Source of the DNA: Vibrio cidicii
Lineage (GTDB): Bacteria; Pseudomonadota; Gammaproteobacteria; Enterobacterales; Vibrionaceae
Reading direction: 5' to 3'
NCBI RefSeq assembly: GCF_009763805.1
Contig: NZ_CP046803.1
Span: 1,178,001 to 1,242,000, forward strand
DNA length: 64,000 nt
Position 1 is the first letter of the stretch; each line of letters opens with the position of its first letter. The notes under the pieces are model-generated. The model was not told the DNA's origin. It made no database searches and saw only the letters and a program-made list of their open reading frames with translations. Both the position numbers and the translations under genes were made by a program. Shown here one piece after another: positions 1-64,000 of the stretch.

Positions 1-885
1 AACAGCAGGGATAACGCCAGCCGCACCATTGGTCGGGGAGGTCACCACTTGACCACCTGCCGCATTCTCCTCGCTGACCGCGAAGGCAAACAAGTTGATC
101 CAGTCCATGATTTCCATCGGGTCATTTTCAATCGCGGCATTGGCTTCAAGCTTTTTCAGCAAGTTTGGGGCACGGCGCGTGACGTTCAATCCCCCCTCCA
201 AAATGCCTTCGGTGTCAAAGCCGCGTTTCATGCACAAACTCATTACCTTCCAGATCTGCTCTGCTTTGGCATCAATGGTGGTCATATCATGGAACGCTTG
301 CTCATTACGTAGGATCATTCCGCCGAGACTCAGGCCATTTTTCTCCGCCAGTTCGAGCATCTCCTCTGCATTTTTAAACGGAAAATCGACAGCGACACCT
401 TGTTCTTTCTTGCCATTGAGGAGTTCATCGGCGGTGGCAATAAATCCGCCGCCAATCGAATAGTAAGTTTCGAAGGCAATCCGCTCACCCTGCGAGTCAA
501 AGGCACTGATGGTCATGCCATTTTCGTGTAACGGCAAGTTGTCGCGATGAAATAGAATGTCGCTGGCAAAATGGAAGGTGATAAAACGTTCACCGCTGAG
601 TGAAAGCTGCCCCTCATTAATCGCTTGATGCAGCGCGAGGTTGGCGCTGGTCATACGAATGGTGTCTGGCCGATTGCCCAGCAAACCAAGAATCACCGCT
701 CTGTCGGTGTGGTGACCGCGGCCGGTCAGTGATAGCGAACCGTAGAGATCCACCTGAACGCGATGAACTTTGGCAAGATCCTCGCCCAACAATTGGGTAA
801 ACTGATACCCGGCAATCATAGGGCCATTAGTGTGAGAACTTGAAGGCCCGACGCCGATTTTGAAGATATCGAAAATTGACAGCAT
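1..885 (-). CDS. sdaA: L-serine ammonia-lyase (iron-sulfur type), N-terminal part
   Basis: Single-chain bacterial L-serine dehydratase, which deaminates serine to pyruvate with a [4Fe-4S] cluster. The minus strand is open from the ATG at 885 to the window edge (295 codons). It begins MLSIFDIFKIGVGPSSSHT, the hallmark start of the beta domain, and later shows the GRGHHTDRAVILGL segment. The last residues visible (SPTNGAAGVIPAV) belong to the alpha domain. Family members are about 455 residues, so roughly one third, including the cluster cysteines, lies outside the window. It is divergent from the YdcF-like gene. No frame disruption is seen. Confidence 0.93.
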   Translation of the reverse strand, partial: MLSIFDIFKIGVGPSSSHTNGPMIAGYQFTQLLGEDLAKVHRVQVDLYGSLSLTGRGHHTDRAVILGLLGNRPDTIRMTSANLALHQAINEGQLSLSGERFITFHFASDILFHRDNLPLHENGMTISAFDSQGERIAFETYYSIGGGFIATADELLNGKKEQGVAVDFPFKNAEEMLELAEKNGLSLGGMILRNEQAFHDMTTIDAKAEQIWKVMSLCMKRGFDTEGILEGGLNVTRRAPNLLKKLEANAAIENDPMEIMDWINLFAFAVSEENAAGGQVVTSPTNGAAGVIPAV

Positions 886-1060
886 GTTTAACGTCCTATT
901 GACAGTGCTCAAGATGGATTAGTGTGATTCACCAACACCACCACAGTTTTAATGTTGTTATTTTGTTAATGGCTTGTTGTGTGGTGAAAGTAGCGCCAAA
1001 AAGGCGAAAAGTACAGCAGCTCGTGCAGCGCAAATGAAAAAATCCAGAGCCAGAGAAAAG

Positions 1061-1927
1061 ATGAACGCAAACCACGTGGTGATAGTCCTCGGTAAGAGAC
1101 TGTTTGCTAACCAATTAACCGAAGAAGGGCGCAGTCGCGTCGAGGCGCTGGTGGCTGCGCTGAGCGAAGGAGCGCTAGACGAACAGTGCCTGATCGCTTT
1201 TTGTGGTGGCGTGACTCAAGGGCAAACTCGCTCAGAAGCGAGCGCGATGCTTGAGCACTTCACTCTTCTTTGCCAGCAACAAGGGTTGACTGTTGCGCCT
1301 CAGCGAATTCTTTTAGAGGAGCAATCAACCAGCACGGTAGAAAATATTCTGAAAGTTTCGCGAGTGCTGATCGAAAGTGGTGTTTGTCAGCGGGGTAGTC
1401 AGTTGAACGTGACGTTTGTCTCGAACGATTACCACTTGCAGCGCATCTTTGAGATCCAGCAATCGATGGACGAACAAGGTCTGCTGCGCGTTTTGCGAGA
1501 ACGCTGCGCGGCGCTTGGTGCTGAGTTCGCCATTAGCTATTGCTTGCAAGATCATCTGAGTGTGCCATATCCGCATCATGGCCCGCAGGCGGAGCTGTTT
1601 TTGTTGATCGACGAGTTAACGCCCTATCGGGTCTATTTGGAAGGGGTGGCACGTGGCGTTTTCCAGCGGCCGCTTGCCGAGGTAAGAGCGCTACCATTGC
1701 AAAGCGCGACGCGTGCCTTGACGCGGATTGGGGCGATCATTGCACAGCGCGCCGAGTACGCTGCGCTAAACTTTGACTTTGCGCGTTTGCAGGGCTGGAT
1801 TGGTGATACACCACCTGAGGCAAATATTGAGTCGGTAAAAGCAATTGCTCGCGTGTTCAACCAACAGCTTATCTCGCTCAACCGCCAGCTCGATCCGGAA
1901 CAAACCCCAATCTTTTGCCTCAATTAA
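1061..1927 (+). CDS. YdcF/ElyC/SanA-type DUF218 protein
   Basis: About 288 residues. The N-terminal HVVIVLGKRLFANQLTEEG followed by a region of alternating helices and strands (LIAFCGGVTQGQTRSEA, then FVSNDYHLQRI) is the DUF218 fold, whose members act in envelope biogenesis; the exact reaction is unknown. The ATG at 1061 is chosen because the family domain begins almost immediately after it and GAG lies a few bases upstream. An in-frame ATG at 1034 and a TTG at 974 would add only a Lys/Ala/Arg-rich extension. The C-terminal 100 residues are not recognised. There is no signal peptide with this start. Confidence 0.7.
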   Translation: MNANHVVIVLGKRLFANQLTEEGRSRVEALVAALSEGALDEQCLIAFCGGVTQGQTRSEASAMLEHFTLLCQQQGLTVAPQRILLEEQSTSTVENILKVSRVLIESGVCQRGSQLNVTFVSNDYHLQRIFEIQQSMDEQGLLRVLRERCAALGAEFAISYCLQDHLSVPYPHHGPQAELFLLIDELTPYRVYLEGVARGVFQRPLAEVRALPLQSATRALTRIGAIIAQRAEYAALNFDFARLQGWIGDTPPEANIESVKAIARVFNQQLISLNRQLDPEQTPIFCLN

Positions 1928-2084
1928 CTGAGAGGTTTGTTAGTTATAAGAGGTTTGACTATCCTTACCTTAGTTTCAAAGTGGCGAAGTTCTTATTTTT
2001 GTCATTGATATTTACCGGGTTATTGCGCCGCTTTTCTCTCTCCGGTTATCGTATGGCAATCCATCATTGGCAAAGGAAATGTAA

Positions 2085-3017
2085 ATGTCACAACAAAAAT
2101 TCCGACTGGTAACGCGCAGTGATTTCGACGGTCTGGTTTGCGCTGTGTTGCTCAAGCAGCAAGATTTGATCGATGAGATAAAGTTCGTGCACCCGAAAGA
2201 CATGCAAGACGGGCTGATTGATATTACGGCAAACGACATTGTGACCAACTTGCCTTACGTCGCGGAAGCGCACTTGGTGTTTGACCATCACCTATCCGAG
2301 ACGATTCGTAACCGTGGCGAGCGCGCAAACCACATCATCGACCCTAATGCGCCTTCGGCGGCGCGAGTGGTGTGGGATTACTACGGCGGCACATCGGTTT
2401 TCCCGCAAGAGTGGCTGGAAATGATGGAAGCGGTAGATAAAGGCGACTCTGCGCAGTTTTCCCGCGATGAAGTGCTTGATTCCCAAGGGTGGAATTTACT
2501 TAACTTTTTGATGGACGCGCGCACCGGATTAGGCCGTTTTCGCGAGTTTCGCATCTCAAACTATAACTTGATGATGGATCTGATCGAGTACTGCAAACAT
2601 CACACCATAGAGCAGATTCTGGAGCTGCCGGACGTCAAAGAGCGTATTGATCTCTATCGTGAGCATGAAGTGATGTTTAAAGAGCAGATCCAGCGCTGCG
2701 CCACGGTGTATGACAACTTGGTACTGCTCGATTTGACTGGTGAAGAGACCATTTACGCCGGCAACCGCTTCATCATTTACGCTCTGTTTCCGCAATGTAA
2801 CATTTCAATCCACAAGATGTGGGGCTTCCAAAAGCAGAACATCGTGTTTGCCACCGGTAAGTCGATTTTTGATCGCAGCTCAAAAACCAACATTGGCGCA
2901 TTGATGCTCAACTATGGCGGCGGTGGCCACCACGCAGCGGGTACCTGCCAAATTAAAGTGGAAGATGCCGAGCGTGTCCAAGCGGAGTTGATTGCTCAGA
3001 TCAATCGAGACGGATAG
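2085..3017 (+). CDS. DHH-family phosphoesterase (exopolyphosphatase-like)
   Basis: 310 residues. Metal-binding motifs of the DHH superfamily are visible: RSDFDGLVCAV (residues 9-19) and FDHHLSE (about 66-72). A C-terminal glycine/histidine motif, YGGGGHHAAGTC, marks the DHHA1 substrate-binding part. Relatives hydrolyse phosphoesters such as short RNA, cyclic dinucleotide products or polyphosphate; the substrate here cannot be read from sequence. The start is supported by AAAGGA eight bases upstream. No operon partner is obvious, since the upstream 157 bp and downstream 200 bp are non-coding. Confidence 0.85.
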   Translation: MSQQKFRLVTRSDFDGLVCAVLLKQQDLIDEIKFVHPKDMQDGLIDITANDIVTNLPYVAEAHLVFDHHLSETIRNRGERANHIIDPNAPSAARVVWDYYGGTSVFPQEWLEMMEAVDKGDSAQFSRDEVLDSQGWNLLNFLMDARTGLGRFREFRISNYNLMMDLIEYCKHHTIEQILELPDVKERIDLYREHEVMFKEQIQRCATVYDNLVLLDLTGEETIYAGNRFIIYALFPQCNISIHKMWGFQKQNIVFATGKSIFDRSSKTNIGALMLNYGGGGHHAAGTCQIKVEDAERVQAELIAQINRDG

Positions 3018-3134
3018 AGCAAGAACACGAGGAATCGAGAACTCCAACTGCGTGTTGGTGGTCAAAGCCAAAGTCGGTGACTATTCTCGGTCCCTCTCCT
3101 TTTCAAGTTAAACAGATATACTTGTCTTTAATTT

Positions 3135-3155
3135 AAATGATAATAAATATCAATT
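3135..3155. promoter_or_regulatory. Fur-box-like operator upstream of TonB receptor
   Basis: AAATGATAATAAATATCAAT closely follows the Fur consensus (two overlapping TGATAAT-type half sites in opposite orientation) and lies about 65 bp before the receptor start in an AT-rich promoter region. The call rests on consensus matching only. Confidence 0.55.
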
Positions 3156-3220
3156 CTATTTGTAAAATGAGGTAAGATTCATATAATCAGTCGCTTCGAT
3201 AATAACGATAAGCGGTTGCT

Positions 3221-5401
3221 ATGAAACCTCATTTTCCAATTTCTTGTAAAGTAAGCCTAATCTCTTTAGCGGTATTCCACAGTCTCGTTCTGCATGCCAG
3301 TGAACAAACTGATGAATCAGTGGAAGTACTAGGGGTGCGTTACGCCAAACCCATCACTGTCGCCAAGCCAGCAGAAACCATCGTCGATTCTGATCAGATT
3401 GAAGAGCAGCAGTACGCTAACTTTGCTGAGCTAGTTGGCTCGGTCCCCGGTGCGACGCTGGATGGCGGAGCGCGTTCTGGTGGCGAACGGATCAACATTC
3501 GCGGTTTCAGCGATCCAAGTGACATCGCTGTTTACGTTGACGGCGCACCGATCGGTTTTCAGCAGTATCGCTATGGCACCTTTTTCTTTGACCCATTCTT
3601 GATCGGAGAAACCGAAGTCATCAAAGGGGCACATGATTACCAAGCGTTGAACGGCAAATTTGGCGGCGTGATCCGCATCAAAACCAAAACGGTTGATGAT
3701 CTTCTAGAGGTTGGGCAAAACTTGGGCGCGCGCGTTTCCACAGGTTACAACACCAATGGTAATGAGAGTAGCCAAACCTTAAGCTTTTACGGGCGCAGTG
3801 ACACAGGGCTTTACTTCTTAGCCAATGGCTCACTCAAAGATTCGCAAGATGTGCAAGTCGGCGGCGGCGAAACAGTCGATTACTCGGCGTTTGAGCAAGA
3901 TAACTTGCTGTTGAAAGTCGGTTATCTAAGCAATCATCACCAGTTGAACGTGATCACCACACGTTATCGTGATGAAGGACGCAAGCCTTGGGCGAACCGC
4001 CGCGGAAAAATGCCGGATATCTCCGACTACAACATCAAAAAATATGGTTCGCTTGAAGCGGCGCAGTACGCCAATACGGCATACAACACTTATCAAGACA
4101 ACACCACCACCTTGTCTTATCGCTACATGCCCTCCAATCCGTACCTCGATCTTACCTTGACTGCGGCGCGTTCCAAAAACGAACGGCACTGGGTTCGCCC
4201 GGATATCGCTTTTGAAAAAATGTTTGTGTCGGTTGGCAATTACGGGCACGAATCATGGCTCAGTTACCAACGTGACTACGTCGATTTGTCCAACCGCGCG
4301 AGTTTTCGTGACCACGATCTGGTGATGGGGATGCAATACGAAAAAACCGATCGTCAGTCGCTGGTGTACAACGAGTCGTACAAAAGCAAAGCGGAGAAAA
4401 ACTACGGTTGGTATACGCCCTATTTTGAACCGTCGGGCGAGCAATCGATTTATGCCGTGTATGTGGCGGATCACTATCGCCTGAGTGATGCGCTGCAGAT
4501 TATTCCGTCACTGCGCTACGAGTACATCGAAAGCCAAGGGAAAGGCAACGCGGCGCCCGATTACAATGACCCTGATGCAGGGCATGATTATAGCAAAACC
4601 ACACATAAGGGCTTTAGTCCACGTTTAGAAATCAACTACCAGGCGAGCCCAAGTACGCTGCTCAATTTCTCTTACGCGTACGCACTTAAAGCGCCTACGA
4701 TTGACGATCTCTATTCGGTGCAGTTTGCCAAGGCCAGCGCTCCCGCCTCTGCGCGAGATTTAGACGTGTCGCGCGTGCATGCTTATCAGGGCAGTCTCAT
4801 TCAGATTGATGAGGATTTGTTTGGCGACAATAGTGCACTGGCCACAGAGCTGACGATTTTTTTCAACGACATCAGCAACAACGTTGGTAACCGACAGGGA
4901 GTCAACTTGGATAAAGAGAGTAACGCGCTGCAAAGTTGGAATACCAATCTTGATGGTTACAAAATTTATGGTTTCGAGCTGATTTCGCAACTTCGTTGGC
5001 ACGATTTCTATTCCGATTTCTCCGCCAGTTATGCTCGCGGCAAAAACAAAGGCAGCTTGAAAGATTCGACGGGAGCCGATGAGGATCGCCCAAACGTACC
5101 ACCGCTTAACATCAACCTCGGCCTTGGTTATGAGTGGATGGAAGGGTTACGCACCGGCTGGAAGGTACGTTGGTACGATGTTCAGAACAAAACCGAACCT
5201 GGCAATATGCTGTCAAATCTGCCGAGCGATCAATACACGCTGCAAGACGCTTATCTTAACTGGGATGTCAAACAAGTACCGGGGCTGCGCACCGGAGTTG
5301 TAGTGAAGAATCTTACGGATCGCTACTACGAACCCTATTTGATGAACGGGGTGCCAGCGCTCGGACGAGAAATCAAGCTGCACCTTAGCTACAAATATTA
5401 A
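3221..5401 (+). CDS. TonB-dependent outer-membrane receptor (iron or heme uptake type)
   Basis: 726 residues with a signal peptide (about residues 1-27, ending LHASEQ). The plug domain contains the typical VPGATLDGGARSGGERINIRG stretch (shown here as separate motifs VPGATLDGG and INIRGF). A 22-strand type barrel follows, ending with aromatic SYKY. The TonB box is probably near the start of the mature chain (SVEVLGV). The best-aligned heme-receptor motif region reads ALKAPTIDDLY where heme receptors have FRAP, so heme specificity is possible but not shown. The Fur-like box upstream suggests iron repression. It stands alone, without tonB, exbBD or ABC genes nearby, and is followed by a hairpin terminator. 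Confidence 0.85.
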   Translation: MKPHFPISCKVSLISLAVFHSLVLHASEQTDESVEVLGVRYAKPITVAKPAETIVDSDQIEEQQYANFAELVGSVPGATLDGGARSGGERINIRGFSDPSDIAVYVDGAPIGFQQYRYGTFFFDPFLIGETEVIKGAHDYQALNGKFGGVIRIKTKTVDDLLEVGQNLGARVSTGYNTNGNESSQTLSFYGRSDTGLYFLANGSLKDSQDVQVGGGETVDYSAFEQDNLLLKVGYLSNHHQLNVITTRYRDEGRKPWANRRGKMPDISDYNIKKYGSLEAAQYANTAYNTYQDNTTTLSYRYMPSNPYLDLTLTAARSKNERHWVRPDIAFEKMFVSVGNYGHESWLSYQRDYVDLSNRASFRDHDLVMGMQYEKTDRQSLVYNESYKSKAEKNYGWYTPYFEPSGEQSIYAVYVADHYRLSDALQIIPSLRYEYIESQGKGNAAPDYNDPDAGHDYSKTTHKGFSPRLEINYQASPSTLLNFSYAYALKAPTIDDLYSVQFAKASAPASARDLDVSRVHAYQGSLIQIDEDLFGDNSALATELTIFFNDISNNVGNRQGVNLDKESNALQSWNTNLDGYKIYGFELISQLRWHDFYSDFSASYARGKNKGSLKDSTGADEDRPNVPPLNINLGLGYEWMEGLRTGWKVRWYDVQNKTEPGNMLSNLPSDQYTLQDAYLNWDVKQVPGLRTGVVVKNLTDRYYEPYLMNGVPALGREIKLHLSYKY

Positions 5402-5480
5402 CGGTGCCACTAAGTACGCAGTTTCTTGAGCTAAACGGATTGTCCCCATCACGATTAGCTTAGTGCTGTTCCTTCTTTTT

Positions 5481-5515
5481 GCTCTGTGATCAAGGTTGAT
5501 TACAGAGCGATTTTT
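5481..5515 (+). terminator. Rho-independent terminator of the receptor gene
   Basis: GCTCTGT at 5481 pairs with ACAGAGC at 5502, followed by GATTTTTG. Confidence 0.65.
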
Positions 5516-5555
5516 GCTAGTATCCCTGCCACTGTTTACCCAGAGCTGTGACGCC

Positions 5556-6074
5556 ATGAGACATCTGAAAACCGCCGTCCATCCGGAAATCGATCATCTG
5601 GACGATAAAATCATTTTCAAGCGTAACGCCGCCCGAGCGATTTGCCTGGATGGTGAGGACATTCTATTGCTCTACACCGAGCGTTATCATGACTATACCA
5701 TTCCCGGTGGCGGTTTGGACGAAGGGGAAGATGTGATTGCTGGGATGATCCGCGAGCTGCAAGAAGAGACAGGTGCGACGAATATTCATAACATCAAGCC
5801 ATTTGGTATCTATGAAGAGTTTCGCCCTTGGTATAAAGGAGAGGCGAATGTGATGCACATGCACTCGTATTGTTATACCTGCAACATAGACCGAGAACTC
5901 GGTGAGACGCGCTTTGAGCAGTATGAGATCAACAACGGTATGCGACCAACGTGGATCAATATTCATCAGGCGATTGCGCATAATGAGCAAACTATGGCGC
6001 AGAGTTCGAAAAAGGGCTTAAGCATCGAGCGAGAGACCTTTTTGCTACGCTTGATCGCCAAAGAGTTGCTCTAA
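5556..6074 (+). CDS. Nudix hydrolase
   Basis: 172 residues from the ATG at 5556 (MRHLKTAVHP). A GTG or ATG further upstream would begin inside the terminator of the previous gene. The Nudix box is complete: GGGLDEGEDVIAGMIRELQEETG carries the conserved glycine, the REL..EE..G catalytic core and the metal-binding glutamates (about residues 51-73). Nudix enzymes hydrolyse nucleoside diphosphates linked to another group. The substrate cannot be deduced; the protein is cytosolic by the lack of a signal sequence. Confidence 0.88.
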   Translation: MRHLKTAVHPEIDHLDDKIIFKRNAARAICLDGEDILLLYTERYHDYTIPGGGLDEGEDVIAGMIRELQEETGATNIHNIKPFGIYEEFRPWYKGEANVMHMHSYCYTCNIDRELGETRFEQYEINNGMRPTWINIHQAIAHNEQTMAQSSKKGLSIERETFLLRLIAKELL

Positions 6075-6249
6075 CGTCCTCTTCTTGCAATAAACTATTT
6101 TTTCTATCAATAAGTTAGCGTTACGCTTGCTGTTAAATTATTGGTTTTCATAGAAGATTGCGACATTGTTCGAAGAAAGGTAACGATTCGTAACACAGAC
6201 GCTGTAACAAAGATGCGCTTGAATATACTCAGGTAAGTTTTGACTACAG

Positions 6250-7429
6250 ATGATGGCTATGAATAGAAAATTTCTTGTGACCTTCAGTACGACGCTGCTT
6301 GCCAGTTTGAGCAGCGTGACGTCTATCGCTGCGCCTACCGTCGTACCCGATCCTCCGCAATTGAGTGCCAAAGGCTATGTGTTGATGGATTACCACTCCG
6401 GTGAAGTGATCGTCGCCAAAAACGCCGATGTGAAGATGAACCCCGCCAGCTTAACCAAGTTGATGACCGCGTATGTAGCAGGGCAGGAGATGAATCGCGG
6501 CAATATCCGTTTTGACGATCAAGTGGTGGTGAGCCGCAATGCTTGGGCGAAAAACTTTCCTGACTCTTCAAAAATGTTCATCGAAGTCGGTACGTCGGTC
6601 AGCATGAGCGATCTGTATCGCGGGCTTATTGTTCAGTCCGGCAATGATGCCAGCGTGGCGATTGCCGAGCATGTTGCCGGCAGCGAGGCGGCGTTTGTCA
6701 GCTTAATGAACGCTTGGGCGGAAAAACTCGATCTGCAAAATAGCGCGTTTACCAATCCGCATGGGCTCGACAGCGATGGGCTCTACTCTACCCCGCGTGA
6801 TATTGCCAAGTTGGGCCAAGCGATTATCCGCGATTTACCCGCCGTCTACCCGTTTTACAGTGAGACGTCGTTCACCTACAACGGCATCACTCAGTACAAC
6901 CGCAACGGTTTGCTGCGCGATCGCAGCCTCAATGTGGACGGAATGAAAACCGGCTTTACCAGCGGTGCAGGGTATAGCCTCGCCACGTCCGCGACCAGCG
7001 GCAACATGCGTCTTATCTCGGTGGTGATGGGCTCAAACAGCACCAGTAGTCGGGAAATTGAGAGCAAGCAATTGCTCAGTTATGGCTTTCGCTTTTTCGA
7101 TACGATTTCGCCTACCGATGTAAACCAAGTGCTAGCCACACCAAGGATTTGGATGGGTAGTCAAGACGAGTTGAAAGTAGGCATCGTCGAGCCAGTTTTC
7201 TTAACCTTAACTAAAGGTGAGAGTAAGAATCTGCATGCCGAAACTGACCTATACCAGCGACATCACCGCGCCAGTGAAAAAGCAGCAGGTGGTCGGTCAG
7301 GTGCTGTATAAAATCGATGACAAGGTGGTTAAACAGGTGGACTTGGTGGCATTAGAAGCGGTGGATGAAGGCAGCCTGTTTAAACGTGTAGTCGATTGGT
7401 TTAAGCGTTGGCTGAGCAATCTGTTCTAA
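6250..7429 (+). CDS. dacA: D-alanyl-D-alanine carboxypeptidase (PBP5/6 type), frameshifted near its 3' end
   Basis: Low-molecular-mass penicillin-binding protein that trims the terminal D-Ala of peptidoglycan stem peptides in the periplasm. A signal peptide ends about SIAAPTV. The active-site motifs are all present: SLTK (about residue 67), SGN (about 129) and KTG (about 233). The reading frame breaks at GAAAC 7240-7244. Removing one A joins GESKNLHAE to LTYTSDITAPVKKQQVVG and yields the normal C-terminal domain and the amphipathic membrane anchor (LFKRVVDWFKRWLSNLF). Corrected length is about 392 residues. The start could be 6250, 6253 or 6259. A 14-bp repeat crosses the stop codon. Confidence 0.92.
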
Positions 7430-7455
7430 GCAATCTGTTCTAAGCAATCTATTCA
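7414..7455 (+). repeat. Three tandem 14-bp units over the dacA stop codon
   Basis: The unit AAGCAATCTGTTCT occurs at 7428-7441, with one mismatch at 7414-7427, and degenerate at 7442-7455. The first copy encodes the last dacA residues and the TAA lies at the first junction, so duplication has not altered the protein. Confidence 0.7.
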
Positions 7456-7500
7456 AAGCAAACTGTGAAAAGCAAAGCGCTAAAACTGCAAGACCAAACA

Positions 7501-7531
7501 AAAATCCCTTTGCTAGTGCAAAGGGATTTTT
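7501..7531. terminator. Bidirectional terminator between dacA and the convergent CBS protein gene
   Basis: AAAAATCCCTTT and AAAGGGATTTTT form a hairpin with T-runs in both directions between two convergent genes. Confidence 0.8.
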
Positions 7532-7543
7532 AATCCGGTGCGA

Positions 7544-8836
7544 TCAGTTGACTTCAACCCGAGTGACCAATAGCTGGTCAACTTTGTAGTTGTCGATGTC
7601 GACCACTTCAAACTTGTATCCTGAGTAGATGATGGAGTCGGTGCGGCGCGGGATCTTGCGCAGCATATACATCATAAAACCAGCGATGGTTTCGTAGTTT
7701 TGCGGGTGAGGAAATTCATCAATGTTGAGCGCGCGCATCACGTCGGTGATGGGGGTGACACCATCCACCAGCCAAGAGTTGTGGTCGCGGGCGACGATTT
7801 GCTCTTCCCCCTCGGCCAATACCCAAGTGCCCATTACGGCGCTTTGCAAATCGTTAAACGTGACGATCCCCAGCACCAACGCGTACTCGTTCATGATCAC
7901 CGCAAAATCGACGCGGCTGTTTTTAAAGTACTCCAGTGCTTCAGAAAGGCTCAGCGTATCCGGGATGATTGGACAGCTTTGCACCATGCTACCTTCTTTT
8001 AGGTTAAGTGGCTGGCCGTTAATCAGGCGCGTTAGTAGCTCTTTCGAGTCGATGTAACCTTTGATCGCGTCCAACTGATCATCGCAGACCAAAAACTTAT
8101 GGTGCGGGTCTTCGGAAATCTTCTTCTTCAACACCTCTTCATCATCTTTCATCGACAGATAGGTCAGGCTTTCACGAGGCGTCATCGCCGACGTCACCGG
8201 GACCGATTGCATCTCAAACACGCTCTCCATCATCTTCTGCTCGCCGCGATCGAGCACGCCCGCTTCGGCTCCCGCATCCATTACCGCGTAGATATCGTCC
8301 GAGGTAATATCGTCGTTGCGCTCAGCAGGCACGCTAAAGAGGCGGAAAATGGTGTTGGCCAAGCCGTTGAAGATCCATACAAAAGGTTTTAGCAGTGAAA
8401 TGCAGATCAGCATAGGTCGAACCAATGTCATAGCAATTTTTTCCGGCATTACCATGGCGATACGTTTCGGCATCAAATCCGCAAATAGAATGAATAAGCT
8501 AGTGACCAAAATAAAAGAGCAGAAAAAGCTTAACTGGTTAACCCAAGCGGCAGGCAGCCAGCTTTCCAAGAGTGTTTTGATATGCGGAGTAAAGGCCGAT
8601 TCACCGACAATACCGCCCATAATGGCAACCGCATTTAGGCCAATTTGTACCACGGTGAAGAAGTTGCCGGGATTGCTCTGTAAAGCCAGCACGAGAGTGG
8701 CACGTTCGTCTCCCTCTTCAGCAAGTTGACGGAGGCGAATTTTTCTCGCCGCAGCCAAGGCGATTTCAGACATAGAAAAGAAGCAGCTGGTGAGTATCAG
8801 CGCAATGATGATTGAGAAGTTCTCAAATAAACTCAT
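7544..8836 (-). CDS. CNNM-type membrane protein with CBS pair and CorC/HlyC domain
   Basis: 430 residues from the ATG at 8836, which is preceded by GGA at good spacing; a TTG at 8860 is less likely. Order of domains: an N-terminal DUF21/CNNM membrane domain with about four hydrophobic segments (starting SIIIALILTSCFFSMSEIAL), two CBS domains in the middle (MTPRESLTYLSM region and PIIPDTLSLSEAL region), and the C-terminal CorC_HlyC transporter-associated domain (VDGVTPITDVMRALNID). Family members are linked to Mg2+/Co2+ efflux or ion homeostasis and are often labelled hemolysin without evidence of lysis. Inner membrane. Confidence 0.88.
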   Translation of the reverse strand: MSLFENFSIIIALILTSCFFSMSEIALAAARKIRLRQLAEEGDERATLVLALQSNPGNFFTVVQIGLNAVAIMGGIVGESAFTPHIKTLLESWLPAAWVNQLSFFCSFILVTSLFILFADLMPKRIAMVMPEKIAMTLVRPMLICISLLKPFVWIFNGLANTIFRLFSVPAERNDDITSDDIYAVMDAGAEAGVLDRGEQKMMESVFEMQSVPVTSAMTPRESLTYLSMKDDEEVLKKKISEDPHHKFLVCDDQLDAIKGYIDSKELLTRLINGQPLNLKEGSMVQSCPIIPDTLSLSEALEYFKNSRVDFAVIMNEYALVLGIVTFNDLQSAVMGTWVLAEGEEQIVARDHNSWLVDGVTPITDVMRALNIDEFPHPQNYETIAGFMMYMLRKIPRRTDSIIYSGYKFEVVDIDNYKVDQLLVTRVEVN

Positions 8837-9028
8837 GATGAGTGTCCAAGTAGCGTTCAATAAAATCCACCAACGAATGGAACAGGAAGATTGGGTTGGT
8901 GGCTTGTTTGCTTAAACTAGAAAGATATCCAAATCGCGGCTCGGTCGATGGAGCCGATTCGGCTTGGCTATTCTATACGTAAGGACGAAATAGATGAAGA
9001 AACGGATGCAGTGCTCACCACCTTTTAA

Positions 9029-9050
9029 CGCTATGAAGAGAAACATAGCG
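9029..9050 (-). terminator. Probable terminator of the mrp operon
   Basis: CGCTATG and CATAGCG form a stem 12 bp after the mrpG stop. The following bases on the minus strand (TTAAAAGG) are only modestly T-rich. Confidence 0.4.
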
Positions 9051-9061
9051 CACAGGCTTTG

Positions 9062-9371
9062 TTAATCTCGCGAGGAATCACGATTACGCCAGAAAGTATA
9101 GCCGGCTTGTTGTGTGACTTTACCCAGTAAATGAGCCGCAACGGGAGCGGTCAGAAAAATAAACAGCATGATGCCGACCAGTCGTGATATCACGCCAATC
9201 TCAGGCATACAGAGCGCGACAGCAAGGAGCAATAAAGACAAGCCTGCGGTACCGGCTTTGGTGGCGGCGTGCATGCGAGTATAGAGATCGGGCATGCGCA
9301 AAATGCCTAGGCTCGCAAATAGCGTGAATAAGGTGCCGAGAAACCAGTAAGAGGGCCGCTAACATCGACAT
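9062..9371 (-). CDS. mrpG: Na+/H+ antiporter subunit MrpG, frameshifted
   Basis: Small membrane subunit of the multisubunit Mrp antiporter. The start ATG overlaps the mrpF stop (TAATG). The reading MSMLAALLLV then breaks at GAAAC 9340-9344 (GTTTC on the coding strand). Dropping one base gives MSMLAALLLVLGTLFTLFASLGILR followed by the family hallmark MPDLYTRMHAATKAGTAG. Three hydrophobic segments are seen. Corrected length is 102 residues, normal for the family. It is the last gene of a tightly overlapping operon. Confidence 0.88.
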
Positions 9372-9649
9372 TAAAGTTCTCCTTTTCGTTTAGCGATAAA
9401 TCGTGCAAATGCTATGGTGCCAAGGAAAGCCACTAAGCCTAGGGTTAAGGCAATATCCAATAGCGTTTGCTGACCACTGTCTAAGCTATAAACGACAATA
9501 AAGCCTATGGTGATAAAGGAAATTAAATCGAGAGCCACCACGCGATCGGCGAGCGATGGGCCTAACACTAAGCGGATAAACGCCATTGCCAAGCTAAGCA
9601 AAAGCCCTAGATAGGCGAAGTGAATCGCCAGTGGTAATGAATTATCCAC
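9371..9649 (-). CDS. mrpF: Na+/H+ antiporter subunit MrpF
   Basis: About 92 residues with three transmembrane segments. The GTG at 9649 is chosen because a full GGAGGT lies just before it, inside the end of mrpE; an upstream in-frame ATG would sit deep in mrpE. The motif RLVLGPSLADRVVALDLI is characteristic of MrpF. It overlaps mrpE by 8 bp and mrpG by 1 bp, which points to translational coupling. Confidence 0.88.
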   Translation of the reverse strand: MDNSLPLAIHFAYLGLLLSLAMAFIRLVLGPSLADRVVALDLISFITIGFIVVYSLDSGQQTLLDIALTLGLVAFLGTIAFARFIAKRKGEL

Positions 9650-10118
9650 GAGTGACCTCCAGTATCCGTTTTTCAAGACCATTTTTGATGTCGTTGATCA
9701 CCGCTTGATGCTCTGGTGCAAACATTGCGTGAACGATCAAATATTGTCTATCTTCGCTAACATCGAGACTTAAAGTACCGGGAGTGAGCGAAACCATGTT
9801 GGCCAAAAGGGTAATCTCAAGATCGCTGCGGGCATCTAATGGCACGTAGACAATATCAGGATCGCTCAGATGCTTTGGTGTCACGACATCCCATGCGACT
9901 CGTGCGACGGAGACGATCATCTCGTAGATGAAATAGAGAATTAAAGTGGTGATGGCTCTAAAACGGCGAAAGTAAGTGGTTTTTAAGCCAAATGGCTGGC
10001 TGAGGCGCAATGCCCAAAACCCCACCACGAATCCCAATAAGAATTGCAAGCTGGAGTAGTCACCATTGAGCAGCATCCACGCCATGGCAAGAAAGAGGTT
10101 GAGGAAGAGATAAATCAT
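9642..10118 (-). CDS. mrpE: Na+/H+ antiporter subunit MrpE
   Basis: 158 residues. Two N-terminal hydrophobic segments (IYLFLNLFLAMAWMLL and LGFVVGFWAL) and a cytosolic region with the MrpE signature of a conserved LANMVSLTPGTLSLDVS stretch near residue 110. It overlaps mrpD by 4 bp. MrpE is needed for full activity or assembly of the complex in characterised systems but is not itself the ion channel. Confidence 0.9.
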   Translation of the reverse strand: MIYLFLNLFLAMAWMLLNGDYSSLQFLLGFVVGFWALRLSQPFGLKTTYFRRFRAITTLILYFIYEMIVSVARVAWDVVTPKHLSDPDIVYVPLDARSDLEITLLANMVSLTPGTLSLDVSEDRQYLIVHAMFAPEHQAVINDIKNGLEKRILEVTRG

Positions 10119-11611
10119 TTTGAGCCTCCCAAAACAGCATGGATATAAGCGGTTGGCGTTAATAATTGTTCTGCCGCTAAGGTTGCAAATTGGTAAAACG
10201 GCTGCGCAGCCAAACCAATCACTAGGCTAAACAGGGTAAGCACGAGGATCGGCAGTGCATAAAGACCGAGTGTTGAGCGGGCTAACGTCTCCTGCGGTAG
10301 AGCGGCTGGAGCATCTTTCCAAAACACTTCATTCCAAATTTTTGTCATCGAGAAAATCGTTAGCAGGCCAACCAATAGCGCAATTGCGGCAAGCCAATAC
10401 AGCTCAGCAGCCAAACTCGCTTTGATGACTAGAAACTTGCCCCAAAACCCCGACAGAGGAGGGAAGCCCGCCAAAGAGAAGGCGGCGAGCAAGAAGCCAA
10501 AGGTAAGCCAAGGCATGGCGCGATAGACTCCGCCGAGCTGCGTCAATTGTGTAGTGCCGTACTTTCTGCCAATCAGGCCACCAATCAGAAATAGGTTCCC
10601 CTTTACTAAGATATGGTGAATGACATAAAAAATCGCTCCTGTGATGGCCAAAGGGGTGTAAATGGCCAGTCCCATAATCATGTAGCCAATTTGGCTAATG
10701 ATATGAAAAGAAAGAATTTTTTTAATGTCATATTGGCTTGCCGCACCGAGTACGCCAGCGAGCATGGTCAGCGCCGCAATCCCCAGTAGAACCGGTTGCC
10801 AACCACTGCCATCGAGCGGAAACACCAGAGTGAAGACCCGCAGCAAAGCGTAGACACCGACTTTGGTGAGTAAAGCGGCAAACAGGGCAACAATGGCGCT
10901 CGGCAAGGTGTGATAAGACGCCGGTAGCCAAGCAAACAGAGGAAACAGCGCTGCTTTGATAGAAAACGCGAACAATAGCAATCCAGCGAGCATGGTTTTC
11001 ATCTCAGGAGCGAGGGATTGAGCTTTGTCATGTAAATCAGCGAGGTTTAAGGTTCCTGTGGCACCGTAAAGTAGTCCTATCGAAAGTAAAAACACCAAGG
11101 TAGAAATAAGATTGAGCAGCACATATTTGATGGCGCCATCGATTTGCTGCTGGTTTGCATCCAACACCATCAAGCCGAAAGAAGCGATCAGCATGACTTC
11201 AAACCAGACATAAAGGTTGAAAATATCCCCCGTTAAGAAAGCGCCATACACACCAGCCAGTAGAACATGCAACAGCGCGTGGTAGCGCGCGTATGAGGGT
11301 TTGGCGCTTAAATCGGCAATCGCATAAATAACGCTAACCAAACCAATAATGGCCGTCACCATGACCATAGCGACGCTCAATAAATCAGCGACAAAAACGA
11401 TGCCAAAGGGGGCTGGCCATTGCCCAAAGGCAATAGATGCTGGGCCATGGGTGTAAATGGTGATCGTGAGTAGAGCGCCAGTAAAGAGATTGATGACACT
11501 GCAGATCACACTCAAACCGTTAGTCAGCCAACGATTACGCCCCGTTAAAAAGATCGCAACTGCGGTGAGCAGTGAGATCACAACGGGTAAGGTCAACCCA
11601 ATCGCGGTCAT
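10115..11611 (-). CDS. mrpD: Na+/H+ antiporter subunit MrpD
   Basis: 498 residues and about 14 transmembrane helices, homologous to the proton-pumping NuoL/M/N subunits of complex I. The conserved helix with the key glutamate appears as LYVWFEVMLIASFGLMVL, and the lysine-bearing helices as FSIKAALFPLFAWLPASYHTLPSAIVALFAALLTKVGVYALLR (seen as separate motifs FPLFAWLPASYHTLPS and LLTKVGVYALLR). The start ATG overlaps the mrpC stop in ATGA when mrpC is read in its corrected frame. Confidence 0.93.
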   Translation of the reverse strand: MTAIGLTLPVVISLLTAVAIFLTGRNRWLTNGLSVICSVINLFTGALLTITIYTHGPASIAFGQWPAPFGIVFVADLLSVAMVMVTAIIGLVSVIYAIADLSAKPSYARYHALLHVLLAGVYGAFLTGDIFNLYVWFEVMLIASFGLMVLDANQQQIDGAIKYVLLNLISTLVFLLSIGLLYGATGTLNLADLHDKAQSLAPEMKTMLAGLLLFAFSIKAALFPLFAWLPASYHTLPSAIVALFAALLTKVGVYALLRVFTLVFPLDGSGWQPVLLGIAALTMLAGVLGAASQYDIKKILSFHIISQIGYMIMGLAIYTPLAITGAIFYVIHHILVKGNLFLIGGLIGRKYGTTQLTQLGGVYRAMPWLTFGFLLAAFSLAGFPPLSGFWGKFLVIKASLAAELYWLAAIALLVGLLTIFSMTKIWNEVFWKDAPAALPQETLARSTLGLYALPILVLTLFSLVIGLAAQPFYQFATLAAEQLLTPTAYIHAVLGGSK

Positions 11612-11962
11612 TCTTCCTCCTCTGAGCGACGCATCTCATCGACGTCCGCGCTGCGAGTCTCAAAATAAGCTCGGTAAAACAGCATCAAAGCAAAAACCAG
11701 TAAGCCAAAACCGATCACAATGGCGGTTAAAATCAGCGCTTGTGGCAGCGGGTTTCGCCGCACCTTCCGCTGGTAACAAGGCTCCTACCTCAATTAATGG
11801 TGGTGAGGCGGGGGTTAAGCGTCCTGCGGTAAAAATGGCCAAGTTCACCGCACTACTGAGGAGGATCAGGCCAAACAATAAGCGCAGTAAGTGTCGCTCT
11901 AGCATTAAGTAGATACCGGCGGCGACAAAAACACCGACAACAATGCTCCATAATCCTTCCAT
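11608..11962 (-). CDS. mrpC: Na+/H+ antiporter subunit MrpC (NuoK-like), frameshifted
   Basis: NuoK-like subunit with three helices. The frame breaks at GTTTC 11752-11756 on the plus strand (GCGAAACCC on the coding strand). Removing one A restores NPLPQALILTAIVIGFGLL, the conserved third helix, and places the stop in the ATGA overlap with mrpD. Corrected length is 117 residues. Without the correction the chain runs into PAATSADFNRHCDRFW, which resembles nothing and would uncouple mrpD, so I treat the break as an error in the sequence. Confidence 0.88.
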
Positions 11963-14637
11963 TAGTCGAGTTCCTCCTTAACGCGCAGCAACATGCTCAT
12001 GACACCGCCGATGATCGCCAGATAGATGCCAACATCAAAGAGCAGTGGGGTGCCAAGCGGTAAAATTTCTTTCCACCATAATCCAGTTAGGAAAGGTAAA
12101 CCGACCGCGACACTCATGGCTCCTGCCATAAAACTGAGCAGGATGCCAAACAGAGCAATATTGAGTGGCGAGAAGTGGAGACGATCTCTTACGTATTGGG
12201 GCGATTCGGCGAAGAGGAGCAGCGAAAAGCCGATCACCGCGATCAATGCGCCGATAAAGCCACCGCCGGGAGCATTGTGTCCTCGCAGCAGTAGATAGAG
12301 GGAGAACATCAGCATCAAGGCGGTCACAATATGTGCGGTAGTGGCAAAGATTAGAGAATGAATCTTCTGTGGTTGCTCGGTTCGTTTAGGCAAGAGGCTA
12401 ATCGCGACAAGGCTCGCCATGACGACCACAATGACTTCTCCCAAGGTATCAAAGGCACGAAAATCGACCAAAATGACATTGACGATGTTGCGGCCATGGC
12501 CGCCGGGAACACTCTGCTGCGCAAAATAGTCAGACAAAGTGGTATCGATAGGATGCGCCGTGATATTGAGCAGGATTAAGGTTACGGATGCGCCAATCAC
12601 ACTGGCTATCACCGCATTCAATGTGCGACGCGCTACAGAATGGCGAGCGACCGTCGACAAGTAGGGCATATGGCGCATCAAAAGCACCACAAACACCACC
12701 ATCAGCGTTTCGACCAGCAAGAGGGTTTTGGCAACATCAGGAGCGCTGTAAATCATAAAGACCAGCGTCGTCATAAATCCAGCCATGCCGAGCGCTAATA
12801 CCGACAGCAAACGAGACGTGCTCAGCACACACAACAGCGCAGAAGCGATGAGTGCGAGCGCAATTGCGACTTCATAAAAATGAACATCAAACAGCGAGGC
12901 GCTGAAAGTGGCTGGTAAAGGTAGCGGCTGATAGAGCAGTATTAAGGCTAAAACGGCAAAAAATAGCAGCATATAACCGCTTGAGCGTTTTTGTTGTAGC
13001 ATTTGCGTTTGCCAGCTTGCCAATGTCGCTAAATAAGCCAGCACGGCATCAAACATTTGCTCAGCTTTGGGTAGCGGCTTCACTAGGCGTGTGAGCCATG
13101 TAACTAGGGTTGCGTAGTTCAGATACAGCACGCCCCCTAACACAAGCGTGATACCACTCAAAGCCAGCGGGATATTGAAGCCTTGCCATAATTTTGCGGC
13201 TTGTGGAACGCTGTTTGGATCCATCGCCATGACTGCTGGTATGACTAAATGCTGGTTAATCCAATCCAGGGCAAAAACAGGCAGTAGGAAACTGGCGATG
13301 GCCAATCCCATCGCAGGTAGCCAAAGGGATTTTTTCTGTTCGATCGCTTTGGGTGGGTGGCTTTCATTCTCCTTGGTCGCTTGGCCAAAAAAGGGTTTGT
13401 AAAGTAGTGCGATGGCTAACGCCACCATCAGCGCATTAATCAGTAATAAGACCAACGAAATCCACGCAATGCCAGATTCCACACTGGATTTGTACATGTA
13501 CTCCTTGCTCAAAAATCCGAGCATAGGCGCAACACCGGATTTGGATAAAGCGGCAATAACCGCAGCAATAAGGCTCAGCAGCAAGACGGATTTTAAGTTG
13601 CCGAGCTTTTCTCGCTCTCGAGTGCCCGTCGCTTTATCAATATTGCCGACCACCATAAAGAGTGCGGCTTTGTAAAATGAGTGGGCGAAAATAAACAACA
13701 CAGCAGCGGTCAGCGCGACCTCGGTACCTAATCCCAGCAGCAGGGTTAATTTGCCTAATGCAACATTGGTGCTGTAGGCCAACATCAGTTTTAGATCGGT
13801 TTGCTTGAACGCCAGTAGCGCGCACCAAAGTGCCGTTACCGCGCCCACAATGGTTAAGCAGTAGAACCAAAAATCACTACTGGCATAAATCGGTGATAAG
13901 CGGGCCAAAAGATAGATTCCCGCCTTAACCATGGTCGCTGAATGCAAGTAAGCGCTCACCGGTGTCGGTGCGGCCATGGCATTGGGTAACCAGAAATGGA
14001 ATGGAAATTGCGCAGATTTAGTGAATGCACCGAGTAAAACTAAAATCAGCGAAGGCATAAACCACGGATGTTGCGCGATGTGATCCGCGTGCTCAATGAT
14101 GACGCTGATTTGATAACTATTGGCCATCAAGCCAAGTAAAATCAGTCCGGCTAACAGCGCGAGTCCTCCGGCCCCCGTGACTAAAAGTGACTGTAGGGCA
14201 TTTTTGCGTGAAACCGGTTTGTCATGATTAAAACCAATCAACAGATAGGAAGTGATGGTGGTCAGTTCCCAGAAGATGAACAGCAGTAAAATATTGTCGC
14301 TTACCACCACGCCAAGCATGGCGAGCATGAAGAGAGTGAGGTAGAGATGAAATGAGAAGCGCGCTGCTTTCTCTTTCATATAAGCGAGGGCATAGATTTG
14401 AATCAAGGCACCGATGCCTGTGATCAGCGAGGCAAAAAGAAAAGAGAGCCCGTCAAGTCGGAAACTGAGATTCAGATCCAGCCCAGGAACCCAAGTGACT
14501 TGCCAAGCGTTACCGCCGGTTTGATGCCAATAAAACACCCACCCAAATAGAAGGATGGGTAAAACGGCGAAAGGAAGTAATCTCGCCGACACTGTATTTG
14601 GGGGGAGGGATGTATGCTTATCGAGTCCTGTCTTCAA
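11962..14637 (-). CDS. mrpA: Na+/H+ antiporter subunit A with fused MrpB domain
   Basis: 891 residues. The N-terminal two thirds is NuoL-like (LLFIFWELTTITSYLLIGF and KSAQFPFHFWLPNAMAAPTPVSAYLHS motifs, the latter here in two parts: FPFHFWLPNAM and TPVSAYLHSATMVKAG). The C-terminal about 130 residues are an MrpB domain (LRGHNAPGGGFIGALIAVIG), a fusion common in proteobacterial Mrp operons. The first gene of mrpACDEFG; it overlaps mrpC by 1 bp. The start is TTG at 14637 with AGAGG upstream; no better ATG exists before the first helix. Mrp complexes export Na+ in exchange for H+ and support salt and alkali tolerance. Confidence 0.92.
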   Translation of the reverse strand: MKTGLDKHTSLPPNTVSARLLPFAVLPILLFGWVFYWHQTGGNAWQVTWVPGLDLNLSFRLDGLSFLFASLITGIGALIQIYALAYMKEKAARFSFHLYLTLFMLAMLGVVVSDNILLLFIFWELTTITSYLLIGFNHDKPVSRKNALQSLLVTGAGGLALLAGLILLGLMANSYQISVIIEHADHIAQHPWFMPSLILVLLGAFTKSAQFPFHFWLPNAMAAPTPVSAYLHSATMVKAGIYLLARLSPIYASSDFWFYCLTIVGAVTALWCALLAFKQTDLKLMLAYSTNVALGKLTLLLGLGTEVALTAAVLFIFAHSFYKAALFMVVGNIDKATGTREREKLGNLKSVLLLSLIAAVIAALSKSGVAPMLGFLSKEYMYKSSVESGIAWISLVLLLINALMVALAIALLYKPFFGQATKENESHPPKAIEQKKSLWLPAMGLAIASFLLPVFALDWINQHLVIPAVMAMDPNSVPQAAKLWQGFNIPLALSGITLVLGGVLYLNYATLVTWLTRLVKPLPKAEQMFDAVLAYLATLASWQTQMLQQKRSSGYMLLFFAVLALILLYQPLPLPATFSASLFDVHFYEVAIALALIASALLCVLSTSRLLSVLALGMAGFMTTLVFMIYSAPDVAKTLLLVETLMVVFVVLLMRHMPYLSTVARHSVARRTLNAVIASVIGASVTLILLNITAHPIDTTLSDYFAQQSVPGGHGRNIVNVILVDFRAFDTLGEVIVVVMASLVAISLLPKRTEQPQKIHSLIFATTAHIVTALMLMFSLYLLLRGHNAPGGGFIGALIAVIGFSLLLFAESPQYVRDRLHFSPLNIALFGILLSFMAGAMSVAVGLPFLTGLWWKEILPLGTPLLFDVGIYLAIIGGVMSMLLRVKEELD

Positions 14638-14783
14638 GATGGCAGCCTCTTCGATGTCATATTAACGCCGCTCAGTGCGTCCTTGTTGCGACGTCCTGAG
14701 CGGGTACAGGTATCTACTACTTTGAAAAGTATAGGCTAATTGTTAATAGCGTCGAGTTCGTTGGTGGAAGCGTGACGCATGAT

Positions 14784-14981
14784 CTACTTTGATTGTGAGT
14801 CAAAGGGTGTAGGTCGCTCATCAAAATGGCTGCGTTCTGAGTCAAAAGGCAGGCTGACGAGCGGTTGCTCATTAGTGAGCATGGCGTCGTAAACACAATC
14901 ACCGATCGCATTTCTTGGGCAGATATAGAGGTTGGCACGCTCCAACATTTCACAGTGGCAGTGTGGGCAGAACTTTTTCAT
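14784..14981 (-). CDS. Small Cys-rich (zinc-ribbon-like) protein
   Basis: 65 residues from an ATG at 14981 preceded by AAGGAGG at ideal spacing. The start MKKFCPHCHCEMLERANLYICPR shows four cysteines arranged as CPHC-HC and IC, a likely one-knuckle zinc site; a further cysteine follows at GDCVYD. The rest is polar. No family is recognised. It lies between mrpA and the Usp gene, same strand, each separated by about 75-150 bp. Confidence 0.55.
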   Translation of the reverse strand: MKKFCPHCHCEMLERANLYICPRNAIGDCVYDAMLTNEQPLVSLPFDSERSHFDERPTPFDSQSK

Positions 14982-15055
14982 CACATCCTCCTTAGACTAA
15001 GGATCACAACGGTCTAGCCAACAGATGAAGGTCGGTTGACCAAACGTGGTATTAG

Positions 15056-15997
15056 TTACTCGGCTTTGATCGGTGAGACGAATCCCTCTGGCTTAAGAGC
15101 GACTAAAGAGCACTCAATCGACTGAACGATATTTTCTGCCGTATTGCCAATCACAAAGCCTGCAATACCGGTTCTAGCGAGAGTCCCCATCACTAGGATG
15201 TCGATATTCTCTGTCGTGACCCATTTAGGGATTAGCTCATCAGGTTTACCGTGTAGATGGTGTATCACCAACTCGCCTGTAATGCCTGATTCATCAATCA
15301 GTTGACGTAAGGCTTGTTCATGCCTGATTTTAGCTTGCGCGATTTCTTGTTCTATCTGCTGTTGATCCACTTGGATCCAGACATGATCATGCAGATAGTT
15401 TTCTAAATAGTATTCCCAGCAGGACACAATATGCAGGCGACTGTCACACGTATTGGCAATTGAGCGTGATAATTCGAGTAAACGCAATGCAAGCGCCTTT
15501 TGCTGCTCGGTCGTGGTGGCAGGGTCGATAGCAACCGCAACACGCCGATTGGCTTTTGGCTTGGCTAACGGGCGATGCAACCAAACCGGGCAAGGACATT
15601 TTCTCAGCAGTGTCATATCCAAAGCTTTAAAACCTTGCTGACTATGAGTCATAGGTTCCGCTTCTTTGATCAGCAGATCGATATGATGATTGAGTGCCGA
15701 CTTAATAATAGCGACCGCGGGTTGCTCGCTGTGCTCAACCATTAAAGGAAAAGGGACCTCATCTTTCTCGATGTGGTGCTGTGAGCGACATGTGTCTATC
15801 GCTTCCATCAAGCTATTTAAAAAGGACTGCTCATAGGGTTCTTGATAGCGTTGTAAATCGGCAGGAAATGCTGGAAATGCAATTAAACCAGCAAGTTGAC
15901 CACGGTTGTTGTCAGCAAGTTGAATCGCTTGCTCTAAGGCGTCACTGTCTCCTGGTAAGCCTTGAGTTGCAAATAAGATATTCTTAAATTTTTTCAT
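15056..15997 (-). CDS. Universal stress protein with two tandem Usp domains
   Basis: 313 residues, the size of UspE-type proteins. Domain 1 starts KNILFATQGLPGDSDALEQA; domain 2 starts RRVAVAIDPATTTEQQKAL. The second domain ends with an ATP-binding-type loop, GTLARTGIAGFVIGNTAENI, while the first lacks a clear one. Members are cytosolic stress or hypoxia-responsive proteins. The position next to an Na+/H+ antiporter is suggestive of a stress neighbourhood only. Start supported by GGAG shortly upstream (CCAAGGAGCTGGCTATG). Confidence 0.85.
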   Translation of the reverse strand: MKKFKNILFATQGLPGDSDALEQAIQLADNNRGQLAGLIAFPAFPADLQRYQEPYEQSFLNSLMEAIDTCRSQHHIEKDEVPFPLMVEHSEQPAVAIIKSALNHHIDLLIKEAEPMTHSQQGFKALDMTLLRKCPCPVWLHRPLAKPKANRRVAVAIDPATTTEQQKALALRLLELSRSIANTCDSRLHIVSCWEYYLENYLHDHVWIQVDQQQIEQEIAQAKIRHEQALRQLIDESGITGELVIHHLHGKPDELIPKWVTTENIDILVMGTLARTGIAGFVIGNTAENIVQSIECSLVALKPEGFVSPIKAE

Positions 15998-16198
15998 AGC
16001 CAGCTCCTTGGTTGATTAAATATTAGCCATCACAGGAGATTATGTACTAGCGAGTAATTGTAAGGGTTTGTGTAACAATGAGACCAATTCTCATTAAACT
16101 ACCAAGCTATCTTTTGTCTTTTGAAAGATTTACAACTGGGTAAGAAAACACTATCTTACGCCGCGTTATTTTTATTCAATCGATGATTTAAGGAACTC

Positions 16199-16705
16199 AT
16201 GGCTGTTTTAGATATTCTGACCGCACCCGATCCGCGACTTCGCGTGGAGTCCAAACCTGTAACCGATATTGCTGCTGTGCAAACACTGATCGACGATCTA
16301 TTGGATACCCTCTACGCAACCGACAATGGCGTTGGTTTGGCAGCACCTCAAGTGGGCCGAGAAGAGGCGATTGTGGTGATCGATTTATCGGAAAAGCGTG
16401 ATGAGCCTTTGGTTCTGATTAACCCGGTTGTTGTCAGTGGTGATAACAAAGCCATGGGACAGGAAGGGTGTTTGTCGGTGCCAGAATACTACGCCGACGT
16501 TGAGCGCTACACCTCTGTGGTGGTCGAAGCGTTGGACCGTGATGGCAAACCGCTTAGAATCGAAAGCAGTGATTTTCTTGCCATTGTGATGCAGCACGAA
16601 ATTGATCACTTGTCCGGCAATCTGTTTATCGATTATTTGTCACCACTCAAACAGCAAATGGCGATGAAGAAAGTGAAGAAGTTTGTTAAAAATCGCGCGC
16701 GTTAA
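16199..16705 (+). CDS. def: Peptide deformylase (stand-alone paralogue)
   Basis: 168 residues with all three deformylase motifs: GVGLAAPQVG (about 45), EGCLSVP (about 90) and MQHEIDHLSG (about 130), giving the Cys and two His metal ligands and the catalytic Glu. The enzyme removes formyl groups from nascent chains. It is not beside fmt, so this is probably the second copy that vibrios carry. Followed directly by a terminator, so monocistronic. AAGGAA precedes the start. Confidence 0.93.
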   Translation: MAVLDILTAPDPRLRVESKPVTDIAAVQTLIDDLLDTLYATDNGVGLAAPQVGREEAIVVIDLSEKRDEPLVLINPVVVSGDNKAMGQEGCLSVPEYYADVERYTSVVVEALDRDGKPLRIESSDFLAIVMQHEIDHLSGNLFIDYLSPLKQQMAMKKVKKFVKNRAR

Positions 16706-16735
16706 CCGCCATCTGCTGGACTAAAGCGAAAACAA

Positions 16736-16764
16736 GGCCACTGCTAGAGAGTGGCCTTTTCTTT
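16736..16764 (+). terminator. Terminator after def
   Basis: GGCCACT/AGTGGCC stem followed by TTTTCTTT. Confidence 0.8.
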
Positions 16765-16846
16765 ACCCAAATTTACCAAGACAAAACGCTGCTTTACATT
16801 AGGTTGGTTACTCTAAAATAACCTTAATAGAAAAGTGGAATTGGTT

Positions 16847-18179
16847 ATGGATAGGGTTAAATATGGCGTTTTAAGCGTGGTCGCGCTTGTCACACTGCTG
16901 TGGATTCAAGTGGAGCCATCATTACTCACCTCGGATAATTTCTTCCAATGGCGATCGGGATTAATACAGTATTCTGGCATTCTGTCTCTCATCCTGATGT
17001 CGACCGCGATGGTGCTCGCGCTGCGTTTGCCGATAATCGAGACTTGGACGCAAGGGTTGGATAAAGGATACCGCATTCACAAATGGCTCGGCATTGCCGC
17101 TGTGCTGCTTGGAGCGTTCCACTGGTTGGCATATCATTTACCTAAATGGTTGATTTCACTAGAGGTGATGTCGAAACCTGTCCGGTTTAATGGCTCTGGT
17201 CCGAATGCGAACTTGACGGGCTGGGCGCAGTGGCTGAAATCACTTAAACCACTGGCATTGGAAAGTGGCGAATGGGGGTTTTATCTATTACTCGCTCTAC
17301 TTGTGCTCTCGCTTTGGTCTGTTGTTAAGTATAAACCCTTTCGCCTCACTCACCGCTTAATGGCTATCGTTTACTTGCTATTGGCTTTTCATTCGTTTGC
17401 GCTGCTAAAACGTGCCTATTGGGGGGAGCCTATCTACTGGCTGACCACCAGTTTTCTTGTGCTTGGCTCTTTAGCCGCTTTGTACAGCCTTGCGGGATTG
17501 GTCGGACGCCGAGCGCGTTACTCTGCGTCAGTAAAAGCGTTACGCTACTGTGCGTTAAGTCAGACACTGGATCTCACATTGGAAGCCGAGGCTAAGTGGC
17601 CAAGCCACCAAGCCGGGCAATTTGCTTATCTCTGTTTTGCCGGGGAAGAGCCGCATCCTTTCACTATTGCCAGCGCACCGAAACTCTTCTCAGCTTAGGT
17701 TTTTGATCAAAGAGCTGGGGGACTTTACTACCGGGTTACATCAACGCTTAAGTCAGGGGGATGTTTTGCAAATAGAAGGGCCGTACGGCAAGTTTTCGTT
17801 TACCGCTGAGCGGCCTCAAATCTGGATTGGAGCGGGCGTCGGTATCGCGCCGTTTATGGCAGGCCTAGAGTGGTTCGCCAGCCAACAAAGCCATCCGCAG
17901 ACACATCTGTTTTTCTGTTGTCAGCAGGCAGAGCCACGGTTATGTGAGGAGCTTAAGCAAAAAGCGCAACAAGCCGGAGTGTCATTAACGGTCATGGACT
18001 CAAGCAAGGATCTACTACTCTCGGCGCAAAGTATTGCCCAGCAATGTGGGGATTTGCGTCAGTTCGAGTTCTATTTCTGTGGACCTGCGCCGTTTTCAAA
18101 CGCATTGAAAAAAGCGCTCAAACCATATCGAGTGAAGGTTGATAAGGCTTTCCACGCGGAAAAATTTGTGATGCGTTAG
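16847..18179 (+). CDS. Ferric reductase-like transmembrane flavoprotein, frameshifted
   Basis: About 443 residues when corrected. N-terminal half: six or so transmembrane helices with paired histidines suited to heme binding (IHKWLGIAAVLLGAFHWLAYHL region split as IHKWLGIAAV and FHWLAYH; THRLMAIVYLLLAFHSFALL). C-terminal half: FAD-binding (HPFTIASAP) and NAD-binding (IWIGAGVGIAPFMAGL, FYFCGPAPF) domains of the FNR fold. The break lies between them at GAAAC 17680-17684; deleting an A reads APNSSQLRFLIKELGDFT. The ATG at 16847 is preferred to GTG 16835. Likely moves electrons from NAD(P)H across the inner membrane; the acceptor is unknown. Confidence 0.85.
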
Positions 18180-18185
18180 AAATCA

Positions 18186-18217
18186 GTCAGCCCGTAAATC
18201 AGCGGGCTGACGGTTTT
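18186..18217 (+). terminator. Terminator after the flavoprotein gene
   Basis: GTCAGCCCG/CGGGCTGAC stem followed by GGTTTT, six bases after the stop. Confidence 0.7.
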
Positions 18218-18222
18218 AGCGA

Positions 18223-18813
18223 TTAAAAGCGATATTGGTAGTTAATAAACCAGGTATCTTTGCCTTGAGGATAGATACTGATATCACCCTGCAGGCGAGG
18301 AAAGAGGAGATGGGTCGTTGCCATCGACAAGAAGATGAGATTTACCCCAATCATATTATCGCGAAAAATCTCACCTTCACTTTTTTCATCTTCATCAATA
18401 TTGATATTGTACAAGCCTAAGGCGCCTAGAGTTAATGCGCCGATGGCGCCAACTTTTCTATTTTCCATATCGAGTAGAAATAAGCCCGAGAGGCCTAAAA
18501 AGGTTCCAGCGGTGGCCGGATCTTTAGAGGCCCAATAAGAATAAGCCGCCGCCACCGACTCAATGAGTAGCATCGGGACGACCTCGTTAGATACAAAATT
18601 CCAATTTTGCTGAGTGGTACTATTGATTATATAAGGCTTTGTTCCTACTAAATCTGGAGTCAAAGCCAATGGCTGTTCGGCATATTGGGAAAGCGAGATT
18701 TGCAGAGAGTCAGAGAGAAACGGCTCAAAATTGATGTCTGAGTTGGTGAGGGCTATTTCACCCAATGCGTGGCAATTAACCGAGAATAAGAGAAGAAGCA
18801 ACAGTTTTTTCAT
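18223..18813 (-). CDS. Exported protein of unknown function
   Basis: 196 residues. A signal peptide (MKKLLLLLLFSVNCHA) is followed by a short polar region, then three or so hydrophobic segments (VVPMLLIESVAAAYSYW, GAIGALTLGALGLYNI, IGVNLIFLSMATTHLLF). The chain ends INYQYRF, an aromatic C-terminus like that of outer-membrane proteins. No family is recognised. It is followed on the same strand side by the terminator shared with the flavoprotein gene and preceded by an outer-membrane barrel gene in the same orientation. Confidence 0.65.
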   Translation of the reverse strand: MKKLLLLLLFSVNCHALGEIALTNSDINFEPFLSDSLQISLSQYAEQPLALTPDLVGTKPYIINSTTQQNWNFVSNEVVPMLLIESVAAAYSYWASKDPATAGTFLGLSGLFLLDMENRKVGAIGALTLGALGLYNINIDEDEKSEGEIFRDNMIGVNLIFLSMATTHLLFPRLQGDISIYPQGKDTWFINYQYRF

Positions 18814-18843
18814 TGTCTATCCCTAACATTGAAATTTTTCACA

Positions 18844-18873
18844 GGGAGCGTTGACTCAATGAACAACGCTCCC
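18844..18873 (-). terminator. Hairpin between two exported-protein genes
   Basis: GGGAGCGTTG pairs perfectly with CAACGCTCCC over a 10-nt loop. It lies after the barrel gene stop on the minus strand; the following T-tract is weak. Confidence 0.5.
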
Positions 18874-18896
18874 CCTTTTGCTTAGAGGATATCTAT

Positions 18897-19482
18897 TTAG
18901 AATAAATAGCTCAGATGGAAGTCAAAGCCACTACCATCAAATTTCTCTCCAGTCGAAGAGACTTTGTAATCAATGTTGGTGTATTTTGCGCCAACGGCAA
19001 AACGACCGATCGCTAGAGGAGCAAAAGCGTATTCGTACTGCACGGTAAAGCCTGCTGCGTCATCAAACTCGACTTCGCCATCGCAAACATTGGTTACTTT
19101 ACACTCTAGTGTGACCGCCGTGTGGTAGGCGATACCTGCGCCAATTTTATGCTCGTTGAATGCTTTAAACGCGATGAACTCAAGCGGAAACGCGATCGAA
19201 AGTCACATCACCATTTGAGGCAGTGAGGCTATCAAACTTATAGCCGATGGTGCCACGTAATAGAAAATCTTGCGGAAGCGCTACATCGACACCACCGAAG
19301 AAAGAGACGCCTTGGTTCCCTTTGATTTTGTCGCTTTCGCCATTATCGTAAATGCCTTTAAACAGGTCATCACCGCCGAAACCATAACCAACTCCTAGTA
19401 CGCCGGAAAGTCCGTTTGCATTCACTGAAGAAGACGCGATTAAGCCCAAGAGAAAAACTTTAGATAAAGCCAACTTTTTCAC
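18897..19482 (-). CDS. Outer-membrane beta-barrel protein, frameshifted
   Basis: 194 residues when corrected. GTG start at 19482 with AAGGA upstream, signal peptide to SSSVNA, then alternating hydrophobic strands and a C-terminal FHLSYLF that fits recognition by the Bam complex. The frame breaks at GAAAC 19187-19191; with one base removed FDRVPLEFIAFKAFNEHKIG follows on, and a cysteine pair (LECKVTNVCD) appears in a loop. Small eight-stranded barrels of this kind are common in vibrios; no specific function can be given. Confidence 0.75.
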
Positions 19483-19978
19483 AGATAGTTCCTTATTGAT
19501 ATTTAACGTTTTTATAATATCTATACACATTACGATTACTTGTTGTTGTATTTGTGCTATATAGACAGGGCGAGAAAAATATCATGTAGTTAATTGGTTC
19601 AGTTTATAATTATTTTAAATATCAATGGTGACTCACAAAATTATTAGTTATTGATATTATTGTTTTTTTTGCTTATGTTCGTTAGCCCTATTTTTCTACA
19701 CGCTTGACATCGCCATTGTTCAATTGTTAACCTCTCGACATCCTTTCTTTCGGAGATGACGCCAACATGGATATCTAACTTTCCTTATACCGATGATGTT
19801 TCATTCATTCGGCTCTTGGAGTTAGTTGGCGTAGTTGCGTTTCCGATTATCTTGATAATCTAAATTAGTTTAACCTTGTTTACCCGATACTCCGTGCTAT
19901 TTGTGCGGATTAATACTCGGGTTAGAGGGTAATTTTAGCCGACTGACTTCTTACTGTTTTTAATAGTAAGGGGGTCTC
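19483..19978 (+). promoter_or_regulatory. AT-rich intergenic region and structured leader of the ABC-F gene
   Basis: The first 270 bases are AT-rich and show no gene. From 19756 to 19863 a 35-codon ORF (MTPTWISNFPYTDD..., hydrophobic second half) is preceded only by a weak CGGAG. Two stem-loops follow: 19892-19922 (ACCCGA/TCGGGT with inner CCG/CGG pairing) and 19950-19970 (CTTACT/AGTAAG). The second stem ends directly in the AAGGGGG ribosome-binding site at 19968-19974, so folding could limit access to it. This layout resembles translation-attenuation leaders of antibiotic-resistance ABC-F genes, but that is inference. Confidence 0.4.
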
Positions 19979-21559
19979 ATGCCCAATATTCATGCTCATC
20001 AGTTGAGCTTTCAATTAAATAGTGGTGAGTGGTTATTCCATTCGCTGGATCTTCATTTACCCGCTGGAAAAACGGGTTTAGTCGGGCGCAATGGCATCGG
20101 AAAATCTGTCTTGCTACAACTACTCATCGGCAAACTCACTGCAACAACAGGCCATGTTCACGTTGGTGCAACGATAGGCTATTTCGAGCAAAATTCTCAA
20201 GAGCAAGAACGTGATGCAACGATTGCGACCTACTTAGGCATGGCAGAAACCGCTTGCGGCTTTTCGCGCCATTGAGGCTGGGAGTGTGGACACTGAACAC
20301 TTTACCCAACTTGGTGAGCAGTGGAACATCGTTGAAACGATACAAAGCACATTAGATGAGCTGAGAATCACGCTGCCACCTGATGCGAGCTGCCGTGAAC
20401 TGAGCGGCGGGCAGTTTACTCTTTTAAAGCTCAAGCGCTTGTTTCTGGCGTCAAGTGATGCCTTAGTGTTGGATGAGCCCACCAATCATCTCGACACATT
20501 GAGCAGAGAGTGGCTGATAACTCAGTTGCGAAAAGAACAGCGTCCAGTTTTAGTCGCCAGTCATGATCGCGCTTTGTTGATGGAGATGGATCGCATCGCG
20601 CGTTTGACTTCAGAAGGGCTGCATTGGTTTGAAGGTAACTATGCGGCGTACCATAGTCAGTGGCAATTACAGCAACAAGCACTAGAGAGAAAAGTCGCCC
20701 AACTGAAAAGTGAGCAAAAATCGATTGCTCGAGAGTTGCAAAAAAGCCGTGAAAAAGCGCAACAGCGCGCAGCTCAGGGGCGCAAAGCGCTAAGAACAGG
20801 TAGCCAGCCGAAGATATTGATGGACGGCAAAAAAAACAGTGCGGAAAAAAGTCGCTCTGCAGCTGTCATCAATGGGCAAAATCAACTGAAACGTAATCAG
20901 CAGCAGTTGTTGAGTTTGTCCGCAAAACGAGTGCGTGAATCGCCAACGGTAATCTACCTGACTGATGTTGAGAGCAGCAAAAATCGGCAGCTGCTGAGTG
21001 TTGAGCGTTATCGCTCTTGCGGTGCAAATCATCCGTTATTGGATTTTCAAGTTAGGCAATTTGAGCACCTGCGCCTAAGTGGTGCCAATGGCTGTGGTAA
21101 AAGTCGCTTACTCAAAGCGATCGCGGGGTTGCATCAAGAGTATCAAGGTCAAATCAAGCTCAACACATCGGTGGTTTATTTAGATCAAGATTACCGTTTG
21201 CTTGAGCTTGAACGCAGTGTGCTGGAAAACCTCGTGGATTTTTGTCCAAGTTTAGGTGAGGGTGATGCTCGTTTGCTGCTGGCTGGGATCGGCTTTCGTG
21301 GTGACTCAGTACATCGCAAAGCGCGACATCTGAGCGGTGGGGAAAAAATGAAACTAGCGATGCTGATGGTTAGCCATGTTGACGGCGATCCTTTGCTGCT
21401 ATTGGATGAACCGGATAACCACTTAGATATCGAAGCGAAAACAGTCTTAGCCACCGCGCTGCGCGACTATCGGGGGCTTTGATTCTCGTTAGTCACGATG
21501 ACTATTTCGTTGAGGCCGCAAAATTGGACAAAGAGTGCAAAGTGGAGTCGCTCGGCTAG
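19979..21559 (+). CDS. ABC-F family ATPase, two frameshifts
   Basis: 526 residues when corrected. Two ATP-binding cassettes without membrane segments: Walker A GRNGIGKS and GANGCGKS, signatures LSGGQ and LSGGEK, Walker B LVLDEPTNHLD and LLLDEPDNHLD, with a charged linker (about residues 215-290) between them. ABC-F proteins act on the ribosome. The first break is at GAAAC 20246-20250 (corrected GMAEPLAAFRAIEAG). The second is at the G-run 21475-21479, where one extra G restores YRGALILVSHDDYFVEAAKL with the H-loop of cassette 2. The strong AAGGGGG site precedes the start. Whether it gives antibiotic resistance or is a housekeeping factor is unclear. Confidence 0.85.
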
Positions 21560-21642
21560 TGAGGCGTTATGGTCAAAGGTAAGTGCTCTGTCAAGGATGA
21601 CGGAGGCGGAATTTGGGCTAGACTTAAGGTTAATGAGCAATT

Positions 21643-22653
21643 ATGAGCAAAGAGGAAATTGTGCAACGGAATCTGCAGTCGATGGACGTGAAATATGAGA
21701 AGCGAAGAGTCGCGCTGCTGCACTCGCTGAAAATTCTCGATACAGAGCGAGAAGAGCGTTTCGAGCGTTTTACTCGTTTGGCTAAATTTATCGCTGGCAG
21801 TGATATTGCCTTGATAAGTCTGGTCGACAGTAATCGGCAGTGGTTTAAGTCTCGTGCTGGCTTGGATGTGTGTCAAACAGACAGAGACTCTTCTTTTTGC
21901 ACTCACGCAATCCAAGGTTCTGAGCCGCTGATTATCAGCGATGTATTTGATGACCAGCGTTTTAAAGATAATCCCTTAGTTCTACACGAGCCTTTTATAC
22001 GTGCCTACGCTGGTTTTCCTATCGCTATTGATGGTATTCACCGTCTTGGCACTCTGTGTGTTATTGATAAAAAGCCGCACCAACTTTCGACTGAGCAGGT
22101 ACAAGCACTCAGTGATTTGGCGCGTATTCTGGAGACCGAGCTTAAGAGCAGTGGATTAGCGATTGTCGACGAGCTCACTGGTTTGATGAATCGACGCGGC
22201 TTCTATCAAGAAGCGCTGCGCATATTGTCGGTCAGTAGCCTAAGTCATGACGGCTATACGCTGATCTATTTTGATCTCGATGGTTTTAAGCAGATCAACG
22301 ATCAGTTCGGTCACGATGTTGGCGACGAGGTACTGCGGCAATTTTCTTACAGTTTGGCTGAGTCGATTTGCTGTTCTCAGGATGTGGCTTGTCGATTAGG
22401 CGGCGATGAATTCTGTGCTCTGGTTCAACATGGTGGCCATTATGATGTGGCTAGCACCATTCAGCGTTTGGAGGAGAGCCTTAACTCTCAAGGCGAATTG
22501 GGTATTCCGCCAATTGAGTACAGTTGGGGAGCGGCTACACGGTTGCAACATCTCTGCGGAGACTCGGTTGAAGCGTTGCTCTCTGAAGCAGATGAGGCGA
22601 TGTATCTTTGTAAGAAGCAGCGGCGTAAATTGCGACAAAGCTCAGTCTCCTGA
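21643..22653 (+). CDS. GAF-GGDEF diguanylate cyclase
   Basis: 336 residues. An N-terminal GAF domain (about residues 25-165, with DRDSSFCTHAI and YAGFPI typical of this GAF subgroup) precedes a GGDEF domain (about 175-330) whose active site is intact, RLGGDEF, with the upstream DELTGLMNRRGF helix and the metal-binding YFDLDGFKQIND. It should make cyclic di-GMP in response to a ligand or redox signal in the GAF pocket. No RxxD inhibitory site is visible five residues before GGDEF. Cytosolic. A terminator follows. Confidence 0.93.
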   Translation: MSKEEIVQRNLQSMDVKYEKRRVALLHSLKILDTEREERFERFTRLAKFIAGSDIALISLVDSNRQWFKSRAGLDVCQTDRDSSFCTHAIQGSEPLIISDVFDDQRFKDNPLVLHEPFIRAYAGFPIAIDGIHRLGTLCVIDKKPHQLSTEQVQALSDLARILETELKSSGLAIVDELTGLMNRRGFYQEALRILSVSSLSHDGYTLIYFDLDGFKQINDQFGHDVGDEVLRQFSYSLAESICCSQDVACRLGGDEFCALVQHGGHYDVASTIQRLEESLNSQGELGIPPIEYSWGAATRLQHLCGDSVEALLSEADEAMYLCKKQRRKLRQSSVS

Positions 22654-22671
22654 ACCTCATTTTCAATGACA

Positions 22672-22698
22672 GCCAGTCTCAGTGACTGGCTTTTTCTT
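22672..22698 (+). terminator. Terminator after the diguanylate cyclase gene
   Basis: GCCAGTC/GACTGGC stem followed by TTTTTCTT. Confidence 0.8.
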
Positions 22699-22910
22699 CG
22701 CCTAAAGTATTATTCATTCATTGCTTAATTAGCTTGTTCTACTTTAATTGTGTTCTAAAATGAAAGAGTCAGAAAAAGTGAGAGGTATCTGCTTAACACT
22801 TTGGACGATGCGTGAATTAGAACGACTTCAGTCGTCTGGCTTATAGAATTTTTCGAGCGTTGGAGATGAGGCTAGCATTTACCAAGTCGGTTTTATTTGC
22901 GCAAGGATGA

Positions 22911-24617
22911 ATGAAGATGAAATGGTTGAATAATTTAACGATAACGCAAAAAATGAGTAGTTTGGTCGGCGCACTGCTCAGCCTCATCATTCTTGTCTCT
23001 GCATTTGCGGTGACTAAAATGGAAAAAGTTGCTCTAGAGATAGGCAGCATCGCCAATAATAATATTCCTTTGACCAAAGTCGTCACTGACTTAACGGTTC
23101 ACCAACTTGAAAGTGCAGTCATGCTGGAAAAGTTGCTGCGCTCCTCTCAGATCCCGCTTGAGTCCTCTGTGAATGAACAACAGCTATATCTCAACAAGTT
23201 GCGACTCGGTGTTGACAAGGGGCGGCTAGAACTAGAGAAAGCCAGCCAGGCGCTAAACATCGCTTTTCAACAAAGCGTCATGCCAGAAGTTCAACGTTAT
23301 TTACAAAACTTAGAGCGAGATTTTCACGCGTTGCAGCAAGAACAAGCAAGTTTTGAGCGTCAACTAAATAAACTGCTGGAAGAGTTGGATAAAGGCGTTG
23401 CTGCGACTGAACTCGTTACCTTAGCCACCGAGTTAGAATCTTATGCAGAGCAAATGGATCATCATTTAGTTGAGGTGCTGGGCAAAATTGAAGCGGCAAC
23501 GATTCAATCAATCCATATTGCCGAACAGGAAGAAAAAGAAGCGCTTAGTGGCATGTTGCTCCTTTCTTTGTTTGCGTTAGCGTTCGGCGCAACATTGGGT
23601 CTGTTGTTTAGCAAGCAGATTGTTAGATCGGTGGCCTATGCAAGAAATCTCGCTTACAAAATCGCTCATGGCGATCTCACCCAGCGAGCTCAGGTGGATT
23701 CCAAAGATGAAATCGGTCAGTTACTAACACACATGAACAGTATGGCTCAAGCGCTTGAAAGCATGGTCGGAGAGGTCATGGATAGGGCCAACACAATAGC
23801 TTCGACGGTGGTTGAATTAAATGCTGTTGCTGAAAGCAACAGACGTTCTGTATCGAAACAGCAGCAGAATATGGATCAAGTAGCGAGTGCGATGCATCAA
23901 ATGGCCGCGAGCATTACCGAGGTTGCTAGTAGTGCCGAAGAGGCCACGATGTCGACAGCAAGAGCGGATGAAAATGCCAAACAAACTTGCGTTGTGATTA
24001 GTCAAACCCAGTCCCTGTCTAAAGAGTTAGTGGAAAGCGCGCAAAGTTCGCAAAAAATCATAGAAGAGCTACAAACTAGTACCGAGCAGATCCAAAACTT
24101 TGTCATGGTGGTCGAAGGTATTGCTGAGCAGACTAACTTGCTCGCGCTGAATGCGGCAATAGAAGCGGCTCGTGCTGGTGAACAAGGACGAGGCTTTGCC
24201 GTGGTGGCGGATGAAGTGCGTGCGCTTGCCTCGAGAAGCCAACACGCGACACAGGAAATCGGCAATCTGATCAACACCCTGGTTGTGCGCGCTGGTACGG
24301 CGGTAGATATGATCCACTCTAGCGATGAAAAGATCGAGAGTAGTTTTGCGTCTATCGAAGAAGCGAAAGCGCAGTTGGATGTGATTTCAAATGCGCTTGC
24401 TGAATTGATGGAAGCGAATACCCAAGTTGCAGCAGCGAGTGAAGAGCAGGCGGTATCTGCCGAAGAAATAAGTAGCAACCTCAACGGTATTCGCGACGCT
24501 GGTGAAATTGTAATGATGAGTTCAAATGAGACATCCCAAGCCAGTGAGGACTTAGCGCAGCAAGCACAAGCATTGAAAATGCTTATGGGCAAGTTTGTAG
24601 TCAAACAGTCAATATGA
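22911..24617 (+). CDS. Methyl-accepting chemotaxis protein
   Basis: 568 residues. Transmembrane segments at about 15-34 and 217-238 enclose a helical periplasmic domain of 180 residues (four-helix-bundle type, rich in Leu/Glu/Gln). A HAMP domain follows ([23 protein letters not shown]), then the long cytosolic coiled coil with the conserved tip [20 protein letters not shown] (about residue 404). Signals through CheA/CheW. The start ATG at 22911 has AAGGA upstream. No C-terminal CheR-docking pentapeptide is seen (ends KFVVKQSI). Confidence 0.93.
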
Positions 24618-24622
24618 ATAAA

Positions 24623-24660
24623 GCCGCCGCTGGCCCACAGAGTGAGCGGCGGCTTTTCTT
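24623..24660 (+). terminator. Terminator after the chemoreceptor gene
   Basis: GCCGCCGCT/AGCGGCGGC stem followed by TTTTCTTT, 6 bases after the stop. Confidence 0.85.
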
Positions 24661-24690
24661 TGCCCTTCATACTGAGCGCTGATAGCGCAC

Positions 24691-26925
24691 TTATGGCATT
24701 GGTGCCCAAGTCAGTGTTTCCCCATTACTTAGCTTGGCCATCAGAGTGTGTGGCGCGAGTACTTCTCCTCCTGTTAGCTTAAACGGCTGCGCGCTAAAAT
24801 TCGCACTGAGAATCGAGCCATCACTATAGCGCGTTTGCTGCACTTGGCCTTGCTTATCCAGCCAGCGAAAATCGACCAAGGCTTTATCCCACAACTGCTC
24901 ATGCAAGGGCAAAAAACCTTGTTGATAGTGCTTGAGCTGCTCGATACGCGCGGAGTTTTTATGCGTTTCATCACGGCTTAAATGCACCATCGCCGGAGTG
25001 TTAAACAGCATGGCACGCAAATCACGCACGGCTTTGACATTCGAAAACTTCAAACTGTCGCTGTGCCAGTGGTGGTTACTGATCAGCTCGTCATGAAACA
25101 CCGTTTGATAGAGCGGCACTTTGTACTCTGGAGCAAACAGTAAGCTGCGGTAGGGCTCTTTAACTTGCGCTGATTTAAAGAAAAAATCCGGTTTTTCATC
25201 GGGGTACCAGTTCCCCAGATAATAGGGTGACTGCTTGTCACTCTTCATCGCTTGGTCTGTCCAGCCAAAGCCGACCGTTTCCATACCATGAGCAAACACC
25301 AGCCCTTGAGTGGTCAGGGCATTGCCATCTTCCGAGCCCAAAATCAGGTTTGGCGTGTTTGCAATATCCTGCATTCGGGTGTTAAAGGCGGCTAGCATCG
25401 CGGTTTCGTTGCTGAGCGAGCGGTAATCTTCCCGCGCCATGGCGGTGCCATCCACATCGAGAAACAGGCTGTTAAAGCGCCCGAAATGGAGAATGTCTTG
25501 CACGCGTTGTTTGACGTAACCGAGTTCACAGGCGGGATTGAGATAAAAGCCGTTACCGCGAAAGCCCAGTTGCAACGTGCCATCAGCTTTTTCAATCGCG
25601 CAGTTTTCGCGCATACGATCCGGCAGCTGCGCGGTCAGCCAACTGTCATTGATGCCTTTTTCAATCGCAGTATTGTATGAGTCATACACGCCAATCAAAT
25701 AACCGGCTTGTTTGGCGCTATCGACCACTTGCGGCTGATAAAAGGCTGGCATCCAGTTATCAAGACCTAGCCAGAGTTTGCTTAATCCTGCTTGCTGAAG
25801 GGTGCTGATCATGGGTTGCGCTAACCCTTGTCCCCATTGATCGCTTGGTTTGAGGTATGCGCCAGCATGTTCAGTCAGCCACGCTTTGCGCTGCTGCGCG
25901 GCTTGGTACTGCGCTTGAATGGACGATGGGGCGGCGCTGAACTTTTGGTTCAAGGCTTGGTTTATCTCTCCGACCAGCAATTTTTTCTGATACTGATTGA
26001 GCCAATCTTGGCCTTTTTTTAGGCTCGCCAATTCCTTTTGTAATTCTGGTGAAGGGGTAAACTCAGAGCGCCAAAACCAATCGCGCAGTCCCCACCAATC
26101 CCGCACATCTTGCACTGCGATTAAATCACGCCCGAACAGATAGACGTGGCTTGCACCCATCATTTTTTCGATCTGCGGATTTGCCTTGCGTTTTTCCGCA
26201 AGTGAAACACGCAGCCCCGCGGCTTCGCGCCAGTCGCGATAGGCTTTGGCTCCGGCCAGCATCTCATCGCCCACGGTGATGCGCATGCTAAAAGGCTCAC
26301 TTTGGTTCAGCGGGGTAAACCAGTGCTCGGCTTGTAAGTCCAACTTATTTTGCTGCTCACTAAAGTGCAGTTGGTTATTGGTGGCGTTGAGCAGTTGATA
26401 GCTGATGAAGTGTTCGCTCTGCTGCGCGCTCCAGAACGGCATTTTGAGATCTTGCGTGGTATTGGCACCCGAATGATTGTCTATCAAATAACGTGTCCAA
26501 GTCGGGTTATCGGTTGGCACTCGCATTCCTTCGTCAAACGGCAGCAACAGCGTTTGGGTCGATGCTTCACTGAGATCAAACCAACGCAGTGCTTTCGGAG
26601 CTTGGCGTTCAATCCCAACAGCACTTGGCCAGCGAAAATGGATGTTCAACCCTTGTTGTAACTGTGCAGACACTTGCACGCCACTTGGCTTGAGTGTCCA
26701 TGTAGCTTGCTCGGCGCTTTGCGTTACTTGCGTTGCCTGTTGAGTCTGCCCATCAATCTGTAGGCTGCCTTGGTTGATGGTGAAAGTTTGCGAGTCTTGC
26801 TTGAGGATGATGGCCAGTGTGTCGGGGTCAATCTGCCAGTGCTGATCGCCCTGTTCTAAGGTCAACGCAAAGCTCGGCGCGCTCACCAGCAGCAGTAGCC
26901 CCAGTGGGGAAAAGGTGAATTTCAT
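24691..26925 (-). CDS. Secreted glycoside hydrolase-like protein
   Basis: 744 residues with a signal peptide (ending SAPSFA). The N-terminal about 240 residues look like a beta-sandwich. The centre has features of a TIM-barrel hydrolase: LSKLWLGLDNW, AGYLIGVYDSYN, NSLFLDVDGTA and NLILGSEDGNA, with acidic residues at strand ends that could be catalytic. The C-terminal 90 residues are again beta-rich. The closest match I can suggest is the GH101-type endo-alpha-N-acetylgalactosaminidase superfamily, with low certainty. It lies 89 bp downstream of vxrC on the same strand and may belong to that transcription unit. AGGAGA precedes the ATG. Confidence 0.6.
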   Translation of the reverse strand: MKFTFSPLGLLLLVSAPSFALTLEQGDQHWQIDPDTLAIILKQDSQTFTINQGSLQIDGQTQQATQVTQSAEQATWTLKPSGVQVSAQLQQGLNIHFRWPSAVGIERQAPKALRWFDLSEASTQTLLLPFDEGMRVPTDNPTWTRYLIDNHSGANTTQDLKMPFWSAQQSEHFISYQLLNATNNQLHFSEQQNKLDLQAEHWFTPLNQSEPFSMRITVGDEMLAGAKAYRDWREAAGLRVSLAEKRKANPQIEKMMGASHVYLFGRDLIAVQDVRDWWGLRDWFWRSEFTPSPELQKELASLKKGQDWLNQYQKKLLVGEINQALNQKFSAAPSSIQAQYQAAQQRKAWLTEHAGAYLKPSDQWGQGLAQPMISTLQQAGLSKLWLGLDNWMPAFYQPQVVDSAKQAGYLIGVYDSYNTAIEKGINDSWLTAQLPDRMRENCAIEKADGTLQLGFRGNGFYLNPACELGYVKQRVQDILHFGRFNSLFLDVDGTAMAREDYRSLSNETAMLAAFNTRMQDIANTPNLILGSEDGNALTTQGLVFAHGMETVGFGWTDQAMKSDKQSPYYLGNWYPDEKPDFFFKSAQVKEPYRSLLFAPEYKVPLYQTVFHDELISNHHWHSDSLKFSNVKAVRDLRAMLFNTPAMVHLSRDETHKNSARIEQLKHYQQGFLPLHEQLWDKALVDFRWLDKQGQVQQTRYSDGSILSANFSAQPFKLTGGEVLAPHTLMAKLSNGETLTWAPMP

Positions 26926-27013
26926 ATCGGTCTCCTATCGAATAACCCAGATATTTAACCTTGTCCGTCGATAGGTTTTGTCACCAGTATGTCTTTCTCA
27001 CTTTTGCCTGAAC

Positions 27014-27844
27014 TTAGTCAATCGGTATCGTCAGGCGCTGCATTTGCTCAACGCGAATAGTACCTTGGTATTCACTTTGAGTGATGCTGAGGCTACGCCA
27101 GCGTGCTTGAGAAGGGGCTGTGGGTGGGGCAGGGGGCTGATCACGGTTGATGGTTTGTGAGTGCAGCAGGGTAAAGTTTTGATCAAAAAATTGCCAACGA
27201 GCCAGTGACGATGCGCAGCCCGAAGGCGTGGCGGGGAAGCGGATAGTGAGATCGGTCGCGCTGGATTGTTCAATCCACGGTGTGTTGGAAGGGGCAGAAA
27301 TCAGCAGCGCCATGCGTTGCTCGCCAAGCGTGAGCCAATAGACACCTGCGGCATACGGCGAAAGCAGATCGCGACTTTCCACTTCGGCGTAATCGGCAGG
27401 CGCAAGCTCCGCTTCTAACACCGTTGCACCTTGTGCAGAAGTCAGACGCACCGCCAGCGGCTGGGTGAGGTTTTCAGCGCTCAACCTCACTTGGTAGCCT
27501 TGAAAGGTCTGATTGAATTTATGGATAAAAGTCACCGCAATCGCGAGATCGTTAGGTGATGTGCTTGGCAGTGCTTGTCCACATTGAGTTTGACTGAGAA
27601 TGGCCTCTTTGATTGGTTGCCAAAAAGCCTCGGCTACGGGCGTGGTAGACAGTGTGTGGATGAGCTCGTGCCACGCTTGCGTGGGATGCCCCTCAGCCAG
27701 TTGCTGGTAACTGGTTTGCAGCGGTGTGGCGCGAAACCAAGCGTGGGTGGGGCTTGGCGGCGTTTCCGCTATCGCGGCGCCGCTTATTAACGCGCTGAGC
27801 ATGCCAAGTCGCACGATGTGATTGTAAAAAGAGGCGCAGATCAT
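27014..27844 (-). CDS. vxrC: VxrC-like periplasmic protein (DUF2861)
   Basis: 276 residues with a signal peptide (to GAAIAE). The position directly after a VxrAB-type pair and its general make-up (helical N-terminal part with LAEGHPTQAWHELI, beta-rich C-terminal part) fit the DUF2861 protein VxrC. Its start overlaps the vxrB stop as ATGA and has AAAGGAG, so the two are translationally coupled. The role of VxrC in the pathway is not well defined. Confidence 0.7.
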   Translation of the reverse strand: MICASFYNHIVRLGMLSALISGAAIAETPPSPTHAWFRATPLQTSYQQLAEGHPTQAWHELIHTLSTTPVAEAFWQPIKEAILSQTQCGQALPSTSPNDLAIAVTFIHKFNQTFQGYQVRLSAENLTQPLAVRLTSAQGATVLEAELAPADYAEVESRDLLSPYAAGVYWLTLGEQRMALLISAPSNTPWIEQSSATDLTIRFPATPSGCASSLARWQFFDQNFTLLHSQTINRDQPPAPPTAPSQARWRSLSITQSEYQGTIRVEQMQRLTIPID

Positions 27845-28491
27845 ACGGCCGCTCCTTTGAGGCGATAACCTACGCCGCGCAGGGTCTCGATATCCAGTTG
27901 CGGCAGTTTTTGTCGCAAATGCAAAATGTGGTTATCCACGGTGCGTGTGGTCGGGAAATATTGATAACCCCAAATAAGATTGAGCAGCTCATCACGGTGA
28001 TAAACGCGCCCCGGATTTTGCAATAGCATCAACAGCAGTTGAAACTCTTTCGGTTTGAGCTCAACCGGCGTTTGGTTATGCAGCACAGATCGATTAGCCA
28101 CATCGACCACAATATCGGCGTAGCTGAGCACGCTACTGCCGAGCGGGCGCAGTTGCGCTTCGATGCGTGCCAGCAACTCTTGGTGGGAAAAGGGCTTGAG
28201 CACATAATCTTTCGCCCCCGCTTTGAGCCCTTCAATCCGTTGCTCCACTTCAATTTTGGCGGTCAGTACGATCACTGGCAGGGCTTTAAGCATCAACCAG
28301 TGCGGCAGATGTTTCAGGCTGTCACCATCGTGCAATTGCCGATCCAAAATCACCAGATCGGTACTGAACCAGTGCTTTTCGACCTGTTGGCTCTGCGTTA
28401 CCCACTCGCATGCATAACCATGGTCATGCAGATAATCGCGCAGACCTTGGCCGAGTAAGGTGTCATCTTCAATCAGCAAAATACGCTTCAT
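27841..28491 (-). CDS. vxrB: OmpR-family response regulator VxrB
   Basis: 216 residues from the ATG at 28491, which overlaps the vxrA stop as ATGA. Receiver domain: acidic pair in LLIEDDTLLGQGL, phospho-acceptor in LVILDRQLHDGD, conserved Lys in DYVLKPFSHQELLARI. C-terminal winged helix: KPKEFQLLLMLLQNPGRVY and YFPTTRTVDNHILHLRQKL. In V. cholerae VxrAB (WigKR) controls type VI secretion, biofilm and recovery from cell-wall damage; the same wiring is inferred here. Confidence 0.85.
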   Translation of the reverse strand: MKRILLIEDDTLLGQGLRDYLHDHGYACEWVTQSQQVEKHWFSTDLVILDRQLHDGDSLKHLPHWLMLKALPVIVLTAKIEVEQRIEGLKAGAKDYVLKPFSHQELLARIEAQLRPLGSSVLSYADIVVDVANRSVLHNQTPVELKPKEFQLLLMLLQNPGRVYHRDELLNLIWGYQYFPTTRTVDNHILHLRQKLPQLDIETLRGVGYRLKGAAV

Positions 28492-29943
28492 AGCGGCAGC
28501 TCCAAAATACAACGGGTTGGATGACGACGGATAACCAGTTTGCCGCCCATTTGGGTGATGAGTTTTCGCACCAACTGTAAGCCAACGCCCATGTTATCTG
28601 TGTTTGGGCGAGAGTGAGTGTCTTGATGCCTCGAAAGTCGTTTGCACAGACGTTGGTAGAAAGAGGGAAATTCACCGCAATCTTCCACTTCAATATGCAG
28701 CGTTTGTGCAACCACGCTCACCGTAAGGCGAATAGGCGGCGCGCCATGTTGCTTGGCATTGCTGAGTAAGTTGGTGATGCACAGCCCAAGCCAGTAATAA
28801 GGCAGTTCGAGCATTGGGTCGTGTTTAAGATGAAGCTCAACCTCAAAGCCCTCGATACAATGCTCGATAAAGTCACTCAACTGCGCTGGGTGGCGCGCTA
28901 TGGTGTCGTGGCTCGGGCTCAAGTAGTGGCGACTGGTTTCGCTCAGTTGTGCTAGCCGCTGATGATCGGCCATTAATCGCCCTAAGCTCTCTTGTGCCTT
29001 GGGGGATAACTCATCAAATTGGCTGCGTAGTGATTCGACGGTAAACCCTAAACTGGTGATGGGCGTGCGCAGTTTCGTGAGTCAGCAGTTGCAAAATAAA
29101 GCGCCGCTCGCGCCCTTCTTGATAGCGCAGCCAAAGTGAACGCAGCGCAGCGCCAAACGCAAGCAACACGCCGATCACCAAACCGCTATACAGCAACGCA
29201 TGACTGCTAACGCGCTGATTAAAGCAGAGGTTGCTGTAACGCTCATCGCAAGGCTTTTGCGCTTGATAAGGCTCAAGTGTGAATGGCAGTGGTGCGGTGA
29301 GTGCGCGCCACTGCACGCTCGAAAGCACATGCCAGCCCGCTTCGCTGCTGAGCCACAGCTCATCATTTGGCGCAAGATACAGGCGAAAGCCGTTGAGCAG
29401 TGCATCTACCCCCGCAGCGCCCGGTCGTTGCCACAAGGTATGTAACGGATGATAACGGCTCGCCAAGGTGAAACGTGTTGGGTGCGCAGAGGCAAAGGTT
29501 GCCTGCTCTGCATCCGGTAAGTGTTCAATATAGCGATCTGCGTAGCTGCCTCCCGCCGGATGTTGCCACGCAACACGCTGAAACCACTCTGCGCCGAGCG
29601 GTGTTTGGCGGCATAACGCCAACTCAAATTCGACCGCTTTCGCCAAATACGGCGAAGAGGAGTTGAGCGGCTGGCACTGCTTGGCCGTGGCGGCTAAATC
29701 TGCGATGTCTTGCCACGTATATTGAGTAAAATCAGGATATTGACTGTGACTGCTGAGGAGCGCTAACGGGTATTGATTGAGGGTTTGGCTCGCCACCAGT
29801 GGCGTGCTTTGCTGCTCAAGCGCTGCGCGATAAAAAATCGACCAACGCTGAGTTTCAGGCAGGTCAATACTGGCCAGTGCGGAAGCAGCCCATAAGCTAC
29901 ACAGTAAGAGGCTTAACCAGCGGTGAGTCAGCAGCAACGTCAT
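28488..29943 (-). CDS. vxrA: Sensor histidine kinase VxrA, frameshifted in the H box
   Basis: 484 residues when corrected. Signal sequence or first membrane segment (residues 5-24), a periplasmic sensor of about 230 residues of the DUF3404 kind, a second membrane segment (ALLYSGLVIGVLLAFGAAL), then the kinase core. The frame is broken exactly at the phospho-accepting histidine motif: GTTTC 29072-29076 on the plus strand. Removing one base restores LTHELRTPITSLGF. The ATP-binding domain shows NLLSNAKQHG and NMGVGLQLVRKL. First gene of vxrABC. An intact kinase is very likely in the organism because partner genes are complete and coupled. Confidence 0.85.
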
Positions 29944-30138
29944 GATTTAAATACTTAGTATTGGGTTCATGCCAATAGTAGCCGCTTCATCACAAGATTT
30001 GTAATCCGAGTGTCAACAAAAAGGAAAGAGGAGGGAAGTTGGCAGCAAAGTCAACCTTGTTGTCGGCTTTGGAATGATGCTGCTATTTGTTACCAGAAAA
30101 ATCATCGGGTCACATAGAGTGTCATCCATAATTTAAGC

Positions 30139-30681
30139 CTACCAGTAAACAGGATTTGCTATCGCTTCTAAGCATGTGGGTTTACCGCTGATCGGGGTGA
30201 TCGCTTTCCCTGTTAACGATTGAGCAAGCCAACCTTCAGGATAGGACAAAGTCAATGGTGCTTGAATCCTCTCTTCATCAATCGCAGTAAATCCGACTTT
30301 GGAGTAAAAGCGAATATCGCCGTAGGTCATAACAATACTGACACCTTTTGCTTTTAACGTCTCTAATCCAAAACGGATCAGAGCTTGTCCAATGCCTTGA
30401 CCGTGCCATTTCGTTGCCACCGCTACTGGCGCGAGAAGAAACACGTTTTCCTCATTAGGAAATGAGAGCTTGGAGAAAAGGATGCTGCCGACAACGCGTT
30501 GGTGGTCATCACATGCGACAAACACGAAAAGATCATCTTCTTGAAGGGGTTGGCTGAGAAAATCGGAGACCAGCTTTCCGATCACAGTGCCTTCTTCTGA
30601 TCCTTCAGAATCAGAAAAGGTGTTTTGGAACAGGTTGATAATCTCTGGTTTTTGTTGTGATTTGTATAAAGAAAAATTCAT
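30139..30681 (-). CDS. GNAT-family N-acetyltransferase
   Basis: 180 residues. The acetyl-CoA loop is seen as PVAVATKWHGQGIGQALI (about residues 90-107), followed by GDIRFYSKVGF, the usual beta-strand 5 and helix 4 region of YhbS-like enzymes. The acceptor is unknown. It starts 10 bp after the stop of the MerR-methyltransferase gene, so the two form an operon and probably act on, or respond to, the same compound. Confidence 0.88.
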   Translation of the reverse strand: MNFSLYKSQQKPEIINLFQNTFSDSEGSEEGTVIGKLVSDFLSQPLQEDDLFVFVACDDHQRVVGSILFSKLSFPNEENVFLLAPVAVATKWHGQGIGQALIRFGLETLKAKGVSIVMTYGDIRFYSKVGFTAIDEERIQAPLTLSYPEGWLAQSLTGKAITPISGKPTCLEAIANPVYW

Positions 30682-30691
30682 TCTTGAGTCT

Positions 30692-31870
30692 CTAGTGGTT
30701 AAGTTTCAAAACAAAGTACTGATAAGTAAAATCTTTGGCAGCACTTCGTTCATAGATAGCAATCTCCTTTTCTATGTCAGACAAGGCTTGGGAGTTTGTC
30801 AGCCGAAGTTTTAACTCTTGGACGCGGTTTTGCAGCGGTAACCAGTAGTTTTGCCATGCATCGATGCCTAATGAGAAATGCTCCATCACTTCATACCCCA
30901 GCTTTTTGAAAAGCTTGATTCGAGAAGGTATCGATTGGATATCTGGGTATTCGGATTGCCAAAATTGTTGAGCTTCCGGTTCTGGATTCTCAGTGAGCCA
31001 GACCAAATCACTGACCATCAAGATGCCGTTATCGGCTAAAAAAGGTTTCCACTGCTTGAGTGCTTTCTCCATACCCATGATGTAAACACAGCCTTCAGCC
31101 CAAATCGCATCAAAACTTTTCGCGGCAAAAGGGAGTGCGGTCATGGAACCCAAGACTGGGGATATCCGCTCTTTCCATGGCGAGTGCTGGCGTTGCTTCT
31201 CAAGTTGTTCAATCGCGATGGGTTCATTATCGACAGCAGTAATGTGCGCCGAACTGTTTTCTGCCAGCAGGAGAGTTGAAAGGCCCGTTCCGCAGCCGAC
31301 ATCGAGGATATGCTGCATGCTTTGTATCGACATCAAGGAAATGGCTTTTAAGGTATCTTGCTCGCTACCGGGGCTCCAGCGTTGCAAAGTGGCAAAAACT
31401 GTCATGAAATCTTGCATATAGCTGTCATGTTCATTCATATCTTTCGATAACCATTTTAATCGGAGCGCCTCTTTTTCACTGTAACCTTGCGTGTTGAGCC
31501 AGATTAAGTAAGCGTTTGGCGCATGTTTACTGAGAGAGTGGTGTAACTCTCTTTGTGGACGTTCGCCGAGCAAGGCTAAAAGCAACTCACGAGCGCGAAC
31601 TTTTTTCTCAATTTCATCATCGAGTTGGCTTAAACGACTTTCCAATAGGCTTCGGTCTAGTTTCGCCTGTAAGCACTCTTCACACTCTTTTAATGAAAGC
31701 CCCGCACTCTGAAGCTGTTGGATAAGAAACAGTTGCTGCAGATCACTCTCGCTGTAGTAGCGATAGCCATTGTCAATACGTTGCCCCCGAATCAATCCTA
31801 ATTTCTCGTAGTAAAGTAGTGTGGTTCGAGAGAGCCCCGCCTTGACCGCTAATTCTGAAATTAAATACAT
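30692..31870 (-). CDS. MerR-type regulator fused to a SAM-dependent methyltransferase
   Basis: 392 residues. Residues 1-70 are a MerR winged helix (MYLISELAVKAGLSRTTLLYYEKLGLI). A coiled-coil dimerisation helix covers about 72-105. Residues about 165-390 form a class I methyltransferase with the SAM-binding motif HILDVGCGTGLSTLLLAE, an acidic motif II (ITAVDNEP) and FDAIWAEGCVYIMG. In ordinary MerR proteins the C-terminal part is a small effector-binding domain; here an enzyme replaces it. The gene has its own MerR-like promoter upstream (19-bp spacer). What is methylated is unknown; the substrate could also be the inducer. Confidence 0.9.
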   Translation of the reverse strand: MYLISELAVKAGLSRTTLLYYEKLGLIRGQRIDNGYRYYSESDLQQLFLIQQLQSAGLSLKECEECLQAKLDRSLLESRLSQLDDEIEKKVRARELLLALLGERPQRELHHSLSKHAPNAYLIWLNTQGYSEKEALRLKWLSKDMNEHDSYMQDFMTVFATLQRWSPGSEQDTLKAISLMSIQSMQHILDVGCGTGLSTLLLAENSSAHITAVDNEPIAIEQLEKQRQHSPWKERISPVLGSMTALPFAAKSFDAIWAEGCVYIMGMEKALKQWKPFLADNGILMVSDLVWLTENPEPEAQQFWQSEYPDIQSIPSRIKLFKKLGYEVMEHFSLGIDAWQNYWLPLQNRVQELKLRLTNSQALSDIEKEIAIYERSAAKDFTYQYFVLKLNH

Positions 31871-31905
31871 GTTTGATCTGACCTCAAGAGGCTGAAGATG
31901 TGGTT

Positions 31906-31936
31906 AGTATGAACTGTAGAGCTATAGACAGGTCAA
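31906..31936 (-). promoter_or_regulatory. MerR-type promoter with 19-bp spacer
   Basis: On the minus strand TTGACC (31936-31931) and CATACT (31911-31906) are separated by exactly 19 bp, the over-long spacing that MerR activators remodel. The spacer holds a partial dyad (CTGT...ACAG within ACCTGTCTATAGCTCTACAG). It lies about 36 bp upstream of the fusion gene, implying autoregulation. Confidence 0.65.
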
Positions 31937-32063
31937 GCAGCATTGAGCAATTTTTTACGTACACAGTCAGCCTAGTGAGCGGATCTTTCCTCATGATTGA
32001 GATAGTATTTTGCGAGAAATCGCGCATAATTCTGCTATCCAACACTCACAGAAGAAATGACTT

Positions 32064-32444
32064 ATGACTGATTTCCAATATTACTTTCACCCACTGCCTT
32101 GTTTTAACTGTAAAAAAACTACCGTCAGCACGGATCTGGGTTGGTTAACGGCAGCGATGAAAGAGGATGTGTTAGCGCAAGTGGCCGTAATTACTGCACA
32201 AGACAATGTGGAACCTGATCTGGCGGTCAACGTGACTTGTACCAAAGAAGAAGCGCGTGATTACTTGTTGCTTAACTTCTACGGCTACTCAGAAGAAGAG
32301 CTGGTGGATCAAGTGGAAGAAGAAGATGAACAAGAAGTTGCGGCTGAAATCGCCGATCTCACCGCAGAAGGTAACGAGACAATCGTGTTCGAACACGAAA
32401 TTGCCCTACAAAGTTGTACCGATTGCGATAGGGATAGTGAGTGA
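32064..32444 (+). CDS. Hypothetical acidic protein with two CxxC pairs
   Basis: 126 residues. A cysteine pair near the N-terminus (PCFNCKKTT) and one at the C-terminus (SCTDCDRD) could together bind a zinc ion. Between them lies a strongly acidic stretch (VDQVEEEDEQEVAAEIADL). No signal peptide or membrane segment. The family is not recognised. It is flanked by its own terminator and is monocistronic. Confidence 0.65.
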   Translation: MTDFQYYFHPLPCFNCKKTTVSTDLGWLTAAMKEDVLAQVAVITAQDNVEPDLAVNVTCTKEEARDYLLLNFYGYSEEELVDQVEEEDEQEVAAEIADLTAEGNETIVFEHEIALQSCTDCDRDSE

Positions 32445-32499
32445 CACGGAGCGAAATGAGTTAGCTTAAACGCGCTTTTCAGTTCAAAAAATAGAAAAT

Positions 32500-32526
32500 C
32501 CCTCAACGTTGGTTGGGGGTTTTTTG
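32500..32526 (+). terminator. Terminator after the CxxC protein gene
   Basis: CCCTCAAC/GTTGGGGG stem followed by TTTTTTG. Confidence 0.75.
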
Positions 32527-32679
32527 TTTCTAGAGCAGAGCCTTAAATCTCGCTCCACACTATTTCCTCGTTAATGTGGCGCATAGCTGACGTTGTACAA
32601 ATTTGTTGCTAAGCTATTGGTCAGACCAGATAAGGTCATGGATGAAATGCCTAACTAAAGGCAATAAAGGGAAATTTTG

Positions 32680-33471
32680 GTGAGATTACATACAATTCAA
32701 GGCTACATCCAGATCATGTATTTGGCGGAATATCCTGACAAACTGATGCTCTTGGATGGAGCAAGCCGGGCCGATATTCCCTATCTTAAGCAGTTTATTG
32801 AGCACGAGTTGGGAAAATCATTCTCCGACCTCAAAGTGGTGGTGGTGACGCACATGCATCCGGATCACGCGGGTGGAGCCCATCTTCTGCGACGTTTGAC
32901 AGGGTGCAAACTGGTTTCGGCTGACAAAACGCACGATTGGTATCACGGCTGGGATGGATTTTTGATGCATTTAACCGATCTAGCGCTAGCACGTTGGATG
33001 GCTAACCGACTGAAAAAGCCAAGGCGTAATCTTTGGTATTCGAGACGGCTTAAACCGGACTACCGCTTGTGTGACGGTCAAGCGATTCCGGGCTTTGAAG
33101 ATTGGCAAATATTAGAAACGCCGGGGCATACCGATCGCGACCTATCGGTCTATCATCCTCAGCAAGATATTCTCTATGTCGCCGATTTAATGGTGGAAGT
33201 GAAAAAGCATCTGATTGCGCCTTTTCCAGTTTTTCATCCCAATAAGTATCGTGCATCGCTTAAGCGAGTGTTCGAAATGCAGCCGAAAATGCTACTTGCT
33301 GCGCATGGTGGACAAGTCGTATTTGATGAGGTTGCTTATCAGCACATTCTGAATACCGCACCGCGTAGCCCTGCAACACATTGGCGGGTAACGAAAGTTA
33401 AGCTGAGAGGGTTAGTTGGTTCGATAGGGCGTTTTGCTGTTGGCAGCAAGAAAGGTAGTAAAAGAGAGTGA
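32680..33471 (+). CDS. Metallo-beta-lactamase-fold hydrolase
   Basis: About 263 residues. The metal site THMHPDHAGG (HxHxDH) is complete, with later histidines in ETPGHTDRDLSVY and LAAHGG and an aspartate in VADLMVE. The GTG at 32680 (or the TTG at 32677) is the start; AAAGGG lies 8-10 bases upstream. There is no signal peptide, so it is cytosolic. Such proteins are glyoxalase II-like or quinolinase-like hydrolases; the substrate is unknown. Confidence 0.82.
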   Translation: MRLHTIQGYIQIMYLAEYPDKLMLLDGASRADIPYLKQFIEHELGKSFSDLKVVVVTHMHPDHAGGAHLLRRLTGCKLVSADKTHDWYHGWDGFLMHLTDLALARWMANRLKKPRRNLWYSRRLKPDYRLCDGQAIPGFEDWQILETPGHTDRDLSVYHPQQDILYVADLMVEVKKHLIAPFPVFHPNKYRASLKRVFEMQPKMLLAAHGGQVVFDEVAYQHILNTAPRSPATHWRVTKVKLRGLVGSIGRFAVGSKKGSKRE

Positions 33472-33491
33472 GGAGGAGAAAATCTCCTCCT
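33471..33491. terminator. Short perfect hairpin between convergent genes
   Basis: AGGAGGAGA pairs with TCTCCTCCT across a 3-nt loop between the convergent hydrolase and RimB-like genes. No clear T-run, so termination is uncertain. Confidence 0.4.
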
Positions 33492-33498
33492 ATTCAAC

Positions 33499-33927
33499 TC
33501 AAGAGGCTAATACGTGAGACTGACTTGGGTCCACTAGGACTTTATCTGACATGCCTTGGCGGCCCAACAACATCATGTAGGTCATATCTTGACGGTTACT
33601 AAGGGTGATCTCAATCGGCCACTCTTGGTCTCCCATCCGCAATAGGGTTTCGATCACACAGCGGTGTTCAAAGGTTCCGTTGGAAGATTTCACTTTTCTG
33701 CATGCTTTAAGAGGCGCACTGCAACGCACAATTTTTTCCAAATGATAGACATCAGGATGAAGGTCAAACTCGACATACTTTCTGCCTTTCTTTCTCAGAC
33801 AAAGCAGATTATCAACGTGCAGAGAAGAAGTCTGCGCGCCAGTATCAATTCGTGTCTCTAAGTGAGTAATCCCTAACTCTGGTAAGCAGACAGCTTCAGT
33901 ATTTCCGATGATCAATTTCTGAGTCAT
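33499..33927 (-). CDS. RimB-like ATP-dependent zinc protease (PF05618 type)
   Basis: 142 residues. The retropepsin-like motif RIDTGAQTSSLHVD is clear, with MLLGRQGMSDKVLVDPS near the C-terminus. In Pseudomonas the equivalent protein RimB processes poly-glutamate tails added by RimK to ribosomal protein S6. Here the gene lies 65 bp downstream of rimK on the same strand, which supports the same role. No signal peptide. Confidence 0.82.
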   Translation of the reverse strand: MTQKLIIGNTEAVCLPELGITHLETRIDTGAQTSSLHVDNLLCLRKKGRKYVEFDLHPDVYHLEKIVRCSAPLKACRKVKSSNGTFEHRCVIETLLRMGDQEWPIEITLSNRQDMTYMMLLGRQGMSDKVLVDPSQSHVLAS

Positions 33928-33992
33928 TGTATATATCCAAGCTTGCTACGCAATTTTAAGTATAGTGAAAGGCTCGCTTTCACCGCGGATGA

Positions 33993-34899
33993 TTATCCTT
34001 TGCCTCGTGTGCGATTGGCATTTGGCTTCGCGTTCTTTTCGATAAACTCATAGATCATGCCTGCGATGTCCTTTTGCGTGGCTTTTTCGATCCCTTCTAG
34101 GCCGGGAGAAGAGTTCACTTCCATGACCACTGGGCCGTTTTTCGACTGGAGAATGTCCACACCACAAAGGTTCAGTCCCATTGCTTTGGCCGCATTGATC
34201 GCGGTCGCACGCTCTTCTTTGTTCAGACGAATCAGTTGCGCCGTTCCACCACGGTGTAGATTGGAGCGGAAACTCACCCTCTTTCGCCTGACGCTTCATC
34301 GCGGCGATGACTTTGTTCCCCACCACAAAACAGCGAATATCAGCGCCTTTGGCTTCTTCGATAAACTCTTGCACCATGATGTTGGCTTTCAGTCCCATAA
34401 AGGCTTCGATAACGCTCTCTGCCGCTTTGCTGGTTTCAGCCAATACCACGCCGATGCCTTGAGTGCCTTCAAGAAGTTTGATCACCAGCGGGGCTCCACC
34501 AACGTTTTTGATCACGTCTTGGATGTTGTCTGGATGATGTGCAAAACCAGTGCGTGGTAAGCCAATGCCTTTGCGCGATAACAACTGCAAAGAACGCAGT
34601 TTGTCGCGCGAACGGCTAATGGCGACCGATTCGTTGATACAGAAGGTTCCCATCATTTCAAACTGGCGAACCACTGCAGTACCGTAGAAGGTGACTGAAG
34701 CGCCAATGCGTGGAATGACAGCGTCATACTCCGGCAATTCTTCACCCTTGTAGCGAATCTTAGGGTTGTTGCTCGTAATGTCCATATAGCAGTGCAACGT
34801 GTCGATGACATCCACTTGGTGTCCACGTGCTTCACCAGCCTGCTTTAAGCGAGTGGTGGAATATAGACTCTCATTACGAGAAAGAATAGCAATACGCAT
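33993..34899 (-). CDS. rimK: Ribosomal protein S6-L-glutamate ligase RimK, frameshifted
   Basis: 301 residues when corrected. ATP-grasp enzyme: N-terminal [15 protein letters not shown], glycine-rich loop [13 protein letters not shown] (about 141-153), metal-binding C-terminal end [18 protein letters not shown]. The break is at GAAAC 34269-34273; deleting a base gives [14 protein letters not shown], the conserved catalytic segment of RimK. Adds glutamate residues to the C-terminus of S6. AAGGAAATGCC precedes the ATG. Heads a likely two-gene unit with the RimB-like protease. Confidence 0.92.
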
Positions 34900-35521
34900 G
34901 GCATTTCCTTAGTAAGTCATGACCAATTTCAAATCATTTAAGAATAAAGCGAACGGGTTTAAATGATGTGACATACCCCTTAAATAACGCGGGCAAAAAC
35001 CATTCGTTCACACGATTCAGGATTGTGGTAGAACACCACATCGTTTTTGAGGTGCGCACCTTAGATTTTTTTAACTAGCGATGAAAACGAAAAAAACTCA
35101 TCGTAAGGACAAAAATATTCTATCAACGTGGCATCCCTTACGGCTAATGATTGTCAAGTGAAAAAGGCGTCGGATATTAGAAAAATTGGTTATGGTAGCG
35201 TGAGTTACAACTGGTCCGATTAGACTTCTGGCCGTCTGAAGTAGTTTATAAGCGGATGATGCAACAAGTGGCTAGCTACCTGTTTAGTAATAATAGAAGA
35301 GGGAACAAATTTGGTGCGATTGTTTTTCTTCTATCTATGTTCTTAGATAGGAGTGACAGTGCGTAGTCGGTAATCGATCTCGCCAAACAGCCCACCTCAT
35401 TTCTTGAACGTTTATTAACCATTGGTAGCAACTTAATCGATCTCGATAAGGTTCTCTAGGACTGAAGGTTGAAAATGTGCAAAAACACAACTTTTTGTGC
35501 AGCGATCTTGCTGGCGGGATA
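34900..35521. other. Gene-free intergenic stretch
   Basis: About 620 bp between the rimK start and the csrB terminator with no convincing ORF. It contains the rimK promoter region and a short palindrome (GGTGCGCACC near 35050). I see nothing else I can support. Confidence 0.5.
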
Positions 35522-35812
35522 AAATAAAACCCCGCCTGGTTTCCCAGACGGGGCTTATTCTCTTTCGCAGCAATCCAGCTACTGATAGTGCTCCCTGCAT
35601 CTATCCATGATATTGGCTAAATCCTTTAACCTAATCCTTGTTACATCGCCTTCCTAGCGGTGTCCTTGCTGGCCTGTCATCCTGACGGGCGTAACTCTAT
35701 CCCAGAGTGTCACTTCCTTGCTGATAACTCATCCTAAGTCATCAAATCTTCATCCTGAAGATACCCAATCCTTTAGGCTTTGTCCTGTTCCCGCCAACAT
35801 CCTGTTGACGGA
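35522..35812 (-). ncRNA. csrB: CsrB-family regulatory RNA
   Basis: About 290 nt on the minus strand. It carries at least 16 GGA triplets, most in AGGA or CAGGATG context, spread at the spacing typical of CsrB/CsrC RNAs that sequester the translational regulator CsrA (for example CAGGATGTTG, CAGGACAA, TCAGGATGAAG, TTAGGATGAG, TCAGGATGACA). It ends in a strong terminator, CCCCGTCTGG/CCAGGCGGGG followed by TTTTATTTTA (35554-35521). A sigma-70 promoter and a VarA/GacA-type site lie upstream. There is no ORF on this strand. End points are inferred to within about 10 nt. Confidence 0.88.
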
Positions 35813-35815
35813 CCT

Positions 35816-35844
35816 AGTATTGATTTTTTACGTAACGCTGACAA
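35816..35844 (-). promoter_or_regulatory. Putative csrB promoter
   Basis: TTGTCA (35844-35839) and AATACT (35821-35816) with 17 bp between them, about 7 nt before the inferred start of the RNA. Confidence 0.55.
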
Positions 35845-35969
35845 TTGCTGTTGTGGAAAATAATTAGAGAGAAAAAATGCCATTTGAAAAAAAATTATAT
35901 AAAAACAATAGTTTGTGGCTTTTATTGGTTGTGGTCTTAGCTGAGAATAGTAGAAAGGCTTACATCTCT

Positions 35970-35987
35970 TGTAAGAGATCTCGCACA
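35970..35987 (-). promoter_or_regulatory. VarA/GacA/UvrY-type activator site upstream of csrB
   Basis: TGTGCGAGATCTCTTACA on the minus strand fits the TGTAAG-N6-CTTACA consensus with two mismatches in the left half. It lies about 160 bp upstream of the csrB start, the position used by UvrY-family regulators. Confidence 0.6.
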
Positions 35988-36303
35988 AAGTTGATGGCCA
36001 AAGTCGTTATTAACCTTTTTGCTTCTATGGAAAAAATGCTTCGGCAGTCACACTCATCGTCGATGAATGAATGCGGAGTGGGTGTGCCGTTATTAAAAAT
36101 GAGGCTGTTGGACTGGCATGACAATTGTGTGAGTTTTAATCATCAGGAAAGCGGAACAAAATTGCCATTTTTCTGTCATATGAGCTGAGTAGATTAGAAG
36201 TTGCCATGACAATAGGTACCATCAGGGTTCAAAAAATGAGTTGCAACTTTTGGTGATTTGTCATTAACTTGTGAAGTTACTCACAGCCAAAGTCGAGGTT
36301 ACC

Positions 36304-36360
36304 CGATATGTTATCGGAGCAAATAAACCTCAGAGAAAATAGATAAGCCTATATTTAGGC
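36304..36360 (+). promoter_or_regulatory. Two small stem-loops before the 28-codon ORF
   Basis: CCGATA/TATCGG at about 36304-36318 and GCCTA/TAGGC at about 36346-36360, the latter ending shortly before AAGGAG. They could be leader structure or a short transcript. The stretch 35988-36303 shows nothing I can support. Confidence 0.35.
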
Positions 36361-36381
36361 AGATAATTTAAGGAGATTGCT

Positions 36382-36468
36382 ATGAGAAAAGTGAGAAGAG
36401 CTCAGCTTCATCGCATCCGTATCCAATATTGGAAAGATGTGAAAGATGCATCTAAAAAATCTTGCTAA
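36382..36468 (+). CDS. 28-residue basic small protein
   Basis: ATG at 36382 is preceded by an excellent AAGGAG site with 6-7 nt spacing. The product MRKVRRAQLHRIRIQYWKDV... ends KSC. It has five Arg and five Lys among 28 residues and could form an amphipathic or nucleic-acid/membrane-binding helix. It lies in the gap between csrB and yggL, on the opposite strand from both. No family is recognised. The ribosome-binding site is the main support. Confidence 0.5.
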   Translation: MRKVRRAQLHRIRIQYWKDVKDASKKSC

Positions 36469-36520
36469 GTAGTTAAAACCGTAAACCGTTAAGTCAATAC
36501 CGTAATAAATCAGTCATACC

Positions 36521-36569
36521 AAAAAATCGAGCTGGCGTTGGGACGAGTGATCCCCACAACTGCCAGCTC
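36521..36569 (-). terminator. Terminator of yggL
   Basis: GAGCTGGC (36529) pairs with GCCAGCTC (36562) with further pairing inside. On the minus strand it is followed by ATTTTTTGG. It lies 70 bp after the yggL stop. Confidence 0.7.
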
Positions 36570-36638
36570 AAATATCTCTTCATCTAGTCAGTTTTATCTC
36601 ACCAGAATCCGATTTTGTATCAAGATCTTAAATAGATC

Positions 36639-36978
36639 TTACAAGTAGTTTGCGTCAGCTAGCTCGCTTGCTAGAACCGATTTGACTTCTGCACGTGCGT
36701 TTAGCCATTCAAGCACTTGCGCTTTTTGCTCTTCTGTCGCGCTTGCGTAACGCTCTTTAGCACAAACGAATCCTTCGAAATGTTCTAGACCACCGCCGCC
36801 AAAACACAAACCCAACGCATCGATGAAATCAATGAAATCATCGACAAAAACGTCATAGCGATCAAAGTCGTGGATGTCGGTTTCACAGCTGATTTCGAAA
36901 CCAAGAATAGCGAAACTCGCCTAAAAACAGTTTTTTGCGAAGACGACGGTTTTTGTTTTCCACTTTATCTAGTTTCAT
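36639..36978 (-). CDS. yggL: YggL/DUF469 family protein, frameshifted
   Basis: 112 residues when corrected. The family start NRRLRKKLFLGEF is followed, after removal of one base at GAAAC 36912-36916, by AILGFEISCETD and then VFVDDFIDFIDALGLCFGGGGLEHFEGFV, with a C-terminal WLNARAEVKSVLASELADANYL. YggL is a small ribosome-associated protein that binds the 50S subunit in E. coli. The strong family match on both sides of the break shows that the gene is normally intact. Confidence 0.82.
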
Positions 36979-37170
36979 TATGTTCTCTCGCTAGGGTTGT
37001 AATGATAAAAAGCCCATACTGCAAAAACCACTGAGTATGCTTTGCTTGTTCAGGCGTGCGTCTTTATAACGTTGTTTGTCCTAGAAACCAAAGACTATTG
37101 CGCTTATTCGCTTCTAATTGACTAATTCATAACATTTATTCAAACAAATCTTCATAAAGATAGACAAAAT

Positions 37171-37188
37171 TTGTCATTTTTCTATCTC
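37171..37188 (+). promoter_or_regulatory. Weak Pho-box-like sequence
   Basis: TTGTCATTTTTCTATCTC matches the first CTGTCAT half of the Pho box well and the second half poorly. It lies 50 bp upstream of a PhoX-type gene, which makes it plausible. Confidence 0.3.
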
Positions 37189-37238
37189 ATGATGTTCCCC
37201 GCTCAACTCTAATTATTAACACTTGGGACAATAAACTT

Positions 37239-39281
37239 ATGAGTAAGGAAACATTTGACGCGACGCGTTATAACCATAGCCAAAACAAGCCTTTTGAAGA
37301 GGTTTTAGAAGCGAGTCTTACTCGACGTAACATCCTCAAAGGAGGGCTTGGTATCAGTGCGATGACGGCGTTTGGCGCATTTGGTTTAGCGGGCTGTAAC
37401 AGCTCTTCAACCGCCGCATCGGCTGGCAGTAATGCTGGAGCAGGAAAAGCAACGGCGGTGCTCAATTTTGACTCAATTGCCGGATCGTTAACTGATGCGG
37501 TGAGCGTACCACCCGGGTATAAAGCGCAAGTTCTAGTTCCTTGGGGAACGCCGCTTAACAGCAAAGCGGCGGCATGGAAATCGGATGCCAGCAACAGCGC
37601 AGACGATCAGCAATATTCGCTTGGCATGCACCATGATGGGATGCATTTCTTCCCACTCAATGGCAATCCTAATGATGGTTTACTCTGTATCAACCACGAA
37701 TACATTGATGAAGATGCCTTGCACACCAATGGTCAAACTTTTGTCAACGGCGTTCGTACCATCGTCGATGAAGTGCGCAAAGAGATCAACGCACATGGCG
37801 TTTCAGTTGTGCGTATCAAGCTCGAAGATAATGTGTGGAAAATGGTGGACAACGATCCGCTGAACCGCCGCTATACAGGGGCGACGGTCATGGACATTTC
37901 TGGCCCGATGGCCTACTCCGAACATCTGGTGACACGCTTCTCACCAGACGGCAGCCAAGCGCGCGGTACGCTAAACAACTGCGGTAACGGCTATACACCT
38001 TGGGGCACTTATCTCACCTGTGAAGAAAACTGGCCGGGTTACTTTGTTAATACCGATACATTGACCGCAGAGCAGTCTCGTATCGGTATTGAAAAAAGTG
38101 GCACAACGCGTTACGCGTGGGAAACTTTGGCCGGACATGCAGAAGAGCGTCTAGACGAATTTACCCGTTTTAGCGTTGCACCAACTGGAGCAAGCGCTAT
38201 GGATGACTACCGTAATGAAGCGAGTGGTCACGGTTACATCGTTGAGATTGACCCATATACCGCGAACTCAAGAGCGGTAAAACGTACTGCGCTTGGCCGT
38301 TTCCGTCATGAAGGTTGTACGTTTGGTAAGCTGCAAGTGGGTAAGCCAGTAGTCTTCTATTCCGGCCATGATTCACGCTTCGAGTATCTATACAAGTTTG
38401 AATCCAAAGCGCTGTGGGATGCAGCAGATGCTGAACCCGCTAACCGTTTAGCAACTGGCGATAAATACATGGACGAAGGCACCTTGTATGTCGCGCGCTT
38501 TAACGAAGATGGAACAGGCACTTGGCTACCATTGACCCTAGAGAGTGTGACAACAGACGGAGGTACACTGGCAGACAGTTTCGCTTCTCTGGCCGATATC
38601 ATTCTTAATACCGCAGGTGCCGCAGACTTGGTTGGCGCGACGCCTATGGATCGTCCTGAATGGTGTGCGGTGGATCCCTACACAGGCAGCGTTTATCTCA
38701 CATTGACCAATAATACCAAGCGCACAGAAGCCAACTCGGCTAACCCACGTTTGAACAATAAGTTTGGTCACGTGATTCGTTGGGAAGAAGGAGCAAGTTC
38801 GACGGCGTTTAGTTGGGATATTTTTGTCTTTGGCTCTCCTGCTAACGGCGATGCTGCTACTAACCGCTCAGGTTTGACGGATTTGAACCAGTTTGCTAGC
38901 CCAGACGGCTTGGCCTTTGATGGCCGCGGTATCTTGTGGATCCAAACGGATAACGGCGCCAGTGAAGTCACCGGTTACACCAATGATCAAATGTTGGCTA
39001 TCGTACCTTCACGTATGGTCGACGAAAATGGCAAGCAGGTGACGGTTGGTGCCGACAACCAAACGCAGTTGAAGCGCTTTTTTGTTGGACCAAACGGTTG
39101 TGAAGTGACGGGGTTTGCCATCAGTCCAGATTACAAATCGGTGTTCGTGAACATTCAACATCCAGGCAACTGGCCATATTCCGATGATGCAGCAGAAGCC
39201 ACACCTGCTGGCGTTACGGTAAGACCTCGCGCTGCGACGGTAGTGATTCGCCGTGAAGATGGCGGAGAAATTGCGCTCTAA
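37239..39281 (+). CDS. phoX: PhoX-type (DUF839) alkaline phosphatase-like protein
   Basis: 680 residues. A twin-arginine signal (LTRRNILKGGLGISAM, about residues 27-42) is followed by a lipobox-like LAGC at about 49-52, suggesting Tat export and possibly lipid anchoring. The mature part shows the PhoX/DUF839 pattern: GMHFFPL, CINHEY, GTYLTCEENWPGYF, RHEGCTFG, WCAVDPYTGSVYLTLTNN and a C-terminal NGCEVTGFAISPDYKSVFVN. PhoX enzymes hydrolyse organic phosphate using Ca2+ and iron. The gene is monocistronic, followed by a strong bidirectional terminator. Confidence 0.88.
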   Translation: MSKETFDATRYNHSQNKPFEEVLEASLTRRNILKGGLGISAMTAFGAFGLAGCNSSSTAASAGSNAGAGKATAVLNFDSIAGSLTDAVSVPPGYKAQVLVPWGTPLNSKAAAWKSDASNSADDQQYSLGMHHDGMHFFPLNGNPNDGLLCINHEYIDEDALHTNGQTFVNGVRTIVDEVRKEINAHGVSVVRIKLEDNVWKMVDNDPLNRRYTGATVMDISGPMAYSEHLVTRFSPDGSQARGTLNNCGNGYTPWGTYLTCEENWPGYFVNTDTLTAEQSRIGIEKSGTTRYAWETLAGHAEERLDEFTRFSVAPTGASAMDDYRNEASGHGYIVEIDPYTANSRAVKRTALGRFRHEGCTFGKLQVGKPVVFYSGHDSRFEYLYKFESKALWDAADAEPANRLATGDKYMDEGTLYVARFNEDGTGTWLPLTLESVTTDGGTLADSFASLADIILNTAGAADLVGATPMDRPEWCAVDPYTGSVYLTLTNNTKRTEANSANPRLNNKFGHVIRWEEGASSTAFSWDIFVFGSPANGDAATNRSGLTDLNQFASPDGLAFDGRGILWIQTDNGASEVTGYTNDQMLAIVPSRMVDENGKQVTVGADNQTQLKRFFVGPNGCEVTGFAISPDYKSVFVNIQHPGNWPYSDDAAEATPAGVTVRPRAATVVIRREDGGEIAL

Positions 39282-39313
39282 CCGTATTTTTTCAGTCAGC
39301 CGCAGTCAAAAAA

Positions 39314-39341
39314 AATGGCCCCGATTTCAGGGGCCATTTAT
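39314..39341. terminator. Bidirectional terminator between phoX and a binding-protein gene
   Basis: AATGGCCCC/GGGGCCATT stem with an eight-T run on the minus strand and ATTTATC on the plus strand. Confidence 0.85.
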
Positions 39342-39401
39342 CAATTCTCTTTTTCGAACGCCTGTTCTCATCAAATCCCGTTCATCTTTGAGAGGTAGAC
39401 A

Positions 39402-40130
39402 CTACTTAATGCCATATTTGCGTAAGATGTTGTCGAACGTACCGTTTGCTTTGATCTCGGCCAGACCCTTGTTAAACGCCGCAATAATCTCACCATTTCG
39501 AGCGTTCGCTACCCCAGAGGTGACGTGGAGAGGATTAATTGAAAGTGCATTTTGAGTAAACTCGAAATCATCTAGATTCATTCCTGCCCCTGACAAGGTT
39601 GATTTAGCCACCAACTCATCTTCTAAGGTCAAATCAATTCGGTTCGCCAAAAGTTTCTTCGCATTAGTCAGTAGATCGTTAGCTTCAGGTTTATTGAAAT
39701 TGGTCGCATTGAGAAACTCATCGCCATAACCATAATTGCGTACGATGCCGACGTTTTTCCCAGTCAGGCTTGAGATGCCTTGATAGTCGAAGCTGTCCCC
39801 TTTGCGTTTGATAAACTTAAGTGAATTTTCTAGATAGGGTTGGCTGTAATTAAGATAGGAAGTTCGCTCTTGTGTAAACCATGTTGCGACCAACACATCC
39901 ACTCGCCCTTCTTTCACGTCATTCAAAGCGCGTGTCCAAGGCATGATTTTAAAATCCACATCGTAACCTTGCGTTTTAAAAGCTTGTGTGACGATCTCGA
40001 CAGAGATCCCAGGGTTCATATGGTCTTGTTGAACAAACGGTGGCCAAGGATCTTGAGTCGCTGTGATGGTTGCTGCATGAGCGGTTATCGAGAGCAATAG
40101 TGCGGTAACGGCAAGCAAAAGCGTTTTCAT
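39402..40130 (-). CDS. Periplasmic solute-binding protein (SBP_bac_3 type) 1
   Basis: 242 residues with a signal peptide (to AHAAT). It starts TATQDPWPPFVQ and contains IMPWTRALNDVKEGRVDVLVA and a C-terminal AFNKGLAEIKANGTFDNIL, the pattern of amino-acid-type binding proteins. No permease or ATPase lies nearby, so it may feed a chemoreceptor or act as an orphan sensor. Start has AGAGGAAA upstream. Confidence 0.85.
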   Translation of the reverse strand: MKTLLLAVTALLLSITAHAATITATQDPWPPFVQQDHMNPGISVEIVTQAFKTQGYDVDFKIMPWTRALNDVKEGRVDVLVATWFTQERTSYLNYSQPYLENSLKFIKRKGDSFDYQGISSLTGKNVGIVRNYGYGDEFLNATNFNKPEANDLLTNAKKLLANRIDLTLEDELVAKSTLSGAGMNLDDFEFTQNALSINPLHVTSGVANARNGEIIAAFNKGLAEIKANGTFDNILRKYGIK

Positions 40131-40163
40131 AAGCTTTCCTCTTTCTAAGAAACGAAATAAGTT

Positions 40164-40219
40164 TAGGTACTAGGTACTAGGTACTAGGTACTAGGTACTA
40201 GGTACTAGGTACTAGGTAC
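40164..40219. repeat. Eight perfect tandem copies of TAGGTAC
   Basis: 56 bp of uninterrupted 7-bp repeats between the binding-protein gene and the end of the chemoreceptor gene. The first copy on the chemoreceptor side supplies its TAG stop codon when the nearby GAAAC is corrected. Likely variable in copy number between strains. Confidence 0.97.
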
Positions 40220-41749
40220 GGAAACTTGGTCATGTGTCGAGCAATGTTCTGACTTAAGTCAAGTACCTCTTCGGTGCGCTGGGCATTTTGAACTGCGCCA
40301 GAGGAGACTTCATTGGACGCTTCAGATGCCTCGACAATCGCTTGACTGATCTCTTCAACCGCTTGTCTTTGTTCCTCAGTGGCTTGAGATATTTGGCCGT
40401 TGCGATCAGAGATCACGCTGATCAGTTCTTGCACTTGATTAACCGAATCTTGTGAATCACTGACGCGGGTTGCCGTTTTCTCAAGCAAAGAGGCTATACG
40501 GGACAGCTCTTGTTCTACCGAGGTAGTGGCACTACCTAAGGTGGCAATGTTTTTCTGGATTTGCTCGGTTGATTGGCTGGTTTTTACCGCCAAGTTGCGC
40601 ACTTCATCGGCGACCACGGCGAAGCCACGGCCTTGTTCACCAGCGCGAGCCGCCTCGATGGCTGCGTTAAGCGCCAGTAGGTTCGTCTGCTCAGAGATAT
40701 CATTAATCACGTTGAGCACGGTGGTAATCTTCTCCCCTTCGTTAACCAACACATGCATCTTGTCGTTTACCTGATTCATTTCATTGCGCATGTTAATGAT
40801 TTCATTCGCAGAATGTTCGATGGCTTGATTGACTTGATTGGCAAGGGAGGTCGCGGTGTGGGCTTGGTCGGCTGTTTCAGAGGCCGTGTCTGCGACGATA
40901 GAGACGGAATGGTTAAGCTCGGTTGCCGCCGCCGCAACGGTGCTCAGTTGATGTTTCTGCTGCTCAAGCTTGTTGGCATTCTCACGGGCATTGCTGCCGC
41001 TTTCGCGTGCTTTCTCTTCCAATGTGACGGATGAATGGCTGACATCTTGCACAATCACACGCAAGCTTTCGGTAAAGGTGTTGATGCCATCGGTAATGTC
41101 ATCAAACTCTTTGTACTTCGCTGGGGCGAGCTTGTTAGCCAGATCGCCGTCGCCGGATGAGAGTGATTGAATCACGTTGGTGAGTTGGCGTATCGGTTTC
41201 AAAACGGTAGCTGCCAGCGCAGCGATAACAACGACACTGATAATCAGAGCAACGATGCAAAGTTCTACGAGATTGAGAAGTAGAGACTGTGCCAGCTTTT
41301 CATCTAAAATACGCGTGTTGTAGTAAACGTTCACTTTGCCGACGGATTTCTCCTCGCCATAATCGGAGAAAAGCAGCTCTTTGCTCACCATCATCTCGGC
41401 TGAAAATGCACTTTTATCTTTGACGTCCACACCAGCTTTATCGTTTTCACTTTGGCTCGGTTGTAGGAACACCAAGTCACTTCCTTGAGTATCTTGCAAC
41501 TGAATTGCGGAAATTTCCGGTAAGTTTAGCTCAGCAGAAATCGCTCTTTTAGCGGTATCAAGGTCAAAATCCCACACCGCTTTTGGGAGGCTGATGGCCA
41601 TACGTTGGCTGGTGTTGTTAACACTCAGCATCAGTTCAGCAGTCAAGCTTTGCTTAAAGTTTTGATGCTTAATAAAGGCAGAAACCAGAAGAAACTAAGG
41701 TGACTGCGAAAATGACTTGGGCGAGAAATACGATTTTTAAACTTTTCAC
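40212..41749 (-). CDS. Methyl-accepting chemotaxis protein, two frameshifts
   Basis: 511 residues when corrected. GTG start at 41749 with [19 protein letters not shown], first membrane segment about 5-26; the break at GAAAC 41691-41695 (or 41681-41685) truncates the N-terminus in the raw frame. A periplasmic domain of about 130 residues (small Cache-like) precedes a second membrane segment (about 155-180), HAMP, and a signalling domain with the tip [20 protein letters not shown]. At the end, GAAAC 40221-40225 shifts the frame into the heptamer repeat; corrected, the protein ends ARHMTKFRT. It lies between solute-binding protein genes. Confidence 0.88.
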
Positions 41750-41953
41750 GGCAGGCACTCTCAATTGGGATGCTTCTTAAAAAAGTAGTGTTAGGTGAGA
41801 CAATATGCAAATTCTATTGCTGTCTAATTTGATGGAAAATAGTCTTATATCGGTGTGGTAAAAAACAACCTTTTCCAATTTGTCGTTTTCTTGATTTCTC
41901 TGGATAGGCAGTCCTATAACTAACAGTAATATTTATCTCTGGAGAGATTTAAT

Positions 41954-42730
41954 ATGAAACAATGGACATTAATAGGTTTGCTAGTGTTAGCTCTTCTGCC
42001 AAAATCGAGTGCGGCAGAATCTTTACGTGTTGTTACTCTTGAATACCCACCCTATATCGAGAGTAAAGGATCGCAAGTATCTGGTATAGCAGTGAATTTG
42101 GTAGAAGAAATATTTAGCAATTTGGAGATCCCTGCGGAAATTACCGTTCTTCCTTGGGCTCGTGCACTCAACTATATGGAGACCGGAGAAGCTGATGCCA
42201 TATTTACCATATTTAAAACGCCACAGAGGGAAGAGTTTGCTTATTTTAGTGAACAGGTTTTGTTTAGGCAAAATATCAGCTTAATTCGTAATCAAAACAG
42301 TTCAGTAAACTCAAATGATATAGAGCAAAAGCGTTTTTCTGGTTTGAGTTTGTGTGTGGTAAACAAAGTGAGTTACGGAGAGTACATTGATTCGAAGATC
42401 AAATCTGGCGCGTTTAAAACCATAGCTAGGCAGAATTCAGCTGAACAATGTGCTCTGATGCTAAGTGCAGGCCGTGTCGACCTTTGGGTGTCGAATGAGT
42501 TTGGTGCTCGCAGTATTATCGCTCGGTTAGCTTTGCAGGATAAATTGGAAATCATGCTGCCACCGATGCAAACCACCTTGAGTTATATTGCTTTTTCTAA
42601 AAAGCGCCAGAGTGAAGAGTTACGAAATCGCTTTGATGTGGAACTACAGAAAATGAAACAAACAGGACGCTACTTTGAATTGATCAATGACTATTTTTCT
42701 AGTCTGACACCTGATAAAACTGGAATGTGA
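41954..42730 (+). CDS. Periplasmic solute-binding protein (SBP_bac_3 type) 2
   Basis: 258 residues with a signal peptide (to SSAAES). The mature start RVVTLEYPPYIESKGSQVSG, VLPWARALNYMETGEADAIF and LQKMKQTGRYFELINDYF match the same family as its neighbours. Divergent from the chemoreceptor gene, sharing about 200 bp of promoter region. No transport partners nearby. GGAGAG precedes the ATG. Confidence 0.85.
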   Translation: MKQWTLIGLLVLALLPKSSAAESLRVVTLEYPPYIESKGSQVSGIAVNLVEEIFSNLEIPAEITVLPWARALNYMETGEADAIFTIFKTPQREEFAYFSEQVLFRQNISLIRNQNSSVNSNDIEQKRFSGLSLCVVNKVSYGEYIDSKIKSGAFKTIARQNSAEQCALMLSAGRVDLWVSNEFGARSIIARLALQDKLEIMLPPMQTTLSYIAFSKKRQSEELRNRFDVELQKMKQTGRYFELINDYFSSLTPDKTGM

Positions 42731-42751
42731 TCATTCTCCTAATGGAAAATT

Positions 42752-42780
42752 GAGCGATGATCGATGCGCTCACTTTTTTA
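42752..42780 (+). terminator. Terminator after binding protein 2
   Basis: GAGCG/CGCTC stem (with GATGATCGATG loop region) followed by ACTTTTTTA. Confidence 0.65.
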
Positions 42781-42976
42781 TGTATCTAGATCCAGTATTT
42801 AGAAATGTCTTTTGACTAACTTATTTGTTTTTAAGATGAATTTAAAGAATCAAGTAAGGAGCAATTTTCGTAATGTAATAAAGTAAGGAAATTGCAAGGA
42901 TAACAAGAAATTTTGGGTGTTAAGAAAATAATTGGAATAAGCAATTTTAATAAAAACATATAATTCATTTAATACT

Positions 42977-43011
42977 GATGTTCCCCTAAATGTTTTTGTT
43001 AGGGGAACATC
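42977..43011. terminator. Strong hairpin after binding protein 3
   Basis: GATGTTCCCCTAA pairs perfectly (13 bp) with TTAGGGGAACATC over a 9-nt loop, 13 bp after the stop of the minus-strand gene. Downstream T-run is weak. Confidence 0.6.
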
Positions 43012-43023
43012 TAAGCGTTGACT

Positions 43024-43774
43024 TTACTGGTAATTGCCTTTGATTGACTCTTGCTCAAATTTTTGTAGTTTTCCCTCCGCCAGTACTTTGGCTAGACCGC
43101 GGTTGAAAGCATCTAAGATCTCTTGCGCTCTGGGGGATTTTTTCGGCACGATGAGAAAGTAGTCTCTTTCGACGATCGGTTTGTCATTCATCTCGATTTG
43201 ATCGGTTAAGCCGAGTCGCATGACGGTCGTTTGGCCAACATTGGAGTCTTCCAAAACAATGTCTAAACGTCCACCTGCAAGTTTCTTATAGTTTCGCGTC
43301 GGCATCGGAGATACGGGAGATCTTCACCACCCCTTGTTTTTCTAAATCCTCAACACCATAGGCATAGCCAATGACTCCACCGATAGCGTATTTGGCGAGA
43401 TCTTCAGGTTTACTCCACATAATCTGTGCGCCCTTACGTTGGAATAAGGATGTTTTTAGAGTCAGCACTTTATCTGAGTAGAAGAAATGCTGCGCTCTCT
43501 CTTCATTTCTGCTCCACAGAAACGAGCCGTCTAACTCACCGTCCTGTGTCTGTTCAAAACCCCGTTTCCAAGGTAAGTAAACAAACTCAACGTTGTAGCC
43601 TTCTGCGGCGAAGGCTTCGGTGACTAAATGAGAGATATAACCTCCATGTTTGAGTGACTTGGATTGGTAAGGTGCCCATTCGCCATTGGCGAGCCTAACG
43701 GTGTTGGCCAAGCTGCTGGATGAAAACAGTGCGATAAGAATAAAAGAAAAAAATCTGGTACTTAATCGGTTCAT
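43024..43774 (-). CDS. Periplasmic solute-binding protein (SBP_bac_3 type) 3, frameshifted
   Basis: 249 residues when corrected. Signal peptide to SSLANT, then VRLANGEWAPYQSKSLKHGG and FVYLPWKRGFEQTQDGELDGSF. The frame breaks at GTTTC 43291-43295 on the plus strand; dropping one base gives RISDADANYKKLAGGRLDIVL. C-terminal part: AQEILDAFNRGLAKVLAEG. Like the other two binding proteins here it has no permease or ATPase beside it. Confidence 0.85.
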
Positions 43775-44042
43775 ACCGAGTCTCCTTTTCGGTCACCTAG
43801 GCGAGTGCGGTTTTGGCGAAAACGTCTTCGTCGAGGTTGACTAATAAATCTGACTGAATATTTGAATCCATGGCGGTAAACAACAGACCGCTTTATTTAG
43901 ATTAGACTACAGTTGCCATATTGGTGATAAGGATGTTACTAAGGAGAATCTCGATACGATTAAAGTGAGGAGAGCACAACGTCACCCCATTTCTGCCTAG
44001 AGAGAACGGGCTGGTTCAGCCCATTCTGCGTTGCAGCGGAAG

Positions 44043-44456
44043 CTAGGATTGCTTTTCAAATACCTCAACACCTTGTGGAATCTCATACCAGCTCTGTTTC
44101 TCCTTGACCCAAACATGGGTAGTCGGTTGAAACAGAGACTGCACATCAGGCGCAACGGGTTTGAGTTTCAGTTTAATCACCTCTGGTGCCGCGGGATTGA
44201 AGTGATAAATTCGGTTACCACAGCCGGGACAAAATTTCGCAGCATTGATATTGCCACTTTCGGAGGAGCGTTGCCACTCATGCATCTCACCTTTAAATTC
44301 AATGTCTTGCACATAAACCAACGCGGTAACACTAAAAGGGCTGGTAGCGAGTTTTTGACATTCAGTGCAGTGACAAGCAAGCACTTTAAAGGGAGCTCTG
44401 TGCAGTTGATACTCGACTTGTCCACATTGACAGCAGGCGCTAATTGGAAAATCCAT
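44043..44456 (-). CDS. GFA-domain (CENP-V/GFA) protein
   Basis: 137 residues from the ATG at 44456, which follows AAAGGAAC. Zinc-binding cysteines are arranged as in GFA proteins: CCQCGQV, LACHCTECQKLATSPFSV, and KFCPGCGNRIYHF. The family name derives from glutathione-dependent formaldehyde activation, but most members have no proven activity. Cytosolic and monocistronic. Confidence 0.88.
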   Translation of the reverse strand: MDFPISACCQCGQVEYQLHRAPFKVLACHCTECQKLATSPFSVTALVYVQDIEFKGEMHEWQRSSESGNINAAKFCPGCGNRIYHFNPAAPEVIKLKLKPVAPDVQSLFQPTTHVWVKEKQSWYEIPQGVEVFEKQS

Positions 44457-44656
44457 AAACAGTTCCTTTGGTGAGTTGATGTTGGATACTGTAGGGAAAA
44501 AGCGCATTGCTCTGCCACTAGAATTGTGGCTTTAGTGTGATTTCATTGCAAAGAGTGATCTGGGTGGAAAATTACGTGGAATAGAAAGGGCAGAGAGCGA
44601 TATGGCTTTCTGCCGTTGAGGGATCACAATCGGACAAGCATTGAGAGCTGGTCACC

Positions 44657-45326
44657 TTAGTGCGCTTCAAATGCGAGGGCTTTTTTCTCAATCTGACGGA
44701 AAAGTAAGGTCAAGATCGCATTGATGGTGAGATAAAACGCCCCGGCGACACCGAAGACGGTCAAGGTATCGTAGGTTTGTGCATTGATGCGTTGTGCATA
44801 ACCCATCAAATCCATAATGGTAATGGTGCTGGCCAGCGACGTCCCTTTGAATACCAAAATCACTTCATTCGAGTAAGCTGGTACAGCACGTCTTAGCGCA
44901 TAAGGCAGTAATACTTGTAAGGTTCTGATTTTATCCATGCCCAATGCACGGCAAGCTTGCCATTGTCCGGAAGGGATTGCGTTAAATGCGCCTTTAAATA
45001 ACAGAGAAACTGTAGGCTGCCGTATTGAGTGCCAGTGCCAGCATGGCGCAAAACCAAGGTTGGCTAAACCAGTGCCATAGAAAACTGTCGCGAATCCAAT
45101 CAAACTGTCCCGGGCCGTAATAGATCAAGAAAATCTGTACCAGCAGCGGCGTGCCAGTAAACAGGGTGATCAGGCTGCGGCTTAGCCAATGCAACACTGG
45201 CACTCGTAAAATCAATGTGGTGGTCATTAAAAGCGACAGGATACAGCCCACAAGCAGTGAAGCGACAGTTAGCTCTAAGCTGGTGGCTAAGCCTTGCAGT
45301 AATTGCCAAACATGTTGCTCTTTCAT
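44657..45326 (-). CDS. artM: Arginine-type ABC transporter permease ArtM, frameshifted
   Basis: 222 residues when corrected, about five membrane helices. The break at GAAAC 45006-45010 falls in the family loop; corrected, it reads [27 protein letters not shown] (shown as [15 protein letters not shown]), then the permease motif [28 protein letters not shown]. The start overlaps the artQ stop (ATGA). Last gene of artPIQM. Confidence 0.87.
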
Positions 45327-46013
45327 GCTTTGCCTCCTTCACTGATACTCATTCCTTGAATGGAGAATTTCTTATCGATCACTTTTACCAAGCGTTGAGT
45401 GATTAGTGTAATAAGCAGATAAATCGCCGCCGCAGTGGCATACCAAGTAAAGGCCTCATGAGTTGCTGCTGAGGTTAACTGCGCCTGTTTGAGCAGGTCC
45501 GTCACGCCGATCAAGGAAACTAAAGCGGTATCTTTTAGCAGCACCAACCACTGGTTGGTTAACCCAGGCAGGGCGTGGCGAATGGCCTGTGGCAGGACGA
45601 TGCGAAAAAACGCATGACTTTTGGCTATGCCCAGCGCACTGGCCGCTTCACGTTGTCCTCTGCCAACCGCTTTGAGTGCGCCGCGCAGGGTTTGCGAGGC
45701 ATAAGAGGCGAAAATCAGAGATAACGCCACCACGCCAGAAAGAAACGGACTAACTTCGACGAAATCACCGGTAAGTAAAAACAGCACCTGCGTCGAACCG
45801 AAATAGATGAATAGGACAACAAGAATTTCTGGCAGGCCGCGCAGCAAGGTGACCAACAGCGTTGTTGGCCACTTGACGACGACAAGCCGAGCCATCTCGC
45901 CACTGGCGAAAATGACCGCCAGAAACCAGACCAACCAACAGGCTGACCACTGCAAGTTGGACGGTCATCCAGCTTGCTTGAACCAGTGAAAGTGAGTAGC
46001 CCGTCAGCCCCAT
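45323..46013 (-). CDS. artQ: Arginine-type ABC transporter permease ArtQ, frameshifted
   Basis: 229 residues when corrected. Starts [20 protein letters not shown] two bp after artI. The break is at GAAAC 45922-45926; with one base removed, [20 protein letters not shown] is continuous. The EAA loop of ABC permeases is seen as [31 protein letters not shown]. Forms the inner-membrane channel with ArtM. Confidence 0.87.
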
Positions 46014-46014
46014 A

Positions 46015-46746
46015 TTAGTTTCCGAAGTACTGGTTAAAAATGGTTTGATACTCGCCGTTTGTTTTCACAGCTTTAAGTGCTGCATTCAGATCAGCGACCA
46101 ATTTCTGGTTGTCTTTATTGACCGCGATACCAAAGCCGTTTCCGAAGTATTGTGCGTTGGTCACGTATTCGCCGACGTAAGCGAGATTGTTCTCTTTCTT
46201 GAACCATTCCGCGACAACCGCAGTGTCACCGAATACCGAGTCAATACGGCCATTTTTCATATCGATAAAGGCGTCTTGGTAGCTGGCGTAAGGGACGGCG
46301 GTCACGCCTGCCATTTGTTCAAGTAAGTAGCTTTGGTGAGTTGAACCATTTTGCACTCCAACGCGTTTGCCTTTCAGAGCACCTTGGTCGGCCACTTTAC
46401 CTGCAATGGAAACAAATGCTGCTGAGTTATCGTAATAAGCATCCGTAAAGCTGACTTGCTCAAGACGCGCTTCGGTGATGTCCATAGCGGAAATCACCGC
46501 GTCGTAACGTTTGAACTTCAGGGCAGGAATAAGGCTATCAAACGCTTGATTGTGGAAGCTGCATTTCGCTTGCATCTGCTTACACAGCGCGTTGGCTAAA
46601 TCGACATCGAAACCTTGGATTTGATTGTTCTCATCCATGTATTCGAACGGCGCATAAGTGGCCTCCATGGCGAATTTAATTTCCTGCTGAGCAGCTACGT
46701 TGGTAGAGACGAGTCCGATAAGGGACGCCAGTAACATTTTTTTCAT
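46015..46746 (-). CDS. artI: Arginine-type periplasmic binding protein ArtI/ArtJ
   Basis: 243 residues with a signal peptide (to NVAAQQ). Mature start EIKFAMEATYAPFEYMDENNQIQGFDVDL, split here as FAMEATYAPFEYMDEN and IQGFDVDLANALCKQM. Lower-lobe region MDITEARLEQVSFTDAYYDN and C-terminal ALKAVKTNGEYQTIFNQYF complete the family pattern. Two cysteines (CKQMQAKC) match those of LAO/Art-type proteins. GGAG precedes the ATG. Confidence 0.88.
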   Translation of the reverse strand: MKKMLLASLIGLVSTNVAAQQEIKFAMEATYAPFEYMDENNQIQGFDVDLANALCKQMQAKCSFHNQAFDSLIPALKFKRYDAVISAMDITEARLEQVSFTDAYYDNSAAFVSIAGKVADQGALKGKRVGVQNGSTHQSYLLEQMAGVTAVPYASYQDAFIDMKNGRIDSVFGDTAVVAEWFKKENNLAYVGEYVTNAQYFGNGFGIAVNKDNQKLVADLNAALKAVKTNGEYQTIFNQYFGN

Positions 46747-46809
46747 TGTAATACTCCGTGTTTTTATGCGCTGAAGCTCCCTCTGGGGCTCGCTTCTTAT
46801 TTTGTTCTT

Positions 46810-47538
46810 TTAGTGCTTCAAATAATCCGCAAACTGGCTGGTTTGTGGCTGGGTAAACGCTTGTTTAGTGCCATGCTCGACGATCTTCCCTTTCTCAAGG
46901 TAGAGCACATGGCTGGCAATTTTTTTTGCAAAATCGACTTCGTGTGTCACGACCACTTGGGTAATACCCGTTTCACTCAGTTGATTAATAATTTTCACTA
47001 CCTGATTGGTGATTTCGGGATCGAGCGCCGCTGTTGGTTCGTCAAATAGCAGTACCTCTGGCTTCATCATCAGGGCGCGGGCGATAGCGACACGCTGTTG
47101 CTGACCACCGGAGAGTTCCAACGGCCAAGCATCTGCTTTTTCAGCCAATTGCAACGTGGTTAAGATCTGTGTCGCTTGCTCTTTGGCTTCGGCTTTGTTC
47201 AAGCCTAAGACCTTGACCGGGGCTTCGATTAAATTTTCTAGTACGGTCATGTGCGGCCAAAGATGGTATTGCTGGAAAACCATGCCAACTTTACGTCTTA
47301 GCTGCAAACCTAGATGTTCACTCATTGGCTGAGCGAAATCGAAAGTTTGCCCGGCGATATTCAGCTGACCGCTATCGGCATTTTCAAGTAGGTTCAACAC
47401 GCGCAAAAGAGAGCTTTTACCCGCACCGCTTGGGCCGAGTAAGACTAAGGTTTCGCCTTTGTCACAACGAAAATGAATATCGTGCAATACTTGGGTGTTG
47501 CCGTAAGACTTATTGATGCCATTAACCTGAATCGTCAT
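46810..47538 (-). CDS. artP: Arginine-type ABC transporter ATPase ArtP
   Basis: 242 residues. Walker [21 protein letters not shown], signature [20 protein letters not shown], Walker [17 protein letters not shown]-loop [12 protein letters not shown]. First gene of artPIQM. The upstream AT-rich stretch at about 47591-47625 (TATGCAATAAAAATGTATATA) could hold ArgR boxes, but the match is loose. Divergent from nlpE. Confidence 0.92.
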
Positions 47539-47780
47539 GTCTCATTTCTGCGTTAGTTGTTATGTGGCTTATGCTAGCATTTTTGCTGATCTATGCAATA
47601 AAAATGTATATAAATTTATTATGTTGCTTTTTTGTATAGTTTTAAGCCGATCTGTCAGACAGACCTACTGGTTAAACCAGCATCTGTTTTGCCAATATTG
47701 AGTCAATAATAGCGAAGCGACGCTGTTTTTCTCAGCAAAGGGGCTAAGATGAGGCGAAAGCAACGAAATAAGGAGTGAAA

Positions 47781-48233
47781 ATGAAAATAAATGCAATTGT
47801 TGCCTTAGGAATGGCCTCATTACTGTTGGGTTGCCAGTCCAGCGAGAATCTTAGCGCGGATGTCCAAGCAACGAAAAGTGAGCCAGTGATGAGTGTTGCT
47901 GACAGCGCGCACAATGCGAGAAATTCGCTCGATTGGAGCGGCACTTATCAAGGTACGCTGCCTTGTGCCGATTGCGAGGGTATTGAAGTTTCTCTCACAC
48001 TGAATCAAGACGGCACCTATCAGCTCATTCGCAATTATCTTGGCGAAGTCAGTGGGCAATTTACTTCGCAAGATCGCTTCCATTGGGATGAGCGCGGCAG
48101 TGTGGTGATTCTTTCTGCTGAAGAGGCGCCGAATCAGTTCTTCGTCGGAGAAAATGTTCTTTTCATGCTCGACAGACAAGGGCAGCGTATTAACGGGCAG
48201 TTGGCGGACCTCTACCGCCTGATTAAACAGTAA
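47781..48233 (+). CDS. nlpE: NlpE-like outer-membrane lipoprotein
   Basis: 150 residues from the ATG at 47781, with AAGGAG at proper spacing. The lipobox is LLLGC (Cys18). The NlpE motif LPCADCEGIEVSLTLNQDGTY is clear, with the CxxC pair implicated in copper and Cpx envelope-stress sensing in E. coli. It has only the N-terminal domain of E. coli NlpE, as is usual in vibrios. Confidence 0.88.
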   Translation: MKINAIVALGMASLLLGCQSSENLSADVQATKSEPVMSVADSAHNARNSLDWSGTYQGTLPCADCEGIEVSLTLNQDGTYQLIRNYLGEVSGQFTSQDRFHWDERGSVVILSAEEAPNQFFVGENVLFMLDRQGQRINGQLADLYRLIKQ

Positions 48234-48339
48234 ATAACTCTGGTGAGTTAACGTTTTTGCCGCCGCCGTTTGCGCTCTGTCGACCAGTTTTATAGAGTGT
48301 GCGCCTACACAAACTGAGGGGATTGAGCTCTCTTTTTCT

Positions 48340-49224
48340 ATGGAGTATTTTGTGGAGAACGTACTGCTGGTTGTCGATTTTCTTCTGCAGCACAAATTGA
48401 TTTTTACCGCGTTGATTGTGTTAGTTGTCATCGCGATTCGCCGTTTTACTTTGTCAATTATCCGCGGTGATGCGGCGCTAATCACGCAGAAACAACGTAA
48501 CTGGATGTCGCTTACCAAAAATGGCACTTTCGCTGCGACACTGCTTATTCTATTTGCCCTTTGGCAAGCGGAAATCAACCAGTTTGCACTTTCTGTTACC
48601 GCAATTGCGGTGGCAATCGTGGTTGCGTCGAAAGAGATTATTCTCTGTTTTACGGGGTCGATCCAAAGAGCGAGTTCGCGCTCGTTTCGCGTCGGAGATT
48701 GGATAGAAGTAGGCAAGATCTGCGGCGAGGTGATCGAACACAATATGATGGCGACCGTGATTCAAGAGATCGATTTGCACCACGGCCAGTATCACTTTAC
48801 TGGAAAAACCGCGACGTTGCCGAACAGCATGTTTTTTACCTACCCGGTGAAAAACCTCAATTTTATGAAGCGCTACGTCTACCACAATTTTTCCATTGTG
48901 GTGCCGGAGTTCGTCAACTTGTATCCGCTTATCCCTCTTTTAACCGAAAAGATTGAAGAACACTGCCACTATTTCAGTGACGTGGCTCGCCGCTACAACG
49001 CCATGATTGAAAAGCATGCGGGTGTCGATTTGCCGGGCTCTGAACCGCACATACATATCACGACCACCGCCGCTGGTGAACAGGTTGTGCACTACATGAT
49101 TTTTTGCCCGACCGATAAAGCGACTCACTTGGAACACTTGATCCGCCAAGATTTTATGCATGCGTATGAAGAGCGCTTTAAAACTCAGGAAAACAAAACA
49201 GCTGAATTGTCCCTGTCCGCTTGA
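48340..49224 (+). CDS. MscS-like mechanosensitive channel
   Basis: 294 residues. Three hydrophobic segments (about 8-35, 63-80, 84-105) precede the beta domain (SRSFRVGDWIEVGKICGEVIEHN and GKTATLPNSMFFTYPVKN), which is the MscS middle domain. The pore helix is not the typical glycine/alanine-rich TM3, so gating may differ. The GTG at 48352, with GGAG before it, is an alternative start. Inner membrane. Confidence 0.82.
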   Translation: MEYFVENVLLVVDFLLQHKLIFTALIVLVVIAIRRFTLSIIRGDAALITQKQRNWMSLTKNGTFAATLLILFALWQAEINQFALSVTAIAVAIVVASKEIILCFTGSIQRASSRSFRVGDWIEVGKICGEVIEHNMMATVIQEIDLHHGQYHFTGKTATLPNSMFFTYPVKNLNFMKRYVYHNFSIVVPEFVNLYPLIPLLTEKIEEHCHYFSDVARRYNAMIEKHAGVDLPGSEPHIHITTTAAGEQVVHYMIFCPTDKATHLEHLIRQDFMHAYEERFKTQENKTAELSLSA

Positions 49225-49298
49225 AGCTGCGTAGCCGAGGTCTAGACTGAAAGGTGTGATCAAAGGCAACGTCGCTCGGGGGAAAAATGGTAGGGTAA

Positions 49299-49526
49299 TG
49301 GATTCAGGAATTTCATCACTCGCCGTCCGGTACCATCAGTTACGTGGTATCGGATGGTCGTACCCACCAAGCTATCATTATCGATCCTGTGGCAGACTGT
49401 TGTAATGAATCGGGGGAGATACGTTTCGATTCTGCCGATACACTGCTTGAGTATATTGCAGTCAATCAGGAAATGCTGACGTCGGCGTTGACTTATAATC
49501 TCACCGCACAGCTGCCCGATTGCTAA
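49299..49526 (+). pseudogene. N-terminal remnant of a metallo-hydrolase (Blh/persulfide dioxygenase-like)
   Basis: The frame reads EFHHSPSGTISYVVSDG, then AIIIDPVADCCNESGEIRF and SADTLLEYIAV, which match the first about 60 residues of metallo-beta-lactamase-fold sulfur enzymes (YVV.D...IIDPV.D). It lacks an in-frame start (the nearest ATG, 49299 minus one, is in another frame) and ends before the zinc-binding HxHxDH motif. A terminator and tRNA genes follow, so the rest is gone. Confidence 0.65.
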
Positions 49527-49535
49527 AGCATAAAG

Positions 49536-49565
49536 AAAAAGCCTTATCTTTCGATAAGGCTTTTT
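49536..49565. terminator. Bidirectional terminator at the end of the tRNA operon
   Basis: AAAAAGCCTTATC and GATAAGGCTTTTT form a hairpin with T-runs on both strands, directly after tRNA-Asn. Confidence 0.85.
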
Positions 49566-49570
49566 AAATG

Positions 49571-49646
49571 TGGCTCCTCCTGCTGGGCTCGAACCAGCGA
49601 CCTGCGGATTAACAGTCCGTCGCTCTACCGACTGAGCTAAGGAGGA
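49571..49646 (-). tRNA. tRNA-Asn (GTT)
   Basis: 76-nt cloverleaf with encoded CCA. Acceptor TCCTCCT/AGGAGGA, T-arm GGTTCGAGCC, anticodon loop CTGTTAA giving anticodon GTT. Confidence 0.95.
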
Positions 49647-49707
49647 ACGATTCTTTTATCGTGCTTGGCACTTACTGACGTTTTAATAAAACACCAGCTA
49701 ATTTAAA

Positions 49708-49783
49708 TGGTGCCTCGAGGCGGAATCGAACCACCGACACGAGGATTTTCAATCCTCTGCTCTACCGACTGAGCTATCGAGGC
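49708..49783 (-). tRNA. tRNA-Phe (GAA)
   Basis: 76 nt with encoded CCA. Acceptor GCCTCGA/TCGAGGC, anticodon loop TTGAAAA giving GAA, T-arm GGTTCGATTCC. Confidence 0.95.
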
Positions 49784-49816
49784 AAACTATCTAGCACAAG
49801 CTAAATAGTGCAAAAG

Positions 49817-49907
49817 TGGCGGAGAGATAGGGATTTGAACCCTAGGTACGCTATTAACGTACGCCGGTTTTCAAGACCGGTGCTTTCAACCACTCAGCCA
49901 TCTCTCC
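49817..49907 (-). tRNA. tRNA-Ser (TGA)
   Basis: 91 nt with a long variable arm and encoded CCA. Acceptor GGAGAGA/TCTCTCC, anticodon loop CTTGAAA giving TGA. First of three tRNAs transcribed on the minus strand. Confidence 0.95.
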
Positions 49908-50067
49908 GTAGGCCGCGATAATAGGGGGAAGAGATTCGCTTGTAAAGCGGAAAAAATTCAATTGCTTGATTTATCGCCACTTAGGCGCTTATTCGCTGTG
50001 ATTTTGAGCGTTTGATCTCTTTTTACGCGACGTTTCGTCGCAAAGTATGCGTGCAAATAACAAAGAT

Positions 50068-50096
50068 AAAAAAACCGGAGTGGTGTGACTCCGGTT
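50068..50096 (-). terminator. Terminator of the barrel protein gene
   Basis: AACCGGAGT/ACTCCGGTT stem followed on the minus strand by TTTTTTTATC. Confidence 0.85.
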
Positions 50097-50123
50097 GGTG
50101 ACGTTTTTTCTGCGGCTGAGCGC

Positions 50124-50705
50124 TTAGAATTTGTAAGTGACACCCGCATAAAGCGCACCGATGCTGTAAGCCACATCTTTGGTGACCACGCTGCTGTTTT
50201 CTACATAAGTGGTGCGAATACCGAAGATCTCGCTATCGTAGCCAACGCGGAACGCTAATCCATTCAGTGTTGGCGGTGCATATTCTAGACCGAGACCGAA
50301 ATGGATGGCGGTACCCTGATCGTCTTCGAGTGTCTGTGTCTTTTCGCTTAGGTCAAGCGCCGAAAGACCAATTAAGCCGTACGGGCGAAAGCCGTTATCA
50401 AAGCTGTATCCTAGATTGGCGTTGATCGACAATGCCGTAGGCGACCAAGTATTCACTGGGTTAGTGAACTTAATATCACCGTATTTATTGTACTGTGCCT
50501 CAATACCCACGATACGGTTAAACTGATAACCAGCGATAAGTTTAAGTGCGCTGCCATCGGCTTTGCCATCCACACTTTCATCGCTGTCGAAATCGGTAGA
50601 ACCTATGCCACCACCAACATAAAATCCTGACACTTTCGACTCAGCTTGAGCTGCTGATACGGCGGCTAAGCTCAGTATAGCGAGTGCGATCGCTTTCATT
50701 CTCAT
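50124..50705 (-). CDS. Outer-membrane beta-barrel protein (OmpA-like/Opa type)
   Basis: 193 residues. Signal peptide to SAAQAE, then SGFYVGGGIGSTDFD, the usual first strand of small eight-stranded barrels, with GYQFNRIVGIEAQYNKYGD, FRPYGLIGLSALDLSE and the terminal YAGVTYKF. Function unknown; such barrels serve in envelope structure or adhesion. Monocistronic with a strong terminator. Confidence 0.82.
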   Translation of the reverse strand: MRMKAIALAILSLAAVSAAQAESKVSGFYVGGGIGSTDFDSDESVDGKADGSALKLIAGYQFNRIVGIEAQYNKYGDIKFTNPVNTWSPTALSINANLGYSFDNGFRPYGLIGLSALDLSEKTQTLEDDQGTAIHFGLGLEYAPPTLNGLAFRVGYDSEIFGIRTTYVENSSVVTKDVAYSIGALYAGVTYKF

Positions 50706-50867
50706 TGTTATTTCCCACTAATTTGGTCTAAGGAGTTGCTTGCTGTTCTTTTTTTGCAACTCACAACACTTTCTGTGCTCTGGTTTTGAACACTGTTTTA
50801 TAGTGGCCGGGATGATATACAAATCTCATAATAATTGCCATAGGCAGAGGGAATTTATTGATGATGT

Positions 50868-51518
50868 CTATTTTAGATGGCGATTTTTAGCCCAATTCTC
50901 GTTGTGTATAAAACGGGAGTGGCGAATAAAGTGGTCAATCTGCTTGGCAATAAAGAGATTGTAGATTAGGCCAGTGTGACTAGTGTGTGCCATGAAATGG
51001 TCAGTCATACCCACGATTTTGGTCTCTTCGACAGTGACGGTGCCGTCAGATAAGGTATGATTATCCATTAGTAGAAACGGTCTTGCTCCCAAAGGTAGAG
51101 TGCCCGCAATACTGCCCAGTTTTTGCGGCCATCGCCAACGGTCATCGTGCAGATCCAAACCGTGTTTAGGCGCGTTACCAAGCATGGCGCCAAAACCTAA
51201 CTCTTTAATGCGCTCTGCAATGGAGGCGCCTTGTAATGGTGAGCCTATCGTCACGACATGGGAGATGCAGGCTGTCGAAGGTTGCCGCGACGCAAGATAA
51301 TGTTTGATCATCAGCCCGCCGAGGCTGTGACCCACTAACACGTTGGGGGAGAAGGGGTCGAGCGCCTGATCGATCGTCTGATAGACTTTTTCCTCATCAA
51401 TCTTGACTGAGTTGTAGGTCAGGGTTTGCGTTTGATAGCCCAGCTTTCGCAAGCGGTGGCTAAGTGGCTGCATAACCAAGCCATGCATATACAACCCATG
51501 TAAGATGATGATTTTCAT
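50868..51518 (-). CDS. Alpha/beta hydrolase (lipase/acyltransferase-like)
   Basis: 216 residues. The nucleophile elbow is GHSLGG (about residue 63), preceded by the oxyanion region IILHGLYMHG. The family is close to the PGAP1/LipB-type small hydrolases with HTSHTGLIYN near the catalytic histidine (about residue 185). AAGGAG precedes the ATG. No signal peptide. It lies 49 bp downstream of the MFS-acyltransferase gene on the same strand, so a role in lipid metabolism is plausible. Confidence 0.8.
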   Translation of the reverse strand: MKIIILHGLYMHGLVMQPLSHRLRKLGYQTQTLTYNSVKIDEEKVYQTIDQALDPFSPNVLVGHSLGGLMIKHYLASRQPSTACISHVVTIGSPLQGASIAERIKELGFGAMLGNAPKHGLDLHDDRWRWPQKLGSIAGTLPLGARPFLLMDNHTLSDGTVTVEETKIVGMTDHFMAHTSHTGLIYNLFIAKQIDHFIRHSRFIHNENWAKNRHLK

Positions 51519-51566
51519 CTCGACTCCTTTCGTGGCTGCGATGAGTATCGCATGCGATTTATTCTG

Positions 51567-53435
51567 TTACTGTGACTCTGCTTGAGCAAGCAAGTTTTGT
51601 ACTTGCTGAAATAATTGGTGACGGTCAGTGACATTACCAGACACGACTTCGCCAATGTTGACGCTGACTTTTGACCAGAAGCGGCTTGGTCGCTTAGTAC
51701 AAGCATGCCCATTTTTATGACTGAAAAACGATCCCCACAGTCCGACTAAACCGACCGGAATCACCTTGACAGGGTTATGTTGCAAAATCTTTTCTACCCC
51801 GGGGCGAAATTCCCCCAACAACCCATCGGTGGTCAAACGACCTTCAGGGAAAAGACACACCACTTCGCCATTGTTGAGCGCTTGGTCTATTTGCTGAAAA
51901 GCGTTTTGATAGGTGTCACGACATTTTTTCGGCGAACAGATAGGGATCACACCAGCGTGTCGGAATAGAGGTTTGAGCAGTGGTATTTCGCTGATCTCTT
52001 TCGCCATCACAAAACGAACTGGCCTTGGTGATACGCCCATCAGAATCAGCGCATCGACGTAACTAACGTGATTCGCTACCAGCAGAGCGGCTCCTTGCTG
52101 AGGGATCAACTCTCGGCCACGAATCGTCACGCGATACATCAGATGGCTGAGTAAGTAGCTGACAAAACGTTGCGTAAACTCAGGCACTTGGCGATAAACG
52201 TATACCGCCACGATAAGATTGACGACCGCGAGCAGAGCAAATAACTGGACGATAGAGAACCCGAGCACCGTTAAAAGGACGATGGCCAAAGCGGCTGACG
52301 CGACCATAAATAGCGAGTTCATGATGTTGTTGGCGGCGATTGCTTGCGCACATTGCCCTTGTTCTGCGCGTGATTGGATAAAAGCATACAGAGGTACAAT
52401 GAATAGGCCGCCACTAACGCCAACCATGAAGAGATCAAACATGACTCGCCAGTGTGCTGACTGAGCGATAAATGCTCCTGCTTGCCAGTAGGGGTCACTC
52501 AACGGTTGGCTTTGCGGAAGAGCAAGCAGCAAGTCAATGCCAAACAGTGTTAAACCAGCAATGCCAAAAGGCAAAATACCGAGTTCCACTTGATCAAAAG
52601 AGAGTTTTTCACACAGCCAAGAGCCAGCGGCAATGCCGATAGAAAAGAGGGCCAGCAGCAGCGAGACCACGGTACTGTCGGCGTGCAAGTGGATTTTCGC
52701 AAAGTTAGGGAACTGAGTGAGATAAGTTGCACCCAGAAACCAGAACCAACTGATGGCGAGGATTGCCATCCAGATGCCGTGATTACGCTGGCTGTTTTTG
52801 AGTGTGGTGATTAAGGCAGAAATTGGCTGGAAGCTTCCCTTGCCCGCAGTGCTGGCTGGTAAAGAAGGGATCAAACGGCTGGTGAACACCCCAATTAGTG
52901 ACAAAACGAGCACGAGCCCTGCGGCAATAGGTAGCCCATCGTCGAGCGCGATAAGTAATCCGGCGGTTAGAGTACCTGCAAGAATCGAGATAAAGGTGCC
53001 CATTTCGACCCAAGCGTTGCCTTTGACCAGTTCACGAGGCAGCAACGCTTGCGGCAGCAGAGAGTATTTGACCGGGCCGAAGTACGCCGACTGGGTTCCC
53101 GTGAGAAAGAGCAGCACCAGCATGGCGATAGGGCTTTGCGTCAAAATAGCCACTGCCGCGCATCCCATGATAAAAAATTCGGCGATTTTCAAACGGCGGA
53201 TCAGGCGCGCTTTGTCCATGTGATCGGCGATTTGCCCCGCATGCGCAGAAAAGAGTAAAAAGGGCAGAATAAACAGACCCGCAGCCAAGTTGACAAATAG
53301 ATCGACAGGCATTGGCAAGCTATCGAGCTGGCTGTAAGTGACCATCAGCAGCAAGATATTTTTATAGACATTGTCATTCAAAGCGCCCAAACATTGGGTG
53401 CAAAAGTAAGGAAAAAATCGACGAGAAAATAACAT
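51567..53435 (-). CDS. MFS transporter fused to PlsC-type acyltransferase (LplT-PlsC)
   Basis: 622 residues. The N-terminal about 400 residues are an MFS transporter with about 12 helices, similar to the lysophospholipid transporter LplT (CLGALNDNVYKN, GPVKYSLLPQ). The C-terminal about 210 residues are a glycerolipid acyltransferase with NHVSYVDALIL (HX4D), FPEGRLT and a hydrophobic segment. In E. coli LplT and Aas are separate proteins; here transporter and acyltransferase are joined and the acyl-ACP synthetase part of Aas is missing. The ATG at 53435 is preferred because GGAGG precedes it. Confidence 0.88.
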   Translation of the reverse strand: MLFSRRFFPYFCTQCLGALNDNVYKNILLLMVTYSQLDSLPMPVDLFVNLAAGLFILPFLLFSAHAGQIADHMDKARLIRRLKIAEFFIMGCAAVAILTQSPIAMLVLLFLTGTQSAYFGPVKYSLLPQALLPRELVKGNAWVEMGTFISILAGTLTAGLLIALDDGLPIAAGLVLVLSLIGVFTSRLIPSLPASTAGKGSFQPISALITTLKNSQRNHGIWMAILAISWFWFLGATYLTQFPNFAKIHLHADSTVVSLLLALFSIGIAAGSWLCEKLSFDQVELGILPFGIAGLTLFGIDLLLALPQSQPLSDPYWQAGAFIAQSAHWRVMFDLFMVGVSGGLFIVPLYAFIQSRAEQGQCAQAIAANNIMNSLFMVASAALAIVLLTVLGFSIVQLFALLAVVNLIVAVYVYRQVPEFTQRFVSYLLSHLMYRVTIRGRELIPQQGAALLVANHVSYVDALILMGVSPRPVRFVMAKEISEIPLLKPLFRHAGVIPICSPKKCRDTYQNAFQQIDQALNNGEVVCLFPEGRLTTDGLLGEFRPGVEKILQHNPVKVIPVGLVGLWGSFFSHKNGHACTKRPSRFWSKVSVNIGEVVSGNVTDRHQLFQQVQNLLAQAESQ

Positions 53436-53559
53436 TTTAGCCTCCATGAGTGCGTAGTTTTACTACGTTCCAATGGCTGGCAGAGTGCCGCAAATCCCTT
53501 TTAGGCGCGAGAATAGCGATAAAAGTAACGTATATTGTTACTCGAAATCTAATCTGATG

Positions 53560-54315
53560 TTACTTTTTACACTGGCTCGCGTTTGCTTCTCGCTCGGCGA
53601 ACAGCGGGAACGTCCAGCGGCGAATCGCGAGCACCAAGGATGTCCCGTGACGATCTTTGATATCCAGTTCATTGTCACTTTGGCAGGTGGCGTAGAATTC
53701 GCCGACCAGTTTTTGCATCTTCTGCTGCATTTTCTGGTTGCTGGGCAGCGACATCAGCCCTGTTGCCATCACCAGTTTTTCATCCTCTGCGGCAAAATAG
53801 CTGTTGAAAAAGGCGTGTTGCACTTGTTGCTGGAAAAACGATTGAATCGGGCCACCGGCAATCCAAGTGAACTGCTTGGCGACTTTCAATTTGAAGCGGT
53901 TGTTGGGTTGCAGTTCAATGATGCCGAGACGATCGAGTTGCACGCACTTTTGTATCAGATCCGGTTCATTAAACTGATACTGTTCGGCGATCTGTTTGAA
54001 GGTGTAGCCATTCACGACGCAAACCGCCACCAGTAGCAGTGCTTTGTCGTCAATCAGCTCTTTCTCCTGTTGATAACTGAGCGCGGTCAGACCCTGTTTT
54101 TGTGCATAGGCGAGCTTAAATAACTCACTCATCTCTAGGTCGATAAGCTGGCATATGCGTTCCAAACGTTCCAAGCTGATGTTGTTGCCTTCTGCCAGCA
54201 AACGTTTTACCGAGCCTTCACTAAGATCTAAGGCGGTGGCGATGTCGGCATAGTGCACACCACGTAATTTCAGTTGGGTTTTCAGTTCAGCGATCAGTTG
54301 CTGCGATTCGGTCAT
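53560..54315 (-). CDS. HTH (Xre/Cro-type) transcriptional regulator
   Basis: 251 residues. N-terminal helix-turn-helix (HYADIATALDLSEGSVKRLLAEGNNISLERLERI, seen as ADIATALDLSEGSVKRLL). A second, winged-helix-like region is near residues 100-130 (TFKQIAEQYQFNEPDLIQKC). The C-terminal half is unassigned and may bind a ligand or dimerise. It is 24 bp after the end of the lactate dehydrogenase gene, same strand, so it could be the operon-linked regulator of lactate use in addition to the LysR protein. Confidence 0.75.
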   Translation of the reverse strand: MTESQQLIAELKTQLKLRGVHYADIATALDLSEGSVKRLLAEGNNISLERLERICQLIDLEMSELFKLAYAQKQGLTALSYQQEKELIDDKALLLVAVCVVNGYTFKQIAEQYQFNEPDLIQKCVQLDRLGIIELQPNNRFKLKVAKQFTWIAGGPIQSFFQQQVQHAFFNSYFAAEDEKLVMATGLMSLPSNQKMQQKMQKLVGEFYATCQSDNELDIKDRHGTSLVLAIRRWTFPLFAEREANASQCKK

Positions 54316-54338
54316 GGCCTTTGTTCCATCTGATTTGC

Positions 54339-57269
54339 TCAGTTTCCAGTTCGGCTTAGTATGCCCACCTCAATATGAAATTGCGAACAACAAAAAATGG
54401 CCCTAAACAGGGCCAAGGGGGAAACAACGTTAGCCTCTCGGGAAGAGACTTCGTCGACCAAATACAAAATGGATTGATAGGGTATTCCGCTGTGATGCGA
54501 CAGGCCAATTTCACAGGTGCGGCTGTTACTAAAACCGCGAGTGCAATCGCTTGGTACTTGCGCTTTGAGCGGATGAACCGCGGCGGCGTTCAATTCTGGC
54601 GTAGTAAACCCTTTGTCGCCAGCCCAGCCGCAACACTGAATATGCTCAGGCACGATCACTTGACTGGTGCAGGCTTTGGCCAGTGCCAACATGTCGTTTT
54701 CCAGCCCCATGCGGCGTGAACTGCACGTGACGTGCAACATGACGGTTTCATTAAGCGGCTTAATGTACAGATGCTCCAGCAGATACTTGCGCACAAAACC
54801 GGTAGGCTCAAGCACTTCCAGCGGCTTGCTAAACTGCTCAATGCTGCGTTTGGCACAAGGGCTGGTATCCATAAGCACCGCATATTTACCTTGACGAGTG
54901 GCCTGCCACAGCACCTCTTCCAACTGTTTCGCTTTACTTTCAGCCAGTTCGCTCATGCCTTTGCTGTCGTAAGGCATGCCACAGCACTGATCATTCAGGC
55001 TCGATGGAATTATCACATCGTAGCCCGCTTTCTCTAATAGTGACAATGTCACCTCCGTCAGCGGGCGTTGATCTGTCGCGCTGCTATGCTGGCCCATGTT
55101 ACGGCTTGCACAAGAGGGCATGTACACCACTTTCTTTTCGTCTGAGCGCTGCGCCAGTGGGACTTTACCTAGGTCATGCGTATTGGCCTGCGGATATTCT
55201 GCATACCAGATAGGCGTTGCCCCATTGGAAAGCGATCGCAATCCGTTGGTCAGTTTGCCGACCGTTCCAGCGCCAAGCGTTTTAGTGGCGAGCTGGTTGG
55301 CTTTGAGGCCAGCGCGTGTTAGGGCGGTGGTGGCGGAAAAATGGTCCGCAGTCCATTTGGCAATCGGGGTAAACTTCTGATATTTAGCCGTGCGAAGTTT
55401 TTTCACCAAATCGCCAGTATTAATGCCAACTGGGCAGCGTTCGGCACACAAACCAGTTGCGGCGCAGGTATCAATGCCTTGATATTCAAACACTTTCTCC
55501 AACTCGCTGGCTTCAACCTTTTCACCTGCACGCTCTCTGCGCTGTAATTCTCGATAGAGCACGATGCGTTGACGAGGCGAAAGCGTGAGCGTACGCGATG
55601 GGCAAACGGGCTCGCAAAAGCCGCATTCAATGCAGCGATCCACCAAAGGATCAGCGGCTGGCATGGGTTTGAGGTTTTCGATGTGGGAATGTGGATTGTC
55701 GTTGATAATCACCCCGGGATTGAGCAGGCCCTGCGGATCAAACAGCGCTTTGATCTGCTGCATCAACTGGTAGCCCTCACGGCCCCACTCTAGCTCGACA
55801 TAGGGGGCCATGTTACGGCCTGTGCCATGCTCTGCTTTAAGCGAGCCTTGATATTTGACCGCAACGAGATCAGCGACGTCATCCATAAACTTGCCGTAGC
55901 GATCAATTTCTTTTTGGCTATCAAAACCTTGAGTGAAAACGAAGTGCAAGTTGCCTTCGAGCGCGTGGCCGAAAATGATCGCTTCACTGTATTGGTAACG
56001 ATCAAACAAGGTTTGTAAGTCACGCACACCGTTAGCTAAGTTTTCCACGGGAAAAGCAACGTCTTCGATAATTACCGTGGTGCCGACTTCGCGTACCGCG
56101 CCGACAGCAGGGAACATCCCTTTGCGGATCCCCCACAGTGTCGCAACGGTCGCAGCATCGCTGGTGAACGGCACAGATTCAATGATGGTGTACTCTGCTA
56201 ATGCATCCATCACAGATTTACATTGTAAATCTAACGTTGTTTGGCTGCTTGCATGAGACTCAACCAAAATGGCCGCGGCTTCGAGATCCAACGATTGAAT
56301 AAAGCTCGGCATACCGGCTTTGTCGGCAACAGAGCGCAGTGCGCGTCCATCCATCAGTTCCACGGCGGCCACGGGCAACTTGGACAACGTGGTCACGGCG
56401 CGACAGGCTTCTTCGATGCTGGCAAAGACCAACAACGCGGAGGCTTTATTGGGGTGCTCAATGACGGTGTTATAGGTGATCTCGGCAATAAAGCCTAAGG
56501 TGCCTTCTGAACCAATCATCAAGTGTTCAATGACTTCAATCGGATCTTGGTAATCCACCAGGGCATTAAGAGCGTAACCTGTGGTGTTCTTAAGGCGATA
56601 TTTGTGCTTAATTTTATCCGATAATTCTTTATTATCAGTGACTTGTTGGCAAAGTGCTTCAATGCCGCAGACGAGCGAAGCGTGGCTTTGCTTAAACGCA
56701 GCGATGCTAGCTTCATCTGCGGTGTTCAGTATGGTGCCGTCACTAAAAACGATCTTCATACTATCTACAGTGCGGTAAGAGTTTTGCGCGGTGCCACAGC
56801 ACATGCCACTGGCATTATTGGCTGCTATGCCGCCGATTTTGCAGGTATTAATCGAAGCGGGATCGGGGCCAATTTTGCGCTGAAAAGGGGCCAAATATCG
56901 GTTGGCATCTGCGCCGATCACGCCGGGTTGCAGAGTGATCTTATGGCCATTGTCGATAATTTCATGCCCGCGCCAATCATCGGTCAGTGTGATCAGTACT
57001 GAGTCGGACACCGCTTGCCCGGAAAGGCTGGTACCAGCGGCGCGAAAGGTGCAGTGCACGCCCAGTTCACCGCAACATTGAATGGCAAATATCACTTCGT
57101 CGAGATCTTTGAGGCGCAGTACAATCTTGGGGATCAAACGATAAAAGCTGGCATCGGTGCCGTAAGCGAGGCGCTTGGCTGCTTGAGTGACTATTCTCTC
57201 TGGCTCGATGCGTGTCGCAAATAGCGTTTCGAGTTGTTGGTAAGTGGCGTTGGAAAGGGTGTTGGCCAT
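54339..57269 (-). CDS. FAD-binding and Fe-S D-lactate/2-hydroxyacid dehydrogenase (DLD-Fe-S type)
   Basis: About 976 residues. The FAD-binding domain (FRAAGTSLSGQAVSD, CKIGGIAANNASGMCCG, IGSEGTLGFIAEI) is followed by a flavin-linked C-domain, then two 4Fe-4S motifs (CIECGFCEPVCPSR and CAATGLCAERCPVG), then a CCG domain (HVTCSSRRMGL, QCCGWAGDKGF). It oxidises D-lactate and passes electrons to the quinone pool. ATG at 57269 has AGGAAG upstream. After LYLVDEVSSRE the chain runs about 30 residues through the gene's own terminator hairpin, so the true stop may be missing (see findings). Confidence 0.85.
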   Translation of the reverse strand: MANTLSNATYQQLETLFATRIEPERIVTQAAKRLAYGTDASFYRLIPKIVLRLKDLDEVIFAIQCCGELGVHCTFRAAGTSLSGQAVSDSVLITLTDDWRGHEIIDNGHKITLQPGVIGADANRYLAPFQRKIGPDPASINTCKIGGIAANNASGMCCGTAQNSYRTVDSMKIVFSDGTILNTADEASIAAFKQSHASLVCGIEALCQQVTDNKELSDKIKHKYRLKNTTGYALNALVDYQDPIEVIEHLMIGSEGTLGFIAEITYNTVIEHPNKASALLVFASIEEACRAVTTLSKLPVAAVELMDGRALRSVADKAGMPSFIQSLDLEAAAILVESHASSQTTLDLQCKSVMDALAEYTIIESVPFTSDAATVATLWGIRKGMFPAVGAVREVGTTVIIEDVAFPVENLANGVRDLQTLFDRYQYSEAIIFGHALEGNLHFVFTQGFDSQKEIDRYGKFMDDVADLVAVKYQGSLKAEHGTGRNMAPYVELEWGREGYQLMQQIKALFDPQGLLNPGVIINDNPHSHIENLKPMPAADPLVDRCIECGFCEPVCPSRTLTLSPRQRIVLYRELQRRERAGEKVEASELEKVFEYQGIDTCAATGLCAERCPVGINTGDLVKKLRTAKYQKFTPIAKWTADHFSATTALTRAGLKANQLATKTLGAGTVGKLTNGLRSLSNGATPIWYAEYPQANTHDLGKVPLAQRSDEKKVVYMPSCASRNMGQHSSATDQRPLTEVTLSLLEKAGYDVIIPSSLNDQCCGMPYDSKGMSELAESKAKQLEEVLWQATRQGKYAVLMDTSPCAKRSIEQFSKPLEVLEPTGFVRKYLLEHLYIKPLNETVMLHVTCSSRRMGLENDMLALAKACTSQVIVPEHIQCCGWAGDKGFTTPELNAAAVHPLKAQVPSDCTRGFSNSRTCEIGLSHHSGIPYQSILYLVDEVSSREANVVSPLALFRAIFCCSQFHIEVGILSRTGN
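54392..54414 (-). terminator. Terminator-like hairpin inside the annotated 3' end of the dehydrogenase gene
   Basis: GGCCCT/AGGGCC stem followed on the minus strand by ATTTTTTG. Confidence 0.75.
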
Positions 57270-57323
57270 CAATTGCTTCCTTTTTCAGTGCAGCCGATGT
57301 GTTTTTATGCTTGAAATGGCTGC

Positions 57324-57350
57324 GGTGCTGGGCTCACGTTTCCCAGCACC
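57324..57350. other. Inverted repeat between the dehydrogenase and lldD genes
   Basis: GGTGCTGGG/CCCAGCACC, perfect 9-bp arms with a 9-nt loop. Its T-run is on the plus strand only, so it is more likely an RNA-processing or stability element for the minus-strand lld transcript. Confidence 0.5.
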
Positions 57351-57370
57351 ATTTTAGTTTTATCAATCGC

Positions 57371-58510
57371 TCAAGGCATTTTTACCAGAGAATCGCGCGA
57401 AAGATCGCCAATGGTTTTCGCCCCTGTGAGCGTCATCGCAACGCGCATCTCCTTAGCATAGAGATCCAGCAAGTACTCTACTCCAGCGCCACCTTGCGCC
57501 GCCAGTGCGTAAACAAACGAGCGACCAAGCAACGTGCAATCGGCGCCAAGCGCCAGCATACGCACCACATCTAGGCCAGTACGGATGCCCGAATCGACGA
57601 AGATTTTCAGGTCGCCTTTGACGGCATCGGCAATCCCCGGTAGTGCTTTGGCGGTCGATAAGACACCGTCCAGCTGGCGGCCCCCGTGGTTCGAGACCAC
57701 AATGCCGTCAGCGCCAAAGCGAACCGCGTCTTTAGCGTCTTCTTCATCTAAGATGCCTTTAATCACCATCGGCCCGTCCCAGAAGTCGCGGATCCACTCG
57801 AGATCTTGCCACGAGATTGAAGGATCGAAGTTTGCCCCCAGCCAGCCGATGTAATCTTCCAACTTAGTTGGCGTGCCGCGATAGGTGGAAATATTGCCCA
57901 GATCGTGCGGTTTGCCCAGCAGGCCGACGTCCAGCGCCCAGCTTGGATGCAGCATAGATTGAAACACGCGACGCATCGCCGCATTTGGGCCGCTCATGCC
58001 AGAGTGCATGTCGCGGTAACGCGCGCCCGGTACCGGCATATCAACCGTGAACACCAGCGTGGTGACGCCAGCGGCTTTGGCGCGCTCAAGCACGTTTTTC
58101 ATAAAGCCGCGATCTTTGAGCACGTAAAGCTGAAACCACATGGGGCGCTGAATGGCGGGGGCGACCTCTTCAATCGGGCAGACGGAAACGGTCGACATGG
58201 TAAACGGAATGCCTTTCTTCTCTGCCGCTTTCGCCGCTTGCACTTCGCCGCGACGCGCGTACATGCCGGTTAAACCGACAGGGGCAAGTGCGATAGGCAT
58301 CGCCAATTTTTCACCAAAAATTTCTGTTTCTAAGCTGAGATCAGCCATGTCACGCAGCACCCGTTGGCGCAGCGCGACGTCGCCGAGGTCATCGGTGTTG
58401 CGTTTGAGCGTGCGCTCGTCATAAGAGCCGCCATCAATGTAATGAAAAAGAAACGGAGGCAATTTGGCTTTTGCCGCAGCGCGGTAATCGGTAGAAGCGG
58501 AAATAATCAT
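57371..58510 (-). CDS. lldD: L-lactate dehydrogenase (FMN-dependent, membrane-associated)
   Basis: 379 residues. FMN-dependent alpha-hydroxyacid oxidase family: start [52 protein letters not shown], catalytic base region [13 protein letters not shown], then [20 protein letters not shown]. It converts L-lactate to pyruvate and reduces the quinone pool. Between lldP and the Fe-S dehydrogenase on the same strand, AGGA precedes the ATG. Confidence 0.95.
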
Positions 58511-58578
58511 ATTGGGTTCCTAGCTGTCAATCTAAGGGCGCGATTTGAGCGTGTTACACCGCTCAATCCGCTTTCACT

Positions 58579-58652
58579 GACTGCGCGACAAGTCGCAGTC
58601 GACATCTGAAAGTGAGCTTGCCAAGCATGCGCGCCGAATCGATGTGGCGCGC
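58579..58652. repeat. Two inverted repeats between lldD and lldP
   Basis: GACTGCG/CGCAGTC at 58579-58600 and GCGCGCC/GGCGCGC at 58629-58652 form two stable stems with no T-runs in the 165-bp gap inside the lld transcript. Confidence 0.6.
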
Positions 58653-58675
58653 GATGCCGTGCAGTGACATAGTGG

Positions 58676-60370
58676 TTATGGGATCATCAGGGCGTCGGTC
58701 AGTTGCAAACCATAGATCAAGACCAAACCTATGATGCCTGTCATCACAAGATAGTAGAACGTGGGAATAATGGTCTTGCGCAGCGTCGCACCTTCACGAC
58801 CAAGCAGCCCGACAGTCGCAGACGCGGCGACCACGTTATGAATCGCGATCATATTGCCTGCGGCAGCGCCCACCGCTTGCAGCGCCACCACAATCGCACT
58901 GGAAATGGTCAGGGTTTGCGCCACTTCAAACTGGAACTGGCTGAACATCATGTTAGAGACGGTGTTGGAGCCGGCGATAAACGCGCCCAGTGCGCCGACG
59001 GTGGCACTCAGTGCCGGAAACGCCGAGCCCACTAGGTCCGCAGCGAAGTTCGCGGTAGTGACGGGCATACTGGCTAAATCCGCGGCGTTAACCCCTGAGT
59101 TGATAAAAATACGTACCATAGGGATAGTGAAGACTAAAACAAAGCCAGCACCAAGCAAGGTTTTGCTTGATTCACTAAACGCTTTCGCCATCGGCTTGAC
59201 ACTGCCCGATTGGATAAGCACGGCCAACAGCGCGACGAAGACCAAGATCCCACCCGGCAGATAGAGTGGCTGAAACGCGGTAGTGATGCCTGTTTCACCG
59301 AGAATATTGCCAGACGCAATGCTGATGCCAGTGAGCAGCGCTTTGAAATCGGGACTGACACGGCTAGCGACCAGAATCACCGCCAGTAGCACATAAGGTG
59401 TCCACGCTTTGGCCAAACTCATCGGCTTGCCTTTGACCTCTTCAAGGTCGATTTTCAGTGAACCCAACCACTCCGTTGGCCATTTTTCTTCCGCTTCAAA
59501 ATCCCATTGGCTTTTGGGGACTAAAAAGCCTTTTTTCGCCGCGGTTACCACAATGGCTAGGCCAAGCAAACCACCAATCAGAGACGGAAACTCTGGGCCA
59601 AGGAACACACCAGTTAGCGCGTAAGGCACGGTAAACGCCAAGCCAGCAAACAGGGCGAAAGGCAGAATGTCCAAGCCTTCGCTCCAACTGCGATTCTTGC
59701 CAAAAAAGCGGGTCAGCATCATCGCCATCAGCACTGGCATCACAGTGCCAACGGTGGCGTGAATAAGCGCGACGCTTGAAGTGATTTGCTGTAAGTAAAT
59801 ATCCCAGTTTGAACCGTGGGCGAGCAGGCTTTCACTGATGTTGTGAGTATCGAGACCTTTGTTGACGCCGACGATGATCGGCGTACCGACTGCGCCAAAG
59901 GAGACGGGCGTCGATTGGATCATCATCCCCATCAGCACCGCTGCTAATGCAGGGAAGCCAATCGCGACCAGTAGCGGTGCTGCGATTGCTGCTGGCGTAC
60001 CAAAACCAGACGCGCCTTCAATGAAAGAGCCAAAACACCAAGCGATGATGATGGCCTGGACGCGACGGTCAGCGGAGATGTCGGTAAAGCCGTTACGTAT
60101 GGTGGTGATCGCGCCTGTGTGTTTTAGGGTGTTAAGCAGGAAAATCGCGCCAAACACAATCCACAGCACCGACACTGTGATGCCAAGCCCTTGTAGGATA
60201 GACGCCAGCACGCGTGTGCCGGACATATCCCAGAAGAATAGGGCAATGACAACGGTCAGGCCAAAGGCGACGGGCATGGCTTTTTTGGCTGGCCAGTTAA
60301 GGCCAACAAGTAGGATGGCGGCGACGACAATCGGCGAAAAGGCCACCAAGGCAAGTATGGTTTCACTCAT
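58676..60370 (-). CDS. lldP: L-lactate permease
   Basis: 564 residues and about 12-14 membrane helices, with the LctP-family features [24 protein letters not shown] and [17 protein letters not shown]. Imports lactate with protons. First gene of the lactate cluster, divergent from the LysR gene. GAGGAAGTACCC precedes the ATG. Confidence 0.95.
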
Positions 60371-60500
60371 GGGTACTTCCTCGTACTCTGACTTTCCAAT
60401 CTCAGGCGAGTTCGGCTGAAATCTTGAAAATCCTTTATTGTTTTTGTAATGGGGTTGTTAATTTGTGGTGAATTTACCCCTTTATTTTTTATTGATATAG

Positions 60501-60525
60501 GGAAATAATGAAATTCATTATTTCC
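60501..60525. promoter_or_regulatory. Near-perfect 25-bp palindrome in the lldP-lysR intergenic region
   Basis: GGAAATAATGAA and TTCATTATTTCC flank a single central base: 12-bp perfect arms. It is 18 bp before the lysR start and 130 bp before lldP, the place expected for an autoregulatory and activation site of the LysR protein. Confidence 0.75.
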
Positions 60526-60542
60526 AAAAATTACATAATAAG

Positions 60543-61442
60543 ATGCGAGCAGATGACCTAATTTTGTTTTGCCAAGTGGTAGAACAGGGCAATTTTAGTA
60601 AGGTGGCAGAAGAAAATGGCCTTACAAATTCAGTAGTTAGTAAAAGAATTGCCAGACTGGAAGAAGAGATAGGCGTGCAGCTATTGTATCGAACCACGCG
60701 AAAGTTGACGTTAACCGAAGCAGGCAAGGCGTTGTTACACAGTGCTAAAAATGTGAAGCAAGCCACGATGGAAGCGATGGACGCGATTTCCGGTTTCGGC
60801 GAAAACGTCAGCGGCCACATCAAAATGTCGGTGCCGACCATCTCGGGCGATCTGATTTTAGCCGACGCGGTGGCTGAGTTTTGCAACCTGCATCCGGGGC
60901 TAACCGTTGATATGTCGCTGGACAACCGCTTTGTTGACTTAATCGCTGGAGGATACGATCTGGTGATCCGCACTGGCTATTTGGAAGATTCCAGCCTGAT
61001 CGCGCGTCACATTCTCGACTCACAGTGGGTGGTGTGCGCATCGCCCTCGTACATCGCCAAGCATGGTAAACCGATCAAACCGGATGATTTGACCAACCAC
61101 AACTGTCTGCAATACGCCTATCAAACCACGGGCGCGTCAGATTGGGAGTTTAAAGGCAGCAAAGGCAACTACATTGTCAAAGTCTCTGGCTGCTTTTCTA
61201 CCGACAACGCCACCGCTTTGCGCAAAGCCGCGCTCGGTGGCCACGGTATCGCTTATGTGCCACGTTGTTTGGTCTACCACGATTTTCGCAACGGCCAGCT
61301 GGTGGATATTTTTCCAGAGCAAGTGGGGAAAAAGCTTGGCATCTACGCCGTCTATCCATTTACGCGTCAACCACCGAACAAAGTTCGCCTGTTAATTGAA
61401 CACATTCGCGCGCGCTATCTCACCATCTCGCACTATTTCTGA
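60543..61442 (+). CDS. LysR-family transcriptional regulator
   Basis: 299 residues. N-terminal HTH (FCQVVEQGNFSKVAEENGLTNSVVSKRIARLEEEIG, seen as FSKVAEENGLTNSVVSKRI) and effector-binding domain ending IRARYLTISHYF. Divergent from lldP with a palindromic operator between them, so it likely controls the lactate genes. The ATG is close to the operator with no strong Shine-Dalgarno site. Confidence 0.9.
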   Translation: MRADDLILFCQVVEQGNFSKVAEENGLTNSVVSKRIARLEEEIGVQLLYRTTRKLTLTEAGKALLHSAKNVKQATMEAMDAISGFGENVSGHIKMSVPTISGDLILADAVAEFCNLHPGLTVDMSLDNRFVDLIAGGYDLVIRTGYLEDSSLIARHILDSQWVVCASPSYIAKHGKPIKPDDLTNHNCLQYAYQTTGASDWEFKGSKGNYIVKVSGCFSTDNATALRKAALGGHGIAYVPRCLVYHDFRNGQLVDIFPEQVGKKLGIYAVYPFTRQPPNKVRLLIEHIRARYLTISHYF

Positions 61443-61503
61443 ACCGCGATCTATTCAGCATTTCGAGGATTGTTGCCAATTTAACCTTGAAAAAGCCGCC
61501 TCT

Positions 61504-61535
61504 CACCCCGAACTAAGGGGTGAAAATTATTCTTA
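61504..61535 (+). terminator. Probable terminator after the LysR gene
   Basis: CACCCC/GGGGTG stem with CGAACTA loop followed by AAAATTATTCTTATT, a weak T-rich tail. Confidence 0.5.
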
Positions 61536-61602
61536 TTAGCAAGGAACAGCCGATGGTAGGCGATTCCTTTCATTCCAAGCATAGAAAGACCACAGGGACG
61601 TT

Positions 61603-63650
61603 ATGCAATATATAAACACACGAAAACAAGAACTTATCGAACACTATTTTGGCCATCCTGTCGCGGATCCTTATCGCTGGTTGGAAGACGATCGCAGCGA
61701 GGAAACCGCGCAATGGGTGGATGGACAAAACGCCGTGACCTTCGATTACTTAGCGCAAATCCCGTTTCGCAATGCGCTGCGTGAACGAATCGCGGCCAGC
61801 CAAAATTACGCCAAGTACTCTCAACCGTTTCGTGCGCGGCGAGTATACCTACTTCTATAAAAACGATGGCCTGCAAAACCAAAGCGTGTTGTATCGCAGT
61901 AAAGGTGAACAGGACGAGGCGCAGGTATTTCTCGACCCCAATGGCTTTTCACCTGATGGCACCACTTCGTTAGATCAGGTTTATTTTTCTAAAGATGATT
62001 CGCTGGTGGCGTACACCATTTCTGAAGGGGGCAGTGACTGGCGCAAGATCTTTGTGCTCAACACACAAACTGGTGAGCAGATTGAACCAGAAATTGTCGA
62101 TGTGAAATTTACCGGCGTGGCGTGGCTCGGTAGCCAAGGTTTCTACTATTCTCGCTATGATAAACCGCAAGGCAGTGAGCTCTCGGCGCGCACTGAGCAG
62201 CACAAGCTCTATTATCATCAGCTCGGCACCCCGCAATCAGAAGATGTGTTGGTGTTCGGTGAAAATGAGGGCGAAGTGCATCGCTATGTCTCTGCTCAAA
62301 CGACAGACAATGATCGCTATTTGCTGATTAGCGGCCATGAGTCGACCTCAGGTAACCGGCTGTTTTATGTCGATCTACACAGCGAGGAGCGCCAAGTCTT
62401 CACGCTGCTGGAGCATGTTGACTCGGACACCGAGCTGCTCGACGCAACCGACAGCCACTTTATCCTCTACACCAACTTGCATGCCCCTAACGGTAAAGTG
62501 GTCAGCGTAGATATTGCCAGTGGCGAGTGGCGCGATGTGATCGCCGAGCAAGAGCAGCCTTTAGAGGTGGTAACCGCGGGCGGCTATCTGTTTGCCACTT
62601 ACATGGTCGATGTGCTGTCGAAAGTGGTGCAGTACAGCTACCAAGGCGAGCTGATCCGAGAAATTCAGTTACCCGGACAAGGTAGCGCGAGCGGTTTGGA
62701 AGGGAAAAAGTCGCAAACAACGCTCTACTATACCTTCACCAACTACGTGACGCCGCCGACCATTTTTGCCTTAGATGTACACAGTGGCGAATCGGTGGTG
62801 TATCGCGAATCGAGTGCGCCATTTAAGCGTGAGGATTTTATCTCTGAGCAGGTGTTTTACCCCTCAAAAGATGGAACCTTGATCCCGATGATCATCTCTT
62901 ACAAAAAAGGCATTCAGTTCAACGGCAAAAACCCGACCATCCTTTATGGTTATGGTGGTTTTGATGTCAGCCTCACACCTGCGTTTTCCGGCATGGTTTC
63001 AAGCTGGCTTGAGCTGGGCGGCGTGTACGCGGTAGCTAACTTACGTGGCGGCGGTGAATATGGTAAAGCATGGCACAACGCCGGCACGCAAATGCAAAAG
63101 CAGAACGTGTTTGATGACTTCATCGCGGCGGCCGAGTACTTGATTGAACAGCAGTACACAGACAGTGCGCATTTAGCGATTCGCGGCGGATCCAATGGTG
63201 GCTTGTTGGTCGGCGCGTGTATCACGCAGAGGCCCGAAACTGTTTAAGGTCGCGCTGCCTGCGGTGGGAGTTTTGGATATGTTGCGCTATCACACCTTTA
63301 CTTCTGGTGAAGGTTGGAAATATGACTACGGTACTTCGGCGCAAAGTGAAGAGATGTTCCAGTATTTGTTGGGCTACTCTCCGGTACACAACGTCAAAGC
63401 AGGCGTTGCTTACCCTGCCACTTTAGTCACCACCGCCGATCACGATGATCGCGTTGTGCCTGCCCACTCCTACAAGTTTATCGCCCAGCTACAGCAAAAG
63501 CAGGCGGGGGAGAATCCTGTTCTGATCCGTATTGATGTCAATGCGGGACATGGTGCGGGAATGCCAATGAGTAAGATGATCGATCTGTCGGCAGACTTGT
63601 ATGCCTTCACTCTGTTCAACATGGGGATCCGTGAGCTCAGCCCAGCTTAA
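61603..63650 (+). CDS. Prolyl oligopeptidase (S9A), two frameshifts
   Basis: 681 residues when corrected. N-terminal beta-propeller ([18 protein letters not shown] start) and C-terminal alpha/beta hydrolase domain with GGSNGG (Ser), DDRVVP (Asp) and NAGHG (His). The first break is at GTTTC 61827-61831 (corrected [18 protein letters not shown]). The second is at GAAAC 63236-63240, beyond the serine (corrected [19 protein letters not shown]). No signal peptide. AGGGACG precedes the ATG. It cleaves short peptides after proline. Both breaks are in conserved sequence, so an intact enzyme is expected. Confidence 0.92.
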
Positions 63651-63667
63651 GCCCTCGAGAAAGTGAA

Positions 63668-63695
63668 AATGCCGCGACAGTGTCGCGGCATTTTT
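63668..63695 (+). terminator. Terminator after the prolyl oligopeptidase gene
   Basis: AATGCCGCGACA/TGTCGCGGCATT stem followed by TTTTG. Confidence 0.9.
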
Positions 63696-63862
63696 GTCAG
63701 CGTCTGTTAAGCCTCAGACAACTGACGGGTCGGCGGCCATGCCGAAGGTAGCTATACCTACTTTTTAATACTTCTGTTTTTTGCTTGTTGTAATGATGAC
63801 TGACGTTGTTATTTAATCTGCTGGTTTGGATAGTAATGTGTAATTGCGACAAACAGATGACG

Positions 63863-64000
63863 CTAGGCCACTTCCTCCACGTTGAGTTGGCTATCGAGAT
63901 CAAATGAGGCGCTGATCAGCTTCTTGGTGTAATCGCTTTGTGGATGATGGAAAATCGTCTCGGCGCTTCCTTGTTCCATCACTTCGCCTTTTTGCATCAC
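63863..64000 (-). CDS. C-terminal end of a peptide-type ABC transporter ATPase
   Basis: 45 codons on the minus strand, open at the window edge. VMQKGEVMEQGSAETIFHHP followed by QSDYTKKLISASFDL is the typical tail of oligopeptide/microcin C (OppF/YejF-type) ATPases. The rest lies outside the window. The gap 63696-63862 shows nothing else. Confidence 0.82.
   Translation of the reverse strand: MMQKGEVMEQGSAETIFHHPQSDYTKKLISASFDLDSQLNVEEVA

Follow-up and report, generated by a model that had tools for sequence, protein, structure and literature searches.

The apparent gene breaks in the analysed stretch of Vibrio cidicii DNA (the window, 64,000 nucleotides of contig NZ_CP046803.1) are almost certainly sequencing errors at sulfur-tagged sites of the bacterium's own DNA. 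The extra bases, which turn GAAC/GTTC into GAAAC/GTTTC, are very probably consensus errors caused by Dnd phosphorothioation of this motif, and the base-calling of nanopore data is the probable route of error. Because the gains run in one direction, are locked to a single motif and show no selection against breaks within genes, they are regarded as artefacts. A sequence-only reading of the window had suspected biased sequencing or base-calling, possibly at a motif that carries a modification, and both parts of that proposal are supported, the probable modification being phosphorothioation of GAAC/GTTC by the Dnd system encoded in the genome.

All 16 positions listed in that reading carry GAAAC (12) or GTTTC (4) in the window (Table 1). 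The repair that it suggested, the removal of one A or T, is borne out by two relatives, G152 and G097, at least one of which has the four-base form at each of the 16 sites, as GAAC/GTTC at 13 and with a substitution at three. A 17th site, 5421, differs from G152 in the same way. A relative carrying GAAAC/GTTTC at the same places had been named as grounds for rejecting the idea, and this was found at 0 of the 16 sites in G152 and G097. The two GAAC sites cited as untouched, 290 and 3487, are present within two bases of these positions. Genuine GAAAC nevertheless predominate in the window, with the five-base form occurring in a relative for 102 of 134 alignable cases. A protein-based census placed 13 frame switches in the window, 12 of them near GAAAC, so not all are of this type. 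Families were matched for nine of ten pieces picked from the broken genes and one had no match; they include D-Ala-D-Ala carboxypeptidase, RimK-type ligase, ABC transporter, chemotaxis receptor and prolyl oligopeptidase. The description of the broken genes as essential or housekeeping holds only in part, in that the families are conserved ones.

Table 1. GAAAC/GTTTC sites of the window with the aligned letters of two relatives and the surrounding reading frames.
Site	Strand	Window	G152	G097	Context
5421..5425	-	GTTTC	GTTC	GGCC	Absent from the 16-site list; flanked by + strand ORFs 3221-5401 and 5496-6074, overlapped by minus-strand 114-aa ORF 5213-5557
7240..7244	+	GAAAC	GAAC	GGAGC (five letters)	Within ORF piece 6250-7311, D-Ala-D-Ala carboxypeptidase (Peptidase_S11)
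9340..9344	+	GAAAC		GAAC	
11752..11756	-	GTTTC		GTTC	
17680..17684	+	GAAAC	GAAC	GAAC	Within piece 17622-18179 (NAD_binding_1)
19187..19191	+	GAAAC	GAAT		
20246..20250	+	GAAAC	GAAC		Downstream neighbour piece 20286-21482, ABC transporter ATPase
29072..29076	-	GTTTC	GTTC	GTTC	Within piece 29014-29943 (DUF3404)
34269..34273	+	GAAAC		GAAC	Within piece 34048-34899, RimK-type ATP-grasp
36912..36916	+	GAAAC	GAAC	GAAC	
40221..40225	+	GAAAC	GAAC		Within piece 40198-41646 (chemotaxis receptor domain)
41691..41695	+	GAAAC	GAAC		
43291..43295	-	GTTTC	GTTC		Within piece 43286-43774, solute-binding protein
45006..45010	+	GAAAC	GTAC	GTAC	
45922..45926	+	GAAAC	GAAC	GAAC	Within piece 45323-45955, transporter permease
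61827..61831	-	GTTTC		GTTC	Within piece 61772-63247, prolyl oligopeptidase family
63236..63240	+	GAAAC	GAGC	GAGC	End of piece 61772-63247

The contig was compared with G152, a relative without DndE, over 705,129 aligned bases (~705 kb), and one-base gaps with a second gap at most 12 columns away or close to a block end were dropped before counting. Among the clean one-base gains relative to G152, 110 of 236 were GAAAC, whereas 0 of the 142 gains in the opposite direction were (Fisher, 1.2e-28). The GAAC sites of G152 that read either GAAC or GAAAC here numbered 3326, with GAAAC in 101 (3.0%) and GAAC in 3225; a further 950 of the 4276 GAAC sites of G152 differ here in another way and were left out. 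Eight NAAN tetramers, used as a control, showed 6 gains in ~35,200 sites. The GAAAC gains lay inside G152 reading frames in 104 of 110 cases (94.5%), compared with 41 of 126 for the other one-base gains and 21 of 142 for the reverse gains, while 3765 of all 4283 GAAC/GTTC in the aligned part are inside such frames. Since their share in reading frames reaches that of the background and far exceeds that of the other gains, the GAAAC gains are under no purifying selection, and the difference from the other gains indicates that the extra bases are not mutations.

The sequence-only reading had also noted that at its 16 sites, on the GAAAC strand, the motif is neither preceded by T nor followed by A. 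This holds for all 16, an outcome with a chance of 2.8e-4 given that the rule fits 84 of the window's 140 GAAAC/GTTTC, but not without exception on the contig, where T precedes in 1 of 110 gains and A follows in 6 of 110; the rule is a strong preference rather than an absolute one. Error rates relative to G152 showed the same dependence, being 6.0% for A, 5.1% for C, 3.0% for G and 0.1% (1/1246) for T before the motif, and 5.6% for T, 4.0% for G, 2.6% for C and 0.6% for A after it. MGAACKG sites erred in 31 of 226 cases (13.7%) and sites with none of the three favoured features in 0 of 657, with Fisher values on errors of 7e-20 for T at -1, 9e-11 for A at +1 and 1e-13 for MGAACKG. Salmonella-type phosphorothioation prefers M at -1, K at +1, G at +2 and C at -2 (PMC9521924), and the errors, taken as a proxy for the mark, match this preference at the first three positions (M, K and G). 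The preference for C at -2 was not reproduced in the error rates (G 4.2%, A 3.7%, C 3.6%, T 1.1%). C at -2 is a secondary preference and, unlike the genes and the core motif, does not define the system.

A dndBCDE-dndFGH phosphorothioation cluster is present in the genome. DndD and DndE were the first genes searched and both were found, followed by DndB, DndC, DndF, DndG and DndH; the PADLOC bit scores were 571 for DndB, 305 and 824 for two pieces of DndC, 954 for DndD and 193 for DndE, and 763, 619 and 2221 for DndF, DndG and DndH of the restriction partner. One dndC piece matches positions 1-135 of the DndC profile and the other those from 136 on, and the split adjoins a GAAAC preceded by A and followed by G. 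dndC is required for the phosphorothioate mark. If the mark is the cause of the errors, dndC must function in the cell. Errors bound to one motif and a modification system that fits this motif occur together in the genome, a feature of modification-mediated consensus errors. In the proposed mechanism, the Dnd system would swap a phosphate oxygen for sulfur at a subset of GAAC/GTTC (GpsAAC/GpsTTC), and the sulfur would alter the native-DNA signal, most likely on a nanopore, through a prolonged dwell time or a current shift along the A run, whereupon the base-caller would call one surplus A. Because identical sites would be modified in many cells, the surplus A would survive in the consensus. 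We infer the sulfur at these sites, the nanopore platform and the signal-level step.

Frame switches were also counted in other assemblies. The contig itself holds 129 in 637 kb covered (~0.2 per kb covered), and 119 lie near GAAAC; 20 of the 129 junctions are backed by at least two proteins, 19 of those near GAAAC, and 109 by one. The same signature occurs in a second DndE-positive genome, G195, where all 11 frame switches in 50 kb covered lie near GAAAC and 8 are backed by at least two proteins; the context count leaves out 1 of 13 junctions, which has three candidate GAAAC/GTTTC. G195 was selected as suspicious after its pattern count and quality figures were known, with DndE as the gene searched there, and therefore does not count as a blind replicate. 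Among 14 other DndE-positive loci, 2 frame switches were found in 113.5 kb, both near GAAAC and each backed by one protein, and G152 and G097 each had one, neither near GAAAC. DndE-positive G187, with a high contamination figure, showed 0 frame switches in 19 kb covered. In Escherichia coli, dndC-dndD was matched in 204 of 5426 genomes, and among the 60 of these 204 that were listed, isolate K12a alone was one base off in the matched span relative to others of its type. Its 25-kb stretch, with 168 GAAC sites, 9 of them MGAACKG, held 3 one-base gaps, none at GAAAC; these gaps lie close to the end of an alignment and in runs of G and T. The results for G187 and K12a count against the generality of the signature. 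RefSeq removes assemblies in which many proteins are frameshifted, so affected ones would be hidden.

Modification-mediated nanopore errors caused by methyltransferases are documented (PMC10687267), and a methyltransferase acting on bases within a GAAC-containing motif might disturb base-calling here in place of phosphorothioation. We consider this unlikely, as only 3.0% of GAAC err, in a manner graded over three flanking positions, which partial phosphorothioation fits better; motif methylases usually give near-complete methylation. The flank code, moreover, agrees with the published preferences of phosphorothioation at three of four positions, and a full dnd cluster occurs in this genome and DndE in G195. 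A generic base-calling weakness at the GAAC k-mer in unmodified DNA, through a bad model or polishing, would likewise give one-directional, motif-locked errors, yet it is very improbable considering that most GAAC sites (3225/3326) agree with G152 and that the error almost vanishes after T and is absent at the 657 sites where all three favoured flanks are missing. Among 80 named loci, 3 of 14 frame switches were near GAAAC, a weak control because these are mostly drafts with the platform not given.

Real +1 insertions in vivo, for example at mutagenic sulfur-modified sites, would also be one-directional and motif-specific, and slippage at modified sites is conceivable. The placement of 94.5% of the gains in reading frames, a share no lower than the GAAC background, when other one-base gains avoid frames, makes this explanation barely credible, and a frame-switch density of ~0.2 per kb together with a broken dndC is poorly compatible with a living, modifying strain. 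Programmed frameshifting or other recoding at GAAAC deserves equally little credence: no supporting point was found for it, the breaks fall in unrelated gene families at arbitrary positions, site 5421 is apparently intergenic, and alignable relatives lack GAAAC/GTTTC at all 16 listed sites. Consensus error at probably phosphorothioated sites is the preferred reading.

Under automatic annotation, such an assembly would carry ~100 false gene breaks on one contig, and the GAAAC signature can alert curators to other dnd-positive assemblies. The faulty assembly may also double as a rough map of the sulfur tag. It seems somewhat probable that uncorrected public dnd-positive assemblies hold a fossil map of sulfur sites and their flank code, recoverable with no need for reads from GAAC-to-GAAAC differences against relatives, and that site choice in Vibrio is nearly that of Salmonella. 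The basis on which GAAC sites are selected for phosphorothioation has been termed unclear (PMC9521924), and the signature may give a read-free way to approach it. A candidate diagnostic, the genome-wide ratio of CMGAAACKG to CMGAACKG, was counted in 227 genomes of the genus, giving 281/418 in the genome itself, 208/511 in G152 and 201/411 in G097; it was dropped and is not relied on because it is not diagnostic across the genus, with 142/202 in G028 and 115/164 in G135, neither of which is in the DndE-positive list.

Errors of related kinds have been described. In wild-type Salmonella, the ELIGOS report (PMC9069010) detects signatures of nanopore error at 4.4% of GAAC and at 3.9% of GTTC sites; after dndC deletion the level is 0.6% for GAAC and undetectable for GTTC. 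Both there and here, native-DNA errors affect a few per cent of GAAC/GTTC, with dependence on dndC established there; ELIGOS contrasts read-level errors with amplified DNA, whereas the present errors are fixed one-base insertions in a finished consensus. The Modpolish cases (PMC10687267) are also motif-locked consensus errors from a modification unfamiliar to the base-caller, one lineage being tied to a defence system, but they are mismatches at GCAGC and GCTGG, in contrast to frame-breaking insertions at a probable backbone modification. A literature search, with most subscription journals outside its scope, returned no report of GAAC-to-GAAAC insertions in assemblies. The closest known systems are the Dnd systems of Salmonella enterica Cerro 87 and E. 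coli B7A, whose GAAC/GTTC target is the core found here and which share dndBCDE with dndFGH, an effect limited to a subset of sites, and flanks of A/C upstream and T/G followed by G downstream. The present case differs from Salmonella in that modification is deduced from assembly errors and no preference for C at -2 is seen, and ~3% of sites err here against 12% modified in Salmonella (PMC9521924).

The sequence-only reading listed 16 positions in the window where GAAAC or GTTTC was taken as a one-base insertion in GAAC or GTTC, and 12 GAAAC and 4 GTTTC were indeed found there, none preceded by T or followed by A. The closest collinear relatives to a 9.6 kb query among the 227 genomes of the genus searched were G152, 91% identical, and G097, which aligned as two pieces at 93 and 95%. 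At least one of them showed a four-base form at each of the 16 sites, which was GAAC or GTTC at 13. Relatives with GAAAC at the same places, named in that reading as evidence against it, were not encountered, with neither GAAAC nor GTTTC at any of the 16 sites in G152 or G097. G097 aligned five letters, GGAGC, at site 7240, and an additional position, 5421, displayed the same difference from G152. The window contains 140 GAAAC/GTTTC in total, 134 of them alignable, and most represent genuine sequence, since 102 of the 134 share the five-base form with a relative. The scanned genes of the window were ordinary in appearance.

To the scale of the window's contig (C1) alone, 984 kb was compared with a 950 kb counterpart in G152, giving 60 aligned blocks of 705,129 bases at 94.0% identity, in which one-base gains were counted after removing gaps close to other gaps. 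The genome under study had 236 gains, including 110 at GAAAC, and G152 had 142, none at GAAAC; the GAAAC gains thus run along C1 in one direction. They occurred in all ten 100 kb bins with aligned sequence (5 to 16 per bin), with a strand split of 63 to 47. Among G152 GAAC sites kept as GAAC or GAAAC, 101/3326 were GAAAC, while the control tetramers GAAG, GAAT, CAAC, CAAG, CAAT, TAAC, TAAG and TAAT combined yielded 6 gains in about 35,200 sites.

Within G152 ORFs of at least 120 codons lay 104/110 GAAAC gains, 41/126 other gains and 21/142 reverse gains, against a background of 3765 of the 4283 GAAC/GTTC sites in aligned sequence; other one-base indels avoid genes and the GAAAC gains do not, which argues against mutation. 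When frame switches were counted by comparison with proteins, a GAAAC/GTTTC within 28 bases being scored as near, 129 junctions emerged in 637 kb covered, 119 of them near GAAAC, and 19 of the 20 junctions backed by at least two proteins were near GAAAC. The 80 named comparison loci, kept for one 680-residue window protein (the best being Vibrio, e.g., Vibrio sp. 05-20-BW147 with 85% amino-acid identity, which makes Vibrio the probable genus), showed 14 switches across the 1067 kb covered, of which 3 were near GAAAC; G152 showed one in 99 kb and G097 one, neither near GAAAC. The extra bases at these GAAAC sites are almost certainly artefacts.

Known Dnd phosphorothioation systems, those of Salmonella Cerro 87 and E. 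coli B7A, target GAAC/GTTC (PMC9069010; PMC9521924), and the genome was therefore searched first for DndD and DndE, both of which were found on the other contig, C2. In their vicinity PADLOC added DndB, DndF, DndG, DndH and DndC as two overlapping pieces, one matching profile positions 1–135 and the other 136 onward. Only one GAAAC/GTTTC occurs within about 90 bases of this split, at a distance of 3 bases from where the pieces overlap (context ACAGAAACGTA); such breaks, if real, would mean the loss of DndC, the enzyme required for the mark. DndE occurred in 29/227 genomes of the genus, and G152 and G097, where DndE was searched alone, were not among them. PADLOC models PDLC03333 and PDLC03334, labeled Type II methyltransferase, strongly match DndC and DndE, and the label may mislead annotation. 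In three E. coli dnd clusters viewed, a DGQHR domain-containing protein is annotated at the place equivalent to the gene that weakly matches DpdB and DndB.

Locations of the window, dnd-related genes and individual differences
Feature	Location	Strand	Remark
Window	C1:1178001-1242000		genome of 4.75 Mb, two contigs
DndD	C2:664993-666972		
DndE	C2:664643-664951		
Gene matching DpdB and DndB weakly	L082 (dnd locus on C2):18397-19560	+	adjoins dndE, opposite direction
HNH nuclease-like protein	L082:16677-17555	+	immediately after dndH, separating restriction and modification arms
Non-GAAAC one-base gains, G195	L245 near 8964 and 9045		against 8/8 and 7/8 aligned relative stretches
dndD and dptF, E. 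coli K12a	L291 (NZ_OZ259269.1):19178-21179 and 29648-31296		flagged frameshifted in record
Second, partial DndE-like match, G197	C1:1916808-1917125 and 1924129-1924227		does not reach the family cut-off; full match 7 kb away

The error rate at G152 GAAC sites varied with the base at −1 (A 6.0, C 5.1, G 3.0, T 0.1%), +1 (T 5.6, G 4.0, C 2.6, A 0.6%) and +2 (G 5.1, C 3.7, A 1.8, T 1.0%); errors reached 31/226 in MGAACKG (M, A or C; K, G or T) and 0/657 at sites without any of the three features. The flanks reported to be preferred at modified sites are M immediately before the core, K and then G after it, and C at −2 (PMC9521924); the errors agree at −1, +1 and +2, while the C preference at −2 was not reproduced in the error rates. 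This graded preference accounts for the absence of T before and A after the 16 sites. The overall rate of 3.0% is close to the 3.9–4.4% of sites with nanopore error signatures given for wild-type Salmonella (PMC9069010) and under the 12% mapped there as modified (PMC9521924). Phosphorothioation is very likely the cause of the GAAAC errors, and nanopore is the likely sequencing platform. As for membership in the Dnd family, the genes are present, the motif and flanks are seen by proxy through the errors, and the chemistry is putative.

Read-level nanopore errors at phosphorothioates have been described (PMC9069010), and for other modifications there is a published account of consensus errors, chiefly mismatches, caused by the modification (PMC10687267). 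The present signature is taken as a variant of modification-mediated sequencing error, with one-base insertions; the literature searched described no phosphorothioate-linked insertions of a single base that had become fixed in assemblies. The interest of this genome lies in errors that would form an unintended epigenetic record.

Across the genus, pattern counts were not diagnostic. DndE-positive G195 (two contigs) has a listed completeness of 95% and a contamination of 5%, figures of which frame breaks could be the source. Seven 20 kb stretches gave 11/11 frame switches near GAAAC in 50 kb covered, and 13/13 in 59 kb with proteins of the genome under study added as queries. At 12 junctions with a single candidate GAAAC, the preceding base was A 9, C 2, G 1 and T 0 times and the following base G 5, T 3, A 2 and C 2 times; at one GAAAC site the extra base was absent in 7/9 aligned stretches of relatives. 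G195 carries some other differences too, as the two non-GAAAC gains indicate, and its result is supportive rather than blind because it was picked for looking suspicious. No junction was seen in the 19 kb covered of DndE-positive G187; a further 14 DndE-positive loci had 2 across the 113.5 kb covered, each of them near GAAAC and resting on one protein; and dnd-positive E. coli K12a had 3 one-base gaps over 25 kb, with no GAAAC among them. The dnd genes alone therefore do not yield the signature, and the way a genome is sequenced and polished would have to contribute as well. The gaps in dndD and dptF of E. coli K12a fall in long G and T runs and represent ordinary homopolymer differences, unlike the GAAC signature.
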